This document shows, piece after piece, positions 1 through 64,000 of a stretch of DNA of 64,000 nucleotides. Made by a program: the position numbers and the translations under genes. Below the pieces are notes generated by a model that saw only the letters and a program-made list of their open reading frames with translations, did not search any database and was not told where the DNA came from. Source of the DNA: Levilactobacillus mulengensis (GTDB lineage: Bacteria; Bacillota; Bacilli; Lactobacillales; Lactobacillaceae); the NCBI RefSeq assembly GCF_003946045.1, contig NZ_RHNW01000006.1:62001-126000 (forward strand). The letters run 5' to 3'. Each line of letters opens with the position of its first letter. Positions within the stretch are counted from its first letter, which is position 1.

Positions 1-37
1 CAAAACTGTCAGTACCCGCATCATCACCCACTACCCT

Positions 38-328
38 TGCCAGCCGGCTCTTTCAGCCGTTGTTAGCGACCAGAGGCGAATCAAGGTGACCTGCTGTGTC
101 GATGGCGTTAGCTGAGGTCCCTCACTCAGCTTAGGCCATGGGGCGACCTTTGAGACCGCTCCTCAGGCTCAAAGTCGAGGTGGAAGCCCGCTTCTCAAAC
201 AGCGGTTGTTTCCCACAATCACTCAAGCAAAGAACCGATGCTAGTCTAGGGACGGCAGCCACGGCCGTCAGCACCGGCATCAACCTCTGCCAGCCGGCTC
301 TTTCAGCCGTTGTTAGCGACCAGAGGCG
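38..328 (+). repeat. 41-bp exact direct repeat flanking structured repeat R1
   Basis: The 41 bases at 38-78 and 288-328 are identical and lie 250 bases apart. Each begins in a CAGCCGGCTC-type segment and ends at the ACCAGAGGCG start motif of a structured repeat, R1 and R2. Downstream of the motif the two copies diverge strongly in sequence while keeping the same fold. This looks like a tandem duplication of the repeat's leading edge, or two insertions of one element type side by side. Confidence 0.9.
61..230 (+). repeat. Structured intergenic repeat R1 (3' end degenerate)
   Basis: This is a non-coding element of the multi-hairpin family described in the findings. P2 pairs 102-116 with 125-139 and contains the family's T.T mismatch (109.132). 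P3 is CTTTGAG/CTCAAAG (148-154/168-174) with the A.G mismatch (155.167). The left arm of P1 (AAGGTGACCTGCTGTG type) is present near 83-98, but its right partner is not recognisable, so the 3' end appears truncated. It lies beyond the 3' end of the deo genes, on the opposite strand. Confidence 0.8.
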
Positions 329-508
329 GTTTCGCGGACGCAGCTGTGTCGGTGGTGTTAGACCGAGTGCTTTTTCTCGGCCTTACACCACGGGACGACC
401 TGGGAAACTCGCGCCCCTTGGCGAGGTTTCTAGGCGAGACGGAGGACCGCTTCTCAGGCCGCAGTCGTTCCCCACAGCAGCGGTAGCGAAGACCGCCGCC
501 GGGAGCGG
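311..508 (+). repeat. Structured intergenic repeat R2
   Basis: This copy has a very divergent sequence but the same fold. P1 pairs the segment starting GCGGTTTCGC (near 326-346) with the segment near 466-489 ending GCGAAGACCGC. P2 pairs 352-367 with 376-391 (T.T at 359.384, plus one A.C). P3 pairs 399-412 with 421-434 and keeps the A.G mismatch (407.426), although the usual CTTTGAG/CTCAAAG helix is completely rewritten. It is the best single witness for compensatory change in the family. Confidence 0.85.
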
Positions 509-515
509 ACCCCAA

Positions 516-556
516 CAACAAAAAAGAGCCAGCCGACAAGGAACGCCGACTGGCTC
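516..556 (-). terminator. Rho-independent terminator after pdp
   Basis: Read on the minus strand, GAGCCAGTCGGCG pairs with the following CTGGCTC-ending arm to give a stem of about 13 bp including G.U pairs. A run of T residues follows directly (the A-run at 516-523 on the plus strand). It sits just downstream of the pdp stop and ends the deoR-pdp transcript. Confidence 0.85.
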
Positions 557-580
557 GTAGGAGATGAAGCGCGGTTCTGA

Positions 581-1879
581 CTACCGAACCGTTTCGTGAA
601 TCAGCGTAATTGGTTTAGCTGAATCGCTAATTTCAATGTTCTTGTAAAGCATGTCCTTGATGTCATCAACATCTTCACGGTTACTGTAGATGGTCAAGAG
701 CGTGTCGCCGGTCTTAACGGCGTCACCGATCTTCTTGTTCATCATGATACCAACCGCGTAGTCCAGCTTGTCGTCAGCCTTTTGCCGGCCACCACCGAGT
801 AACATCCCGGCGATACCCATTTCATCGGCTTCAACCTTGCTGACAACCCCGTCAGACTTGGCTGGCAAGTCAATCTTGTATTTGGCTTGTGGCATGATTT
901 CTGGGTGTTCGATGACACTCCGGTCGCCGCCTTGGGCTTCGATCATGTCGCCGAACTTCTTCAATGCGGAGCCGTCTTCGATGGTCTTTTCACACATTGC
1001 CCGGGCCGTCTTCAAGTCGTCAGCCTTCCCAGACATGACAACCATGTGAGACCCTAACGTCAAGACTAAGTCGGTAATGTCGGCTGGTGCTTGGCCCTTT
1101 AAGAGGTCGATGGATTCCTTGATTTCCAAGGCGTTCCCAATGGCGTTCCCCAAAGGTTGGTTCATATCGGAAATGATGGCCATGCAGTTCATGCCGACCC
1201 CTTTACCAATACCCACTAAGGCTTTGGCCAATTCACGTGAGTCGTCCAAGGTCTTCATGAAGGCACCCGCACCGGTCTTAACGTCGATAACTAAGGCGTC
1301 GGTCCCGGAAGCAATCTTCTTGCTCATGATGGAACTAGCAATCAACGGAATGGAGTCAACCGTGTCGGTGACGTCCCGCAGCGCGTAGATTTTCTTGTCG
1401 GCGGGGGCAATGTTCCCAGTAGCCCCAACGATAGCCAAACCTTGGTCCTTCACTTGCTTCTTAAATTCGTCTTCACTGATTTCAACTTTGTATCCTGGAA
1501 TCGCTTCCAATTTATCCAAAGTACCACCCGTGTGACCCAGGCCACGGCCAGAGATCATTGGAACGGGAATTCCTAATGCGGCAACGATTGGCGCCAATGG
1601 AATACTGGTCTTGTCACCCACACCACCGGTCGAGTGCTTGTCGACTTTAATGCCAGGGATGCTGGATAAGTCCAAATGGTCCCCGGACTTCATCATGGCC
1701 ATGGTCAGCTCTGAGCGTTCAGCGTCGGTCATGTCGTTGAAGTACGTTGCCATCAAGAAGGCACTGGTTTGGTAATCTGGAATTTCACCGGAAACTACCC
1801 CATCAACGAAGGTTTGGATTTCTTCCTTAGTTAATTCGCCACCGTTACGTTTCTTATCAATAATATCTACCATTCTCAT
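581..1879 (-). CDS. pdp: Pyrimidine-nucleoside phosphorylase
   Basis: This 432-residue cytoplasmic enzyme splits uridine, thymidine and deoxyuridine with phosphate into base plus (deoxy)ribose 1-phosphate. It shows the nucleoside phosphorylase II signatures: an N-terminal helical domain starting [10 protein letters not shown], the phosphate-binding [12 protein letters not shown] segment near residue 80, and [16 protein letters not shown] near residue 109, which is the family signature. The length is normal. It is the last gene of the deo cluster, 37 bases after deoR and in front of a terminator, so it is probably co-transcribed with its regulator. ATG follows a GGAG 10 bases upstream; a second ATG two codons later is also possible. 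Pdp rather than thymidine phosphorylase is chosen from the Gram-positive context. Confidence 0.95.
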
Positions 1880-1916
1880 GTTTCAGCCACTCCATTTCTA
1901 ATTGGGATAAACGTCG

Positions 1917-2873
1917 CTACTGTTTCGGCGTGTCCTTAAGTAGTTGTGCTGCTGCGTGTTGATCAATAATGAGGCAATTCGGGTAGCCGCCCAGTAAGGC
2001 TGCTTTCACGGCGGGGACTTTGGCATCCCCGGCCGCCACCAGAATTGAGTGTTCCTTTTGCTTTAAGCTTTCTAAATTAATGCCGATGGTCCGTTCATTC
2101 AGCTGTGGATTAACGATTTCACCATTTTCATCAATGTAGCGCGAGAAGATATCCCCCACCGCATGGGCCTGTAAGGATTCCTTTTCAGGTTCCTGCAGGT
2201 ATCCCAGCTGAAAGACCAACGCATTGTTGCGGACCGTCCCGACAGAATAAATCGCGATATTGGCTTTCTCGCCCAACTCAAGCAGATACTGAATGTGCCG
2301 TTCCTTCTCCACCAATTCCTTAGTTTGTTGGTGGTCGAAGATGACGGGCAGTGGTAAGTACTGCGGCACCGCGTGAAAAGCATTGGCAAAGGCGTCGATG
2401 CTCTCGTAAGCGTAGGTGTGCTCAGTGGAGTAACTCACACTCCCCTTAAGTTGAATGACCTCTACCCCGGTCAGGGTATCGGGTTGTAAATTGGAGCCAA
2501 TGGCGTAGATGGTCTTGCCCCAACCAATCCCGATAACATCGTGTTCCTGCACAATGTCTTCGAGATAGCGAGCGGCATACGACCCCACCGCGTTTAAAAT
2601 GTCACCAGTTGCGGTCAACTGCGTGGGCACCACGTGAACCTCCACGTGATAGGCCGCACCTAACGCATCTTCCAGCGTCTGCACGTCCTGCACGGGGTCC
2701 ACGATTTGAATTCGCACTAAGCCTTGTTCTCTAGCAAACTGAAGGAGCCGGGAAACCGTCGGCCGGGAAATCCCCAACTGTTGGGCAATCTGACTTTGAC
2801 TCTGATCAGCTTGGTAATACATCTTGGCAACGGTTAGTCCTTGGGCCAAGCGCTGTTCGGTCGTCTCTGCCAT
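1917..2873 (-). CDS. deoR: DeoR-type transcriptional regulator (SorC family)
   Basis: This 318-residue regulator has an N-terminal helix-turn-helix (SQSQIAQQLGISRPTVSRLL, about residues 28-47) and a C-terminal SorC-type sugar-phosphate sensing domain containing GIGWGKT and SVGTVRNNALV-like segments. In Bacillus the homologue represses the deo genes and is released by deoxyribose 5-phosphate. The position between deoD and pdp supports the same role here. The chosen ATG at 2873 lies eight bases after GGAGG; an ATG at 2879 is too close to that site. A structured repeat (2924-3150) and a terminator separate it from deoD, so it probably has its own promoter or depends on readthrough. The likely operators are the palindromes upstream of deoC. 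Confidence 0.92.
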   Translation of the reverse strand: MAETTEQRLAQGLTVAKMYYQADQSQSQIAQQLGISRPTVSRLLQFAREQGLVRIQIVDPVQDVQTLEDALGAAYHVEVHVVPTQLTATGDILNAVGSYAARYLEDIVQEHDVIGIGWGKTIYAIGSNLQPDTLTGVEVIQLKGSVSYSTEHTYAYESIDAFANAFHAVPQYLPLPVIFDHQQTKELVEKERHIQYLLELGEKANIAIYSVGTVRNNALVFQLGYLQEPEKESLQAHAVGDIFSRYIDENGEIVNPQLNERTIGINLESLKQKEHSILVAAGDAKVPAVKAALLGGYPNCLIIDQHAAAQLLKDTPKQ

Positions 2874-2923
2874 TCCCATTTCCTCCTCATTATTGGTTAT
2901 TTATTTTCTTTGGTGCGACGAAT

Positions 2924-3150
2924 AGTGAAAACACGACGATGTGGTCGTTCCCGCCGGTGGGTTCAAGGTGCCCTGCTGTGGGGCCGGTTCCAGCCTGAAA
3001 TGCGGGCTTCCACCTCGCCTTTGAGCCATAGTCCGGTCTCAAAGGTCGTCCCATGCTCTAAACTGAGAAAATCACTCAGTTAAGACCATCGACACAGCCG
3101 GTCACCTTGACCCACCTCTGGTCACTAACAACGACGTTACCATTTTCACT
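2924..3150 (-). repeat. Structured intergenic repeat R3, inside the deo cluster
   Basis: This copy is inverted, with element polarity on the minus strand. An extra outer stem joins AGTGAAAA (2924-2931) to TTTTCACT (3143-3150). On the plus strand P2 pairs 3053-3067 with 3075-3089; the T.T of the element strand is seen as A.A (3060.3082). P3 is CTTTGAG/CTCAAAG (3019-3025/3038-3044), with A at 3037 opposing G at 3026 on the element strand. P1 joins GGTCAAGGTGACC-like and GGTTCAAGGTGCCC-like arms. It separates deoD from deoR. Confidence 0.85.
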
Positions 3151-3384
3151 TTCGTAGCCAAATACCTACCGTCTGATTCACAGTCATGCCATAATCACTT
3201 GGCTGTCTGTGTACCAGGCGCTCTGTTCCTATCAGCCGCCGGTTCCGAGCGCCACGGTCCCGGCACTGATACTTTTCGCTAACTATCCAAAGAGTGTTTC
3301 ACCCTTGACCTACCCAAATTATCTTCACCAGGATAGTTTGAGTAGCCACTTAGCTATTCACCCTCTGGTTCATTACCTAATAGA

Positions 3385-3421
3385 AAAGGCGGGCGCGTCT
3401 CTTTAGTCCGCACCCGCCACT
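3385..3421 (-). terminator. Terminator after deoD
   Basis: On the minus strand GGCGGGTGCG pairs with CGCGCCCGCC across a short loop, followed by TTTTCT. It begins four bases after the deoD stop. It should end or attenuate the deoCBD message before deoR-pdp. Confidence 0.85.
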
Positions 3422-3424
3422 TCA

Positions 3425-4132
3425 TTACGCTTTAACGGCTGTGTCTAAAGCAACCTTGATCATATCGTTGAAGGACTTTTCCCGTTCTTCTGGCGTCGTT
3501 GATTCACCGGTAATCAAGTGGTTACTGATGGTCAAGACGGAAAGTGCGCGAACATGGTACTTCGCAGCTAACAGGAAGAGCGCCGTTGATTCCATTTCAG
3601 TGGCAATCACACCGTAATCAATCAGCTTTTGCCGATCCATTTCGTCGTTGTAGAACCGATCTTCGGCTAAGATGTTCCCCACCCGAACTGGGATCTTCAA
3701 GTCTTGGGCCACGTGGTAAGCGGTGTCCAACAGACCAAAGTCACTGATTGGAGTGTAGTACATCCCTGCGCCAAAGGTGTTTTGGATAATGGAAGAATCC
3801 GTTGAAGCGGATTGGGCCAAGACCACGTCGCGAACGTGAACGTCTGGGCTCATCCCACCGGAAGTCCCTACCCGGAACAACGTCTTTACGCCGTATTCAC
3901 TAATCAGTTCGTTGGCGTAAATGGAAATTGAAGGAATCCCCATCCCAGTGCCTTGCACGGAGATACGCTTGCCCTTGTAAGTCCCGGTGTAGCCAAAGCA
4001 GTTCCGGACCTTATTGTAGCAAACTGGGTTTTCTAAGAAGGTTTCAGCAATGTACTTTGCCCGTAATGGGTCACCGGGAAGTAAAACAGTGTCAGCAATG
4101 TCGCCCTTTTTAGCTTCAATATGGTTACTCAT
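3425..4132 (-). CDS. deoD: Purine-nucleoside phosphorylase (DeoD type)
   Basis: This 235-residue enzyme performs phosphorolysis of (deoxy)inosine, (deoxy)guanosine and probably (deoxy)adenosine in the cytoplasm. The length and sequence match the hexameric PNP/UDP phosphorylase family: [14 protein letters not shown] near the N terminus, the [16 protein letters not shown] segment around residue 61, and the [14 protein letters not shown] substrate-binding segment near residue 177. It starts ATG with AGGAGG upstream and lies 31 bases after deoB in the same direction. Its product, (deoxy)ribose 1-phosphate, is the substrate of the neighbouring DeoB. It is followed at once by a terminator. Confidence 0.96.
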
Positions 4133-4163
4133 GATTAGTTCCTCCTAAAATGGTTGTGGTTAC

Positions 4164-5351
4164 CTATTTCAAGTCTGCCAAGAAACTGTGGCCTTCATCG
4201 TTGCCAGCCACGCCAAAGTTATCCAAGACCGTTGCCCCAAAGTCAGAGAACGGTGAACGAACGCCTAAGCTCCCACCTTGCTTGATGCTTGGTGAGTAAA
4301 CCAGCAATGGCACTTGTTCACGAGTGTGATCGGAACCTGTAAAGGTTGGGTCGTTCCCGTGGTCAGCGGTGATCATCAGCAGGTCATCGTCATGCATGTT
4401 GTCTAAGACAGTGCCGAGGCGCTTGTCAAAGTCCATCAGTGCTTGCCCATAACCTTCTGGGTTGCGCCGGTGGCCATACATAGCATCGAAATCAACTAAG
4501 TTAATGAAGCAGAAACCGGTAAAGTCTTCTGCCATGACGTGGTCGACGTGGTCCATCCCGTCCATGTTGCTTTCGTTATGGTAGCCTTCGTCGATCCCAT
4601 GACCGGAGAAGATATCATTGGTCTTCCCAACGGCAACGACGTGGACACCAGCTTTTTGTAAGCGGTCCAGGTCAGTTTCGCCAGTTGGTTCCAACGTGAA
4701 GTCACGCCGGTTAGCGGTCCGGGTAAAGTGGTCCTTGTCAGGGCCAACGTATGGCCGTGCAATGATCCGGCCGACTAAGTATTCTGGGCCGTTGACCAAT
4801 GAACGCGCGTACTCACAGATCTTGTAAAGTTCTGCCAAAGGAATGACATCTTCATGGGCAGCAATTTGCAAAACGGAGTCGCCAGAGGTGTAGACGATCA
4901 AGTCGCCCTTGGCCATCTGTTGTTCCCCTAATTCAGCAATGATCTTGGTCCCGGATTCTGGCCGGTTACCAATGACTTTGCGGCCAGAGAACGCTTCCAA
5001 TTTGTCGATGATGTCGGCTGGGAAGCCGTTAGGGAACGTGCTCAGTGCTTTACGAACTGGCAAGCCCATCATTTCCCAGTGACCATCCATGGAATCCTTA
5101 CCGGCTGAGATTTCGCGCATCTTACCGTAGTAGGCCTTAGGATTATCCGCAACGGGAACCCCTTCGATGGGGGTGTCACGCAAGTTAGATAACCCAATCT
5201 TAGCCATGTTTGGTAAGGCTAATTTGCCGGCGAAATGCTGGCCGATGTGGCCCAGCGTATCTGCGCCTTCATCGCCATATTTAGCGGCATCGGGAGCGGC
5301 CCCGGCACCAACTGAGTCAATTACTAAGCCAAAAATACGTTTGTACTTCAT
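4164..5351 (-). CDS. deoB: Phosphopentomutase
   Basis: This 395-residue metalloenzyme of the alkaline phosphatase superfamily interconverts (deoxy)ribose 1-phosphate and 5-phosphate. Visible motifs are [13 protein letters not shown] near residue 10 (metal-binding Asp), [13 protein letters not shown] near residue 85 (phosphorylated Thr/Ser region), and the C-terminal metal ligands in [15 protein letters not shown] and [10 protein letters not shown]. The length is normal for the family. It lies between deoC and deoD with gaps of about 31 bases, so it is co-transcribed with them. It links the nucleoside phosphorylases to the aldolase. Confidence 0.97.
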
Positions 5352-5382
5352 ACCTTATTTACCCGCTTTCACAAATTAAATT

Positions 5383-6069
5383 CTAGTAACCGGACTTTTC
5401 GGCTGGTGCACCAGTCAAGATAGCAACCGTGGCACTGACACCTAAACGGCTAGCACCGGCATCGATCATTTCAACGGCTTCGTCCCAGCTATGAACACCA
5501 CCAGAAGCCTTAACGCCTAAGCGGTCGCCAACAGTTTCGCGCATCAATTTAACGTCTTCAACCTTGGCACCGGCAGTTGAGAAACCAGTTGAGGTCTTCA
5601 CGAAGTCTGCGCCGGCCTTTTCGCTTAACTTGCAACCGAGAACGATTTCGTCTTTGGATAACAGGCAAGTTTCCAAGATAACTTTCAAAATCTTACCCTT
5701 GGCGTGAACAGCGTCGGCCAATGACTTGATGTCAGCTTCAACAACATCATTGTTACCAGACTTTAATTCACCAATGTTGATCACCATGTCGATTTCTTCG
5801 GCGCCGTCATCGATAGCCTTTTGCGCTTCGAAGACTTCGCTATCAGTTGCCATGGCCCCGAGTGGGAAGCCCACAACGGCGATTGGGTTAACGTCGCTGT
5901 CCTTCAATTGCTCAGCAACGAACGGAATCCAGTAGGAGTTTACACAGACGGAAGCCGTGTCAAATTTCTTTGCTTCGTCACAAGTTTCTTTGATGCTGTC
6001 TTTAGTTGCATCTGCCTTTAAGTTAGTGTGGTCAATGTATTTTGCTAATTGTGCTTTCGTTAATGTCAT
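5383..6069 (-). CDS. deoC: Deoxyribose-phosphate aldolase
   Basis: This 228-residue class I aldolase cleaves 2-deoxyribose 5-phosphate to glyceraldehyde 3-phosphate and acetaldehyde. The Schiff-base lysine lies in [15 protein letters not shown] (about residue 150), and a second active-site lysine lies in LGVKASGGV. The N-terminal [10 protein letters not shown] segment is also typical. It is the promoter-proximal gene of the deo cluster. ATG at 6069 follows GAAAGGGG. Upstream lie a near-consensus promoter, two palindromes and a cre site, described separately. Confidence 0.97.
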
Positions 6070-6099
6070 TATATGAAACCCCTTTCATTTATCACCAAT

Positions 6100-6128
6100 A
6101 GCATACCCAATTCCTGCACATTTGTAAA
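6100..6128 (-). promoter_or_regulatory. Promoter of the deo operon
   Basis: On the minus strand TTTACA (6128-6123) and TATGCT (6105-6100) are separated by exactly 17 bases. The predicted start point is about 25-30 bases upstream of the deoC ATG. It is the best hexamer pair in the region. Confidence 0.85.
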
Positions 6129-6136
6129 CCCCTGAA

Positions 6137-6172
6137 TTGAACCGCTGTTCAAAAACGTGCACCTTTGTGCAG
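6137..6172. promoter_or_regulatory. Paired palindromic operator candidates for DeoR
   Basis: TTGAACCGCTGTTCAA (6137-6152) is a perfect palindrome with a four-base centre. It is followed by a second inverted repeat, TGCACCTTTGTGCA (6158-6171). Both lie just upstream of the -35 box of the deo promoter. The first resembles the TTGAA/TTCAA half-sites known for Bacillus DeoR operators. Assignment to the encoded DeoR is inference from location and symmetry. Confidence 0.7.
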
Positions 6173-6232
6173 AATCCTGCAAGAAAAGTTTCACTTTCCG
6201 GGTTTACCGTTTTACTTAATTGAAGCCCGTTC

Positions 6233-6246
6233 TGATAACGTTTTCA
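6233..6246. promoter_or_regulatory. CcpA-binding cre site upstream of deoC
   Basis: Read on the minus strand this is TGAAAACGTTATCA, which fits the cre consensus TGWAANCGNTNWCA at every fixed position. It lies about 105 bases upstream of the deo -35 box, so the deo genes are probably under carbon catabolite control by CcpA, whose gene is not in this window. At this distance CcpA could activate or act by looping. Confidence 0.75.
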
Positions 6247-6314
6247 TTTTTACTTGTGAAATTAATTAGTTCAGGGGACGGACGTTAAAGCCCCTCATTT
6301 TGTTAGAAAAAATT

Positions 6315-6358
6315 TTTTCAAAAAAATCGGCTGGATTAAAAATCCGGTCGATTTCTGG
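6315..6358 (-). terminator. Terminator after the secreted-protein gene
   Basis: The stem AAATCG.CTGGATT / AATCCGG.CGATTT around an AAA loop is followed on the minus strand by seven T residues. It lies about 80 bases downstream of the stop at 6438. Confidence 0.8.
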
Positions 6359-6437
6359 TAAATTTGGTCTTCAAGTACGAATTTGTTACCAAGCGTTCCT
6401 AGCAGTCGTCAGCCAGTTTCTCTCAGGCAGCAGCGAA

Positions 6438-7295
6438 CTAGTCTGGCATGTTGTCCCGAATCTTCTGACCAACTTCTGTGTTGGTGGGGCAGAACAACGC
6501 ATGCTTCTCACTAACATAGTAGGTATCCCACTTGTCCGTAATGGCCTTATAGGTTGCCGGCGTGAAGTCGCTCTTCATGATGCTGACCTGCATGGGCACT
6601 GAAAATAGACTTTGCGTGACGTAAGGAAAGCCGTCTTCATCGTAAGGTACATCATCAACGTAATAGAACGTTAAACCATTGACCTCGCCCTTTAGATCCG
6701 GCAGACTTAGCCAATCATTCCAGGACACATGTTTGGTGTCTTTGATGTAGAGTTTAGCGTTGTTGGTAGCAGTCGGCGTCGTCTGACTTGATTGGGTCTT
6801 ACTCCCCGCGGTCTTAGTGGCCGCGGTCGACTTGGTAGGCTTGGTAGTCGTCGATGGCATGGTGGTTGCGGTTGAAGACGTTGTTGGCGTCGTCAACTGA
6901 CTGTTGGTCTCGGAACTACGCTTCGTTTGTTTCTTCCGCCCATTGTAATAGGTTAAGTATTTTTCATTGACCCAGGCGCCCTTACCTTTGTAAGTCACAT
7001 ATTCGTATTCAGTCGGGTGCTTGTCTCCCAGTGAGATGCCCTTAACCTGATAAACCACCTTATTTTTCATAGTCCCTAAACGATACGCCCGCTTCAAACG
7101 ATAACGGTTATGTCTAACTTTATGTAAGGTGTACGCGTAATGCTTGTACCCCGACTTGCGAAAATTAAATGGATTATATGCTCGCGAATGCACCCAATTC
7201 AATTGATAACTCTTGTCAGCGTGCGCCGTCTGTGGCACCAGGCCACCCCCGATTAACCCGCCGAAAACTAACAATCCCACAATACTCTTCTTCAT
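6438..7295 (-). CDS. Secreted hypothetical protein with Ser/Thr-rich linker
   Basis: This 285-residue protein belongs to no family I can name. Residues 1-26 form a clear signal peptide (MKKSIVGLLVFGG, then cleavage near TAHA-DKS). Residues 27-120 are basic and tyrosine-rich and end in YKGKGAWVNEKYLTYYNG, similar in style to short surface-protein modules of lactobacilli. Residues about 128-195 are a low-complexity Ser/Thr/Lys linker. Residues 196-285 form a second globular part with several aromatic and acidic residues. There is no LPXTG or membrane anchor at the C terminus. The ATG at 7295 is preferred over one at 7304, which abuts the AGGGG ribosome binding site. It has its own terminator and stands alone. 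Confidence 0.75.
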   Translation of the reverse strand: MKKSIVGLLVFGGLIGGGLVPQTAHADKSYQLNWVHSRAYNPFNFRKSGYKHYAYTLHKVRHNRYRLKRAYRLGTMKNKVVYQVKGISLGDKHPTEYEYVTYKGKGAWVNEKYLTYYNGRKKQTKRSSETNSQLTTPTTSSTATTMPSTTTKPTKSTAATKTAGSKTQSSQTTPTATNNAKLYIKDTKHVSWNDWLSLPDLKGEVNGLTFYYVDDVPYDEDGFPYVTQSLFSVPMQVSIMKSDFTPATYKAITDKWDTYYVSEKHALFCPTNTEVGQKIRDNMPD

Positions 7296-7766
7296 CTGTT
7301 CCATCCCCTACCGACCACAACCGCAGCCAATTTGTCGGTGCATTTCACCACATTCCAGCAAGTGGACAACGCACCTAACCTTCTCAGTCTAGCCACAGTA
7401 TCACTGTTTGTCAATAATCATTGGGATAAATGGTTCAGGGACGACTAATTTTACGGCACCTAAGCATTAAAGTAGCTTTCTCCGTGAGAATCAGCTATCA
7501 TCACATCAACACCAAGTTAATCAGTAACTCATTGGTTCCAGCATTAAGTTGGTGATCACATTGTTCATCCCTGTCAGCCACATAGTCCTTAATCCTGGTG
7601 AAAGGAGGATAACCCTACCCAATAATGTTTGGTCATCAATCATCAGCCACCAGAAAAGTTTACTACCGAAAAAAATCGCCAGGGCTATCCCTCGCGATAA
7701 TTAATTAAGCCTGTTTGATTAACCGGATCAGCCCGGTGACTCCCCCCTGAATAAATGACCCTTAAC
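7296..7766. other. Intergenic region, no gene seen
   Basis: Apart from the terminator at 7672-7705 no gene is supported here. An imperfect inverted repeat, CACCAAGTTAAT (7510-7521) with ATTAAGTTGGTG (7543-7554), is visible. AAAGGAGG at 7599-7607 on the plus strand precedes only a 27-codon open frame at a poor distance. Confidence 0.6.
7670..7706 (-). terminator. Terminator after the small XRE gene
   Basis: On the minus strand ATCGCGAGGG pairs with CCCTGGCGAT (one G.G mismatch) around a four-base loop, followed by TTTTTTT. It lies about 60 bases beyond the stop at 7767. Confidence 0.8.
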
Positions 7767-8012
7767 TTATCCTTTGGCCGCACGTTGTCGGATTGTTTGA
7801 ATAAATTCAGCCTTCTTGCCAAAGAACAGATAGTTTTTAGGAATCTGGTAAAGTTGGGACAAACGTTCAATGGTTTTAATTCCCAAGTTTGAGCTATCTC
7901 GTTCCCAAGCAGCCAACGTTTGGTAATGGATACCTAGACAGGCCGCCGCCTCTTTTTGTGAATATCCCGCATTGTGGCGTGCAGCCTCTAGTGTAATTTG
8001 CAGCTTATCCAT
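7767..8012 (-). CDS. Small XRE-family helix-turn-helix regulator
   Basis: This 81-residue protein is made almost entirely of one Cro/C1-type HTH: ITLEAARHNAGYSQKEAAACLGI, then HYQTLAAWERDSS and a helix ending in YQIPKNYLFF. That is typical of short phage-type or toxin-antitoxin-type repressors, but no partner toxin gene is adjacent. ATG at 8012 lies eight bases after GGAGG; GTG at 8015 is possible. It is divergent from the XRE gene at 8179. Its promoter contains a palindrome between the -35 and -10 boxes, which suggests autorepression. Confidence 0.85.
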   Translation of the reverse strand: MDKLQITLEAARHNAGYSQKEAAACLGIHYQTLAAWERDSSNLGIKTIERLSQLYQIPKNYLFFGKKAEFIQTIRQRAAKG

Positions 8013-8041
8013 CACGGAATCCTCCTTACAATCACTTCCAC

Positions 8042-8070
8042 ATATTAAACGAGTTTATTCGTTTTGTCAA
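8042..8070 (-). promoter_or_regulatory. Promoter of the small XRE gene with embedded operator
   Basis: On the minus strand TTGACA (8070-8065), a 17-base spacer and TAATAT (8047-8042) form a near-consensus promoter. The spacer is filled by the palindrome AAACGAGTTTATTCGTTT (8047-8064; six-base arms AAACGA/TCGTTT). A protein bound there would block RNA polymerase directly. Confidence 0.85.
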
Positions 8071-8095
8071 TTATTGATTGATAGGAGTTTCTTGT

Positions 8096-8124
8096 TTGCT
8101 TGTCTAGTCACAATTCGTTATAAT
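8096..8124 (+). promoter_or_regulatory. Promoter of the second XRE gene
   Basis: TTGCTT (8096-8101) and a perfect TATAAT (8119-8124) are separated by 17 bases, about 55 bases before the GTG at 8179. It diverges from the promoter at 8042-8070. Confidence 0.8.
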
Positions 8125-8178
8125 GACGATAATAAGTGAAATTTAACCTTAGTATTAATTTTAAAAGGAGTGAACGTA

Positions 8179-8541
8179 GTGCCCCGCCATGAATTATCTC
8201 CATTTGAACGCAATATTCGGCGGATTATTGCCCAAAACCTCAAAGCAGCTAGTCGGGACATGACCCAGGCAGAACTGGCAGAAAAAACGGACATTCCGAC
8301 CTCGACGCTTTCGGGCTACTTTGCCCAACGTTCTACCCCCAGCCCTGGCAATGTTCAGCGACTGGCGGATGCATTAGGCGTACATAAATCCGCAATTGAT
8401 CCCCGTTACGGTGACGACCTGTTAGAAAACGATGTTTGTTTTGAAGCCATCTTCTCGCAGCTGTCCCCCGAACGTCAAAAAGCCGTCTTAACTTTCGCCC
8501 AGCAACAATTAAGGGCCCAATTGGACCACTCATCTAAGTAA
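8179..8541 (+). CDS. XRE-family helix-turn-helix regulator
   Basis: This 120-residue protein has an N-terminal Cro/C1-type HTH (IRRIIAQNLKAASRDMTQAE through TSTLSGYFAQRS, about residues 10-48). A short C-terminal region (LLENDVCFEAIFSQLSPERQ) resembles linkers of phage-type repressors but lacks the LexA-like protease domain. The GTG start at 8179 is eight bases after AAGGAG; an upstream GTG at 8170 overlaps that ribosome binding site. It is transcribed divergently from the small XRE gene and ends at a bidirectional terminator shared with nudC. Confidence 0.85.
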   Translation: MPRHELSPFERNIRRIIAQNLKAASRDMTQAELAEKTDIPTSTLSGYFAQRSTPSPGNVQRLADALGVHKSAIDPRYGDDLLENDVCFEAIFSQLSPERQKAVLTFAQQQLRAQLDHSSK

Positions 8542-8552
8542 CGGTTTCGTTA

Positions 8553-8592
8553 AAACAGCCCCGGCAGATTACTCGCCAGGGCTGCTTTTTCG
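8553..8592. terminator. Bidirectional terminator XRE/nudC
   Basis: CAGCCC.GGC and GCC.GGGCTG form the stem, with TTTTT on the plus side and an A-run on the minus side. It lies between two convergent genes. Confidence 0.85.
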
Positions 8593-8611
8593 TCTCGACT
8601 AAATGCTTTGC

Positions 8612-9439
8612 TTACACGCGGCCATCACGGAAGGCTTTGCGCATCTCATAGGCCAAGATAAATTTGGCACCATCGGTCGGCATCTTATCGCGGTCGAACC
8701 ATTTGGCCTGGGCCAACTCGTCGCGTTCCAAATCAATGGTCACGTCTTCGTCAAGTTCGGCAAAGAAGCCAACCAGTAGCGACTCGGAGAACGCCCATGG
8801 TTGACTGCCAAAGTAACGCAGATTGTGGACGTGCAGTCCGACCTCTTCTTGGACCTCACGGCGAACAGCATCCTCCAGCGTCTCACCAATTTCAGCAAAT
8901 CCCGAGATCAAGGTGTAGGGCTTATACCCAGCCGCGTACTGAGTCAATAGGATCTGATCACCCTTGGTCACGCCCACGACCACCACTGGGGAGATCCGTG
9001 GAAAAACCTGATAGCCACAATGCCCACAGGTCAGCGCCCGTTGCTGTTCGTCCGGTCGCATGGCATGCCCACAACGCCCGCAGAACCGATTGGTTTCATA
9101 CCACCAGGCTAGATGTGCCGCGGTCGCACCAGCGAAGCCCAACCAGGCCGGTTCAACCTTCTGAAAACTAGCGACGGACTGATACTGATACGCGGCCGTC
9201 GTGGCAACCCGCTGACCAACCAGGTAGAACCCCGTCTCATCGACGCTGAACAAGTAGGTCATCTGCGCCGGTGAAAGCTGCCACTGGCGGACGGCCTCGC
9301 GGTAGTTTGGCAACCGCTGCTCGGGGCCGAGGATAATTTGTCGATTGTCATAGATCACAACGTAATCGCTATCCCGGGGCGCGCGCCGTTGCTCATAGTG
9401 ATTGTCAAAAACCTTGGGACTAATATCTTGAAACATCAT
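8612..9439 (-). CDS. nudC: NAD(+) diphosphatase / NADH pyrophosphatase
   Basis: This 275-residue Nudix hydrolase cleaves NAD(H) to NMN(H) and AMP and may decap NAD-capped RNA. It shows a zinc ribbon (CGRCGHAM and CGHCG, about residues 115-138), the Nudix box GFAEIGETLEDAVRREVQEE starting near residue 181, and the NudC-specific SQPWAFSESLL segment downstream of it. Length is normal. It begins at ATG (9439 or 9436) after GGGGAA and stands alone, convergent with the XRE gene. A possible promoter on the minus strand is TTGTAA-16-TAAAAT near 9500-9530. Confidence 0.95.
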   Translation of the reverse strand: MMFQDISPKVFDNHYEQRRAPRDSDYVVIYDNRQIILGPEQRLPNYREAVRQWQLSPAQMTYLFSVDETGFYLVGQRVATTAAYQYQSVASFQKVEPAWLGFAGATAAHLAWWYETNRFCGRCGHAMRPDEQQRALTCGHCGYQVFPRISPVVVVGVTKGDQILLTQYAAGYKPYTLISGFAEIGETLEDAVRREVQEEVGLHVHNLRYFGSQPWAFSESLLVGFFAELDEDVTIDLERDELAQAKWFDRDKMPTDGAKFILAYEMRKAFRDGRV

Positions 9440-9792
9440 TTCCCCAACTTTCTCAATGCCCTATACCTATCATTACATCTCTCAATCAGCATTCATTTTA
9501 CGCGTTTACCGTGATTTTACAATAGTCAGATTTAGATACTTACATTTGTTCATCTCCTGGCTATTTTGACCTTTCCCTGCGAAAAATCGCCAAAATAGCG
9601 GTCGATTCCCCTAATTGGTCTAAATACCCAACCAAGCAAAAGACTGCCCCCAAAACGGTTAATAGCCATCTTAAACGGTCGGATTGGGTCATTGCTGACC
9701 AGAATTATTCAGTAAACCGATATTTTCTCCAAAATTAACTGGGGACAAAAAAACATCCCCCAGCAATTAAGCTAGCGGATGTCGATAAAAAA
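9440..9792. other. Intergenic region nudC-rlmD
   Basis: It contains the rlmD terminator (9743-9783) and probably the nudC promoter near 9500-9530. The 200 bases between are AT-rich, without an open frame that has a ribosome binding site. No repeat copy is seen. Confidence 0.6.
9743..9783 (-). terminator. Terminator of the gatCAB-dagK-rlmD unit
   Basis: On the minus strand ACATCC..TAGC pairs with GCT..GGGATGT, followed by seven T residues. It begins about ten bases after the rlmD stop. Confidence 0.8.
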
Positions 9793-11160
9793 TTACTTCT
9801 TAACCAGCACAGTCACAGATTCAACGTGTGGGGTTTGTGGGAATTGGTCAACGGGTTGAATTGGCCCGTCGATTTCATAGCCGAGTTCTTGGAACCGGGC
9901 CACGTCACGCACCAGTGTTGCTGGGTTACAGCTGACGTAGACGACCTTCTTAGGCCCCATCTTGGCAGTAGAGGCAATCAAGGTTTCAGCCAGGCCCTTA
10001 CGTGGGGGATCAACCACCACAACGTCGGGCTTGATGCCGGATGCTTGCCACTGGATCATTTGGTCTTCAGCCTTATCCACGAAGAAGTCCACGTTGGTCA
10101 AATGGTTCTTTTGCGCGTTGACCTTAGCGTCTTCAATGGCTTCGGGCACGATGTCGACCCCGTACACTTGCTTAGCGTGCTTAGCCAATGCCAGGGAAAT
10201 CGTCCCGATACCACAGTAAGCATCGATGACGGTTTCGGCCCCGGTCAGGCCAGCCTTGTCGATGGCCATTTGGTACAGCTTTTCAGTCTGTTGCGGGTTG
10301 ACTTGGTAGAATGACCGCGCGGAAATGGCAAAGGTCAAGCCCATCAAGGTGTCCTCAATGGTTGGCTTGCCATACAACGTCCGGGTCACATTCCCCATAA
10401 TGACGTTGGTCTTCTTGGCGTTCACGTTCAAGACAATGCTGGTAACTTCAGGCAAGGCCTTGTGAATTTGGTCGACCAGTTGGTCCTGACTAGGCAACTT
10501 CTGTTGACGACTGATCAACACGATCATCATCTCGTGGCTGTAGTAACCACGACGAACCATGATGTTGCGGATAACACCCTTGTCACTGATTTCGTTGTAG
10601 GCAGGAATTTCAAATTGACGCAGCAAATCGCGAACCTTCACGATGGCTTCGTCGATGGCGGGGTCTTGAATGTAGAAGTCCGTCAACGGAATCAATTCAT
10701 GGCTGTGTTGCCGGTAGAAGCCGGTCTCCAACTGACCCTTGATCATGCGAACAGGGACTTGCGCCTTGTTCCGGTACTGGGTGGGGTTAGCCATGCCCAG
10801 TGTTTCAGCGACGTCAACGTCTTGGTGGGCCTTGCTGAAGAGTTCTTTGATTTGGTGTTGCTTGAAGGTCAGTTGGGCTGGGTAAGCCAGGTGTTGTAAC
10901 GGCGCGATACCGGTTTGCCGGTAGGTCTTGTCCACGTCCTTGACCCGGTCAGCGGATTCCGTTTGCCAAGAGATAGCCCGGGCAAAGCCGTAGTGGCTCT
11001 GAACCTTGGTCACTTGGATGGTGATCTCTTCGCCAGGTAAGGCGTTTTCGATGAACAATGGGAAGTCGTCGACCTTAGCCACGCCCATCCCCTGATAAGT
11101 CAGGTCGGCGATGGTCACGTCAAGTCGTTCGTTTTTACTTACTGGTGCTTTTGTTTTCAT
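9793..11160 (-). CDS. rlmD: 23S rRNA (uracil-5-)-methyltransferase, RlmD/RlmCD type
   Basis: This 455-residue SAM-dependent enzyme makes 5-methyluridine in 23S rRNA. It has an N-terminal TRAM domain (about residues 8-65), the SAM-binding motif IDAYCGIGTISLALA near residue 315, VVVVDPPRKGL near residue 387, and the catalytic cysteine in VVYVSCNPATLVRD near residue 415. The four cysteines that hold the iron-sulfur cluster in E. coli RlmD are absent: the corresponding segment reads RQTGIAPLQHLAYPAQL. Cluster-free versions are, to my knowledge, common in lactic acid bacteria. It is the last gene of the gat operon, 75 bases after dagK. Confidence 0.93.
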   Translation of the reverse strand: MKTKAPVSKNERLDVTIADLTYQGMGVAKVDDFPLFIENALPGEEITIQVTKVQSHYGFARAISWQTESADRVKDVDKTYRQTGIAPLQHLAYPAQLTFKQHQIKELFSKAHQDVDVAETLGMANPTQYRNKAQVPVRMIKGQLETGFYRQHSHELIPLTDFYIQDPAIDEAIVKVRDLLRQFEIPAYNEISDKGVIRNIMVRRGYYSHEMMIVLISRQQKLPSQDQLVDQIHKALPEVTSIVLNVNAKKTNVIMGNVTRTLYGKPTIEDTLMGLTFAISARSFYQVNPQQTEKLYQMAIDKAGLTGAETVIDAYCGIGTISLALAKHAKQVYGVDIVPEAIEDAKVNAQKNHLTNVDFFVDKAEDQMIQWQASGIKPDVVVVDPPRKGLAETLIASTAKMGPKKVVYVSCNPATLVRDVARFQELGYEIDGPIQPVDQFPQTPHVESVTVLVKK

Positions 11161-11234
11161 ATTAACCTCAATTTCTTTAATGAGAAAGGGATTTTGCTGC
11201 TCATTCGTCGCGCAAAATCCCTCCCAGTTACTCT

Positions 11235-12245
11235 CTAGACATCAGTGTCTTGGTCTTCCGGCAAACTCTCGACTTGCTTGACGAAGTTTTGCTCCGCCGC
11301 TAACAATTCGGGAGATTCACTGGTGACCGCCGAATCCGGAATATCATCCAGATTGGCATACATTTCAATGTGTTGCCGCAGGTTGCGGAACTTCATCGGC
11401 GCATCCCCACCATACTCGCCGTCCAGGTTGATCATCATCCGGTCTTCAACGGGCCGGGCAATCACCTTACTGGTCTTCTCGTAAATGATGTGGGGATCGT
11501 TGATATGCTTACCCCCGTTTAAGACTAAGCCCATCAACCGCAAGATTTCCGGCATGCTGGCCGTCTTCACGATGATCATGGTAAATTTACCATCATCCAA
11601 CGCCGCGTCGGGCACAATCTGCTCGAACCCGCCAATAGAGTTGGTCAGCGCAAGGAGAAACATGGATGCCTTCCCCCGGAAATGACCGCCATCATAGGTC
11701 AGATCCATTTCGATTGGCTTGATGCGGGGCAAGAGTTCTGCTCCCTTCATCAGGTAGGCCAAGTACCCGAAGATCGACTTCAGGTTAGATGGCACGTCGT
11801 AGGTCAACTCGGTCAACAGACCCCCACCCGCAATGTTGATGAAGTAGGTATCACTGGCCTGACCAATGTCCATCTTAATGGTTTGGTCCTTCAGCACGAC
11901 CTTCGCCGCCGCCAACGGATCTTCCCGTGGGATGTGTAACGCCCGGGCATAATCATTCGTGGTACCGGCAGGAATAATGGCCATCTTCGGACGATGAGGT
12001 AAGCCAGCCAAACCGTTGACGACCTGGTTGATGGTCCCGTCGCCCCCGGCTGCCACGACGAGTTCGAACCCGGCTTTAGCCGCCCGGGTCGCCTCATCGC
12101 GTGCTGAATTTGGTGCGGGTGTCGTGGCGTAGGCACTGGTTTCATAGCCTGCCTGCTCAAACACCGCTAAAATATCGATTAGGTCTTTCTTCAACGCCTC
12201 GCGTCCTGAAGTCGGATTATAAATGACCCGTGCCCGTTTACGCAT
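11235..12245 (-). CDS. dagK: Diacylglycerol kinase, DagK/DgkB type
   Basis: This 336-residue soluble lipid kinase phosphorylates diacylglycerol from lipoteichoic acid synthesis back to phosphatidic acid. The DAGK catalytic domain is clear: RARVIYNPTSGRE at the start, the nucleotide-binding VVAAGGDGTINQVVNGL near residue 62, and AIIPAGTTNDYARALHIP near residue 90. The C terminus carries a family-typical acidic tail. It is 17 bases from gatB and belongs to the gatCAB operon, a linkage usual in Lactobacillales. Confidence 0.93.
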   Translation of the reverse strand: MRKRARVIYNPTSGREALKKDLIDILAVFEQAGYETSAYATTPAPNSARDEATRAAKAGFELVVAAGGDGTINQVVNGLAGLPHRPKMAIIPAGTTNDYARALHIPREDPLAAAKVVLKDQTIKMDIGQASDTYFINIAGGGLLTELTYDVPSNLKSIFGYLAYLMKGAELLPRIKPIEMDLTYDGGHFRGKASMFLLALTNSIGGFEQIVPDAALDDGKFTMIIVKTASMPEILRLMGLVLNGGKHINDPHIIYEKTSKVIARPVEDRMMINLDGEYGGDAPMKFRNLRQHIEMYANLDDIPDSAVTSESPELLAAEQNFVKQVESLPEDQDTDV

Positions 12246-12262
12246 GATGTGCCTCCAATGTT

Positions 12263-13684
12263 CTATTGCTGTAATGCCGTCATCAACAATTTGTTAACAA
12301 CTTGTGGGTTGGCTTGACCATGAGTTTGCTTCATGATTTGACCAACTAAGAAACCAACGGCCCGTTTCTTCCCGTTGTTAAAGTCTTCGATGGACTGTGG
12401 ATTAGCTGACAAGACATCGTCAATGATGGGTTGTAACTTCGCTGGATCTGATAGTTGAACCAGACCGTGAGCTTCCACGTAAGCCTTAGGTTCTTCACCA
12501 TCCGTGATGGCCTTGAAGACCTTCTTAGCCATCTTGCTGGAAATGGTGCCATCAGAAATCAGGTTGATCATGCCGGCCAGGTTGGCTGGGGTCAGCTTAG
12601 TGGCTTGCAAGTCAACTTGCTTCTCGTTCAGGTAGGCGTTAACGTCCCCTTGCAGGTAGTTAGCGGCCATCTTGGGGTCAGCCTTTAAGGCAACCGTGGC
12701 GTCAAAGAAGTCAGACATTTCCTTGGTCTGGGTGATAACCATAGCGTCGTAGTCCGTCAAGCCTAACTCGTTGACGTAACGTTCGCGCCGTTTCGTTGGC
12801 ATTTCTGGCATGGCAGCGTCGAGTTCCTTGATCCAGTCATCACTGATGTTCAGGGCTGGCAAGTCTGGTTCTGGGAAGTAACGGTAATCATCTGAGCCGG
12901 CCTTGACCCGCATCAGAATGGTTTCGCCAGTCTTTTCGTCAAACCGCCGCGTTTCTTGTTGCACAGCGCCGCCGGACATCAAGACTTGTTGTTGCCGCTT
13001 TTCTTCGTATTCCAACCCACGTTGCACGTAGTTGAACGAGTTCAAGTTCTTCAATTCCGTCTTGGTCCCGAACTTCTCCTGACCCACTGGCCGCACGGAA
13101 ATGTTGACGTCGACCCGCATGGACCCTTCTTCCATCTTCACATCGGAGATCCCGGTGAATTGGATGCGTTGCCGTAAGGCTTCCAGGTAAGCGTAGGCTT
13201 CGGCTGGAGAAGCGATGTCTGGCTTCGACACGATTTCAATCAGGGGCGTCCCTTGCCGGTTTAAATCGACGTAGGAGTGGTCCCGTTCATGGGTGTTCTT
13301 CCCGGCATCTTCTTCAATATGCATTTCAGAGATTCCGATTTTCTTTTTCACGCCATCAACGTCGACTTCCACCCAGCCATCATGGCCGATGGGCTTGTCG
13401 GATTGCGTGATTTGGTAAGCTTTCGGGTTATCGGGGTAGAAGTAGTTCTTCCGGTCAAAGTGGGTGTGTTGTTCCACCGTAGCGTGTAAGGCCAAGGCGG
13501 CAATGATACCGTCAGCAACGACGCCCTTGTTGGTGGTTGGCAGAACCCCTGGGTAACCCCAGTCAATGACGTTGGTGTTGGCGTTAGGGTCGGCCCCGTA
13601 GGCAACTGGTGATGGGCTAAAGATCTTTGAATGGGTCTTTAACTCAATGTGGACTTCCAGCCCAATCGTTGTTTCAAAGTTCAT
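12263..13684 (-). CDS. gatB: Asp-tRNA(Asn)/Glu-tRNA(Gln) amidotransferase subunit B
   Basis: This 473-residue subunit phosphorylates Glu-tRNA(Gln) and receives ammonia from GatA. The N-terminal catalytic cradle starts with the family hallmark [20 protein letters not shown] and contains the [14 protein letters not shown] and MRVDVNIS segments. The C-terminal GatB/YqeY tail domain (about residues 325-473) binds the tRNA elbow. It shares one base with the gatA stop, so translation is coupled. AsnA is also encoded in this window, so the main role here is probably Gln-tRNA formation. Confidence 0.97.
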
Positions 13685-15153
13685 TAGTTTTGGCCTCCTA
13701 ACGTGGGTACTTCTAAATGAAAGTCAGTGTTTTGTTCGAAGGCGTAACCCGCTTTGTAGAGCGTGCTTTCGTCAAATGGCCGACCGATGAGTTGCATACC
13801 GACTGGCAAGTTGTTGCTGAAGCCAGCAGGTAAGGATAGTCCTGGGAGCCCGGCTAAGTTCACGGGAATCGTCAAGACATCGTTCATGTACATCGTGATT
13901 GGATCCTTGATTTCATCACCGATACCGAAGGCCGTGGTTGGTGCAACGGGACCCATGATAAAGTCGTGGTCTTTCAAGACCGCTTTAAAGTCATTGATAA
14001 TGACCGTCCGGACCTTGGCCGCCTTGATAAAGTAGGCGTCATAGAATCCAGCGGATAAGGAGAACGTCCCTAACATGATTCGGCGCTTAACTTCTTCGCC
14101 AAATCCTTCGGAACGAGACTTCACGTAGACGTCTTCCAAATTCTTCACGTCGTCAGCCCGGTAACCGTAACGAATCCCATCGAACCGTTGCAGGTTAGAA
14201 GAGGCTTCTGAGGAGGCGATGATGTAGTAAGCCGCTACCCCATATTTGTTATGTGGTAAGGAAACTTCATCGACCGTGGCACCTAACTTACGGTAGGTGT
14301 CAGCAGCAGCCAAGATGGCAGCCTTGACGTCTTCGTTGACCCCTTCGGCCAAGAATTCCTTTGGCAAACCGATTCGCATGCCCTTAACGCTCGTGGCGTC
14401 ATTCAGGTCGGCAGCGAAGTTAGGCACTGCCTGCGTTGAGCTGGTCAAATCGTGGTCGTCATGACCCGCGATGGCACTCAGAACTGTGGCGTTATCCTTC
14501 ACGCCCCGCGTCATTGGGCCAATTTGGTCCAGGCTAGACCCGAAGGCAATCAGACCCCACCGAGAAACGCGGCCGTACGTGGGCTTCATCCCGACAATCC
14601 CATTGAAGGCAGCTGGTTGACGAATAGAGCCACCGGTATCTGAACCTAGCGTAACGGGCACTTGGCCTGAGGCAACAGCGGCCGCAGAACCACCTGAAGA
14701 ACCACCGGGAACCTTGGTTTGGTCCCAAGCGTTCTTGGTCGTCTTGAAGGCAGAGTTTTCGGTTGACCCACCCATGGCAAATTCATCCAGGTTGGTCTTC
14801 CCCACGTTGATCATCTGTGCGTCGGCCAGCTTTTCAGCGACCGTAGCGTCATAGACGGGGTTGAAGTTGGCCAAAATCTTGGAAGCGGCCGTCGTGGTTA
14901 AGCCCTTGGTCACGATATTATCCTTCAGTCCCATGGGAATCCCGGCCAGTGGTTGATCGGCGTTAATTCCCTGCGCATCAATTTTTGCTGCTTGGTCTAA
15001 GGCAGCGTCTTCGTTTAAGTTTAAGAAAGCATCGATCTTTGGGTCGGTTGCCTTGATGTTGTCGAAGGTTGCTTGCGTTAATTCCTTAGCGCTAAGCTTC
15101 TTGGCAACCAGGTCGGCGTGTAGACTAGCGAGATCCTTGTCAAAATAATTCAT
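13684..15153 (-). CDS. gatA: Asp-tRNA(Asn)/Glu-tRNA(Gln) amidotransferase subunit A
   Basis: This 489-residue amidase-signature enzyme releases ammonia from glutamine and channels it to GatB. The Ser-cisSer-Lys triad is visible: the lysine in [13 protein letters not shown] near residue 77, and the serines in [16 protein letters not shown] and [13 protein letters not shown] (about residues 150-180). The length is typical. It starts at ATG immediately after the gatC stop and overlaps gatB by a base, so the three subunits are made together. Confidence 0.97.
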
Positions 15154-15465
15154 TTACGCGTTATCCTCGCTTTCATCGATGATGGCAGGTACCTTGATGA
15201 AGCCACGAGCTGCGTCTGGTGCGTTGTGCAGCAGGTCTTCACTTTGTCCCCAGTTATCGGCGACGTCCTCACGCATGACGTTGATTTGGTCGGAAACGTT
15301 GCTGGTCACGTCAACACCATCGGTATCAACTTCGCTCAGCGTTTCAAACATACCGATAATGTCGTCCAGTTGAGGCGTAAACGCGTCCAACTCGGCATCC
15401 GTAAATTCAAGCTTTGCCAAGCCGGCAACGTGTTGAACTTGTTCTCGATTAATTCGATTAGCCAT
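15154..15465 (-). CDS. gatC: Asp-tRNA(Asn)/Glu-tRNA(Gln) amidotransferase subunit C
   Basis: This 103-residue small subunit wraps around GatA and stabilises the GatCAB complex. The family start (ANRINREQVQHVAGLAKLEF) and the C-terminal LLHNAPDAARGFIKVPAIID segment are clear. ATG at 15465 is used, with GAGGG upstream; a TTG one codon earlier is less likely. It is the first gene of the gat operon, preceded by a promoter at 15541-15568. Confidence 0.95.
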   Translation of the reverse strand: MANRINREQVQHVAGLAKLEFTDAELDAFTPQLDDIIGMFETLSEVDTDGVDVTSNVSDQINVMREDVADNWGQSEDLLHNAPDAARGFIKVPAIIDESEDNA

Positions 15466-15540
15466 CAATTATCCCTCTTTCTAATTTATCCGCAATTCAC
15501 CGTTCACTCCGGACTACTCCCAGGGTAAACATACATTAAC

Positions 15541-15568
15541 ATTCTACCATATATCCGTGGGACGCCAA
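15541..15568 (-). promoter_or_regulatory. Promoter of the gat operon
   Basis: On the minus strand TTGGCG (15568-15563), a 16-base spacer and TAGAAT (15546-15541). It lies 75 bases upstream of gatC and just after the camS terminator. Confidence 0.75.
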
Positions 15569-15644
15569 AGATTATGACAAGAAAACTTCCATGGAAACGC
15601 CACCAGTTTCAGGCAAGCGGTCGCTGTCACGTTAAATTTCAAAA

Positions 15645-15697
15645 AAAGGGCCGTTACCCCCTCACCTCGTCATGTGGTGAACAGGATAACGACCCCT
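15645..15697 (-). terminator. Terminator after camS
   Basis: On the minus strand GGGGTCGTTATCC pairs with GGGTAACGGCCC, with an inner TTCACC/GGTGA pairing, followed by TTTTTTT. It begins a few bases after the camS stop and separates the pcrA-ligA-camS unit from gatCAB. Confidence 0.85.
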
Positions 15698-15702
15698 ATT
15701 TT

Positions 15703-16848
15703 TTAATAACTGTTAAAGACGTGACTCGTGAACTTCTTCGAGCCGGTGGTCCGGTTCAAAAAGCTCTGCACGCCGTCCGTCGATGACACCGTAATGTCAA
15801 TCGGCACCCCGGATGGCAGATACTTTTGTGCGGCCGTCTGGAGATACTGCGTGAAGCTAATGATTTCCGTTTGACTGTAGAACTGCGTCTGGATGTTCAC
15901 GTGCATCCCCGTCAGCGATTTCCCATTGTAATGGGCCTGTGCGGTGACCCCACTCAAGTTCGGGAAGAAGTTTTGCACTTCTGTCTTGAAGTTTGAGAAG
16001 GAACTTTCATCGTTGCTGTTAGGACTGCTCTCGCCACTCTCAACGGGAAAGACGTAATTCTTTTCGCCTAACGCCGTCCAACTGGAGACGCTCGTGGCGC
16101 CCGCCTTGTTGTTCGAGTAGGCAATGAAATCGCCCCCGACCAAGCTATCGTTCGAAGCTTGCCGGTAGATGGCAATGACGATTGGCACGTTCTTCAGGAC
16201 TGACTTCTTCCGCAACCGCTTGAGGACGGTGTCAGCCGCCTTCTTAGCGTAAGCTTCACCAGCCGCCTTACTGATTTTGGTCTCAAACGTAGACCCGTAC
16301 TGGGTCTTCTTGTAGTAATCCACGGAGTTGACCGCAATCCCAATCGTGACCCCGCCCAGACTCAGCTTGTTGTTCTTCTGGGTCATGTAATCTTGTTCTT
16401 CTAAGGCCTGAATGTAAATTGGATTCCGACCAGTAGCCGACGTGGAGCCGTTGCTGGCGGGATTTAACCCGGTGGCATTCGACTTAGATTTCCGGTCTAA
16501 CCAGTCCTGCACGGTCGAAGCCGTCAGATGCTGGCCTTCTTGGAAAAAATACTTCTTGGTGGAGAAGACTTTCTTCGAGACGTTCAGCATCCCGTTTTCA
16601 AAGCTCTTCAGGTTGTACGTGTTCCCAGAGTCTTGACTGTTGGTTACCCCACGCGATTTACTCGTTTGGTAGTGGCCACTCTTAATGACCCCTTCGTAAT
16701 CACCATCGCTGCTTTGTCCCGTTAATTGGGTTCCCCCGGACTTACTGTTGCCGGAAGTTCCGGACATACTGGAACTACTTAAATTGCCACACGCGGCCAA
16801 AAATAACGGCACCGCGGCCAACGCAATAAAGGTTCGTAACCGTTTCAC
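15703..16848 (-). CDS. camS: CamS-family sex pheromone lipoprotein
   Basis: This 381-residue lipoprotein has a type II signal peptide, with the lipobox LAAC giving a lipidated Cys near residue 20, and a Ser/Gly/Thr-rich linker after it. The body matches the CamS family named after the enterococcal cAM373 pheromone precursor; its cellular role in lactobacilli is unknown. The GTG start lies nine bases after AGGAGG. It follows ligA by 22 bases in the conserved pcrA-ligA-camS order, and a terminator follows. The signal peptide ends in ALAAVPLFLAAC, so a pheromone-like peptide could in principle be released, but that is inference. Confidence 0.92.
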   Translation of the reverse strand: MKRLRTFIALAAVPLFLAACGNLSSSSMSGTSGNSKSGGTQLTGQSSDGDYEGVIKSGHYQTSKSRGVTNSQDSGNTYNLKSFENGMLNVSKKVFSTKKYFFQEGQHLTASTVQDWLDRKSKSNATGLNPASNGSTSATGRNPIYIQALEEQDYMTQKNNKLSLGGVTIGIAVNSVDYYKKTQYGSTFETKISKAAGEAYAKKAADTVLKRLRKKSVLKNVPIVIAIYRQASNDSLVGGDFIAYSNNKAGATSVSSWTALGEKNYVFPVESGESSPNSNDESSFSNFKTEVQNFFPNLSGVTAQAHYNGKSLTGMHVNIQTQFYSQTEIISFTQYLQTAAQKYLPSGVPIDITVSSTDGVQSFLNRTTGSKKFTSHVFNSY

Positions 16849-16870
16849 GACTTGTTTCCTCCTAAAGTCA

Positions 16871-18919
<2,049 letters not shown>

Positions 18920-18925
18920 TCACAC

Positions 18926-21187
18926 TTATTTTTCGACTCGCTTGATTGGGGCGAAAGCGGCTAACAACCGCTTCACACCCTGTTCTGGAAAGGCAATGTC
19001 CAATTCGGCATCTTCACCGGTTCCGTTGACTTTAACCACGGTCCCGATGCCCCACTTCTTGTGGCTGGCCTTATCGCCGACGCCCCAGCTAACTTCACCG
19101 GCACCGGTGCCAGCTGGCTCGCTGACCCGGCCGGTCTTGCCAGCATATGGCTTGGCAACCGCGCTAGCCGTCCGCCGGGCAAATGGTACATCCCGCCGAC
19201 TTGGGGTCAAGCCGGATTGCGTTTCGCTGTAGTCTAAGTGCAGCAACTCGGGATCAATTTCGGTCACGAAGCGAGACTGCGGGTTGGTTTGGCGCCGACC
19301 GTACAGCATCCGCGAGTAAGCATTGGTCAGATACAGCTTGGTTTGGGCCCGGGTAATCCCCACGTAGGCCAACCGCCGTTCTTCTTCCAGCTCGTCGTCT
19401 TCCAGCATGGCCCGGGACAGGGGGAAAATCCCCTCTTCCAGTCCCATCAGGAAGATGACGGGGAATTCTAGTCCCTTAGCCGCATGCAACGTCATCAGGG
19501 TCACCTCAGCAGGTTCCTCTTCAACATCATCTTGCGCGGAGACTAAGGCCAAATCGGCCAGGAATTCAACCAGTCGTTCTTCTGTTTCATCATGATCGGC
19601 GTTATCCCAATCATCATCAAACTTCTGCGTCACGGATAGGAATTCTTGAATGTTTTCAATCCGGGTCTCCGCCTCGAGATTCTTGGCAGCAACGGCCTTC
19701 AAAGCCGCCATATAGCCGGTCTGATCCAACAGTTCATTGGTGATTTCGGAAACGCTCATGGTGGCGGCCTTATCTTGCACGGCCTTCATCGTCATCCCAA
19801 ATTTCTCCATGGCATTGCGAATCCGGGTGCCCAGGTTCGTGGCCAACGCAATGTTTTGCGTGGCTTCTAGCTCGGTCCAGTCGTTCATTTCCGCAAAATC
19901 TCGAAGTTTTTCGACACTCGTAGCGCCAATGCCCCGCTTAGGTTCATTGATGATCCGTTCCAAGCTCATGGAATCGGCTGGATTGGCCACCAACGTCAGG
20001 TAGGCCAGGACGTCACGAATTTCCTTACGGTCGTAGAACTTGTGACCCCCGACCATGGTGTACGGAATGTTGGTCTTGACCAGGGTTTCTTCAATCACCC
20101 GGGATTGGGCGTTGGTCCGGTACAAGATGGCGAAATCGCCGTAACCGCGGTTGTGTTGCTCACGTTCTTCTTGAATCTTAGCGACCACGTAATGGGCCTC
20201 GTCATTTTCATTTTGACCCCGGTAATACGAGATCTTTTCCCCTTCCGGATTGTCCGTCCAGAGATCCTTCTTCTTCCGGTTAACGTTGCGTTGAATCACG
20301 TCGTTGGCCGCCTTCAAGATGGTCTTGGTCGACCGGTAATTCTGCTCCAGCAGCGTGACGTGGGCAGCGGGGTAATCATGTTCAAAGTTTAAAATGTTTT
20401 CCATGTTGGCCCCCCGCCAACCGTAGATACTTTGGTCCCCATCCCCAACGACACAGAGGTTACCGTACTTCTTAGCCAACAGGTTGACCAGCGTGTACTG
20501 GGCATCGTTGGTATCTTGGTATTCATCGACGTGGATGTACTTGAATTTTTCTTGGTAGTAGCCCAAGACTTCTTTATCTTGATTAAAGAGCTTGATGGTC
20601 AACATGATCAGGTCGTCAAAGTCCATCGCTTGGTTAGCCTGCAGCTCACGTTGGTAACTCTCGTAGACCGTTGCCACCGTCGTTTCAAAGGGATTCCCAG
20701 CGGCTTCACGCATCATTGCTGGTGTTTGTAAGGCGTTCTTGGCGTTTGAAATGGCCCCTAACACGGACCGGGGATCAAACTTCTTGACGTCTAAGTTTTG
20801 TTGCCGCAAGACCCGCTTGATCAGCGTCCGTTGTTCCCCGGGGTCCGCAATCGTAAAGGCCCGGTTGTACCCCAGCTTATCGGCATCTCGCCGTAAGATT
20901 CGCACACACAGGGCATGGAACGTGGAAACCCAGACGTCGTTGCCATCCGGTCCCAATAATTTGATGACCCGTTCGCGCATTTCCTTAGCGGCCTTGTTCG
21001 TAAAGGTAATCGCCAAGATCCGCCACGGCATCACGTTGTTGTGCTCAATCAGGTAGGCGACCCGGTGCGTTAACACCCGGGTCTTCCCACTACCGGCACC
21101 CGCCAATACTAGCAGCGGTCCCTCCGTCTGAAGGACGGCCTCCGTTTGCTTATCGTTCATGCCAGTTAACAATTCTTCTCCTGCCAC
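18926..21187 (-). CDS. pcrA: ATP-dependent DNA helicase PcrA
   Basis: This superfamily 1A 3'-5' helicase for repair and plasmid replication has about 753 residues. Motifs: Walker A VLAGAGSGKTRVLTHR, HVDEYQDTNDAQ (motif II), GDGDQSIYGWRGA (motif III), LEQNYRST (motif IV), LMTLHAAKGLEFPVIFLMG (motif V) and ERRLAYVGITRAQ (motif VI). The C-terminal Tudor-like domain that binds RNA polymerase (KWGIGTVVKVNG) is present. I choose GTG at 21187, 11 bases after GAGAGGA; a frame start at 21232 runs through the -10 region. TATACT at 21228-21223 is the probable -10 box. It leads the pcrA-ligA-camS unit. Confidence 0.95.
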   Translation of the reverse strand: MAGEELLTGMNDKQTEAVLQTEGPLLVLAGAGSGKTRVLTHRVAYLIEHNNVMPWRILAITFTNKAAKEMRERVIKLLGPDGNDVWVSTFHALCVRILRRDADKLGYNRAFTIADPGEQRTLIKRVLRQQNLDVKKFDPRSVLGAISNAKNALQTPAMMREAAGNPFETTVATVYESYQRELQANQAMDFDDLIMLTIKLFNQDKEVLGYYQEKFKYIHVDEYQDTNDAQYTLVNLLAKKYGNLCVVGDGDQSIYGWRGANMENILNFEHDYPAAHVTLLEQNYRSTKTILKAANDVIQRNVNRKKKDLWTDNPEGEKISYYRGQNENDEAHYVVAKIQEEREQHNRGYGDFAILYRTNAQSRVIEETLVKTNIPYTMVGGHKFYDRKEIRDVLAYLTLVANPADSMSLERIINEPKRGIGATSVEKLRDFAEMNDWTELEATQNIALATNLGTRIRNAMEKFGMTMKAVQDKAATMSVSEITNELLDQTGYMAALKAVAAKNLEAETRIENIQEFLSVTQKFDDDWDNADHDETEERLVEFLADLALVSAQDDVEEEPAEVTLMTLHAAKGLEFPVIFLMGLEEGIFPLSRAMLEDDELEEERRLAYVGITRAQTKLYLTNAYSRMLYGRRQTNPQSRFVTEIDPELLHLDYSETQSGLTPSRRDVPFARRTASAVAKPYAGKTGRVSEPAGTGAGEVSWGVGDKASHKKWGIGTVVKVNGTGEDAELDIAFPEQGVKRLLAAFAPIKRVEK

Positions 21188-21400
21188 CGTGAACACAGTC
21201 CTCTCTGTAATTAGTCTTGAATAGTATACCAAAAAAACATACGTTCTGCTGGAAGTCTCCCCGATATTTCAAAAGAAATTTTGGGGACCGCTGCCATAAT
21301 TTTAACGGTTAAAAAGCCGTGCACACCAATAAACGCACCCAATCAGCCAGCCGGGTGATCAGATGCGCCATGTCACTGTTTTAATTTGGTCGTTGATTGC

Positions 21401-21579
21401 GCCTCCGGGGGCGTGAGAATGGGACCGGAACGCTGTGGGCGAACGCCCGGAGCCAAAGAGCGGTCTCCGCGCTTACTTTGAGCCACCCAGGTGTCTCAAA
21501 GATATCAATGTTCTAACCGGCCAAGAACGCCGCTAAGAACATTCCCACGGCTAAGCCCATTCTCACACCCCCTGCGGCT
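21401..21579 (-). repeat. Structured intergenic repeat R4a
   Basis: This copy has element polarity on the minus strand. P1 includes the perfect 11-bp pairing GTGAGAATGGG (21413-21423) with CCCATTCTCAC (21556-21566). P2 pairs plus-strand 21507-21521 with 21529-21543; the element-strand T.T is A.A here (21515.21535), with one further G.G. P3 is CTTTGAG (21476-21482) with CTCAAAG (21495-21501), and its A.G lies at 21494.21483. P4 is CGGAG/CTCCG with loop ACCGCTCTTTGG. It is bounded by GCCTCCGGGGG and CCCCTGCGGC. Confidence 0.88.
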
Positions 21580-21663
21580 AATACTGGCTTTAAAACCAGC
21601 GTCACGCCACGTGGTCATCCCAACCGCCGCTAGTCAACTGAATGTGAACAAGTCAACCGCTTG

Positions 21664-21850
21664 TCAGCCGGGAGGGCGGCGAAAATAAACTCAGCCGTGG
21701 GAATTATCTTAACGGTCGATTTTGACCGTTTAGATAATTGGCGACTTTGAGACTCGCTTCTTGAGGCTCAAAGCGAGTCTGAAGACCGCCCTTTGGCTTC
21801 AGGCGTCCGCCCACCGCGTTCCGGTTTATTTTCGCCGCCCGGTAAGGCGC
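21664..21850 (+). repeat. Structured intergenic repeat R4b
   Basis: P1 is a perfect 17-bp stem: 21674-21690 (GGGCGGCGAAAATAAAC) with 21824-21840. P2 pairs 21702-21717 with 21724-21739, perfect except the T.T at 21710.21731. P3 is CTTTGAG (21745-21751) with CTCAAAG (21767-21773), A.G at 21752.21766, then an extra CTC/GAG. P4 is CTGAAG/CTTCAG (21779-21784/21797-21802), A.G at 21785.21796. This is the cleanest copy in the window. Confidence 0.92.
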
Positions 21851-21878
21851 GGACAAAGACCTGCTGGCTTCTTCACTT

Positions 21879-23027
21879 TTAGTCGACTGCTGGGTCGGTT
21901 GGGGTGGACCAGATGGCGGTGTCGTCTAACTGGTCGAGCAGCGGCTTGACCGCTGTCCCCTGCACGGAAATGTGTCCTACCACGTCATCATCGGCGGGTT
22001 TGCGCAGATGATAGAACGTGAAGTGCCAGTTGGCCTTGATCTGCCATTGGGTCTGGATCGCCGTCAGCTGACTGGCCGTAAAGTTGGCCGTGACCGCTGG
22101 CGTCAGGATCGTTGGTTGGGCCAAGGGTAAGCCACAAACGGCACGCATATGTTGTTCAAATTCATCGACCGTAGCGGCATCCCTGAAGACGTATCCCGTC
22201 TCGCTAGGTGCGGCCACAATCTTCTTCACGTAAATTGCCCCACTGCTGGTGAGGTAGAAGGAGACTTCAAACACCCCAACATAGTTGACGTTTTTGCCGA
22301 CCTCTCCCGCGATCCGGTGAATTTCACTGGCCACGTCGTCATCAAGTTGAGCGGGGACCCAGGTCTTCTGAGCACGGTCATTGACCGACTGCACTTCCGT
22401 GATTGGAAAGGCTTGTTGGTTTCCCTCTTGATCACGGGCAACGATGATTGAGAATTCGCGATCATAAGCAATTTGGGATTCCAAAATGTAGGTTCCCCAG
22501 TCGAGTAACCCTGCCGCTTTGGCAATATCCGTTTGCGTCTTGATGACTAACTCACGGCCGTGGGACCATTCCTTTTGAATGGGCTTTAAGACACAGGGAT
22601 AGCCAATGGAATTGACGGATTGGTACACGTCATCCAAGTTGATGATCGTGGCGTACGGTGCCACGTTCACGTTTAACTGATCAAAGAAGGCCCGTTCCAA
22701 CAACCGATCCTGCATCATTTCCAGCATGTCTGCGCCCTGTGGAATCCGGGTGAACTGCGCCAAAAATTTGATGACGTCCGTGTCCACACGGTCCGAATCG
22801 TACACGATGGCCGCACAGCTCTCAGCAAAATGCTGGAGTTTGTCGCGATCCTTCGCGGTGCCAACTGCCTTGAAGTCTGCTAATTGTAGCGCCTCACTCG
22901 TTTCGTCAGCGCCATACGCCCCGACACGCAACCCCATTTTCCGGGCCGTCGTTACCAACATTGCCGCGTTAGCGCTGTTACCAATCACCCCAACAGTATC
23001 TCCAGGATATAAGACCGTGTTCGCCAA
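21879..23027 (-). CDS. PurK-like ATP-grasp protein, active site degenerate
   Basis: This 382-residue intact protein matches N5-carboxyaminoimidazole ribonucleotide synthase (PurK) along its length: an N-terminal pre-ATP-grasp fold (VGVIGNSANAAMLVTTARKM), an ATP-grasp core (NSIGYPCVLKPIQKEW), and the C-terminal EQHMRAVCGLPLAQP segment. However, the metal- and substrate-binding region that in E. coli PurK reads MECFVTPQG...NELAPRVHNSGH is here VSFYLTSSG...KKIVAAPSETGY, so both metal-binding glutamates and the phosphate-binding Arg/His/Asn are replaced. CAIR synthase activity is therefore doubtful. No purE is adjacent. The start is TTG after AGGGAG. It follows xpt with its own promoter at 23097-23125. 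Confidence 0.8.
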   Translation of the reverse strand: MANTVLYPGDTVGVIGNSANAAMLVTTARKMGLRVGAYGADETSEALQLADFKAVGTAKDRDKLQHFAESCAAIVYDSDRVDTDVIKFLAQFTRIPQGADMLEMMQDRLLERAFFDQLNVNVAPYATIINLDDVYQSVNSIGYPCVLKPIQKEWSHGRELVIKTQTDIAKAAGLLDWGTYILESQIAYDREFSIIVARDQEGNQQAFPITEVQSVNDRAQKTWVPAQLDDDVASEIHRIAGEVGKNVNYVGVFEVSFYLTSSGAIYVKKIVAAPSETGYVFRDAATVDEFEQHMRAVCGLPLAQPTILTPAVTANFTASQLTAIQTQWQIKANWHFTFYHLRKPADDDVVGHISVQGTAVKPLLDQLDDTAIWSTPTDPAVD

Positions 23028-23096
23028 TTTACTCCCTACTTTCTACCTAAAATTAATTTTTCCGTTAGTGTTAAAGATTAAAACCATTCACTTTTT

Positions 23097-23125
23097 ATTC
23101 TAAAGTTTCCCAAGCGATTAAACAA
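23097..23125 (-). promoter_or_regulatory. Promoter of the PurK-like gene
   Basis: On the minus strand TTGTTT (23125-23120), a 17-base spacer and TAGAAT (23102-23097), about 70 bases before the TTG start. Confidence 0.7.
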
Positions 23126-23136
23126 GTTAGATGCGC

Positions 23137-23712
23137 CTAATCCTGGGCAAAAATGACCTGACCATCCGCAAAGGAAGCGATGCTAGCTAAAGCCACCAAT
23201 GGGACGCCGGCGTCAACGACCATTTGGTGGCCCTTTTGGAAGCGCTTCTCGATGACGACACCGACGCCGGCGACCGTGATGCCCGCTGTTGCAGCGATAT
23301 CGAACAATCCCTGAACGGCCTGGCCGTTTGCGAGAAAGTCATCCACGATGAGCACCCGGTCTTCGGGCGACAGGAAGCGCCGGTCAATGGAAATGTCATT
23401 GTTGACCTGCTTGGTGTACGAGTAGACCTTGGCCGTGTACAGGTTATCCTGTAGCGTCAGGCTCTTGTGCTTGCGGGCAAAAATAACGGGAACCTGTAAA
23501 TGTAACCCAGCCATGACGGCGGGCGCAATCCCAGAAGATTCGACCGTTAACACCTTCGTGATGCCGGCATCTTTGAAATGGCGGGCAAATTCAGCCCCCA
23601 TCTGGTCCATCAATTGGGGATCAATTTGGTGGTTCAAAAAGTTATCAACCTTCAGCACGTTACCGGGCAAAACCGTCCCGTCCTGTCGAATGCGATCTTC
23701 TAAAATTTTCAT
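23137..23712 (-). CDS. xpt: Xanthine phosphoribosyltransferase
   Basis: This 191-residue enzyme converts xanthine and PRPP to XMP for purine salvage. The PRPP-binding loop [17 protein letters not shown] lies near residue 124, and the N-terminal [29 protein letters not shown] is diagnostic for Xpt of Firmicutes. ATG follows GGAGG by nine bases. In Bacillus xpt is preceded by a guanine riboswitch and followed by pbuX. Here neither is present: only 85 bases separate it from the menA stop, and I see no purine-aptamer core. Confidence 0.95.
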
Positions 23713-23797
23713 CGTCTTTGACCTCCAAAAAGTATTTCTTTTATTCTACCCGATTGCCGCTTAAAAAACAGCAACCTGACCAGACATTTAGGAATGC

Positions 23798-24706
23798 TTA
23801 ACCCAACCACAGGCCGAGCAATTCCGAGATAACCGTCACCAACGCTAAGATTCCCAAGCTCCGGACGGCCAAAATAAAGGTTTCCTTCTTCACTTGAACG
23901 CGAAACAGTCCACGCACGTTGCGGACAATCAGGGGGACACTGATCAGCGCCAGCAACGACCATTTGGGCAGGTCGCCGAGCAGCACACTGACAATCAATG
24001 AGAGATACCCAATCACGTAGAAGCTGGCAAACAGCCATAAGGCCCCCTGCTTGCCCAAGTAGTAGACAATCGTCTTGCGGTTCAGACTCAGGTCCTCGGC
24101 GGCGTCACAGATGTTATTAGCTAGCAATAACGCGGCAATGGCCATCACGGCAATCCCGGAAGCCAGTAAAACCCGACCCATGAGCGGCCAAGTGAAAGCG
24201 GACGTTTGATAAAGGTTTAAATAAACCGTGATCAGCATGATCATATAGCCCATGGTAAAACCGGCAAAGAACTCCCCCGTAGGCGTGCCAGATAAGGGCC
24301 GTGGCCCCCCGGCGTACAGGTAGCCCACGAGGAAACAAAAGACTCCCATGACCAGTAACGGCCAGCCGGTCACCCAGACCAGGTACAGGCCAATGACCCC
24401 CGCCACGACCGCCATGCTCGCCATCAAGGCAAAAATCCGGTTAACGGCCAGGTGATGGACCCCAATGATGTTGGTGTACTTCTTCCACTCGGCGGCCTGA
24501 TTGCCCGCCTTGGTGTAATCCTGATAATTATCATTGATATCCACGGCCATGTTAAAGAGCAACATCGCCACGAAAAACAACGCGGTAACGCCCCAATTCA
24601 CGTGTTGATAGTTGGCCTGCACAAAAATGACACCCAATAAAAATGGCCAAACAGACGCAATTTTGGCTTTGATTTCAACGAGTTCGAGAAAGGTACTGAC
24701 GGTCAT
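23798..24706 (-). CDS. menA: 1,4-dihydroxy-2-naphthoate polyprenyltransferase
   Basis: This 302-residue integral membrane UbiA-family prenyltransferase joins a polyprenyl chain to DHNA to make demethylmenaquinone. The two aspartate-rich motifs are present: DINDNYQDY near residue 55 and CDAAEDLSLNRKT near residue 180, among about eight or nine hydrophobic segments. ATG at 24706 follows AGGAGGA by six bases. The frame stays open upstream to 24949, but that part is translated repeat DNA. No other men gene is in this window, so DHNA may come from outside. The divergent prenyl synthase at 25441 can supply the chain. Confidence 0.93.
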   Translation of the reverse strand: MTVSTFLELVEIKAKIASVWPFLLGVIFVQANYQHVNWGVTALFFVAMLLFNMAVDINDNYQDYTKAGNQAAEWKKYTNIIGVHHLAVNRIFALMASMAVVAGVIGLYLVWVTGWPLLVMGVFCFLVGYLYAGGPRPLSGTPTGEFFAGFTMGYMIMLITVYLNLYQTSAFTWPLMGRVLLASGIAVMAIAALLLANNICDAAEDLSLNRKTIVYYLGKQGALWLFASFYVIGYLSLIVSVLLGDLPKWSLLALISVPLIVRNVRGLFRVQVKKETFILAVRSLGILALVTVISELLGLWLG

Positions 24707-24865
24707 ACGGATTCCTCCTGAGTTTTTAAAAGTTTCAATGCTATAATGATTTGGCCTCCGACTTAGTGCGGACACGAGACTGCCGAATAGGCCGAGAGTT
24801 ATGTAGGCTAAACATTTTGTCGTGCGACACCCTACTACAAAAAATGAACACGTAGATTCAGCTAA

Positions 24866-24934
24866 CAAAGCCTGCCGCTCAGGCTGGAACCAACCCCACA
24901 GCAGGGCACCTTGAGCGCGCCGCCGGAAACGGAT
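24866..24934 (+). repeat. Repeat fragment R5a (right half only)
   Basis: The segment from GCTGGAACC through CACAGCAGGGCACCTTGAGC to GCCGCCGG matches the right P4/P1 arms of repeat R8 (30893-30938), but the left half of the element is absent. It lies 46 bases upstream of complete repeat R5b and is probably a remnant. Confidence 0.8.
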
Positions 24935-24980
24935 GTGCCACGACCCCACGTTAATCGCAAGCCCACGGGCTAAACCAGTG

Positions 24981-25129
24981 TCAGCCGCAGGGCTGGTGAA
25001 AATGGGCTCAGCCGTGGGAGTTGCCTTAGCGGGTTTCCCGCTTAGGCAACTGCTATCTTTGAGACTCGCTTCTCAGAGGCTCAAAGTAAGCCCACAGCAT
25101 CACGGCCCATTTTCACCAGCCCGGAGGCG
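24981..25129 (+). repeat. Structured intergenic repeat R5b (short form without P4)
   Basis: P1 is a perfect 18-bp stem, 24990-25007 (GGGCTGGTGAAAATGGGC) with 25105-25122. P2 pairs 25019-25033 with 25037-25051 around a TTT loop, perfect except the T.T at 25027.25043. P3 is CTTTGAG (25057-25063) with CTCAAAG (25080-25086), A.G at 25064.25079, then CTC/GAG. The P4 hairpin is missing; the strand passes directly to GCCCACAGC and P1. Confidence 0.92.
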
Positions 25130-25377
25130 ATGTTAACACTTAGTTTAGCCACAATTTGATAATAGCCCATACCTGCGGTGAGTTCAACCGCCACGGATGT
25201 GGGTTAGCCCGCTCACTCAGTCCCCCACAAATTAGTTTTTACCCCTAACGATTCCACCAGCGTTACGTCATTCACCGTCCACCCCGGCAATCCCTAATTT
25301 CACGCCATTTTCTGCGAATTTGGTTCGACTCGGTCTCCAATCGTCCTAACAAATTCAAACAACAGAGTAACCTTTAT

Positions 25378-25406
25378 TTGACAACGTTTCCACATGCCGG
25401 TAAGAT
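25378..25406 (+). promoter_or_regulatory. Promoter of the polyprenyl diphosphate synthase gene
   Basis: A perfect TTGACA (25378-25383), a 17-base spacer and TAAGAT (25401-25406), about 35 bases before the ATG. Confidence 0.85.
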
Positions 25407-25440
25407 AAATTTTAACGTAACATACATAGCGAGGTGCAAA

Positions 25441-26418
25441 ATGGATCGACAACTTTGGCGGCAATTTCCACAAGTAGAACCGCAACTGGATGCGCTACAG
25501 GACTACCTTTTTCGGGCGGTTCAGCTGGATAACCAACCCATCCACAGCAAAATATTAGCGTTGTTAAAATCTGGCGGCAAGCTGTTGCGTCCTGGATACT
25601 TTTACCTATTCTCTAAATTCGGGAACCAGGGCACGCCGGCGGAATTGCAGGCTGGCGCGGCGGCACTAGAAATTCTGCACGTCGGGACCCTGATTCACGA
25701 CGACGTCATCGATGAGTCCCCGACCCGGCGTGGCGTCCGCACGATTCAGATGAAGTATGGCCAACGCAATGCCATTTATGCCGGCGATTTCATGTTTACG
25801 GTGTACTTTAACCAGGTCCTAAAGGCCACGGCCGACCGGCACATGGTGCAGGAACACATCGACGCCATGCACCGCATCCTGCAGGGAGAACTCCACCAAA
25901 TGGACCTCAACTATCGCGAGGATATTACGGTTGACGCCTACCTCAACGAAGTCGCCGGCAAGACTGCCGAGCTGTTTGCGCTGAGTTGCTATACCGGTGC
26001 CAAACTTTCCGGTGCACCAGCCAGCGTGGTGGCCATCACCCGTGAGATTGGGATTGCCATTGGTTGCGCCTACCAAATGCTCGACGATATTCTGGATTAC
26101 GCGGGCGACCCGGCCAAAACTCAGAAGCCGGTTCTGGAAGACTTGCGTTCCGGCGTCTACTCTTTGCCACTAATTCTAGCGATTCCCCAGGCTAAACGCG
26201 ACTTCCACCACCTGTTGCGTAAGAAAAAGGACATGACGGTAGCCGACATCCAGGCCGTTCAGGCGTTGGTCGCCCAGTACCACGGCATCGAATCTGCTCG
26301 CCAATTGGCGCTGGCCCACACGGAAAAGGCGTTGGAACTGATTCAACAATTGCCAGCCGGTGAGGCCCAGGCCGACCTGGAAAAACTCACGACCATGCTC
26401 CTACGGCGTGATCACTAA
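25441..26418 (+). CDS. Polyprenyl diphosphate synthase (heptaprenyl synthase component II type)
   Basis: This 325-residue trans-prenyl transferase elongates farnesyl diphosphate with isopentenyl units to make the quinone side chain. The two aspartate-rich motifs are DDVIDESPTRRG (about residue 90, first DDxxD) and DDILDYAGD (about residue 215, second DDxxD); the KSGGKLLRPG segment near residue 43 binds diphosphate. ATG at 25441 follows GCGAGGTG. It is divergent from menA and next to the cyd genes, so a role in menaquinone supply is likely. Chain length cannot be read from the sequence with certainty; the names hepT and ispB are both used for such genes. Confidence 0.9.
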   Translation: MDRQLWRQFPQVEPQLDALQDYLFRAVQLDNQPIHSKILALLKSGGKLLRPGYFYLFSKFGNQGTPAELQAGAAALEILHVGTLIHDDVIDESPTRRGVRTIQMKYGQRNAIYAGDFMFTVYFNQVLKATADRHMVQEHIDAMHRILQGELHQMDLNYREDITVDAYLNEVAGKTAELFALSCYTGAKLSGAPASVVAITREIGIAIGCAYQMLDDILDYAGDPAKTQKPVLEDLRSGVYSLPLILAIPQAKRDFHHLLRKKKDMTVADIQAVQALVAQYHGIESARQLALAHTEKALELIQQLPAGEAQADLEKLTTMLLRRDH

Positions 26419-26429
26419 TCAACGAAACT

Positions 26430-26468
26430 AGTAAAGGGTCATCCCCGCGTGAGGATGACCCTTTTTGT
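26430..26468 (+). terminator. Terminator after the prenyl synthase
   Basis: GGGTCATCC pairs with GGATGACCC, followed by TTTTTG. It lies between two convergent genes. In the minus direction (cydC) the trailing T-run is weak. Confidence 0.85.
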
Positions 26469-26477
26469 ATACTCATT

Positions 26478-28214
26478 TTATTTTCCGCGGTCCAAGTCGT
26501 ACAACGCCCTGAATCGGGCATTGCCACGGTACAGTTCGACTGGCGTCCCCTGCATGTCGAAGCGGCCGTTTTCAATGAAGCGGACCTGATCGACGTGGTT
26601 GATGCCGGCTAAATGGTGCGTGACCCAGATAATCGTCTTGTCGTGGAGCACGCTGAAGACCGTGTCCAGCAGGTGTTGTTCGGTAATCGGGTCCAGGCTC
26701 ACGGTTGGCTCATCCAAAATGATAATGGGCGCGTCCTGCAAGAGAATCCGCGCCAAGGATAGCCGTTGCCGTTCCCCACCAGAGAACCGGCTACCGGCCT
26801 CCTGAACTTCCGTGTCGTAGCCCTGAGGTAGCCGACCAATCAGATCATCCAGTTCAACGGCTTTGACGGCCGCGTGAACATCCGCATCGGTGGCATTTAA
26901 ATTCCCCAAGCGCACGTTGTTCATCACGGTCGTGTCGAACAGGTACGGCTGCTGATCCAGCACGCCAAAGAGTTGCGCCCGTTGCTGCTGGAGCTGGGCA
27001 ATCGGCACCCCGTTGAGCGTCACCTGACCACTAGCCGGCGTTTCGTCCCCCAAAATCAGCTTGAGCAACGTACTCTTCCCCGTCCCACTGGGACCCAACA
27101 AGGCTAATTTTTCACCCGGATGGAGCTCGAGGGAGAGATCATCAATGACTTGGCGTTCGGCCCCCGGATACGTGAAGGCCACGTGGTCCAGTTGTAGCGT
27201 CGGCGCCCCGTCAATCGTGGTTTGTGGCGCCTGTTCCGGTTCATTTTCATCCAAGCGGTTGACCCGTTCGATGGAATCCTTGTAGACCGGCCACTCGCTG
27301 ACCCCTTGGCTCATGCTTGAGAACGGTTCGACGGTCGGAAACAGTGCCAACCCAAAGGCGGCGACCCAGTTGGCCTCGGCCTGATTGTGGGTAAACGTCA
27401 ATCCGGCCCACCAAACGATCAGCACAACTGCTGCCCCGAAGACGACCTGAATGGCAAAGTTCCGCCACCACTGGAAATGGTGATCGGCCCGTCGCAGCGT
27501 GGCAATCTCATCGATGGGTTGGTCCTGTTGTGCTAGGAAGGCCGTCCGCCGACCAGAAATGAGCCAATCGCCCAAGCCCAGTACGGAATCGGTCAGTTTG
27601 GTATAAAAATTCCGTTGCACCTGGCGTGCTTGGAACTCGCGGCGACCGTTTACCGTCACGGACAACAACGGCATGAAGATGACAATCACACCCAACAGTA
27701 ATAGCATCAACAGGCCAAACGCCCAGTTGAAGTAGCCGATGCCGATGACCACGAATAGATATAGCAGCCAACCAATCACTAGGGGAAAGACCGTCCGCAG
27801 ATACAGGTTTTCAATGTGGTCGATGTCTTCGGCTAAAATACTGAGGACATCCCCCGTCTGGTGCGTCTGGCGAATGGCGACCGCTTGCTTTTCCACGGCC
27901 TGATACAGCCGCTTCCGGAAGTCCGAAACGATTCGCAGCACCCAGTTGTGACTGGTCAGTCGTTCCGCGTAACGGAAGGCTGGCCGGCCAATCCCAAAGG
28001 CCCGGGCGAGCACGATGGGCACGTAAATCATCAAAATGTTATACGGATGGGTGGCGGCCCGGCTAATCAGGTAGCCGGAGTTAAACATCAGCGCGCCCCC
28101 ACAGAAGAAGGTCATGAAGCCCAGGAATAGAACCAGCGCCAACAGTTTCCGGTAGCGCCGCAGGTACGGCATGACCCAGTGATCGTGCTTAAATGTCGCA
28201 AAAAATCCCTTCAT
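26478..28214 (-). CDS. cydC: Thiol reductant ABC exporter subunit CydC
   Basis: This 578-residue half-transporter has a six-helix membrane domain (about residues 20-310) followed by an ATPase domain. Walker A is LGPSGTGKSTLLKLI near residue 370, the signature is FSGGERQRLSLARI, and Walker B is PIIILDEPTVSLDP. With CydD it is thought to export glutathione or cysteine and is needed for assembly of cytochrome bd. Its start overlaps the cydD stop by four bases, so the two are translationally coupled. It differs from cydD in having a shorter N-terminal region. Confidence 0.94.
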   Translation of the reverse strand: MKGFFATFKHDHWVMPYLRRYRKLLALVLFLGFMTFFCGGALMFNSGYLISRAATHPYNILMIYVPIVLARAFGIGRPAFRYAERLTSHNWVLRIVSDFRKRLYQAVEKQAVAIRQTHQTGDVLSILAEDIDHIENLYLRTVFPLVIGWLLYLFVVIGIGYFNWAFGLLMLLLLGVIVIFMPLLSVTVNGRREFQARQVQRNFYTKLTDSVLGLGDWLISGRRTAFLAQQDQPIDEIATLRRADHHFQWWRNFAIQVVFGAAVVLIVWWAGLTFTHNQAEANWVAAFGLALFPTVEPFSSMSQGVSEWPVYKDSIERVNRLDENEPEQAPQTTIDGAPTLQLDHVAFTYPGAERQVIDDLSLELHPGEKLALLGPSGTGKSTLLKLILGDETPASGQVTLNGVPIAQLQQQRAQLFGVLDQQPYLFDTTVMNNVRLGNLNATDADVHAAVKAVELDDLIGRLPQGYDTEVQEAGSRFSGGERQRLSLARILLQDAPIIILDEPTVSLDPITEQHLLDTVFSVLHDKTIIWVTHHLAGINHVDQVRFIENGRFDMQGTPVELYRGNARFRALYDLDRGK

Positions 28215-29944
28215 CGTGTCGTCGCTCCTTCCATTTCAGACCGCAACCGAACGTAGGCGCCGTTTCTCTCCTGAAGCTCGGCAGGGGTCCCCTGCTCCAC
28301 GATTTCGCCGTGGTCCATCACTAAAATATAATCCATTTCATTCATCCAATGAAGCCGGTGGGTCGCGAAGAAGACCAAATGATTCGCAAAGACTGGCATC
28401 ATGGTTTGTTTCAGTTCCACTTCGGTTTCAATATCCAAGTGCGCCGTGGGTTCGTCGAATAGCAGGACCCGCCGTGAATCATCCAGGAAGGCCCGGGCCA
28501 ACGCAATCCGTTGGGCCTGGCCCCCACTGACGCCCCGGGCCCCTTCACCAATCTGGGTGTCCAAGCCGGCTGGCAAGGAGGCAATCCAGTTGGTCAACCC
28601 GGCTTTGGCGGCAGCGGCAGTAACGGCCGCTTCGCTTGCATCCGGCGCATAGAAGGCCAGGTTGTCCCGCAAGCTGGCATGGAACAGGTACGGCGCCTGT
28701 GGAATATAAACGAAGCTGCGTTGCCAGGCCTTCTGGTCGAGGTGTGGCACCTGCGTTCCGCGAACGTGAATTTGCCCATCTTGGGGGCTCAGAAAACCAC
28801 CCAACGTGTTGATCAGGGTCGACTTCCCGGAACCTGAGGCCCCAATGATGCCGACCTTTTGAAAGCCGTGCACATCAAACGTGATATCCTTTAACGTCGC
28901 CGCATCCTCGCCATAGGCCACGTTCACGTGATCAAAGCGCACGTCATCGTCAGCCGTCCACACGGGCTCGCGGGCCGGTAAGAGCTCCCGGTCGCTCGGC
29001 GTTTCGCGTTGTAAAATATCCAGCACGGCCGTCAACGCATTCTTCCCGTTCAGGGTCGCGTGATAGTCGTTAGCAAAGTTTCGAATTGGGGCAAAATAAT
29101 CTGGTGCCAGGGTCAAAATGACCAATGCTGGCAGGAGTTGAATCGAATTATTCATCAAGCCAAAACCCAAGAAAACGGCAATAATGGCGATCGACAGCGT
29201 CGTGAAAAAGTCCAACGCAAACGTTGACGTCATGGCAATCGTCAGCGTCGCCATGGTCTTCTTACGATAATCCTCACTGACTTGATAAACGTTGTCCGCA
29301 TACTTTTCGTTCAAGCCTAACTGCTTCAGAGTTGGCAGACCCCGCAGCGTATCCACAAAGTGATTGGATAGCCGTTGGTAGCCGGCGTATTGCCGGTCGG
29401 CCTTGGCCTGGGCCGCGAGTCCCAAGATAATCATAAAGATAATAATCAACGGGTAAATAGCCAGTAGGAATAGCGCTTCTTTCCACTGGATAAAGGCGAT
29501 GTAGATCAGCACCAGCCAGGGCGTAATCGACAGGTCCAGCACTTTCCCGATGATCATCATCAGGTAGGTTTGAATCTTGTCGATACCTTCCAGGCCCATG
29601 GTGACTACGTTTCCGGTCCCCTTCTCGGCCACCACGCTGGGGCCCAGGTCAAACAGCTTGGCCATAAAGTCCTTCCGCAATTTCTTAGTCGTTCGTTCGA
29701 CAAACGGATACATGAGCCAATCCTTTAAGAGTGTCAGCAAATGACGCGCCAGAAAGGCGACCGCAAACACCGCCAACGGCTCGACAATCGTGTCAATCGG
29801 CTGTTGTTTCCAGAGCTGAACAATTGCGGCCGACAAGTACTGCGCCTGAATAATAATCATAATAGCTTGAATCACCGTCAGTACCGCCTCAATCACTGCG
29901 GCCGGTTTCACACCTGGAAATTTAAAAACTCGTGAATCAATCAA
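28211..29944 (-). CDS. cydD: Thiol reductant ABC exporter subunit CydD
   Basis: This 577-residue partner of CydC has membrane helices in residues 15-300 and an ATPase domain with Walker [17 protein letters not shown], signature VSGGQAQRIALARAF and Walker B RRVLLFDEPTAHLD. The start codon is TTG, seven bases after GAGGGGG. The upstream region carries a 19-bp inverted repeat at 30015-30069 and then a cluster of structured repeats that separates it from cydAB, so cydDC is likely a separate transcription unit. Confidence 0.94.
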   Translation of the reverse strand: MIDSRVFKFPGVKPAAVIEAVLTVIQAIMIIIQAQYLSAAIVQLWKQQPIDTIVEPLAVFAVAFLARHLLTLLKDWLMYPFVERTTKKLRKDFMAKLFDLGPSVVAEKGTGNVVTMGLEGIDKIQTYLMMIIGKVLDLSITPWLVLIYIAFIQWKEALFLLAIYPLIIIFMIILGLAAQAKADRQYAGYQRLSNHFVDTLRGLPTLKQLGLNEKYADNVYQVSEDYRKKTMATLTIAMTSTFALDFFTTLSIAIIAVFLGFGLMNNSIQLLPALVILTLAPDYFAPIRNFANDYHATLNGKNALTAVLDILQRETPSDRELLPAREPVWTADDDVRFDHVNVAYGEDAATLKDITFDVHGFQKVGIIGASGSGKSTLINTLGGFLSPQDGQIHVRGTQVPHLDQKAWQRSFVYIPQAPYLFHASLRDNLAFYAPDASEAAVTAAAAKAGLTNWIASLPAGLDTQIGEGARGVSGGQAQRIALARAFLDDSRRVLLFDEPTAHLDIETEVELKQTMMPVFANHLVFFATHRLHWMNEMDYILVMDHGEIVEQGTPAELQERNGAYVRLRSEMEGATTR

Positions 29945-30014
29945 AATAAAGCCCCCTCACAACAAGTGATAACTCATACTGCCATGATAGCATTTTTTAG
30001 GTATCTAAGCGCTA

Positions 30015-30069
30015 CCAATCAGTTGTAACCAACATCTTTTTGACAATTTAGTTGGTCACAACTGATTGG
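30015..30069. promoter_or_regulatory. 19-bp inverted repeat upstream of cydD
   Basis: CCAATCAGTTGTAACCAAC (30015-30033) pairs with GTTGGTCACAACTGATTGG (30051-30069), with one A.C mismatch and a 17-base loop. It lies about 70 bases upstream of the cydD TTG start. No proper T-run follows on the minus strand and only a modest one on the plus strand. It could be a regulator-binding site, a plus-strand terminator or the end of a former mobile element. Confidence 0.7.
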
Positions 30070-30101
30070 CTTTTGTAGTTTTGCGTTGACGTTCTCGCCT
30101 G

Positions 30102-30281
30102 CGGAAGCCAAGGAACGCGCCCCTGGGACCCGACCGAAGCCAAAGACCGGTCTTCGGTCTCGCCTTGAAGCTTCACCCACCCCGTGAATCTCCAAGGTCG
30201 GTCCGTGCTCTAGGCCCGGCAAAAAGCAGCCGAACCAAGACCACCGACACGGGCACGCTCCTTGACCTCCTCCGGCTTCAC
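30102..30281 (-). repeat. Structured intergenic repeat R6
   Basis: This copy has element polarity on the minus strand. P1 joins CCAAGGAACGCGCCC and GGGCACGCTCCTTG with wobble pairs. P2 joins plus-strand 30204-30219 and 30225-30244; the element T.T appears as A.A (30211.30236), with one bulged base. P3 pairs 30163-30176 with 30183-30196; A.G lies at 30188.30171 between two helices rewritten relative to the other copies. P4 is a perfect 8-bp stem GACCGAAG/CTTCGGTC (30132-30139/30152-30159), A.G at 30151.30140. It is intermediate between the other subtypes. Confidence 0.88.
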
Positions 30282-30428
30282 TTGACAACAACCGCCAAGC
30301 TAACCGGTTGTGGCAACAATCGTTCAGCTGTTTCCTGCCATCTGACTAGCTTACTCGTAGACGGGCTCAATATGTACACACTAATATACAGGAGAACACA
30401 GTCAATAACGACTACCACTGGATTAAAC

Positions 30429-30657
30429 CAATGTCAGACGCAGGGCTGGTGAAAACCAGGCCGGCAAGGTCAGTGTCAGTGACCAGAGGCGGATCAAAGT
30501 GACCCGCTGTGTCGGTGGTCTTGGCTGAGGTCCTTTCTCAGCCTAGCCCACGGGACAACCTTTGAGACCGCCTTTTGGCTCAAAGTTGAGGTGGAAGCCC
30601 GTCCTTCGGTTGAAACCGGCCCCATAGCCGGGCACTTTGAATCCGCCGCCGGGAACG
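30429..30657 (+). repeat. Structured intergenic repeat R7
   Basis: The left edge carries GGGCTGGTGAAAACC, as in R5b, but the matching right arm is missing. The inner element is complete. P1 joins CAAAGTGACCCGCTGTG-like and CATAGCCGGGCACTTTG-like arms. P2 pairs 30515-30529 with 30537-30551 (T.T at 30522.30544). P3 is CTTTGAG (30560-30566) with CTCAAAG (30579-30585), A.G at 30567.30578. Confidence 0.88.
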
Positions 30658-30721
30658 AACCTCAACACAACCCATGTCACTTCCTAAGAAACACTCCCAC
30701 ACCACACTAAGTTGAACCACT

Positions 30722-30972
30722 TTCAGCCGCCGGAGCTGGGAAAACTGGGCCGGTCGTAGAAGTGACCAGAGGCGAGCCAAGGTGCCCCGCTGTGTCGATG
30801 GCCTTGGCTGGGGTTCTGTCCCAGCCTAGCCCACGGGACAACCTTTGAGACCGCACCCAGGCTCAAAGTTGAGGTGGAAGCCCGCCCTTCGGCTGGAACC
30901 GGCCCCACAGCAGGGCACCTTGAGCGCGCCGCCGGGAACGGAAACGGCCAGGCCCAGTTTTCACCAGCTCGG
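30722..30972 (+). repeat. Composite structured repeat R8 (two nested P1 stems)
   Basis: The outer stem pairs 30733-30751 with 30951-30970 (GAGCTGG.GAAAACTGGGCC type, one bulge). An inner P1 pairs 30779-30794 with 30906-30921 (16 bp, one mismatch). P2 pairs 30798-30812 with 30820-30834 (T.T at 30805.30827). P3 is CTTTGAG (30843-30849) with CTCAAAG, A.G at 30850.30861. The outer stem is of the R5b kind and the inner element of the R1/R7 kind, so this copy joins the two subtypes. Confidence 0.9.
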
Positions 30973-30999
30973 TCCTCGCTGACAAAGACTGGCTTAACC

Positions 31000-31032
31000 A
31001 AAAATCCCCACGGCTGGAAAAGTCGTGAGGAC
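31000..31032 (-). terminator. Terminator after cydB
   Basis: On the minus strand TCCTCACG pairs with CGTGGGGA, followed by TTTTT. It lies about 35 bases beyond the cydB stop and separates cydAB from the repeat cluster and cydDC. Confidence 0.85.
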
Positions 31033-31064
31033 CATAGCACCAAACAGATGCATTTAAAATTAAA

Positions 31065-32075
31065 TTAAGCGTTTTGCTTAGGTGAAGCCAACCGCTTGTA
31101 GAAGACCCAGTAGCTCCAGATGAAGTAGACCAAGACGATTGGCAGGATGCTAAACGCCAAGATGGTCATCAGGTGCAGCGTGTAAGGTGAACTAGAGGAG
31201 TTCTTGATCAGCAGTGAGTACGCTGGATTGTTGGCAACCATGACCCGTGGGAATAACCCATTGAAGATCAGAACAACCACACTGACCAGTGACAAACCAC
31301 TGCCGATAAAGGACAGCCACTCGTGGTTCCCCAGCACACCCCAGTAAGCCAAGCAAGTGAAGATGACCAAGGCAACCACGATTGCCGTAGTCGTCAGTGG
31401 CTTCTTGGCAAAGAAGTCGGTTGAGAAGTATAGCAGGATGGCAAATAACACTTCACCCGCAAATAGGACGGGGTACAGAATCTTGTTCCAGGCCAAGGCC
31501 CGTTCCCGTAATTCACCGGACGTCTTCAACCGAATGAAGTTTAACCCGTGAACCAGAGATAAGACGGTGACCGCTACCCCACCAACGATGGAGAACAGGT
31601 TGACGTAGTCGAAGAAGTGCGCGGTCATGTCCCCATTTTTATCGATTGGCATCCCGGCAATCATAGCGGTGAACAGCATTCCAAACAGGAAGGCGGCGCA
31701 GAAGCTCCCAATCGTGGAAGCCCACTCCCAGAAGTTTCGCCAGGTTGCCGTTTGCATATTGGCCCGGAATTCAAACGAGACTCCCCGGAAAATCAGGGCG
31801 GCCAGGATTAAGAACAGCACCAGGTAGAACCCGGAGAACAGGGTCGCATACCACATTGGGAATGACGCGAACATGGCACCACCAGCGGTGATCAACCAGA
31901 CTTCATTACCATCCCAGTGCGGTCCGATTGACCGAATCACAACGTCACGTTCGGCTTCGGTCTTGGCAAAACTCTTGACGAGCATCCCCACACCAAAGTC
32001 AAACCCTTCTAGGAAGAAGAACCCACTAAACAGCACGCCGATTAAAATAAACCAGATCAGTTGATAGCTAGTCAT
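31065..32075 (-). CDS. cydB: Cytochrome bd oxidase subunit II
   Basis: This 336-residue membrane protein with about eight or nine helices partners CydA in the quinol oxidase that reduces oxygen to water. The N terminus YQLIWFILIGVLFSGFFFLEGFDFG is the family hallmark, and GPHWDGNEVWLITAGGAMFA follows near residue 50. ATG at 32075 has AAGGGGG upstream and overlaps the end of cydA by eight bases. A longer frame to 32132 would run far into cydA and has no ribosome binding site. The oxidase depends on haem, which lactobacilli normally take up from outside. Confidence 0.95.
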   Translation of the reverse strand: MTSYQLIWFILIGVLFSGFFFLEGFDFGVGMLVKSFAKTEAERDVVIRSIGPHWDGNEVWLITAGGAMFASFPMWYATLFSGFYLVLFLILAALIFRGVSFEFRANMQTATWRNFWEWASTIGSFCAAFLFGMLFTAMIAGMPIDKNGDMTAHFFDYVNLFSIVGGVAVTVLSLVHGLNFIRLKTSGELRERALAWNKILYPVLFAGEVLFAILLYFSTDFFAKKPLTTTAIVVALVIFTCLAYWGVLGNHEWLSFIGSGLSLVSVVVLIFNGLFPRVMVANNPAYSLLIKNSSSSPYTLHLMTILAFSILPIVLVYFIWSYWVFYKRLASPKQNA

Positions 32076-33519
32076 GGTTGAACGCCCCCTTTGAGTACGG
32101 ATCAAGGTCAGTATCGCCCGCCGCATACCCATCGGTATTTTCAGTATCAGGACCAGCCTTCAACGTCCGGTGACACAGAACGATCATGACCAGACCCATG
32201 CCGGCAAACATCAGGAAGTAAACAATGTTTGATGTCAGCAGCGAGGCAACGGATACATTTGGCGAAACCGCGTCGGCAATGGTCAGTAAGCCATAGACGA
32301 CCCAAGGGTAACGCCCAAATTCAGTGATGAACCAACCAGCTGTGTTGACTACAAATGGGAGCCATAGGCACAGACCCATGATGTAGAGGAACCAGCGTTG
32401 ATTCATAATCAGCTGCGACTTCTTGCGGTTAAAGAACAACCCGACAATCGCGAGCAAGGCAAACAGTGCCCCCGCCCCAGACATAATCCGGAAGCTCCAG
32501 AACAAGGTCTTGGTTGGCACGTAGTAGTTAATGTCATTGCCATATTTCTTATCGTACTTGGCATGTAACTCTTTGTTAATGGTGTTCATCCCTTTGATGG
32601 TCCCAGTTGTCTTGTGGTAACTCAATAAGTTCAAGACATACGGCACATCAACGGACCAAGTCGTCTTGTGTTGCTTGTTGTCGAATCCAGCAACCATTGA
32701 CCATTCACCTTTATTGGTCGAGTCCTTATAGAGCCCTTCCATAGCGGCAAATTTCATCGGTTGGTTGTTGATTAAGTAACGACTTTGAATATCCCCACTG
32801 GCAATGGAACCCAGGGAGAAGATTAAGCCAATGACCAGCGCCACGTTCAAAGACTTGCGGTAGAACGTCACGTGATCCTTCTTCAGCAGACGCCATGCGG
32901 CACAGCCGGCAATGACGAAGGAAGCGGTAACAAAAGCGCCGAAGATAACGTGCGGAAATTCACTCCACAGCTGGGGGTTACTCAAAACAGCCCCAAAACT
33001 GACCATTTGGACATGGCCCGTTTGTTGGTTGATGATGTAGCCCAATGGGTTCTGCATGAAACTGTTGGCAGCCAGAATCCATAATGCGGAAAGTGAAGAC
33101 CCGAACATAACTAACCAAATAAAGAGCGTGTGGACCCACTTATTGAAGCGGTCCCAGGTAAACATCCACATCCCGATGAACGTGGATTCCATGAAGAAGG
33201 CTGCTAGCGCTTCGATGGCTAATGGTGCCCCGAAGATGTCCCCCATAAACCGAGAGTATTCAGACCAGTTCATCCCAAATTGGAATTCCTGAATAATACC
33301 AGTAACCACCCCAACGGCGAAGCTGTACAGGAACATTTTGCCCCAGAACTGCGCCATCTTCTTGTAATCCTCATCACCCTTAATCGCATACATGGTTTCC
33401 ATGACGGCGACGACAAAGGCCAAGCCGATTGAAAATGGAACGAAGAAGAAGTGAAAGACAGTGGTCATTCCAAATTGGAATCGCGCTAGGCCCAGGATAT
33501 CCAGACCAAGATTTAACAT
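32068..33519 (-). CDS. cydA: Cytochrome bd oxidase subunit I
   Basis: This 483-residue membrane subunit binds haems b558, b595 and d. The N-terminal LGLARFQFGMTTVFHFFFVPFSIGLAF contains the conserved His and the quinol-oxidase pattern; KDEDYK-like loops, the Q-loop region (about residues 250-320) and FGRYPWVVYGLLTIADA near residue 395 are typical. The Q-loop is of the short type found in Firmicutes. It heads the cydAB unit behind the promoter at 33576-33604. Confidence 0.95.
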   Translation of the reverse strand: MLNLGLDILGLARFQFGMTTVFHFFFVPFSIGLAFVVAVMETMYAIKGDEDYKKMAQFWGKMFLYSFAVGVVTGIIQEFQFGMNWSEYSRFMGDIFGAPLAIEALAAFFMESTFIGMWMFTWDRFNKWVHTLFIWLVMFGSSLSALWILAANSFMQNPLGYIINQQTGHVQMVSFGAVLSNPQLWSEFPHVIFGAFVTASFVIAGCAAWRLLKKDHVTFYRKSLNVALVIGLIFSLGSIASGDIQSRYLINNQPMKFAAMEGLYKDSTNKGEWSMVAGFDNKQHKTTWSVDVPYVLNLLSYHKTTGTIKGMNTINKELHAKYDKKYGNDINYYVPTKTLFWSFRIMSGAGALFALLAIVGLFFNRKKSQLIMNQRWFLYIMGLCLWLPFVVNTAGWFITEFGRYPWVVYGLLTIADAVSPNVSVASLLTSNIVYFLMFAGMGLVMIVLCHRTLKAGPDTENTDGYAAGDTDLDPYSKGAFNHD

Positions 33520-33575
33520 TTTTCTAACCTCCCCAAACGTTATTAGTGTAAATAAATAATTGCTGTCTTGGCTCT

Positions 33576-33604
33576 ATTATATCGAGTGATAAGTCAATAA
33601 GCAA
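33576..33604 (-). promoter_or_regulatory. Promoter of cydAB
   Basis: On the minus strand TTGCTT (33604-33599), a 17-base spacer and a perfect TATAAT (33581-33576), about 57 bases before the cydA ATG. I see no convincing Rex or CcpA site beside it. Confidence 0.75.
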
Positions 33605-33793
33605 TGGTTGGGCGCTAATCTACCTAAAGTTAATGGATTACATTCGAAATTTGTGTGCAATTAAGTTGTTAGTCTCCGTGACACTTTAACCAATGTGTGC
33701 TATTTATGTAAGCGTTCTCCCTGTTTTAGCGGGATTTCTGGCAAACTCGTGCTAAAATGGAGGGGACGGCAAACGTCGAAGGAGGTTTTTTAC

Positions 33794-34738
33794 ATGACAG
33801 AACGATTATTAACCTTTCCAACCTTAAATCAAACGCAAATCACTGCCCTAACATCCCTGGGCGTCGACGTGGTTCCCGCTAGTGACTGGGAAACCGCCAC
33901 GGATATTGACATCATCTTTGGCTGGGGGCAACACGGTCCAGCCGTTCTGCAAAACCCGCAGAATCACGTGCGCTGGATTCAAACCATTAGCGCAGGCGTT
34001 GATTATCTGCCCCTCGATTGGATTAACGCCCACAATATTCAAGTCACCAACGCAAGTGGCGCCTACTCTGCGGCCATCGCGGAGTCGACGATTGGTTATT
34101 TACTTTACTTTCTGCGTGACTTTAACGATGCGGTCAAGAACCAGGCCGGTCATTTCTGGCAGGTGCCCGCGCGGTCTGACCTGGCGACACTGGCTAACCA
34201 GAAGGTCGTCATCTACGGTACGGGGAGTATCGGCCAACACATCGCCGAGCTGCTGAACGGCTTTGGCAATTACCCATTTGGCGTTAACCGTTCTGGTCAT
34301 GGCGTCTCTGGTTTTCAGGGCACAGTGAGCCTGGCAGATGACGCTGCGCTGGTCAAGGATGCCGACGTCATCATCAATGCGATGCCCGCCACACCGGCGA
34401 CCGTTCATTACTTTAATACCGATTACTTTGAAAAATTAAATGGCGTGCGGATCTTTGTCAACGTCGGCCGTGGGAAGTCCGTCGACGAGCAAGCCCTCAT
34501 GCACGCGCTGCTTTACCAAAACGTGTTGAATGCCGCTTTGGATGTCTTCGAGACGGAACCCCTTCCCCGCGAATCCAAGCTGTGGGATTACCCGAACGTC
34601 CTGATCACGCCGCATCAAACTGGCTTCGATGTCGATAACATCCGGCCAATCTTCGGTTACCTCAGTGATAACCTGAAGAGCTGGGAAGCCGATGGTCAAC
34701 TGACCGTCAACCGCGTCGACGTCAGCCGCGGTTACTAA
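33794..34738 (+). CDS. D-2-hydroxyacid dehydrogenase family protein
   Basis: This 314-residue NAD-dependent oxidoreductase is of the D-isomer-specific 2-hydroxyacid dehydrogenase family. The Rossmann motif is VVIYGTGSIGQHIAELL near residue 137. The catalytic set is seen as Arg in FVNVGRGKSVDE, Glu in DVFETEPLP, and His in VLITPHQTGFD. The substrate cannot be assigned: it is not close to classical D-lactate dehydrogenase, and resembles the phosphoglycerate/glyoxylate reductase-like branch. ATG follows GGAGG by nine bases. It is a single gene, divergent from cydA, with a strong terminator. Confidence 0.88.
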   Translation: MTERLLTFPTLNQTQITALTSLGVDVVPASDWETATDIDIIFGWGQHGPAVLQNPQNHVRWIQTISAGVDYLPLDWINAHNIQVTNASGAYSAAIAESTIGYLLYFLRDFNDAVKNQAGHFWQVPARSDLATLANQKVVIYGTGSIGQHIAELLNGFGNYPFGVNRSGHGVSGFQGTVSLADDAALVKDADVIINAMPATPATVHYFNTDYFEKLNGVRIFVNVGRGKSVDEQALMHALLYQNVLNAALDVFETEPLPRESKLWDYPNVLITPHQTGFDVDNIRPIFGYLSDNLKSWEADGQLTVNRVDVSRGY

Positions 34739-34756
34739 CGTTTAGTAGGCTAACGC

Positions 34757-34799
34757 AAAATACGTCTCTACCCTTTTGTTGGGCGGAGACGTATTTTTT
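34757..34799 (+). terminator. Terminator after the dehydrogenase
   Basis: AATACGTCTC pairs with GAGACGTATT, followed by TTTTTTG. The stem is palindromic enough to serve the convergent small gene partly as well. Confidence 0.9.
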
Positions 34800-34806
34800 G
34801 ATGGAT

Positions 34807-35016
34807 TTAATGATGTGGGAAAATTAATTTGGTGTGAATCATCTGTTGCCGTAGCAATTCAAGATTACGAGCATCTACCTCATCGGGAGAATACTTCAGT
34901 AAGTCACGTTTCAAGATTTCATCCCCACCTGGCATATTCAAGTAGCGTAGAACCTCATCCCGCTCTTGAGGATCAAGTTCATAGGGAAGGTGCTCAATTT
35001 TTTGTGATTCAGTCAT
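34807..35016 (-). CDS. Small conserved-looking hypothetical protein
   Basis: This protein of 69 residues is acidic to neutral and helical in character, with no membrane segment (EHLPYELDPQERDEVLRYLN, then VDARNLELLRQQMI). I do not recognise the family. ATG follows AAAGGAGG by about seven bases, and an extended -10 promoter (TGGTATACT on the minus strand, near 35055-35062) lies about 40 bases upstream. A good ribosome binding site, a promoter and a terminator in front of the next gene make it a likely real gene. Function is unknown. Confidence 0.7.
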   Translation of the reverse strand: MTESQKIEHLPYELDPQERDEVLRYLNMPGGDEILKRDLLKYSPDEVDARNLELLRQQMIHTKLIFPHH

Positions 35017-35117
35017 GGCGCTGCCTCCTTTCGGTCACCAGTATGTTTTGCTCAGTATACCATGATTAAGCAAGCACTTACTCAGAGACGGCAAGCACCT
35101 GTCAGATATTTTATGCT

Positions 35118-37290
<2,173 letters not shown>

Positions 37291-37410
37291 GGTTTGGTAC
37301 CCACCCTTTCAGCCCAGCCGGAATTGTCACGGCTGGCGGATTCTATTTATAATCGACTTGACCATTATAGGGGTTAAGTCTTAACGTGACCTAAGTTCTG
37401 CGGAACCTTA

Positions 37411-37450
37411 AGAAAAAAGCAAAGCGCTACCGTCGCGACAGTAACGCTTC
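37411..37450 (-). terminator. Terminator after lplA
   Basis: On the minus strand AAGCGTTACTG pairs with CGGTAGCGCTT (11 bp with wobbles), then GCTTTTTTC. Confidence 0.85.
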
Positions 37451-37465
37451 GATGACGTCTTTCAC

Positions 37466-38485
37466 TTAAGCCTGAGGCTGCTTGGCCAAGAGATCGACCA
37501 GGTCAGTGGCCGGAATCTTGCCAAAGTAACTAGCCACATCCAACTGATCAAAGACCGCCTGAATCGCAGCCGGCGTGTACGGAATTCCCGTCAACTGTTG
37601 GGTAACCTCTTCAATCGGCAATTGGCCAAAGAAGTCCCCGTGAATCTGAACGGCCTTGATTTTTCCCTGGTCCACATCGAGGTCAAACTCGACGGTGCCG
37701 GCTGGGAAATGCTGGCGACGCGTCAACGAATAGGCCGGATCATTCCCGTAGATCCAGTCCCAATTGTTAAAGTACTGGTCGGCTAAGGCCTCCACCCCAG
37801 CCTTATCGGTCGCCGTCAGCTCGTATTGATGGGCCTGACTTAAATCGCTGACACCCAGAATTTCTTTAGCCAAGGTGTCGCGGAACTCTTCAATGGTTAA
37901 GTGTTGGTACTCGGGCGCACAGTAAGGTTTCAGGTTAGTGACCCGACTCCGCACGGACTTGATGCCCTTGGTCGCCAACTTATCAGCCGGGACCTGTAAG
38001 GCGTGGGCAATCTGTGACTGGTCCACGTCATACATCAGGGTGCCGTGAGAAAACATCCGACCATTCTCGACGTGCATGGCGTTGCCGGAGAACTTCTTGC
38101 CGTCAATCGTCAGGTCATTGCGCCCCGTCATGGCAGCACCGGTCGCGCCCATTTGATGAAGGGCCTTAATCACGGGATCGGTGAACCGCTTGAAGTTACC
38201 CACGGCATCCCCATCATCCTTGGTGATAAAGCTAAAGCTGACGTTGCCAAGATCGTCGTACACGGCGCCCCCACCGGACGTCCGCCGGGTCAAAATGATG
38301 TTGTGATCCTTCACGTATTGTTGGTTGATTTCTGCCAGAACGTTTTGATAACGCCCGACAATGATGCACGGTGAATTCACATAGAAGTACAGGATGGGTT
38401 CCGTCAAATCGGCGTGTTCCATCAGGTACGTTTCAATCGCCAAATTTTGGCGAATATCTAAACTTGGGCTTGCTAGGTAACGCAT
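37466..38485 (-). CDS. lplA: Lipoate-protein ligase
   Basis: This 339-residue enzyme activates lipoate with ATP and attaches it to E2 subunits of 2-oxoacid dehydrogenases or GcvH. The LplA/LipB catalytic domain shows GRYQN near residue 50, the RRTSGGGAVYDDLGNVSFSF hallmark near residue 72, and TIDGKKFSGNAM holding the catalytic lysine. A C-terminal accessory domain (about residues 245-330) is present. ATG at 38485 lies after GAGAGGG. It stands alone with its own terminator. Confidence 0.94.
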   Translation of the reverse strand: MRYLASPSLDIRQNLAIETYLMEHADLTEPILYFYVNSPCIIVGRYQNVLAEINQQYVKDHNIILTRRTSGGGAVYDDLGNVSFSFITKDDGDAVGNFKRFTDPVIKALHQMGATGAAMTGRNDLTIDGKKFSGNAMHVENGRMFSHGTLMYDVDQSQIAHALQVPADKLATKGIKSVRSRVTNLKPYCAPEYQHLTIEEFRDTLAKEILGVSDLSQAHQYELTATDKAGVEALADQYFNNWDWIYGNDPAYSLTRRQHFPAGTVEFDLDVDQGKIKAVQIHGDFFGQLPIEEVTQQLTGIPYTPAAIQAVFDQLDVASYFGKIPATDLVDLLAKQPQA

Positions 38486-38539
38486 CAAGTCATCCCTCTC
38501 GATAAGTCTATGACTATTCTACCACGAAAAATGAAAGCG

Positions 38540-39955
38540 TTACCCGGCTTGTGAAATTTCTCGGACGCGACTGTGGTGGTACCCATAAGACACGTAAACA
38601 ATCAGGCCGATGACGACCCAGACGCCAAAGGCTTCCCAGGTAAAGGGCTGCAGCTGCGTCATCAGGTAGACACACGCCAGGAATGAGGCAATTGGCAGGT
38701 ACGGATACAGGGGGACCTTAAACGAGGTGTCCAGGTTCTTAAACCGTTCATCGTGACGGAGGAAGACGATTCCCAATGAAACCATGGCAAACGCCGACAA
38801 CGTCCCGATGTTGACCAATTCCGCAATCTTATCGATGGGAATCACGGCCGCAAAGACACTGGCAATGGCCCCGAATATCCAGGTGTTGGCCACGGGCACG
38901 TGCGTCTTCGGATTCAATTTCTTCAGTGAGGCTGGCAACAAACCGTCACGGCTGATAGCAAATAATAGCCGCGTGCCCCCGTAGGACATCACGATCAAGA
39001 CGGTCGTCATCCCCACGATGGCCCCAAAGGAGATTACGCCGGACGCCCAGTTTTGATGAATCAACGTCAACGCTAAGGCCACGGGATCGGCCACGTTCAG
39101 CTTGGTGTAGTGCACCACGCCGACCAACACAGCCGACAGACTCACGTACAAAACGGCGGCCACTAAGAGGGAACTGATAATCCCAATCGGCATGTTGCGC
39201 TTAGGGTTCTTAACTTCTTCACTAGCGGTCGACACGGCATCAAACCCGATGTAGGCGTAAAAGGCCACGGCCGCCCCTTTGAAGATACCACTCGTTCCAA
39301 AGGGTAAGAACGGATTGTAGTTCGCTGGTTTAACGTAAAAAATAGCAATACCAATAAATAATAAAATGACTAAGATTTTAACGATCACCATAATGTTATT
39401 GATCTTGGCCGATTCCCGAATGCCCTTCGAGAGCAACCAGGCCACCAACATGGTGATGACTAGGGCCACGACGTCGATGCCGCCGCCCTTAACCCCAGCG
39501 GTCCCGGCCGCAGCCTGCAGGAACGGTGGGAGTTTTAAACCAAAACCGGCTAAGAGGTTCTGGAAATAAGAGGACCAGCTCACGGCCACCGAGGACACCG
39601 CGAATAGGTATTCAGAGATCAGCGCCCACCCCAGAATCCAGGCGGCAAACTCACCAAAGACCGCGTAAACATAGGTGTACGCGCTCCCGGCAAGTGGAAT
39701 AGTTGAGGAGAACTCGGAGTAACACAGGGCAGCCATCGCACAAACGACAACGGCAATCAGGTAGGACAACATGACCCCTGGTCCGGTATAGTTGGCGGCA
39801 ATCAAACCGGGCGTGATAAAGATCCCAGACCCCACGATGGCCCCAATCCCCATGGTAGTCAGACTAAACGCCGTCAGCGTCTTTTCAAGACCCGTTTTCT
39901 TGTATAAATCCGTCTGCACCTGTTTCTTAATAAAGAGTTGCTTTGGTCGTCCCAA
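38540..39955 (-). CDS. APC-family amino acid permease (cationic amino acid transporter-like)
   Basis: This 471-residue membrane protein with about 12-13 helices belongs to the amino acid-polyamine-organocation superfamily. The first helix carries SLTTMGIGAIVGSGIFITPG, the substrate-backbone binding motif, and FYAYIGFDAVSTASEEVKNP near residue 240 is typical of the YfnA/CAT-like branch. Substrate is unknown. The start is TTG at 39955, seven bases after GGAAGGAGG; a TTG at 39973 lies upstream of that site. A promoter TTGACA-17-TAAACT on the minus strand lies at 40037-40009. Confidence 0.9.
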   Translation of the reverse strand: MGRPKQLFIKKQVQTDLYKKTGLEKTLTAFSLTTMGIGAIVGSGIFITPGLIAANYTGPGVMLSYLIAVVVCAMAALCYSEFSSTIPLAGSAYTYVYAVFGEFAAWILGWALISEYLFAVSSVAVSWSSYFQNLLAGFGLKLPPFLQAAAGTAGVKGGGIDVVALVITMLVAWLLSKGIRESAKINNIMVIVKILVILLFIGIAIFYVKPANYNPFLPFGTSGIFKGAAVAFYAYIGFDAVSTASEEVKNPKRNMPIGIISSLLVAAVLYVSLSAVLVGVVHYTKLNVADPVALALTLIHQNWASGVISFGAIVGMTTVLIVMSYGGTRLLFAISRDGLLPASLKKLNPKTHVPVANTWIFGAIASVFAAVIPIDKIAELVNIGTLSAFAMVSLGIVFLRHDERFKNLDTSFKVPLYPYLPIASFLACVYLMTQLQPFTWEAFGVWVVIGLIVYVSYGYHHSRVREISQAG

Positions 39956-40008
39956 GTCGACCCCTCCTTCCAAATGATTAATGAGAATTTGATTAAACCA
40001 ATTATCAT

Positions 40009-40037
40009 AGTTTAGTTACATTTGGTTGGAATGTCAA
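40009..40037 (-). promoter_or_regulatory. Promoter of the APC permease gene
   Basis: On the minus strand TTGACA (40037-40032), a 17-base spacer and TAAACT (40014-40009), about 54 bases before the TTG start. Confidence 0.75.
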
Positions 40038-40140
40038 TAGAAAAATCGAATGAAAGCGGATAACCATAGGCTTAGATCATGATTTTGCCGGCAAGGCTTC
40101 CGAGAAGTAATTGACGCCATTAATCTCTCAGAAAGCGGTG

Positions 40141-40614
40141 CTAAATCCGCGGTCGTTCCCGCCGTCCCCCACCGACCGGCGCCATATCCAGAAAAGTACT
40201 GAGCTTATTCTCAAACGCCGCCTCCTTGTGGGGAAGCTGGGGATGCCGTTGGGCCAGTTGCACCAGCCGCTGATAATTCCGCGGCCCCAACGCCCGTACC
40301 TTGTGATCCCGGTCAGCAATCGCCTTGGTCACGACCGTTGCCGCATTGTTCGCACCGTATTCCACACACCGTGTTGCCGCGGAATATTTGCGGTGACGGT
40401 CCCGGTCAATCAGGATGTCATACCCCACCCGGTGCTTGGACTTTTGCCCCATGTGATGATCACTGATGCGAATCTCTTTCAACACATCATGGTCCAGGTG
40501 TAAATACAGGCTGGGCGTCCGATGACTAGTGACGCGCACGTGAACACCGGCGGCCCGTAGCTGAACAATAATCGTGCGAATCAGGGCCTTCAACTGCTCA
40601 TCGGTCATTTTCAT
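40141..40614 (-). CDS. Hypothetical protein, unknown family
   Basis: This 157-residue basic protein is rich in His and Arg (HDVLKEIRISDHHMGQKSKH, then ILIDRDRHRKYSAATRC), with a glycine/arginine-rich C-terminal tail. There is no signal peptide or membrane segment. I do not recognise it; the style recalls small phage- or plasmid-associated proteins of lactobacilli, but nothing else mobile is adjacent. ATG at 40614 lies six bases after GGGAGG and overlaps the end of a 41-codon gene in another frame, so the two are probably coupled. Confidence 0.7.
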   Translation of the reverse strand: MKMTDEQLKALIRTIIVQLRAAGVHVRVTSHRTPSLYLHLDHDVLKEIRISDHHMGQKSKHRVGYDILIDRDRHRKYSAATRCVEYGANNAATVVTKAIADRDHKVRALGPRNYQRLVQLAQRHPQLPHKEAAFENKLSTFLDMAPVGGGRRERPRI

Positions 40615-40723
40615 GGGGAACCTCCCGCGGGTGAATCCGCTCGGTCACGGTACTGCCAAATTCCAACGCCTTGGCCGCACCATTCAACTGGCCGGTCATG
40701 ATGAATAAGTCCTCAACGTGCAT
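40598..40723 (-). CDS. Small hypothetical protein coupled to the gene at 40141
   Basis: This gene of 41 codons starts MHVEDLFIMTGQLNG and ends PHENDR. The ATG at 40723 lies eight bases after AGTAGGGG; an ATG at 40732 is too close to that site. The last 17 bases overlap the start of the next gene. The pattern of ribosome binding site, short frame and overlapping next start suggests a real gene or a translated leader that couples to its neighbour. Function is unknown. Confidence 0.5.
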   Translation of the reverse strand: MHVEDLFIMTGQLNGAAKALEFGSTVTERIHPREVPHENDR

Positions 40724-40976
40724 GCTGGTCATCCCCTACTCTTTTAAATTATCCCCAGCATACCCTGCCAACTAACGATGGGTCTAGACCTTTTCACCCG
40801 CCTACAGGGAATCTTAAACTCTGATAATTTTAATTATCAAAACCCCCATTTCACCCCCGTCGCGGCACCGTTCTCAAAAAAATCAACATTTTTTGGCCGA
40901 TCATTTTCTTCTACTAGTGCCGTTTATTTGATGAGGGACCAACCAGAAAAAATCTCGCTAAATTCTAATTTAGGCA

Positions 40977-41004
40977 TTTACAATTTTCAAAATGGTGCTA
41001 GTAT
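40977..41004 (+). promoter_or_regulatory. Promoter of asnA
   Basis: TTTACA (40977-40982), a 16-base spacer and TAGTAT (40999-41004). Transcription would start about 10-15 bases before the T-box stem I. Confidence 0.75.
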
Positions 41005-41021
41005 TAATGCCACAAGATAAA

Positions 41022-41325
41022 AAACGCAGGAAAGAGGAGTAAGTTTAATCAGCCTGTCAGTGAGTTGGGACTTAGTGCAAACCCAATCAGTGCTTGATTT
41101 TTCCGAAAAACACTTTCTTAGTTGCTTCCTGAAATGACGCTGTCACGCTAGGGTAAGCCGTTAACCGGTACGTTACCATCGGTGGAGTATGTTTGTACTC
41201 TAATTGAGCTGGCCGATCATTTGGATCGACAACTTGGGTGGTACCGCGAAAAGGTTTTTCGTCCCTTGATTTTACACAAGGGATGGAAAACCTTTTTGTT
41301 TTATCTTAAATCAGGCCCCAAGAAG
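41022..41325 (+). promoter_or_regulatory. T-box leader controlling asnA
   Basis: The T-box core GGGTGGTACCGCG is at 41236-41248. Downstream AAAAGG..CGTCCCTTG pairs with CAAGGGATGG..CCTTTTT to form the terminator stem before a T-run (about 41250-41320). Stem I is closed by CAGGAA near 41027 and TTCCTG near 41125, with a distal GTTGGG/CCCAATC stem. The best specifier candidate is AAC at 41109-41111 followed by A, which matches asparagine; this assignment is by eye. Uncharged tRNA(Asn) should stabilise the antiterminator and switch on asnA. Confidence 0.9.
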
Positions 41326-41337
41326 GAGAAAAAGCTT

Positions 41338-42348
41338 ATGCATTTAATTATTCCAAAATCATACGATCCAAAATTGTCCGTTCGGGAAACACAGACTGCC
41401 ATTCGTTACATCCGGGAAACTTTCCAAGAAGAATTCGGTAAGCAACTGAACCTGTCTCGCCTGTCCGCCCCGATGTTTGTGGAAAAAGCCACTGGGTTAA
41501 ACGACAACTTGAACGGCATCGAAAAACCCGTGTCCTTCACCATGGCCGACATGGGCGCCGACGATACGATTGAAATCGTCCACTCCCTGGCAAAATGGAA
41601 GCGGGTCGCGCTTAAGCGTTACGGCTTTAACCTGCATGAAGGCCTATACACCAACATGAACGCCATCCGTAAAGACGAAGACCTCGACAACTTCCACTCC
41701 GCTTACGTGGACCAATGGGACTGGGAAAAGGTCATCACCAAGGAAGAACGGACCGAAGCCACGTTGAAGCAAACGGTGCGGACCATCTTCAAGGTGATCA
41801 AGCACATGGAACACGAAGTTTGGTACAAGTTCCCCGAAGCCGTGCACCACTTACCAGACGAAATTCACTTCATCACGACGCAAGAATTGGAAGACATGTA
41901 CCCAACCATGACGCCCCGTGAACGCGAGAATGCCATTAGCAAGAAACTCGGTTGTGTCTTCCTGATGAAGATTGGGGACGCCTTAAAGAGTGGCAAACGT
42001 CACGACGGCCGCGCACCCGACTACGATGACTGGCAATTAAACGGGGACATCATGTTCTGGTACGAACCGTTACAACAAGCCATCGAAATCTCCAGCATGG
42101 GCATCCGGGTCGACGCTGCTTCCATGAAGCGCCAACTGAAGCTGGCCCACGCCGAAGACCGCCTCAGCCTCCCTTATCACCAAATGGTCTTGAACGAAGA
42201 GGTGCCTTACACCATTGGTGGTGGGATCGGTCAATCCCGTCTCTGCATGTTATTGTTGGGTAAGGCCCACGTCGGTGAAGTCCAAGCTGCCCTGTGGCCT
42301 CAAGAAATGATCGATAAATGTGAAGCCAACGGGATTCATTTACTTTAA
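41338..42348 (+). CDS. asnA: Aspartate-ammonia ligase (asparagine synthetase A)
   Basis: This 336-residue enzyme makes asparagine from aspartate, ammonia and ATP. It is related to class II aminoacyl-tRNA synthetases. Visible are [20 protein letters not shown] near the start, [20 protein letters not shown] (substrate pocket), and the C-terminal [23 protein letters not shown]-binding motif. The ATG at 41338 lies after AGAAGGAGAAAAAGCTT. Expression is governed by the T-box leader described above. A strong terminator follows. Confidence 0.97.
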
Positions 42349-42356
42349 TCCTAACT

Positions 42357-42411
42357 AAAAAGTCACGTGTCAGATAGCCGCTAACCGGTTATTTGACACG
42401 TGACTTTTCTA
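42357..42411. terminator. Bidirectional terminator asnA/ktrA
   Basis: AAAGTCACGTGTCA pairs with TGACACGTGACTTTT, with an inner ATAgCCG/CGGtTAT extension. The stem is flanked by A and T tracts and lies between convergent genes. Confidence 0.9.
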
Positions 42412-42420
42412 TATATAGGG

Positions 42421-43086
42421 CTATTTTTTTAACGTCTCATCCAACTTCTCAACGTTCGCAATTGGTCCGACCACCGTTAGCACGTCATGCAGCTGCACGA
42501 TGTCCGTGGGTTGCGGGGAGATGTTGATGGCGTGGCCGTGTTGAATCGCAATCACGGTCAAATCAAAGCGTTGCCGCAGATTTAATTTGACCAGGTCCTG
42601 ATTCACAAAGTTCGGGTCGGTGATCACGACTTCGGCCAGCGTGTACTCATCGCTGAGATCAATAAAGTTCAAAATGTGATTCGACAGGAGCTTACGCACG
42701 ATGCTGTGCCCCATGTCGCGTTCGGGGAAGATAACCTGATCCGCCCCCACACGCTTCAGCACGCGGCCGTGGTCGCTGGTTTCGGCCTTGGCAATCACCT
42801 TCTGGGCGCCGAGTTCCTTGGTCAGCATGGTCGTCAAAATGCTGGCTTCCATGTTATTGCCGATGCCGACAATGACGTAATCGAAGGTGTCGATGTTCAG
42901 CCCCCGCAAGACGTCCTCATCGCGGGTGTCCGCAATCAGGGTCTGCGTGGCAATGTCCATCATCTCGTTGACGGGCGCCTCACGAACATCCACTGCGAGC
43001 ACGTCCTGATGCGCCTCCACAAGCGTTTGCACGACGCTCTGACCGAACCGACCGAGCCCCAGGACCGCAAAACTTTTCTTTGTCAT
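42421..43086 (-). CDS. ktrA: Potassium uptake regulatory subunit KtrA
   Basis: This 221-residue cytoplasmic RCK protein gates the KtrB channel. It has an N-terminal RCK_N Rossmann domain (FAVLGLGRFGQSVVQTLVE at residues 6-24, IVGIGNNMEASIL near residue 74) that binds ATP/ADP, and a C-terminal RCK_C domain (about residues 140-218) that in relatives binds c-di-AMP. It follows ktrB by 12 bases, so the two are co-transcribed. Confidence 0.94.
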   Translation of the reverse strand: MTKKSFAVLGLGRFGQSVVQTLVEAHQDVLAVDVREAPVNEMMDIATQTLIADTRDEDVLRGLNIDTFDYVIVGIGNNMEASILTTMLTKELGAQKVIAKAETSDHGRVLKRVGADQVIFPERDMGHSIVRKLLSNHILNFIDLSDEYTLAEVVITDPNFVNQDLVKLNLRQRFDLTVIAIQHGHAINISPQPTDIVQLHDVLTVVGPIANVEKLDETLKK

Positions 43087-43098
43087 GGTAAAACCTTC

Positions 43099-44451
43099 CT
43101 AACCAATTAAAATGTTTTCTTCTGGATAACGAATCAGGTTGACCTTGGTCTGCCGCTTAGACAGTGAATACAGCGACGTGAAAATGCCGACCCGACCGAC
43201 AAACATCAGCATCATGATCACTAGTTTGCCAATCACCGTTAGATGCGGGGTCAAGCCCAGGCTTAGCCCCACGGTCCCAAACGCCGACAGCACTTCAAAC
43301 ACGATGTACTCGAGCCCAAAGCCCTTCGGAATCTTCTCCGTCTGCGTCAAGATCAGCGTGGCCACAACAATCACAACACTGGCCAAGAAGACCAGTAATA
43401 GCGCCCGGCTAATGTTGGTTTGACTAAAACGCCGACGACTGAATTCAACGTCCTTCTTGCCCCGTAATTGGGCAATACTTTGGAGCATCAAGACCCCAAA
43501 CGTGGTGGTCTTGATCCCCCCGGCAGTCGATCCGGGCGTCCCGCCGACAAACATCAGAATCATAATCAAAAAAATACTCCCAGACTGCAGGTCATTGGTT
43601 GGCAAGGTAATCAGCCCCGCGGTTCGTGGCGTCACACTGAGAAACAACGTATTGACGGTCCGATTGAACCAGGACGTGTTCTTCGGCAACAACGAGAGGT
43701 CCCGCTCCGTGATCAGCAATAGGACAAACCCAACGACGAACAACGTGCCGGTCGTGACTAGCGTGAGCTTCGAGTTCAGGCTCAGACGTTTGCGTTCATG
43801 ATACAGCAGGAGGTCCCGCCACACCAAGAAGCCCAGTCCCCCACCAATAATCAGAATGATCGTGACAATCAGGAGGTACGAGTCATCGCGAAAGCCCATT
43901 AGACTATTCCCGAAAATATCGAACCCGGCGTTACAAAACGACATCACCGCATGGTAGACGGACGCGTACAGCCCCCGTTTCCACCCGTAGCGCGGAATAA
44001 AGTCAAACGTGAGTAAACACGCACCCCCAAGCTGGAAGAGCGCAGAGAGGCCGACAACGTATCTCATGACGCTCTTGGTGTCGCTCAAATTTTCCAAATT
44101 CAGGGATTCCTTCACCATCAGCTGCGTCGACAGGTCGAGGTTGCGCCGAATGATGTTAAAGAGGAGCACGGCGAAGGTCATGTACCCCAAGGCCCCGATT
44201 TCGGACAGGCCTAAAATGACTACCTGACCAAAAAAAGACCAGTGTTCGGCCGTGTTGACGACCGTGAGCCCGGTGATACAGGTGGCCGAGGTCGCCGTAA
44301 ATAAGGTGTTAATAAAAGCGGTGCCGCGCATCCCGTTGGTGGCGATAGGCAGACTCAGTAGCACTGTGCCAATCGTAATCAGGAAGATGAACCCCCACAC
44401 CATCTTTTTGGACAATGTATCAAATAATCTTGAATGCGTAATTTTTTCCAT
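43099..44451 (-). CDS. ktrB: Potassium uptake transporter KtrB
   Basis: This 450-residue member of the Trk/Ktr/HKT superfamily has four M1-P-M2 repeats, with filter segments visible around FTATSATCITGLTVV, HAVMSFCNAGFDIFGNS, VTPRTAGL and EVLSAFGTVGLSLGL. It transports K+ (and Na+) driven by the membrane potential. It precedes ktrA. A promoter candidate on the minus strand is TTGTTT-17-TAAGCT near 44480-44510. The gene begins after the rpsI terminator. Confidence 0.94.
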   Translation of the reverse strand: MEKITHSRLFDTLSKKMVWGFIFLITIGTVLLSLPIATNGMRGTAFINTLFTATSATCITGLTVVNTAEHWSFFGQVVILGLSEIGALGYMTFAVLLFNIIRRNLDLSTQLMVKESLNLENLSDTKSVMRYVVGLSALFQLGGACLLTFDFIPRYGWKRGLYASVYHAVMSFCNAGFDIFGNSLMGFRDDSYLLIVTIILIIGGGLGFLVWRDLLLYHERKRLSLNSKLTLVTTGTLFVVGFVLLLITERDLSLLPKNTSWFNRTVNTLFLSVTPRTAGLITLPTNDLQSGSIFLIMILMFVGGTPGSTAGGIKTTTFGVLMLQSIAQLRGKKDVEFSRRRFSQTNISRALLLVFLASVVIVVATLILTQTEKIPKGFGLEYIVFEVLSAFGTVGLSLGLTPHLTVIGKLVIMMLMFVGRVGIFTSLYSLSKRQTKVNLIRYPEENILIG

Positions 44452-44561
44452 AATTTCCCATTCCTATTCGCTATTCTCTCCAGCTTAAGACAATCACGCG
44501 GGGAAAACAATACCCATTTCCAGTCAGGCCACTGACCTCCCAAACGGTTGACCGCATTGCA

Positions 44562-44600
44562 CAAAAAAATCCCCACCAACTGAATGGTGAGGATTTCCAA
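44562..44600 (-). terminator. Terminator of rplM-rpsI
   Basis: On the minus strand AAATCCTCACC pairs with GGTGGGGATTT, followed by TTTT. It starts about 20 bases after the rpsI stop. Confidence 0.9.
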
Positions 44601-44618
44601 ATCGTAAATATCGAAATA

Positions 44619-45011
44619 TTAACGCTTTGAGAATTGTGAAGCCTTACGTGCCTTCTTCAGACCTGGCTTCTTCCGTTCCTTCATACGAGCGTCACGAGTC
44701 AAGAGACCCGCACGCTTCAATGGGCCACGGAAATCTGGGTCAACTTCGAGCAATGCCCGAGCAATCCCATGACGAGTTGCGCCGGCTTGACCGGAGAACC
44801 CACCACCGCGAACAGTAACTAATGCATCATAGTTACCGAGCGTTTCCGTAACGTTGAATGGTTGTAAAACAACTTCACGGATACTTGCGAATGGAATGTA
44901 ATCTTCGATTGCCTTGTTGTTCATAACAATTTTGCCTGAGCCGGGTACTAAACGTACACGAGCAGAGGAGTTTTTACGACGGCCAGTGCCGCGATATTGA
45001 ACTTGTGCCAA
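44619..45011 (-). CDS. rpsI: 30S ribosomal protein S9 (uS9)
   Basis: This 130-residue protein of the small-subunit head contacts the P-site tRNA with its C-terminal tail, which here ends [11 protein letters not shown] as expected. The family segments [21 protein letters not shown] and [18 protein letters not shown] are present. The start codon is TTG at 45011, with AAGGAGG nine bases upstream. It lies 14 bases after rplM, forming the usual rplM-rpsI pair. Confidence 0.97.
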
Positions 45012-45025
45012 TTTGGTTTTCCTCC

Positions 45026-45469
45026 TTAGATAAGGTTAGTAATGTCTAATACTTCTGGCTTTTGTGCTTCGTGCTTGTGGTCTTCACCAGCATACACGTG
45101 AAGCTTCAATGCCATTTGGTGACCTAAGGAGTTCTTAGGAAGCATGCCTTGTACAGAAGTTTCGATCAACTTTTCTGGGTTTTCGGCCCGGAAGTTACCG
45201 GCAGTCCGTGACTTTAAGCCACCAGGAAAACCAGTGTGGTGATAGTAAATCTTGTCGGTAGCCTTACGGCCAGTTAAAGCGACTTTGCTAGCGTTGATGA
45301 TGATTACGTTATCACCAGTGTCCACGTTAGGGGTGAACGTTGGCTTGTTCTTACCACGTAATACAGATGCAACGACTGAAGCAAGCCGACCTAAACTAAC
45401 GTCGGTTGCGTCGACAATGTACCATTTGCGATCAATGTCGCTAGGTTTTGCAATATAAGTTGTACGCAC
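45026..45469 (-). CDS. rplM: 50S ribosomal protein L13 (uL13)
   Basis: This 147-residue protein is an early-assembly component of the large subunit. It carries the hallmark [20 protein letters not shown] and [24 protein letters not shown] at 45469 is the start, eight bases after GGAGG; this gives the normal family length. A frame open to 45574 runs through the promoter and leader, and is rejected. It is followed by rpsI. Confidence 0.97.
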
Positions 45470-45582
45470 GTTAAATTCCTCCATAAATCTGTGTTTGTCT
45501 GACACCAAGTAAACTTTCCGGGGCTTATCGTGGGGCAAACAATACCAACAACCATAATACAAAGTTTTACCCATAAAGTCAA
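45470..45582 (-). promoter_or_regulatory. Promoter and probable L13 autoregulatory leader
   Basis: On the minus strand TTGACT (45582-45577), a 17-base spacer and TATTAT (45559-45554) give a strong promoter. The transcript then has a leader of about 80 bases containing TTGTTTGCCCC and CAGACAAAC, which can pair. L13 leaders of this size and place are known in Firmicutes, where the ribosomal protein binds its own message. Whether this sequence fits that model needs a covariance search. Confidence 0.7.
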
Positions 45583-45607
45583 TGATTGTTTGTCCCCCGA
45601 ACGAAAT

Positions 45608-46405
45608 TTACCGCTGATGTTGGGGTAATTTCGTCGGATGCGCCGGGTCCTCTCCTTGATAATACACGTGTTTCAAATATAGTCCAGCCGCGGGGACCGT
45701 TCGCCGAGCCTGCTTGCGGTCCTTGACTTCGTACAAACGTAAAATATCATGCACGGGCCGCGTCCCGGAGCCAATTTCGACTAGGACGCCGACCATGATT
45801 CGCACTTGATTGTACATAAACCCATTGCCATAAAATTCAAAGACCAATTCATTGTTGGCCTGATCGATGTGGCAAGTAGCCTCGTAAATAGTCCGGACAA
45901 AGGTTCGCGTCTGTGCCCCGGAGGCCACAAAGCTAGTGAAATCATGCTCCCCAATTAAATCCTGCAAAGCAATCTTAATTTTTTCCAGATCAACGGGAAA
46001 CTTCCATTGGCCGGTGTAATTTCGTTTGAACGGGTTGCGGAACTCCCCCATGTCCATCCGGTAAAGATACCGCTTGCCTGACACGTTGTAGCGCGCATGA
46101 AAGTCTGGTGCGGCCAACTCGACCTTGGTGACCTCCATATCCATCGGTAGCATGCTGTTTAAGCCCTTGCGCATGTTCTCCGCGGGAATGTCAAAGGGAA
46201 AGTCGAAATGGGCCACCTGCGCCAAAGCATGGACACCAGCGTCGGTCCGCCCTGACCCGTAGATGACGATGGCGGGAGTGGGATTCTTGGCCATTTTATT
46301 GATGACCTTCGTCAGCACACTCTCCACCGTGCGTTTGTGCGGCTGCCGCTGGAAACCAGCGAAGTCAGTCCCATCATACATAAAAGTTACTTTATAGCGT
46401 TGCAT
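45608..46405 (-). CDS. truA: tRNA pseudouridine(38-40) synthase
   Basis: This 265-residue enzyme isomerises uridines in the anticodon arm of many tRNAs. The catalytic Asp is in GSGRTDAGVHALAQVAHFDF near residue 52, and the family start YKVTFMYDGTDFAGFQRQP and GNGFMYNQVRIMVG are clear. It is the last gene of ecfA1-ecfA2-ecfT-truA, nine bases after ecfT. Confidence 0.97.
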   Translation of the reverse strand: MQRYKVTFMYDGTDFAGFQRQPHKRTVESVLTKVINKMAKNPTPAIVIYGSGRTDAGVHALAQVAHFDFPFDIPAENMRKGLNSMLPMDMEVTKVELAAPDFHARYNVSGKRYLYRMDMGEFRNPFKRNYTGQWKFPVDLEKIKIALQDLIGEHDFTSFVASGAQTRTFVRTIYEATCHIDQANNELVFEFYGNGFMYNQVRIMVGVLVEIGSGTRPVHDILRLYEVKDRKQARRTVPAAGLYLKHVYYQGEDPAHPTKLPQHQR

Positions 46406-46414
46406 CAGATCCTC

Positions 46415-47215
46415 CTACCAACGACGACAAGCGAGAATCGCCGCAAATCCAAGTAAAAATAATAACCACGTGATTGTGTCTCGCTTCTGCCACGTTAAAA
46501 TACGATACTGCGTGCGGTGCTCGCTGTCCTGATACCCCCGCGCTTCCATCGCCGTCGAGAGGTCTTCGGCCCGGTTAAAGGCACTCATAAACAGGGGCAC
46601 CATCAACGGAATCAGGGACTTGGCCTGTTTAAATAGACCACCTTCGCCAAAGTCCACCCCTCGGGCCCGCTGCGCATTCATAATCTTCTCAGCTTCATCC
46701 ATCAACGTCGGCACGAACCGCAGCGCAATCGACAGCATCATGGCCAGCGTATCCACGGGCACCCGAACCCACCGCAAGGGTTTCATCAAAGAAGCCAGGC
46801 CGGTCGCAATGTCCAGGGGCTGCGTCGACAGCGTCAACAAGGTTGACATCATAATAATGAGCAAAAAACGAATGAAAATATAGCCCGCATTGATCAGGCC
46901 AAACTGGGTCACATTAATAAAGGCCCAGTGAAAGTACGTACGCCCGCCAACCGGACTGAACAATAGCTGTAAAATCACGGTAAAGACGATCAACCACAGT
47001 AACGGCCGAATCCCCCGCAGGAAAAAGCCCAAACTAATTTTAGACGCGAGAATCGACCCAATCGTCAGCGCAATCAAAATCGCATAACTCAAGGGATTGT
47101 TCGCCAGAAAAACTAAAATGATATAACAAAAGCTCAACATCAGCTTTGCCCGGGGGTCCAGTCGATGAACGACCGAATTCAATGGCAAATACCGCCCAAA
47201 GATAAATTTAGACAT
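46415..47215 (-). CDS. ecfT: ECF transporter transmembrane subunit EcfT
   Basis: This 266-residue membrane scaffold couples the two ATPases to exchangeable vitamin-binding S-components. It has about five or six helices and the two Ala-Arg-Gly coupling motifs ([14 protein letters not shown] and [11 protein letters not shown], about residues 175-230). It overlaps ecfA2 by eight bases. With EcfA1 and EcfA2 it forms the shared energising module; no S-component gene is in this window. Confidence 0.96.
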
Positions 47216-48080
47216 GGTCGGCCCCCTTTGCTGGCCACCGTGCCGCGATTTGATCAGCTAGCTGTTCAGCCGTTAGGGGTAAGGGGTCCCACGTTAAGCC
47301 GCGCTGGGCCAACCGCTGCGCAAACTGAGCCGCTCGAGGAACATCCAGCTGATTGGCGCGTAACCAATCGGGGTCCGCAAAGACCTCCTGTGGCCGGCCA
47401 TACTTCACAAGCTTGCCCTCACGCATTACGGCGACCTGCTCGGCATACTGGGCGACGTCTTCCATCTGATGAGTGACCAACACAATTGTTAGCCCCTGTT
47501 CTCGGTGCAGCCGCTCAAACAACGCCATCATCGCTTGCCGCCCCTGGGGATCGAGTCCCGCGGTCGGCTCGTCTAACACCAACACCCGCGGCCGCATCGC
47601 CAAAACGCCGGCAATGGCGACCCGACGCATCTGTCCACCAGAAAGTTCAAACGGTGACCGCTCAGCGTAACTTGCGTCAAGCCCCACTGTGGTTAACATT
47701 TCGTCGGCCAACGCATTAGCATCCGCCTCACTCATGCCAAAATTTTGGGGCCCAAAGGCAATATCCTTGCGAATGTTCTCCTCAAATAACTGGCTTTCGG
47801 GGAACTGAAACACCATGCCCACGTGTTGCCGCAACGGCTTGAGGTCCGCGTTAGTCGTACTCGGCGTCACGGTAAAGTCATCCACGTGAATCTCCCCGGC
47901 AGTGGGTTTGAACAACGCATTCAGCTGCTGAATCAGCGTCGATTTGCCACTCCCAGTATGCCCAATGATGGCTAGGTAGCCGTGATCGGGCACCGAAAAG
48001 GAAACGTCTTCGATGGCGGTGTGGGCCATGGGTGTGCCAGCCTGGTACGTATAGGTTACGTGTTCGAAAGAGATTGCCAC
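47208..48080 (-). CDS. ecfA2: ECF transporter ATPase EcfA2
   Basis: This 290-residue ABC ATPase has Walker [21 protein letters not shown] near residue 35, the signature [19 protein letters not shown] and Walker [20 protein letters not shown] at 48080 is preferred because GGAGGA lies six bases upstream, while the ATG at 48086 touches that site. It overlaps the end of ecfA1 by 25 bases, as usual for this operon. It powers uptake of vitamins by ECF transporters. Confidence 0.95.
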
Positions 48081-48892
48081 AACCATTCCTCCATTTCCGC
48101 CGTCGTTTGGTACCCCGCTGGGGGGGTGATGCCGCGCTGCTGCAAGGCCTGTTTTAAGTTTGCTGTAAACGGTAGATCAAGCCCCATCTCAATGAGACCT
48201 GCCCCCCGCGCAAAAATTGTCGCCGGCTGCGCTTCTTCAATCAGCTGCCCATCATCAATAACTAAAATGCGGTCAGCTCCGGCGGCTTCGTCAATGTCAT
48301 GCGTGATAGAAATAACCGTCAGATGTTGCCGTTCTCGTAGCTGACGAACCAGCGCCAACATATCACTTCGTCCCCGGGGATCCAACATGCTGGTTGCCTC
48401 ATCCAGGATCAGAATTTCTGGTGCAATAGCTACAATCCCAGCCAACGCCACCCGTTGTTTTTGCCCACCGGACAGTGAACTGGGTTCACGCTGAGCAAAG
48501 TCAGCCATGCCAACTTCAGCCAGTGCCGCCTTAACACGGGGCAACATTGTAGTCCGTGGCACTTGGCGATTCTCCAGTCCAAAGGCAACATCATCCTCAA
48601 CGGTCGCACCGACGAACTGATTGTCAGGATTTTGAAAAATCATGCCAATCTTACTCCGAACGTCCCAAACGGTTTCCGGCGTTAGCTTAACGCCATCCAC
48701 AGTGACGGTACCTTCAGTGAACGGCAATAAACCGTCTAGGGACTTCGCTAAGGTCGATTTGCCGCTACCGTTGTGCCCGACAATGGCTAACCACTCACCA
48801 GCGTGTACGTCGAAACTAACGTCCTTTAACGCCGGCCGTTGTTCTTCGCCATATTTATATGAAAGATGCTTCACTTCAATGATATTTGCCAT
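48056..48892 (-). CDS. ecfA1: ECF transporter ATPase EcfA1
   Basis: This 278-residue ABC ATPase has Walker [21 protein letters not shown] near residue 40, the signature [20 protein letters not shown] and Walker [20 protein letters not shown] at 48892 begins the usual [21 protein letters not shown] lies about 14 bases upstream, which is a long spacing, so the exact start is slightly uncertain. An extended -10 promoter (TGATATAAT on the minus strand, -10 at 48936-48931) lies close before it. Confidence 0.95.
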
Positions 48893-49215
48893 CCGCGTTA
48901 TTAATTCTCCTAGTGAAAAAGTCACCGCTAATTATATCAAAGTTTTGGACAATACCGAAGTGTTCCGCCAGTTTTGTTACCAGATTGTGAAAGCCTCCGT
49001 CATCACGCGCCCAAAAATCCTGAGAACGCAAAAAATCGGCACAAAAAAAATCACTAACAAACCAGCGGCGCTGAGGCATATGCCCCCATTCAAGCTAGAC
49101 TCGGAAAGAATTCCCCATCATCATAGCGCTCTATACCACATAGTTCTAGTGATTAATTTGTAACCGATTCACCACGTTTAAGGACGTGATCACTCCTTGA
49201 ACTGTCTAACTAAAA
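48893..49215. other. Intergenic region rplQ-ecfA1
   Basis: It contains a candidate ecfA1 promoter with an extended -10 (TGATATAAT, minus strand, near 48931-48939). An ACGTG-type hairpin lies soon after rplQ (about 49165-49195), but without a clean T-run. T-rich stretches on the minus strand lie near 49020-49050. No gene is supported, and a conventional terminator for the long ribosomal operon is not obvious. Confidence 0.6.
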
Positions 49216-49599
49216 TTAGTCAACAAATTCCAAGATGGCCATAGCAGCGCCATCACCGCGACGAGGCATCGTCTTTAAGATACGCGTGTAACCACCGTTA
49301 CGATCAGCGTACTTAGGTGCCAATTCGCTAAATACCTTTTGTAAAGCACTAGTGACAACGACATCGTCGCCATCTTCTTTAACATCTGCAACAACGTTAC
49401 GGATGAAAGCAGCGGCTTGACGACGAGCGTGTAAGTCGCCTTGCTTACCCAAGGTAATCATTTGGTCAGCCGTCTTGCGAACTTCCTTAGCGCGTGCTTC
49501 GGTCGTTTCAATGCGGCCGTTCAAGATTAAACTAGTGGTCAAATCGCGTAATAAGGCACGACGTTGAGAACTAGTCCGTTGTAATTTACGGTAACTCAT
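49216..49599 (-). CDS. rplQ: 50S ribosomal protein L17 (bL17)
   Basis: This 127-residue protein near the exit tunnel has the family start [20 protein letters not shown] and [19 protein letters not shown]. It is the last gene of the S10-spc-alpha cluster, 30 bases after rpoA, as in most Firmicutes. Confidence 0.98.
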
Positions 49600-49629
49600 A
49601 ACCAGAAACCCTCCTTTGAGTGTCTAAAA

Positions 49630-50580
49630 TTAGTCTTCCTTCCGAAGTGACAAACCTAAGTCAGCTAACTTAGCCTTAACTTCTTCAAGGGACTTGCGAC
49701 CCAAGTTACGAACCTTCATCATGTCTGCTTCAGTCTTGTTGTTCAATTCTTGGACCGTGTTGATACCAGCACGCTTCAAGCAGTTGTAAGAACGAACGGA
49801 CAAGTCGAGCTCTTCGATGGTCATCTCAAGCATCTTTTCCTTGTGAGTTTCTTCCTTTTCAACCATGATTTCCGCATTCTTAGCTTCGTCAGTCAGGTCG
49901 ACAAACATAGCCAAATGTTCGGTCAAGATCTTTGCAGCCAGAGCAATGGCTTCGCTTGGATTAATTGAACCATTCGTCCAAACATCCAGGGTCAATTTAT
50001 CGTAGTCAGCCCGTTGGCCAACCCGTGCATTCTCTACTTGGTAGTTAACCCGTTCGATTGGGGTGTAAATGGAATCCACAGCTAAGACACCAATTGGCAT
50101 ATCAGTGTTACGAGTTTTGTTCTCGTCAGCAGAGACATATCCCCGGCCCTTATCTGCAGTCATTCGCATGTGGAACGTTGCCCCATCTGCAACTGTAGCA
50201 ATGTACAGATCTGGGTTCAAAACGTCAACGTCGGCACCAGCAACAATATCACCAGCAGTGATTTGAGCAGGTCCCTTAACGTTGATCTCCATCGTTTCTT
50301 CCTGATCGTCGGCACCGTTCAACTTCAGCGCAATCTTCTTAACGTTCAAGATGATTTGCGTGACGTCTTCTACGACTCCTTCGACAGTCGAAAACTCATG
50401 CAGAACCCCGTCGATTTGAATGCTGGTAACAGCTGCACCAGGTAATGATGAAAGCAGAATCCGACGTAAGGAATTGCCAAGCGTTGTCCCGTAACCACGT
50501 TCCAACGGTTCAACAACAAACTTACCGTAGTTGCTACTTTCGTCAATTTTATGAATGTTAGGCTTTTCAAATTCAATCAT
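49630..50580 (-). CDS. rpoA: DNA-directed RNA polymerase subunit alpha
   Basis: This 316-residue subunit has the N-terminal assembly domain ([24 protein letters not shown], about residues 28-51, the dimer interface) and a C-terminal domain ([20 protein letters not shown], about residues 240-316) that binds UP elements and activators. The length is typical for lactobacilli. It lies between rpsK and rplQ in the alpha operon. Confidence 0.98.
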
Positions 50581-50667
50581 TCTTATCGTTTACCCCTTTC
50601 AAACCGCGTTGAGCTCCTATAAGTCAATCCCATCATGAAGGTTGCCCTCATTAATGAAACGCTCACG

Positions 50668-51057
50668 TTAAACCCGACGGCGCTTTGGAGGACGAGTACC
50701 ATTATGAGGCACTGGCGTAACGTCACGAATAGCCGTAACTTCGATACCAGCAGCTTGGATTGCCCGGATAGCAGCTTCACGTCCTGAACCAGGACCCTTG
50801 ACAGCAACTTCAACGGACTTAACACCGTGTTCTTGTGATGCTTTAGCAGCGGCTTCAGCGGCCATTTGTGCAGCAAATGGCGTTGACTTCCGACTACCCT
50901 TGAACCCTAAGGCACCAGCTGATGACCAAGCAATAGCGTTCCCTTGAACGTCAGTGATCATAACTAATGTGTTGTTAAACGTAGCATGGATGTGTGCAAC
51001 ACCGGATTCAATATTCTTCTTGACCCGACGCTTGCGACTAGTTTTTCTAGTAGCCAT
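50668..51057 (-). CDS. rpsK: 30S ribosomal protein S11 (uS11)
   Basis: This 129-residue platform protein near the E site has the basic N terminus [21 protein letters not shown] and the C-terminal [16 protein letters not shown], which is diagnostic. It is 17 bases after rpsM and followed by rpoA after 87 bases. Confidence 0.98.
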
Positions 51058-51074
51058 AAAGTGATAACCCTCCT

Positions 51075-51440
51075 TTACTTCTTCTTACCTGCAACGGAAA
51101 CGGCTTTACCCTTCCGAGTGCGGGCATTGTTTTTGGTGTGTTGGCCGCGAACAGGCAAACCGCGACGGTGACGCATTCCACGATAAGAACCGATTTCTTG
51201 CAAGTTCTTGATGTTCAGGCTAACTTCACGACGTAAGTCACCTTCGACCTTGTACTTGTCAACTTCGGCACGAATCTTGTCTTCTTGATCAGGTGTCATA
51301 TCGCGAACCCGAACGTCTTCTGATACTCCAGCATCCGCAACAATCTTGTGCGCGGTGTTGATACCAATACCAAAAATGTAAGTTAAACCGTAAGCGATTT
51401 TCTTATCACGTGGTAAATCCACTCCAGCAATACGTGGCAT
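51075..51440 (-). CDS. rpsM: 30S ribosomal protein S13 (uS13)
   Basis: This 121-residue head protein bridges to the large subunit. It begins [20 protein letters not shown] and has [17 protein letters not shown] and the [11 protein letters not shown] tail. The gene order rpmJ-rpsM-rpsK is conserved. Confidence 0.98.
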
Positions 51441-51466
51441 TTAAGTGCACCTCCTATAAATTGAAA

Positions 51467-51586
51467 TTACTTACCCTGGCGTTGTTTATGCTTAGGGTTG
51501 GCTGAGCAAATAACCATTACTCGACCCTTACGCTTGATAACCTTGCAGTGTTCGCACATTGGCTTAACTGATGGTCTTACTTTCAT
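51467..51586 (-). CDS. rpmJ: 50S ribosomal protein L36 (bL36)
   Basis: This 39-residue protein is short enough to be missed by simple gene calling. It begins [20 protein letters not shown] and ends KHKQRQGK. The zinc ligands C-x2-C, C and H are present, so this is the zinc-binding type. ATG at 51586 follows AGGAGGG. It lies between infA and rpsM as in other Firmicutes. Confidence 0.98.
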
Positions 51587-51615
51587 GAATATCCCTCCTA
51601 CATCTGTCCAGGCGG

Positions 51616-51834
51616 TTACTTAAACCGATAAGTAATCCGGCCTTTAGACAAGTCATACGGTGACATTTCAACAGTTACTCGGTCACCAGGCAGAATCCGG
51701 ATGTAGTGCATCCGAATCTTACCGGAAACGTGAGCGAGAATCTCATGACCGTTTTCTAATTCGACCCGGAACATTGCGTTAGGCAATGTTTCGGTAACTT
51801 TACCTTCGACTTCGATGACATCGCTTTTCGCCAC
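51616..51834 (-). CDS. infA: Translation initiation factor IF-1
   Basis: This 72-residue OB-fold protein binds the A site during initiation. It shows [20 protein letters not shown] and [20 protein letters not shown]. The start is GTG at 51834, seven to nine bases after GGGAGG. An internal promoter lies upstream at 51955-51983, so infA and the genes after it can be made separately from the upstream part of the cluster. Confidence 0.97.
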
Positions 51835-51954
51835 GAAAGTACCTCCCTTTTAATTGCGTGTAAAGTACACGTAAAAGCGGTAGAGACAACAACTTGCCCC
51901 CACCTAGCACCTGTGAATTGCGACAGCGCGCCATTTACAGGCTAAACCTGAATA

Positions 51955-51983
51955 AGCTTACCATAATTCTCACGAAGACGCAA
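51955..51983 (-). promoter_or_regulatory. Internal promoter before infA
   Basis: On the minus strand TTGCGT (51983-51978), a 17-base spacer and TAAGCT (51960-51955). It lies in the 164-base gap between adk and infA, the largest gap inside the cluster. Confidence 0.65.
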
Positions 51984-51998
51984 GAAGTATGACACTTC

Positions 51999-52658
51999 CT
52001 ACAGGTTCTTCAGGATCTTTTCGATGTCGACGTACACGTCATCGATGTCACGGTCACCATCAACAGTGAACAATAAGTCCTTCTTGGTGTAGTACTCGAT
52101 CAGCGGTGTATTTGCTTTCAAATTCACTGCCAAACGATTCTTCACCGTTTCAGGCTTATCGTCTTCCCGTTGATAGAAGTCATGACTACCACAGACATCA
52201 CAAGTGCCTTCAACTTTAGGCTGTTTGTACAGCTTATGGTAGGTTGCCCCACAGTTGCGGCAGATATAACGACCAGAAAGGCGTTCAACCAAGACATCTG
52301 GCTCAACGTGAATATTGATCACGGCGTTGATGGTCCGATCCAGTTCAGGGCCAAACGTGTTTAACGCTTCGGCTTGAACAATGGAACGGGGGAACCCATC
52401 CAACATGAACCCGTCTTTGGTATCATCCTGAGCTAACCGGTCACGAACAATGCCGTTCGTCACTTCGTCCGGTACCAGTTCACCTTTATCGATGAACTTC
52501 TTAGCAGCCAAGCCCATTTCAGTTTCGTTCTTCATCGCTTCACGGAAGATGTCTCCCGTAGAAATATGCGGTAAGTGGAACTCCTTGATAATCTTTTCGG
52601 CTTGAGTACCTTTACCGGCACCTGGTAAACCCATGAGGATCAAATTCATTGCTGTCAT
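51999..52658 (-). CDS. adk: Adenylate kinase
   Basis: This 219-residue enzyme interconverts ATP+AMP and 2 ADP. It has the P-loop [18 protein letters not shown], the AMP site [12 protein letters not shown], and [16 protein letters not shown]. The LID domain carries a four-cysteine zinc site (CRNCGATYH and CDVCGSHDF), the Gram-positive long form. The start is ATG at 52658, seven bases after AGGAG. It lies between secY and infA. Confidence 0.98.
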
Positions 52659-52739
52659 GTTCGTTCTCCTTATTCGAAAATTTGCCCGAAAAACACAAGC
52701 AGGTGTGCTAAATAGATCAACACACCCGCTGGAAACTCA

Positions 52740-54050
52740 TTAAGCTGGTTCTGGATCTTGGATAAAGCCAACGTATTCGCGCTTCATCATTAATCCGTCA
52801 ACTTGCCGCATGGTTTCGATAGCAACACCAACGACGATTAAGAGGCTGGTACCACCTAAACCAATTGACTCATCTAAGTCCCAAAGGTTTTGGGCTAATA
52901 ACGGAATCAAGGAAATGAATCCAAGGAAGAGTGCCCCAACAGTGCTGAGACGCATCAATAAGTTGGAAACATATGATTGTGTTTCGTGACCAGGCCAAAC
53001 ACCAGGAATGTAGCTCCCCTGCTTTTGCAGGTTCTCAGCTAACTTTTCTGGGTTAACTTGCACGAACGCATAGAAGAACGTGAACACAATGATCAGAACA
53101 GTGTACAAAATGGCACCATCGAACGTTTGCATGTTGAAGACATCCGTTAAGGTTTGGTACCAAGCATCTTGAGAGTGGGTGTTTTGGAACGCCATCAGAA
53201 TAGTCTGTGGCGTGGCAATAAACGAACTCGCGAAGATGACGGGGATAACCCCGGCAACGTTAACCTTTAATGGAAGGTAGCTACTATCTGGCGAACCAGA
53301 TACGCGACGTGTATATTGCATAGGGACACGCCGTTCGGCTTGCTGAACCCAGGTGGTAAAGGTCACAATGACCAGAACCAAGACGATTAAAGCTAAGACG
53401 AAGATAACACTCTTCCACAAGGTTCCCTTATCGGCGTCGACAAAGTAAGTTTGGTAAAGCTTGTAAACAGAAGTTGGGGTCCGAGCAATGATACCCGCAA
53501 AGATAATCATTGAAATCCCGTTCCCTAACCCACGATCTGTAATCATATCACCCATCCAAGTGGTTAACATCGTCCCACCAGTCAGAATTAACCCGATTGA
53601 TAAGTACGTTGCAACGCTTGGATTTTGAACTAATTTCAGTGAACTTAAGGCACTGAAACCAGCCGTGATACCGATGGATTGAACGAATGCTAATGCAATC
53701 GCTAAGTATCGTGTGGCTTGATTCAATTTCCGTCGACCAGTATCCCCTTGCTTGCTCCATTCAACGAAACGCGGAACGATGTCCATTTGTAGCAATTGAA
53801 TAACGATTTGTGCAGTGATGTATGGTGAAACCCCCATCGCAAAGATGGAATAGTTTGTTAACCCACCACCACTGAAGGTATCTAAAATACTAACCAATCC
53901 AGAAGACGCAACGCTTTGAAGTGCCTTTGCGTTAATGCCGGGGACGGTAATATAAGTACCCAACCGAAAGACAATCAAAACCAATAGAGTAAAGAGAATT
54001 TTTTTACGAATGTCTTTAATCTTAAAGGCGTTTTTCAAGCTTGATAGCAT
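52740..54050 (-). CDS. secY: Protein translocase subunit SecY
   Basis: This 436-residue, ten-helix channel exports unfolded proteins with SecE, SecG and SecA. It shows the N-terminal KDIRKKILFTLLVLIVFRLGTY, the plug region FSGGGLTNYSIFAMGVSPYI, and EKLAENLQKQGSYIPGVWPG. It begins at the base where rplO ends. Its place in the spc operon is standard. Confidence 0.98.
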   Translation of the reverse strand: MLSSLKNAFKIKDIRKKILFTLLVLIVFRLGTYITVPGINAKALQSVASSGLVSILDTFSGGGLTNYSIFAMGVSPYITAQIVIQLLQMDIVPRFVEWSKQGDTGRRKLNQATRYLAIALAFVQSIGITAGFSALSSLKLVQNPSVATYLSIGLILTGGTMLTTWMGDMITDRGLGNGISMIIFAGIIARTPTSVYKLYQTYFVDADKGTLWKSVIFVLALIVLVLVIVTFTTWVQQAERRVPMQYTRRVSGSPDSSYLPLKVNVAGVIPVIFASSFIATPQTILMAFQNTHSQDAWYQTLTDVFNMQTFDGAILYTVLIIVFTFFYAFVQVNPEKLAENLQKQGSYIPGVWPGHETQSYVSNLLMRLSTVGALFLGFISLIPLLAQNLWDLDESIGLGGTSLLIVVGVAIETMRQVDGLMMKREYVGFIQDPEPA

Positions 54051-54484
54051 TAAATCACCTCAGTTTTACCACCAGCAGCCTTGATAGCTTGGGCGGCTGA
54101 CTTGGAGAACTTAGCGGCTTTCACCGTCAACTTCTTCGTTAACTCACCGTTACCCAAGATCTTAACACCGGACTTTTCGTTTTTAACGATACCGGCTTCA
54201 ACCAGGGTAGCTGGAGTCACTTCAGCACCATCATCAAAGACGTTCAAAGCAGCTAAGTTTACGACAGCAAATTCCTTACGGTTAATGTTGGTAAACCCAC
54301 GCTTTGGGATCCGACGGTACAATGGCATTTGGCCACCTTCAAAACCCAAACGAGTCTTGCTACGAGCCTTTTGACCCTTTTGGCCACGACCAGAGGTCTT
54401 ACCATTACCAGATGAATCACCACGGCCAACCCGGTTACGAACCTTCCGTGAGCCTTCAGCAGGTTTTAATTCATTCAACTTCAT
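54050..54484 (-). CDS. rplO: 50S ribosomal protein L15 (uL15)
   Basis: This 144-residue protein has [20 protein letters not shown] at the start, the glycine-rich [20 protein letters not shown] segment and a globular C terminus. ATG at 54484 lies 11 bases after AAGGAGG; a GTG at 54496 overlaps that site. It abuts secY. Confidence 0.97.
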
Positions 54485-54519
54485 GCTATTGCGCACCTCC
54501 TTATTTAATGATATGAAAA

Positions 54520-54702
54520 CTATTTAACTTCTTCAACCTTAATTAAATGTGCAACTTGGAAAAGCGCACCGCGGGTAGCTTCATTGTCCGGTTGTAAAAC
54601 CGTGCTGTTAACACGGTGTAAACCTAAAGCTTCCACAATCTTCCGCTGTTTAGGGAGGCGGTGAGCAACACTATGAATTAAAGTAACTTTTAATTGAGCC
54701 AT
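54520..54702 (-). CDS. rpmD: 50S ribosomal protein L30 (uL30)
   Basis: This 60-residue protein has the family pattern [20 protein letters not shown] and [20 protein letters not shown]. It lies between rpsE and rplO. Confidence 0.97.
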
Positions 54703-54716
54703 TTTAATACCCCTCC

Positions 54717-55220
54717 TTATTCAGCTAAGTGTTGAAGAGAGACACCACGGAGAGCGGCAACTTCTTCAGCACGCTTCAACTGAGCCAAACCATCAAAGGT
54801 GGCCCGGACAGCGTTGACTGGCGTGTTAGAACCTAAACGCTTAGAAGTAACGTCAGCGACACCAGCTAATTCCATGACGGAACGAACTGAGCCACCAGCA
54901 GTAACCCCGGAACCTTCAGCGGCAGGCTTGAGCATAATCTTGCCCCCACCGTATGAACCGAGAACTTCGTGAGGAATGGTCGTTCCCACGATAGGTACTT
55001 CGATCAGGTTCTTACGAGCGGCTTCAACGGCTTTACGGATAGCTTCTGGAACTTCTTGAGCTTTACCAGTACCAAAGCCAACGTGACCGTTCTTATCGCC
55101 GACGATGACAAGAGCAGAGAACCGGAGACGACGGCCACCCTTTACAACCTTAGTGATACGGTTGATAGCAACGACGTTGTCTTCAAGCTCTAACTTGTCA
55201 GGATCAATAAATTTTGCCAT
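54717..55220 (-). CDS. rpsE: 30S ribosomal protein S5 (uS5)
   Basis: This 167-residue protein is important for decoding fidelity. It has the double-stranded RNA-binding N-terminal domain ([20 protein letters not shown]) and the S5 C-terminal domain ([20 protein letters not shown]). Spectinomycin-site residues lie in the loop near residue 25. It lies 22 bases after rplR. Confidence 0.98.
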
Positions 55221-55242
55221 GTGTGGTTATTCCTCCTTACTG

Positions 55243-55599
55243 TTAAAATTTCAGCCCGTTTTCGCGAGCAGCTTCTGCCAATGCTTGAACACGGCCATGG
55301 TACAAGTACCCACCACGATCAAACACAACATTGCTAATTTTCTTTTCGACAGCGCGCTTAGCAACTAAAACACCAACAGCCTTAGCTTGGTCGGTCTTGT
55401 TGTCGCCATTCACATCACTATCTAACGTCGAGGCACTAACAAGCGTGACACCCGCTACGTCATCAATGACTTGAGCGTAGATGTTTTTGTTAGAGCGGAA
55501 AACGTTTAAGCGTGGGCGTTCTGCAGTTCCAGAAATTTTGTTCCGGACACGCATATGACGCTTTTGACGTGTCTTATTCTTATCTGGTTTCGTAATCAA
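55243..55599 (-). CDS. rplR: 50S ribosomal protein L18 (uL18)
   Basis: This 118-residue 5S rRNA-binding protein has [20 protein letters not shown] at the start and [21 protein letters not shown] choose TTG at 55599, six bases after AGAGGTG, which gives the usual family length; a GTG at 55608 overlaps that site. Confidence 0.95.
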
Positions 55600-55645
55600 A
55601 ATAGTCACCTCTTTGTAGAATTATCAGCATTAAGCTGCGTTAATG

Positions 55646-56182
55646 TTACTTACCAGTCTTACCTTCACGGATACGAACATATTCGTTTTCGTAACGGATA
55701 CCTTTACCCTTGTAAGGTTCTGGTGAACGAACGGCACGGATTTCAGCAGCGAAGTCACCGACTTCTTGCTTACTAATACCGGAAATGTTGATAGTGGTGT
55801 TATCCGGAACCTTAATTTCCAAGGTTTCTGGGATAGCCATTTCAACTGGGTTGGAATAACCAACGCTCAATACCAAGGTCTTACCCTTAGCTTGAACACG
55901 GTAACCAACACCGACCAGCTTCAAGGTCTTAGCAAAGCCATTGACAACACCTTCAACCATGTTGTTCAAGTTAGCCCGCTGAGTCCCATGAAGGGCCCGC
56001 GTCTTGTTGTTGTTATCTGGACGATCAAAGTCAACTGCACCGTCGCTGATCTTCATCGTAATGAAGTCAGAGAAAGTCCGAGTTAAGGAACCCTTAGGAC
56101 CCTTAACCGTTACTTGATCACCATCGCGTTTAACTTCAACGCCGGCTGGGACGTTGACAGTTTTATAACCAATACGACTCAC
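55646..56182 (-). CDS. rplF: 50S ribosomal protein L6 (uL6)
   Basis: This 178-residue protein near the GTPase-associated centre is made of two related alpha/beta domains. It begins [20 protein letters not shown] and ends [20 protein letters not shown], the C-terminal family signature. It lies between rpsH and rplR. Confidence 0.98.
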
Positions 56183-56212
56183 TGTAAGGCACCTCCTATC
56201 TTCTTAAAAGTT

Positions 56213-56611
56213 TTACCAAACGTAGGCGAGAACTTCGCCACCGATTTTCTTGGCGCGCGCTTCTTTATCAGTAATTACACCTTCAGAGGTGGAGATAATA
56301 GCGATACCCAAACCGTTTAATACCTTTGGTACAGCGTCGGCCTTAACGTATGAACGTAAGCCGGGCTTTGAAATACGCTTTAAACCACTGATGACACGTT
56401 GGTTATCCTTACCGTACTTGAGGAATACGCGGATGATGCCTTGCTTGTCATCATCGATGTATTCAACGTTGCGGATGAAACCTTCGCGCTTCAGGATTTC
56501 AGCGATGTCGCGTTTAATTGTTGATGCAGGTACTTCGAGTGATTCGTGGCGAACCATGTTCGCGTTACGAATCCGCGTCAAGAAGTCTGCAATAGGATCA
56601 GTCATGGACAT
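56213..56611 (-). CDS. rpsH: 30S ribosomal protein S8 (uS8)
   Basis: This 132-residue central-domain assembly protein also represses the spc operon in E. coli. It shows [20 protein letters not shown] and the C-terminal [20 protein letters not shown] signature. It lies 35 bases after rpsN. Confidence 0.98.
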
Positions 56612-56645
56612 TAACGTTTACCCTCCCTTTGTTTAAAATTCCGTT

Positions 56646-56831
56646 TTACCAACTAGCCTTCTTCATGCCAGGAATTTGACCCTTGTGGGCTAATTCCCGC
56701 ATGCAGATACGGCAAAGATGGAACTTTTGATAAACAGAGTGTGGACGTCCACAACGTTCGCAACGAGTATAATTCTGAGTAGAGAACTTCGCAGGACGCT
56801 TGTTCTTAGCAATTTGAGATTTCTTAGCCAA
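56646..56831 (-). CDS. rpsN: 30S ribosomal protein S14, zinc type (uS14)
   Basis: This 61-residue short form has two CxxC pairs ([20 protein letters not shown]), the zinc-binding type Z. A zinc-free paralogue is often encoded elsewhere in lactobacilli, but is not in this window. It lies between rplE and rpsH. Confidence 0.98.
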
Positions 56832-56851
56832 TTTGTGTGAACCTCCTTTTA

Positions 56852-57394
56852 TTAGTGTGCAAACGGCATACCGAATTGAGTCAGTAATTCACGTGACTCT
56901 TCATCAGTGTTAGCCGTCGTAACGATAACGATGTCCAAACCACGAACACGGTTAACGTTATCAAAGTTAATTTCTGGGAAAATCAATTGTTCCTTAACAC
57001 CCAGAGTGTAGTTCCCACGACCATCAAAGGCCCGGGTACTTACACCACGGAAGTCACGAACACGTGGCAATGACACGTTGATTAACTTGTCCAGGAATTC
57101 GTACATCCGGTCACCACGGAGGGTAACCTTAGCACCGATTGACATACCTTCACGAAGACGGAAAGTGGCGATTGACTTCTTGGCCTTAGTAACCAATGGC
57201 TTTTGACCAGAAATCAAACCCAACTCTTCAACGGCTTCGTCCAGGTTCTTAGCGTTGGAAACAGCATCACCAACACCCATGTTCAAAACGATCTTTTCGA
57301 TCTTCGGCGTTTGCATTACAGAACTGTAACTGAACTTTTCCACCAATGATGGGGTAATTTCATTTACGAATTTTTCTTTTAAACGAGCTGACAT
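56852..57394 (-). CDS. rplE: 50S ribosomal protein L5 (uL5)
   Basis: This 180-residue protein binds 5S rRNA and contacts P-site tRNA. It shows [20 protein letters not shown], the [20 protein letters not shown] segment, and [20 protein letters not shown] near the end. It lies 26 bases after rplX. Confidence 0.98.
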
Positions 57395-57419
57395 GAAATT
57401 ATGTTCCTCCTTTCAAAGA

Positions 57420-57731
57420 TTATTTGTCGATGGTTTCGCCGGACTTCTTAGCGAAACGGACTTTGTGACCATCTTCTACTCGAACGCCAAGCCGGGTTGG
57501 TTCGTTGTTCGAAGGATCGATGAGCATAACGTTGGATGCGTGAATTGGCGCTTCGATATCAATGATCCCGCCTTGGGGGTTTGATTGAGTAGCTTTTTGG
57601 TGCTTCTTAATCATGTTGATACCTTTAACGATCACGCGGTTCTTAGCATTCAGGACCTTAGATACAGTTCCTTCTTTGCCTTTATCTTTGCCAGCGATCA
57701 CGCGGACCTTGTCACCAGTTTTAATAAGCAT
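57420..57731 (-). CDS. rplX: 50S ribosomal protein L24 (uL24)
   Basis: This 103-residue assembly initiator has a KOW motif ([20 protein letters not shown]). ATG at 57731 lies 11 bases after AAGGAGG; a GTG at 57743 overlaps it and is rejected. It lies between rplN and rplE. Confidence 0.96.
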
Positions 57732-57765
57732 TCCTGTGGGCACCTCCTTGTTAAACGTTTCTTAA

Positions 57766-58134
57766 TTACAGTACTTCGGGTGCTAATGAGATAATCTTCA
57801 TGAAATCGTTGTCACGTAATTCACGTGCAACTGGTCCGAAGATCCGAGTCCCTTGTGGGCTCTTATCGTCTTTGATCAGCACTGCAGCATTTTCATCAAA
57901 GCTGATGTATGAACCGTCGTTACGACGTACACGAGACTTCGTACGTACGACAACGGCTTTCACAACGTCACCTTTTTTGACAACGCCACCTGGTGTTGCT
58001 TGTTTGATAGTAGCGACAATGACATCACCGATTCCAGCGTAGCGACGCTTGGAGCCACCCAGAACCTTAATGGTCAAAATTTCGCGGGCGCCAGAGTTAT
58101 CAGCTACCTTTAAGCGACTTTCTTGTTGGATCAC
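57766..58134 (-). CDS. rplN: 50S ribosomal protein L14 (uL14)
   Basis: This 122-residue protein at the subunit interface begins [20 protein letters not shown] and ends [19 protein letters not shown]. It lies 49 bases after rpsQ. Confidence 0.98.
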
Positions 58135-58183
58135 TGTAAGTGTCCTCCCTTCAGTTCTAATTCAGAATACGATAAAACGACAC

Positions 58184-58450
58184 CTAAATGATTACTGCTT
58201 TTTCAACAATGTCGACTAAGCGGAACCGCTTGGTAGCAGACAGAGGACGAGTTTCCATGATTTCAACAATATCGCCTGTGTGGGCTTCGTTGTTTTCGTC
58301 ATGTGCCTTGTACTTCTTGGAGTACTTGACACGCTTGCCATATCGTGCATCAGTCTTCGTCGTTTCTACAACGACAGTGATCGTCTTTTCCATTTTGTCG
58401 GAAACGACACGACCACGGTAAACCTTGCGGTTATTACGTGCATCACTCAT
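58184..58450 (-). CDS. rpsQ: 30S ribosomal protein S17 (uS17)
   Basis: This 88-residue OB-fold protein shows [20 protein letters not shown] and [20 protein letters not shown]. It lies 28 bases after rpmC. Confidence 0.98.
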
Positions 58451-58478
58451 GTATTAGTGACCTCCTTCTTATCGTATT

Positions 58479-58673
58479 CTACTTGTTCAGTTCTTGTTGG
58501 CGAAGAGCGGTCTTAATCCGCGCAATGTTCTTCCGAACTTGCTTCAACCGTGCAGTGTTTTCCAATTGACCAGTAGCTAATTGGAAACGCAGGTTAAATA
58601 ATTCGTCCTTGTAGCTCTTTTCTTTATCGAGCATTTCAGCAGTGGTTAATTCGTTGATTTCTTTAATTTTCAT
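58479..58673 (-). CDS. rpmC: 50S ribosomal protein L29 (uL29)
   Basis: This 64-residue helical-hairpin protein near the exit tunnel begins [20 protein letters not shown] and contains [23 protein letters not shown] at 58673 overlaps the last codons of rplP and gives the normal length; a GTG at 58685 would add four residues and cannot be excluded. The overlap implies coupled translation. Confidence 0.95.
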
Positions 58674-59097
58674 TTGATTCGCCACCTACTTCCTCTCGTG
58701 CTAAAACTTTCGTACGAACGGGAAGTTTCATGGCAGCCAGGCGTAATGCTTCGCGGGCAGTTTCTTCAGAAACGCCACCCACTTCAAACATAATCTTACC
58801 GCGCTTAACTGGGGCTACCCAGCCATCAGGCGTACCTTTACCATTACCCATCCGAACCCCAACACCTTTAGCAGTGTAGGATTTGTGAGGGAAAATTTTA
58901 ATCCAAACTTTCCCACCACGCTTCATGTAACGTGTAATTGCCACACGGGCAGCTTCGATTTGACGGTTGGTGATCCACTTGGAATCCAACGCTTGCAAAC
59001 CGTAATCGCCGAAGGCAACGCTCTTACCACCCTTGGCTTCGCCGCGAAGCTTACCACGGTGGACACGACGGAACTTTACTCGCTTAGGTACCAGCAT
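58663..59097 (-). CDS. rplP: 50S ribosomal protein L16 (uL16)
   Basis: This 144-residue late-assembly protein contacts A-site tRNA. It begins [20 protein letters not shown] and contains [20 protein letters not shown] and [15 protein letters not shown]. It starts two bases after rpsC ends. Confidence 0.98.
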
Positions 59098-59099
59098 GT

Positions 59100-59759
59100 T
59101 TATTTCCCTCCTTGTCCGTTAGATTGTTTCTTTTCGGGAAGAATTTCACCACGGTAGATCCAGGTTTTAACACCTAAAGAACCATAAGTAGTGTGCGCTT
59201 CAACCCAAGCGTAATCAATGTCAGCACGCAACGTGTGCAGAGGAACCGTACCTTCAGCATAGCTTTCGACACGGGACATGTCAGCACCGTTTAAACGACC
59301 AGCAACTTGCGTCTTAACACCCTTGGCGCCAGAACGCATAGTCCGTTGCATCGTTCCACGCATAGCGCGACGGAATGCAACACGGCCTTCCAATTGACGA
59401 GCAATGTTTTCGCCGACCAACTTGGCATCCAAGTCTGGCTTTTTGATTTCCACGATGTTGATGTGGACACGCTTGCCAGTCAAGTCGTTCAATTCCTTAC
59501 GGAGATTTTCGACTTCGGAACCACCCTTACCAATAACCATCCCTGGCTTAGCAGTGTGGATTGAGATGTTGACGCGGTTTGCAGCCCGTTCAATCTCAAC
59601 AGTTGATACAGATGCGTCAACGAGACGCTTTTCGATAAATTTACGGATTTGAAGGTCTTCCTTCAGGTAAGCAGCGAAATCCTTTTCAGCATACCACTTT
59701 GCTTCCCAGTCGCGAATGATACCGACCCGTAATCCAGTTGGATTTACTTTTTGACCCAC
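59100..59759 (-). CDS. rpsC: 30S ribosomal protein S3 (uS3)
   Basis: This 219-residue protein lies at the mRNA entry site. It has an N-terminal KH domain ([14 protein letters not shown]-like, here [20 protein letters not shown]) and the S3 C-terminal domain ([20 protein letters not shown]). It lies three bases after rplV. Confidence 0.98.
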
Positions 59760-59762
59760 GCG

Positions 59763-60119
59763 TTATCCCTCCTCTTTTTCAGATACAACAACCGTAATGT
59801 GACTCGTACGTTTGTTGATTGGTGAAGCAGAGCCTTTGGCACGAGGACGGAACCGCTTGAGGGTTGGTCCTTCGTTCACATAGGCTTCGCTAACGATTAG
59901 ATCTTGACGATCTAAATCAAAATTGTTTTCTGCGTTAGCAATAGCAGAGTTTAAAACTTTTTCCACAACCGGTGAAGCACCACGGGGTGTGAACTTTAAA
60001 ATTGCAATTGCTTCAGCGACGCTCTTGCCGCGGATAAGATCGATGACAAGGCGAATTTTGCGAGCTGCAATACGAACTGTTTTAGCAGTTGCTTGCGCTG
60101 ATGTAACTTGTTCAGCCAT
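59763..60119 (-). CDS. rplV: 50S ribosomal protein L22 (uL22)
   Basis: This 118-residue protein has a long beta hairpin that lines the exit tunnel. It shows [40 protein letters not shown] and [20 protein letters not shown]. Macrolide-resistance residues lie in this hairpin; no change can be judged without a reference. It lies 17 bases after rpsS. Confidence 0.98.
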
Positions 60120-60136
60120 TTGTTAAATCCTCCTTA

Positions 60137-60412
60137 TCAACGAGTTTTCTTGTCGTCGCCACCATGACCACGGAATGTCCGGGTTGGTACGAATTCGCCA
60201 AGCTTGTGGCCTACCATATCTTCTTGAACGTAAACTGGTACGTGCTTCCGTCCATCATATACAGCAATAGTTAAACCAACAAAGCTAGGGAAAATAGTAG
60301 ACCGACGGGACCAGGTCTTGATGACAGCCTTTTTGTCTTGATCCTTTTGCGCATCAACCTTTTTCAGTAAGTGCGCATCGGCGAAAGGTCCTTTTTTCAA
60401 ACTACGACCCAT
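60137..60412 (-). CDS. rpsS: 30S ribosomal protein S19 (uS19)
   Basis: This 91-residue head protein begins [20 protein letters not shown] and contains [20 protein letters not shown]. It lies 81 bases after rplB. Confidence 0.98.
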
Positions 60413-60493
60413 TATGAAACCTCCTCTACTTGTGGCGCATCGGTTAAGCCGATGACAACCAGGTCTCTGTACATCCGAAGTATCGGATGTTGA

Positions 60494-61342
60494 TTACATC
60501 TTAGAACCTTTACGGTGACGAACAATGAACTTCTCAGTCTTGTTCTTCTTAGAACGTGTCTTCTTACCAACAGTCTTCTTACCCCATGGAGAAAGAGGAG
60601 ATGGTAAACCAACAGGTGCTTTACCTTCACCACCACCATGTGGGTGATCGTTAGGGTTCATAACAGAACCACGAACGTGAGGACGTTGACCAGCCCAACG
60701 GTTACGGCCAGCTTTACCAACGTTAACTAATTCATGTTCTTCGTTACCTACGGCACCGATAGTTGCACGGTTAACGTTTAAGATCATCCGAACTTCACCG
60801 GAAGATAAACGAACTAACACGTACTTTTCGTCGTTAGCTTTACCTAACAATTGAGCTGAAGTACCAGCAGAACGGACCAATTGGCCACCCTTACCAGGCT
60901 TCAATTCGATGTTGTGAATGACAGTCCCAAAAGGAATGTTCTTCAATGGTAAAGTGTTACCGACCTTGATATCAGCTTCTGGACCAGATTGAACTTGTGC
61001 GCCAACCTTTAAGCCCTTAGGTGCAATGATGTATGACTTAACACCATCAGCGTAAACTAATAATGCAATGTTAGCAGTCCGGTTAGGATCATATTCGATA
61101 GCCTTAACCGTTGCTGGAACATCATCCTTAATCCGCTTGAAATCGATGATCCGGTATTGACGCTTGTTACCACCGCCACGATGACGGACAGTCATCTTAC
61201 CAGCGTTGTTACGGCCAGCAGAGTGACTTTGTGAATCAAGCAATGACTTTTCAGGAGTCGTCTTAGTGATGACGTCTTTGTAAACCAAGCTCGTCATGTT
61301 ACGACGACCATTGCTTGTTGGTTTGTATTTCTTAATCGCCAC
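60494..61342 (-). CDS. rplB: 50S ribosomal protein L2 (uL2)
   Basis: This 282-residue protein is needed for peptidyl-transferase centre formation and subunit joining. It begins [20 protein letters not shown], and the conserved [20 protein letters not shown] segment holds the key histidine. It lies 26 bases after rplW. Confidence 0.98.
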
Positions 61343-61368
61343 GTTATTTCCCTCCTATATCTGAGATT

Positions 61369-61656
61369 TTATTCTTCGTTGAATAACTTGATTTCTTTTG
61401 AGTCGGCAGATAAGCTGACAATGGCCTTACGACGCTTCTTAGTGTAGCCTTCGTAACGTCCTTGACGCTTCTTCTTACCCTTCAAATTCATGATGTTAAC
61501 TTTAACAACCTTGACGTCAAAGATGTCTTCTACGGCATGCTTGACTTGAGTCTTGGTTGCTCGTACGTCAACGTCAAAGGTGTAACGCTTGTCGTCCATA
61601 GTTGCCATCGTAGCTTCGGTAACAACTGGGCGTAAGATAATGTCACGTGATTCCAT
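61369..61656 (-). CDS. rplW: 50S ribosomal protein L23 (uL23)
   Basis: This 95-residue protein at the exit-tunnel rim docks trigger factor and SRP. It begins [20 protein letters not shown] and contains [20 protein letters not shown]. Its start overlaps the rplD stop by one base. Confidence 0.98.
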
Positions 61657-62279
61657 TATGCGAGCACCTCCTCTACTTGAGAAAGAGCTGGTTGGGTAAT
61701 CACTAACTTGTCCGCATCAGCGATATCAAGGACATTCAAGCTCTTGGCTGGAATAACCTTAACGTTTGCTAAGTTACGGGCTGCTAAAGCAGCAGTTACG
61801 TTGTCGTCTTCAAGGACAACTAACGTCTTAGTAGTGACATTCAAACCAGCCAACACTGCAGCGAATTCTTTCGTCTTAGGTGCATCGAATGCTAAGCCAT
61901 CAAGAACGACTAAGCTTTCATCAAGAACCTTTTGAGAAAGAACTGACTTCAATGCTAAACGGCCAACCTTCTTAGGAAGGCGGTAACTGTATGAACGAGG
62001 GGTTGGTCCAAAGACCACACCACCACCGACCCATTGTGGGGAACGGATGGAACCTTGACGGGCACGACCAGTACCCTTTTGACGCCATGGCTTCTTACCA
62101 CCACCACGAACGGCACTCCGGTTTTTAACGGCGTGGGTTCCTTGGCGCATGGAAGCTCGTTGCATCAAAATTGTGTCGAATACGACGTTGTCGTTAGGTT
62201 CGATGCCGAAGATATCAGCGTTCAAATCAACGTTGCCGTTTTGGCTACCATCTTGTTTGTATAATGCTACGCTTGTCAT
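61656..62279 (-). CDS. rplD: 50S ribosomal protein L4 (uL4)
   Basis: This 207-residue protein has a tunnel loop ([20 protein letters not shown], then [16 protein letters not shown]) and a globular domain. In gamma-proteobacteria it represses the S10 operon; such control is less clear in Firmicutes. It lies 21 bases after rplC. Confidence 0.98.
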
Positions 62280-62300
62280 TTAATTATCCTCCCTTCCTAT

Positions 62301-62951
62301 TTAATTTTCAGAATGCTTTGGACGTGGTGGGCGAACAGCACTCTTAACAGTAACGAGTGACTTGTTAGCACCAGGCACATTGCCCTTGATCAACAGAACG
62401 TTGTTATCAACGTCAGCTTTAACAATCACAAGGTTTTGGATAGTAACTTGTTTGTTACCCATCCGACCTGGAAGCTTCATACCAGGGAATACCCGGTTAA
62501 TGATGGCACCCAGAGAACCTGGACGACGGTGGTAACGAGAACCATGGGCCATAGGGCCACGGCTTTGACCGTCTTTATGAATGTTACCTTGGTATCCATG
62601 ACCTTTAGTGATACCAGTGACATCAACGATGTCTCCTGCTTGGAAGGTATCAACTTTAACTTCGTCTGCTACCTTGTAATCTCCCAGCTCAACATCTCTG
62701 AATTCACGAATGAAGCGCTTAGGAGTCGTGTTTGCTTTTGCTACATGACCTTGTTCGGGCTTGTTGCTGAGTACTTCACGCTTGTCTTGGTAACCAAGTT
62801 GAATGGCTTCGTAACCGTCGTTTTCCATTGTCTTAACTTGTAACACAACGTTTGGCGTTGCTTCGACAACAGTAACGGGGATTAATTCGCCAGCATCAGT
62901 GAAGACTTGCGTCATCCCGACCTTTTTCCCTAAGATTCCTTTAGTGGTCAT
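62301..62951 (-). CDS. rplC: 50S ribosomal protein L3 (uL3)
   Basis: This 216-residue early-assembly protein reaches toward the peptidyl-transferase centre. It begins [20 protein letters not shown] and contains GTKGHGY-like [20 protein letters not shown] and [23 protein letters not shown] follows GGAGG by seven bases. Confidence 0.98.
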
Positions 62952-62996
62952 GAGTACACCTCCGATTATATTGTATTAATTTACTTGCTTTGAAAA

Positions 62997-63305
62997 TTAT
63001 AACTTGATTTCGATATCAACACCGCTAGGCAGGTCAAGCTTCATTAATGAGTCGACCGTCTTTGGCGTTGGGTTAACGATATCAATCAGACGCTTGTGCG
63101 TCCGCATTTCGAATTGTTCACGTGAGTCCTTAAACTTATGTGGTGAACGTAATACGGTGTAGATCGTCCGTTCAGTTGGTAAAGGAATTGGACCTGAGAT
63201 GCCGGCACCAGTTCTCTTTGCTGTTTCAACAATCTTGTCCGCTGATTGGTCAAGGATGCGATGTTCGTATGCCTTCAACCGAATCCGAATTTTTTGTTTT
63301 GCCAT
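62997..63305 (-). CDS. rpsJ: 30S ribosomal protein S10 (uS10 / NusE)
   Basis: This 102-residue protein is also the antitermination factor NusE. It shows [40 protein letters not shown] and the C-terminal [13 protein letters not shown]. It heads the ribosomal cluster behind the promoter at 63475-63503 and a leader of about 165 bases. Confidence 0.98.
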
Positions 63306-63503
63306 TGTGTTCCCTCCTTCGTCTATTTTAAAAATAAGACTAACTCCGTGGAAATTCCCGCCACGCCCTCATGGCAAAGCGGCCGGGCGTGTCGCAATCT
63401 CCCACATCATCGCTTAAGCTTTTGAACCGAACCCCCGGGGCATAAAAATGCTCGGGGAAATACAGCACTTGACTATCATACTAAATAAAACGCCGACTGA
63501 CAA
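63306..63503 (-). promoter_or_regulatory. S10-operon promoter and long leader
   Basis: On the minus strand TTGTCA (63503-63498), a 17-base spacer and TATGAT (63480-63475) form a strong promoter. The leader of about 165 bases contains CCCCGAGCATTTTTATGCCCCGGGG, which folds, and a CCGCCACGCCC/GGGCGTGGCGG-type hairpin region. Such leaders can carry autoregulation; which protein would bind is not visible. Confidence 0.75.
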
Positions 63504-63551
63504 GGGTTTTAACAGAATTTCTCAAATCTTTTTGTAAAAAACATTGACAGC

Positions 63552-63599
63552 TTGATCCAAATCAATTTCAAAGTTAGGGGTCAGTTCGGTTGATTTGGA
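63552..63599 (-). terminator. Possible terminator after the MATE gene
   Basis: On the minus strand CCAAATCAA pairs with TTGATTTGG around a long loop. A run of T residues follows only about 15 bases later, so efficiency is uncertain. Confidence 0.45.
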
Positions 63600-63600
63600 G

Positions 63601-64000
63601 TCAAACGCGGTTTCTTCTATTAAATAGGTGTCTTGCTAGTTCCCACCCAATTGCGCAGGTAAGAACGTCAGCAATTGGCTGTGCCCAGATAACACCATGG
63701 TATCCAGCGATGTGCGCGCCAATGACAATGGCCAGGTAGAACACGACTCCCTGCCGCGCAATCGACATGATAAAGGCCCCACTCGCCTTTCCCGTGCTTT
63801 GGAACACCGTCGTATATACCAGGACTGCCCCAACAAACGGCGTCGTTAGCAAGAACGCGCGCAACATATACGTCCCCGCAGTAATCACCGCAGTATTATG
63901 AAGGAACAGACCAATAATTTGTGGTGCGAAGACCATTAAGATGATGGCCAGTACTAGGGCATAGACAACCTCGACCATGAGATCAAAGTGTAAGATTTTT
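63601..64000 (-). CDS. MATE-family efflux transporter (C-terminal part; gene continues past window)
   Basis: The last 133 codons of a multidrug and toxin extrusion family protein are seen; the frame stays open through base 64000, so the start lies outside. The visible part has four hydrophobic helices with YMLRAFLLTTPFVGAVLVYT, the FQSTGKASGAFIMSIARQGV segment typical of MATE proteins (the ...Q..GK....... motif of the seventh to tenth helix region), and IWAQPIADVLTCAIG near the end. Such proteins export cationic drugs using Na+ or H+. Substrate is unknown. Confidence 0.85.
   Translation of the reverse strand, partial: KILHFDLMVEVVYALVLAIILMVFAPQIIGLFLHNTAVITAGTYMLRAFLLTTPFVGAVLVYTTVFQSTGKASGAFIMSIARQGVVFYLAIVIGAHIAGYHGVIWAQPIADVLTCAIGWELARHLFNRRNRV

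Follow-up and report, generated by a model that had tools for sequence, protein, structure and literature searches.

Structured intergenic elements of Levilactobacillus form a genus-wide, inherited family whose fold appears to be under selection

The structured intergenic elements described here occur throughout the genus as a population passed on by vertical descent. Copies at fixed sites keep their stems and conserved junction bases against substitution, as comparison of orthologous sequences shows, and appear to be preserved by natural selection. Each element is 200-310 nt long, and the letters vary from copy to copy while the folded shape is retained. Matches were found in 28 of the 29 sampled genomes of Levilactobacillus (none in G022, and 10 in G016, compared with the high-copy species) and, outside the genus, in three sampled genomes from two further genera. 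In the host genome, 400 kb sampled systematically contain 72 heads, which extrapolates to approximately 560 per genome and to about 4-5% of its DNA.

In an alignment of 63 sequences, 95.0% of cells pair, and the covariation score is 0.456, compared with 0.185 after shuffling and at most 0.107 when the pairing partner is slid. Two-sided changes occur in 31 of the 37 helix pairs (shuffles 19.9 ± 1.6), which bears out the original prediction that both strands change together; the covarying helices exceed the shuffled and slid controls alike, and the element was recovered in genera absent from the model. The fold proposed for the family is real, but it is not a single one: two head types, A and B, each multi-helix with a conserved junction, sit on a common outer stem that is partly site-specific. 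In the window (the whole 64-kb stretch of DNA that was analysed), R1, R2, R3, R5a, R6, R7 and R8 have type A heads, and R4a, R4b and R5b have the shorter type B. Similarly, the family is defined by its fold, as had been suggested, but its sequence is not free: strong conservation marks the junction strands, one internal loop in the A stem and, in P2, a T-T mismatch that 61 of the 63 sequences share. The outer arms pair with each other and in the best copies end in GGGYTAAAC and GTTTAACCC, much like an imperfect terminal inverted repeat, with ends that vary by site.

When 63 diverse copies were used to build a covariance model, it returned exactly the nine predicted copies (E from 8e-33 to 3e-8, orientations as predicted) and nothing further at E ≤ 0.1 in the 64 kb with default filters. 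R7 was the only window copy among the model's sequences, and since the model also took in related-species copies from the R2, R6 and R7/R8 places, the cleaner tests are R1, R3, R4a, R4b and R5b. The predicted fragment, R5a (24868-24955, plus strand), was missed by the covariance model, but a sequence profile identifies it as type A, with the 3' part of the element preserved; its erosion differs between the two sister species. On the plus strand, R1 (58-219, core 93-219) and R2 (308-519, core 343-478, with a long P3) have 46 nt of left flank and 5' arm in common, in the direct repeat D8 (33-78 and 283-328). An element at matching distance from deoR, corresponding to R2, is present in L. wangkuiensis, L. 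lanxiensis, L. brevis CD0817, L. zymae and L. acidifarinae. R3 (2903-3150, core 2975-3098, minus strand) lies on the upstream side of deoR, and at its place in L. lanxiensis and L. wangkuiensis the arms are retained and the head is gone. The type B copies are R4a (21378-21592, core 21432-21551, minus strand), R4b (21643-21863, core 21694-21817, plus strand) and R5b (24959-25154, core 25011-25106, plus strand), the last without most of P4; at the R5b place, P4 is retained in L. lanxiensis, and P2 and the 5' half of P3 are gone in L. wangkuiensis. R6 (30120-30266, core 30120-30253, minus strand) has a type A core with poorly preserved arms. R7 (30406-30685, core 30506-30628) and R8 (30705-31005, core 30789-30911), both on the plus strand, have a short P3, and R8 keeps its outer arms; around the R8 place the window has two plus-strand copies, L. 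wangkuiensis two and a partial one, and L. lanxiensis one. All of these elements are intergenic and overlapped only by short reading frames, in agreement with the view that they do not encode protein; a coding role is not supported.

Elements occupy 14 of 49 convergent, 8 of 44 divergent and 31 of 157 tandem intergenic regions. The median distance to a stop codon is 45 nt (n=138), whereas towards start codons it is 114 nt (n=116). Terminators lie between stop codon and element in 32 of 138 cases, compared with 65 of 195 element-free regions, a comparison that is uninformative. The proximity to stop codons and the occupancy of convergent regions would suit an element that ends transcription or shapes the message 3' end (a terminator, insulator or decay block) and is active on either strand. 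We consider this very unlikely, as a simple stem would suffice for such a role, the conserved junction bases would be left without explanation, and the aligned copies have no T-run after the stem. Orientation within tandem regions is mixed and not tied to the genes, as proposed (19 with and 27 against the direction of transcription), an independence that also speaks against a read-through RNA.

Aligning a 130-kb span to two sister species, with each site-by-species combination counted as a row, showed that copies are stable in place: a full-length copy faced an empty site in 0 of 99 rows, and orientation was retained in 54 of 54 one-to-one rows. Copy number agreed in just 31 of 47 rows and 33 of 52, and large deletions, head losses and number changes are so frequent that many single copies must be dispensable. 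Turnover in place takes the form of internal deletion, tandem duplication of the flank and 5' half, and local changes in number, including additional full-length copies that arise next to existing ones. At the four sites aligned, head types A and B have replaced each other inside site-specific arms. No clean new insertion with target-site duplication was found among the three sister species, and the two one-sided fragments that we aligned are not clean insertion sites. Over longer times places are gained and lost: in L. brevis CD0817 the counterparts of three of the five element-bearing window regions are without an element, and some L. brevis elements are absent from the window. That comparison showed no clean breakpoints of insertion sites. 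The family must have spread in the past, yet the present copies are stable across three sister species. The proposal that the elements are mobile is right as regards that past spread; present insertion at new sites is not what the alignments show.

The most serious rival reading is that these are non-autonomous mobile DNA of a MITE- or REPIN-like kind, with the fold read as single-stranded DNA by a transposase or nuclease and most copies being old insertions. Such an origin would account for ends that resemble terminal inverted repeats, for hundreds of copies in intergenic DNA and for the longer-term gain and loss of places, but we regard it as somewhat unlikely given the lack of clean new insertions with target duplication among the sister species and the constraint on resident copies described below. 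Nor is an obligate partner apparent in either of the two enzymes sought. The Y1 transposase domain PF01797 was found in 21 of the 29 genus genomes and the reverse transcriptase domain PF00078 in seven, but PF01797 has no match in the draft genomes G012 and G002, where all 117 candidates that were scored are elements, and PF00078 has none in G000, which also carries many copies. Both enzymes were therefore rejected as obligate partners, and single-strand transposition in its usual Y1 form, one of the suggestions made at the outset, is left unsupported. A repeat borne by a retroelement (group II intron, retron or DGR) would call for a reverse transcriptase in the genome, which G000 lacks by this search. 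A phage or plasmid origin was likewise not supported: blastn gave no match with three queries against 72,556 plasmids or with two against 50,697 phages. When viral contigs were scanned twice for exact patterns, two real elements turned up in a 1.6-kb stretch, possibly host flank, of a 20.8-kb contig, together with one match where there is no element. A lagging-strand bias would also fit mobile DNA. In a partly hit-centred sample, which pooled C12 and the window with 20 hit-centred stretches, lagging-to-leading counts were 121:64 for matches above 60 bits and 16:19 for weaker ones. The counts in the systematic sample, however, were 39:33 overall (19:25 for the 44 best-scoring heads and 20:8 for the 28 lower-scoring, B-like ones). 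We therefore rejected strand bias as a general property; only a bias of type B or of a subfamily remains.

Selection on resident copies was assessed chiefly in 35 ortholog pairs at 24 sites; 21 of 62 ortholog pairs, below 92% identity, were excluded from these main tests because the copies have probably been replaced. At a between-copy diversity of 0.2-0.6, 32 of 1424 paired positions had changed, compared with 96 of 965 unpaired positions, a ratio of 0.23 (0.15-0.33 by bootstrap over sites, since ortholog pairs share the G000 copy). Paired positions at fixed sites thus diverge 4.4 times less, so that resident copies keep their fold. The contrast is weaker when all 52 pairs of sufficient score are taken at any identity (9.8% of paired and 17.6% of unpaired positions). 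Among 26 pairs with at least 95% identity, 13 of 1084 conserved-column positions had changed, compared with 51 of 1243 variable ones. We rely on this figure and on the equal-diversity tests, because the corresponding count for unpaired conserved columns, 14 of 903, includes some mostly-gap columns. In ortholog pairs, unpaired columns that do not vary between copies showed three changes in 267.

These results bear on the reading that the elements have no function, with template switching at DNA palindromes keeping the stems paired and gene conversion keeping the family alike. Quasi-palindrome template switching can correct stems, and the head replacements and tandem duplications attest to local recombination. 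Template switching would nevertheless erase the T-T mismatch kept in nearly all copies and would not slow the invariant unpaired columns, while conversion would not spare paired columns relative to unpaired ones of equal diversity. This reading is already disfavoured, and we find it scarcely credible.

Constraint seems greatest at the 7 sites that have a gene reading into the plus strand and no gene reading in the opposite direction (ratio 0.11), and least at the 3 sites that no gene reads into on either strand (0.56). The 9 sites without a gene reading in sense into the element give 0.31, a value that is awkward for a read-through RNA. Wobble pairs provide modest evidence for the plus strand. 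Counts on structures predicted for the plus strand appear to favour G-U over A-C heavily (79 and 26 in the core alignment, 118 and 22 in full-length A, 58 and 6 in B), but the reverse strand folded alone also gives a G-U excess (149:30 and 44:22), and these counts were dropped as decisive. As each strand folded alone favours G-U, only pairs common to both folds count: among pairs predicted on both strands, G-U exceeded A-C in 25 and the reverse held in 7 (p 0.002), with 16 and 7 in the core alignment (p 0.09). Over the union of both folds, the G-U to A-C counts were 124:160 for type A and 60:44 for type B.

Together, the selection on resident stems and the modest one-strand bias towards G-U rather than A-C strengthen the earlier idea of a dispersed structured RNA, and a function at the RNA level is likely, judged from sequence comparison. 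In our preferred explanation, the molecule under selection would be the plus strand in its folded form, most probably RNA within transcripts that run into the elements; a host factor would recognise the head and thereby shape the 3' end of the message or its decay. Past spread would have used a route that needs neither Y1 transposase nor reverse transcriptase, and ectopic recombination would swap heads and hold the family together. As a whole this account seems plausible, if a little short of probable. Alternatively, each copy could be a noncoding RNA gene, transcribed on its own and acting in trans, as might be expected from the conserved multi-helix junction and unpaired strands, the U-U mismatch and a GGA/GGA loop such as RNA often contains, the plus-strand wobble excess and the constraint that persists at sites without sense read-through. 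We think this rather improbable, since no promoter-like shared sequence is seen by eye upstream of GGGYTAAAC and hundreds of copies with frequent deletion would be unusual for RNA genes.

The family was not found in Rfam or in the openly accessible literature searched. At gathering score, Rfam gave one match in the window, an L13 leader, and left the elements unmatched; a lax search of positions 1-33000, up to E 5, gave two matches (E 0.7-0.8), neither overlapping an element, in keeping with the view that this is not a recognised RNA family. Lacto-usp, GOLLD, HEARO and similar Rfam structured RNAs of lactobacilli and large phage or plasmid RNAs resemble the present elements in having a covarying multi-helix fold and conserved loops, but no Rfam model fits the window copies up to E 5, and the copy number here is high. 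Integron attC sites also retain a fold while their sequence varies, and are recognised as single strands, but they form one-direction arrays beside an integrase, whereas the present elements are scattered in both directions. ERIC, NEMIS/Correia and other MITE-like repeats are long imperfect intergenic palindromes, nearly simple hairpins with recognisable insertion sites; ours are also intergenic, but their head branches, and a clean insertion site is not seen. A MITE of a DDE insertion sequence would show target-site duplications and clean empty sites, which the sister-species rows do not. The bcr1 repeat of the Bacillus cereus group, compared here by description only, is likewise a high-copy intergenic Firmicute repeat, but it is about 155 bp with a predicted fold, shorter than the present elements, whose fold comes from covariation. 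REP and REPIN sequences are positioned near gene ends. The REP and REPIN-RAYT systems of Pseudomonas and E. coli are short non-coding intergenic palindromes, present in hundreds and long persisting in a lineage (PMC8049555, PMC3116915). The present elements are similarly high-copy, non-coding, palindromic and intergenic, but differ in their 200-310 nt length, multi-helix head, two head types and lack of an obligate Y1/RAYT. A passage of PMC2267715 that lists one Lactobacillus, L. johnsonii, does not describe the present family.

A family that by extrapolation fills several percent of its host's genome has yielded no Rfam match for the window copies and no description in the literature covered here. 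It may tentatively be proposed that these sequences represent an undescribed class of structured RNA, of which each genome would hold hundreds of copies under selection, with heads that can be exchanged on site-specific stems and a host factor that would read the heads on transcripts across the genome. High-copy structured intergenic repeats are usually taken as relics of small mobile elements. Levilactobacillus includes easily cultured food bacteria, and in this family fixed-site copies can be compared between species, with selection seen on the fold itself, so that a cellular role of such repeats becomes directly testable.

The elements described here are intergenic folded repeats of 200-310 nt in which a head, of type A or type B, sits on an outer stem formed by two arms. 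The starting point was 117 head sequences drawn from several Levilactobacillus species. Of these, 72 with less than about 88% similarity to one another were retained; nine of the 72 (six of type B and three truncated) were left out, and the remaining 63 were aligned to build a covariance model. Its 37-pair structure comprises the pairs found by RNAalifold on the head alignment (30, with two-sided compensation in 27), the stem base and two P4 pairs. That both strands of the helices change together, as the original prediction held, is borne out by two-sided changes in 31 of the 37 pairs, with 95.0% of cells paired and a covariation score of 0.456, compared with 0.185 ± 0.006 after shuffling and no more than 0.107 when partners were slid. 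The model recovered all nine copies reported in the window (R1-R8) in the orientations first assigned to them, from a training set that included R7 itself and related species' copies at the R2, R6 and R7/R8 places; it found no further copies up to E 0.1 in the 64-kb window. Many of the reported copies had already been paired by plain repeat finding. The window copies have no match in Rfam, in line with the original prediction, which did not recognise the family among known lactobacillar RNAs. Elsewhere in the window, at 45488-45546 on the minus strand, an L13 ribosomal leader (RF00555) scores barely over its gathering score.

The head is made up of a closing stem, P2 and a short GGG/CCC helix with P3 and P4 beneath it. 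The strands joining these helices are strongly conserved, P2 contains a T-T mismatch in 61 of the 63 aligned sequences, and the internal loop of P4 is GGA/GGA in 26 of them. In full-length copies the outer arms also pair: type A (n = 40) has 62 predicted pairs with two-sided changes in 28 (13 of 22 in the arm zone), and type B (n = 33) has 55 with two-sided changes in 31 (15 of 26 in the arm zone). Type B is shorter than type A and lacks the central portion of the A stem, which bears a conserved internal loop.

The family is abundant. A 216-base query gave at least 57 matches in its own genome, the Levilactobacillus genome that holds the window (3.11 Mb in 36 contigs), among 40 of 330 candidates scored. 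A systematic sample of twenty 20-kb stretches at set places held 72 heads, giving by extrapolation about 560 in the whole genome; with a length of about 250 nt apiece they would occupy roughly 4-5% of it. Density is uneven, since one 240-kb contig stretch has 69 matches (including two halves of one copy split at the stretch border) and the window has nine. On contig C12 of the same genome it drops about fourfold, from 64 elements in 140 kb (1-140 kb) to 11 in 100 kb (140-240 kb), and the family would therefore avoid, or not yet have reached, some parts of the chromosome. Of 29 genomes sampled within the genus, 28 match (117 candidates scored in each), with at least 10 matches in G016, at least 30 in G013 and more than 100 in many relatives; one Levilactobacillus genome, G022, gave no match among its 117 scored candidates. 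G022 and G016, set against their high-copy relatives, offer a natural contrast for a partner-gene hunt. Across the order, four of 198 sampled genomes match, namely the window's own, two of one other genus (G192 and G130) and one of a third (G123), in a search that may miss weak cases because it used strict filters and scored 17 candidates per genome. Plasmids and phages gave no blastn match. A viral-collection contig, L187 (IMGVR_UViG_2886212900_000003), carries two elements in a 1.6-kb stretch, one scoring as A-like and the other as B-like; the stretch may be host DNA flanking a prophage.

Across the window and the 240-kb stretch, 79 of 85 elements lie between called genes, which agrees with the proposed intergenic location, although this is partly built in because the simple longest-frame rule used for gene calling dropped frames more than 30% covered by elements. 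Of the other six, the 240-kb stretch contributes three, all overlapping a called gene, and the window three, of which two lie ahead of its first called gene and one overlaps a gene. Orientation is, as first suggested, untied to neighbouring genes: in tandem regions, 19 elements run with and 27 against transcription. The median distance is 45 nt to a stop codon versus 114 nt to the start-codon side, values that are not independent because stretches of three species were pooled.

These three species are that of the window and its sisters L. wangkuiensis and L. lanxiensis, in which residues 2-320 of the deoR product are identical. C12 was aligned to both sisters via unique sequence, each alignment comprising about 110 kb of aligned bases. 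Counting each element place once per sister species, elements stand on both sides in 92 of the 99 rows that bear any; the other seven, which are one-sided, contain only fragments of 54-148 nt, and no one-sided element of 200 nt or more occurs in the 99. Orientation agrees in all 54 one-to-one rows. Element number is equal in only 31 of 47 and 33 of 52 rows, and extra copies therefore arise or vanish beside existing ones. Head type differs in four of 36 full one-to-one rows; at the four aligned swap sites the arms are shared and site-specific and the heads are unlike, as where arms GGGATGGTAAAAA/TTTTTACCATCCC enclose a type A head in two of the species and a type B head in the other. A recurrent layout, examined in six cases, is a tandem duplication of flank plus 5' part: the 5' part of an A element precedes a complete second element, and diverged copies of one unique flank stand ahead of both. 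Window copies R1 and R2 have 46 nt in common in a similar manner. At the R3 place both sister species keep the arms and are missing the head with an identical junction, which makes loss likelier than gain. Stalling and template switching at the folded strand would underlie such turnover, and heads would be exchanged by ectopic recombination. As separate observations, about 300 bp at window 34815-35116, unlike the element family, are missing in both sister species, and opposite window 44593 L. lanxiensis has about 640 bp extra, flanked on both sides by AAAAATCCCCACCAA; this may be a small gene that was acquired or lost via recombination.

Resident copies appear to be constrained. There were 62 ortholog head pairs, 41 of them at least 92% and 26 at least 95% identical. 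In the 41, paired positions differ by 1.9% and unpaired by 6.1%; element flanks differ by about 7% between species. In the 26, family-conserved columns changed in 13 of 1084 cases and variable columns in 51 of 1243. The best control matched columns by between-copy diversity within the genome (0.2-0.6), and here 32 of 1424 paired and 96 of 965 unpaired positions differ (35 pairs, 24 sites), a ratio of 0.23 (95% bootstrap by site, 0.15-0.33); retaining low-identity pairs weakens the contrast (9.8% versus 17.6%, 52 pairs). Conversion between copies fails to explain it because imported changes would strike paired and unpaired positions alike, and under palindrome repair the T-T mismatch would not survive. 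The simplest reading is purifying selection acting on the fold site by site; the many deletions count against it, so that not every copy can be needed.

Among pairs predicted on both strands, the plus strand has 44 G-U versus 17 A-C, with a G-U excess in 25 pairs versus the reverse in seven (p = 0.002); in the union of both folds type A loses this excess (124 to 160) and type B shows a weak one (60 to 44). The consensus fold is better on the plus than on the minus strand for type A (-80.5 versus -61.7) and slightly so for type B (-85.0 versus -80.3), and single copies fold about equally on the two (A, -147.1 and -140.2; B, -113.6 and -114.2). These comparisons point modestly to the plus strand, as single-stranded RNA or DNA. 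Constraint is strongest (ratio 0.11, 7 sites) where the plus strand has a gene reading into it and no gene reading against it, weakest (0.56, 3 sites) where neither applies and intermediate elsewhere; these classes, small in number, hint at an RNA function via read-through.

No Y1 transposase was found in the element-rich draft assemblies of L. wangkuiensis and G002, and no reverse transcriptase in that of the window's genome. The family has no Rfam match and no description in the literature searched. It is real, genus-wide, high-copy and structured, and belongs broadly with REP/REPIN and other intergenic repeats, from which it is set apart by its branched RNA-like head, by two head types that each replace the other in place, by long positional stability and by measurable selection on resident copies. 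An RNA-level function is the leading, if unproven, explanation of these elements.
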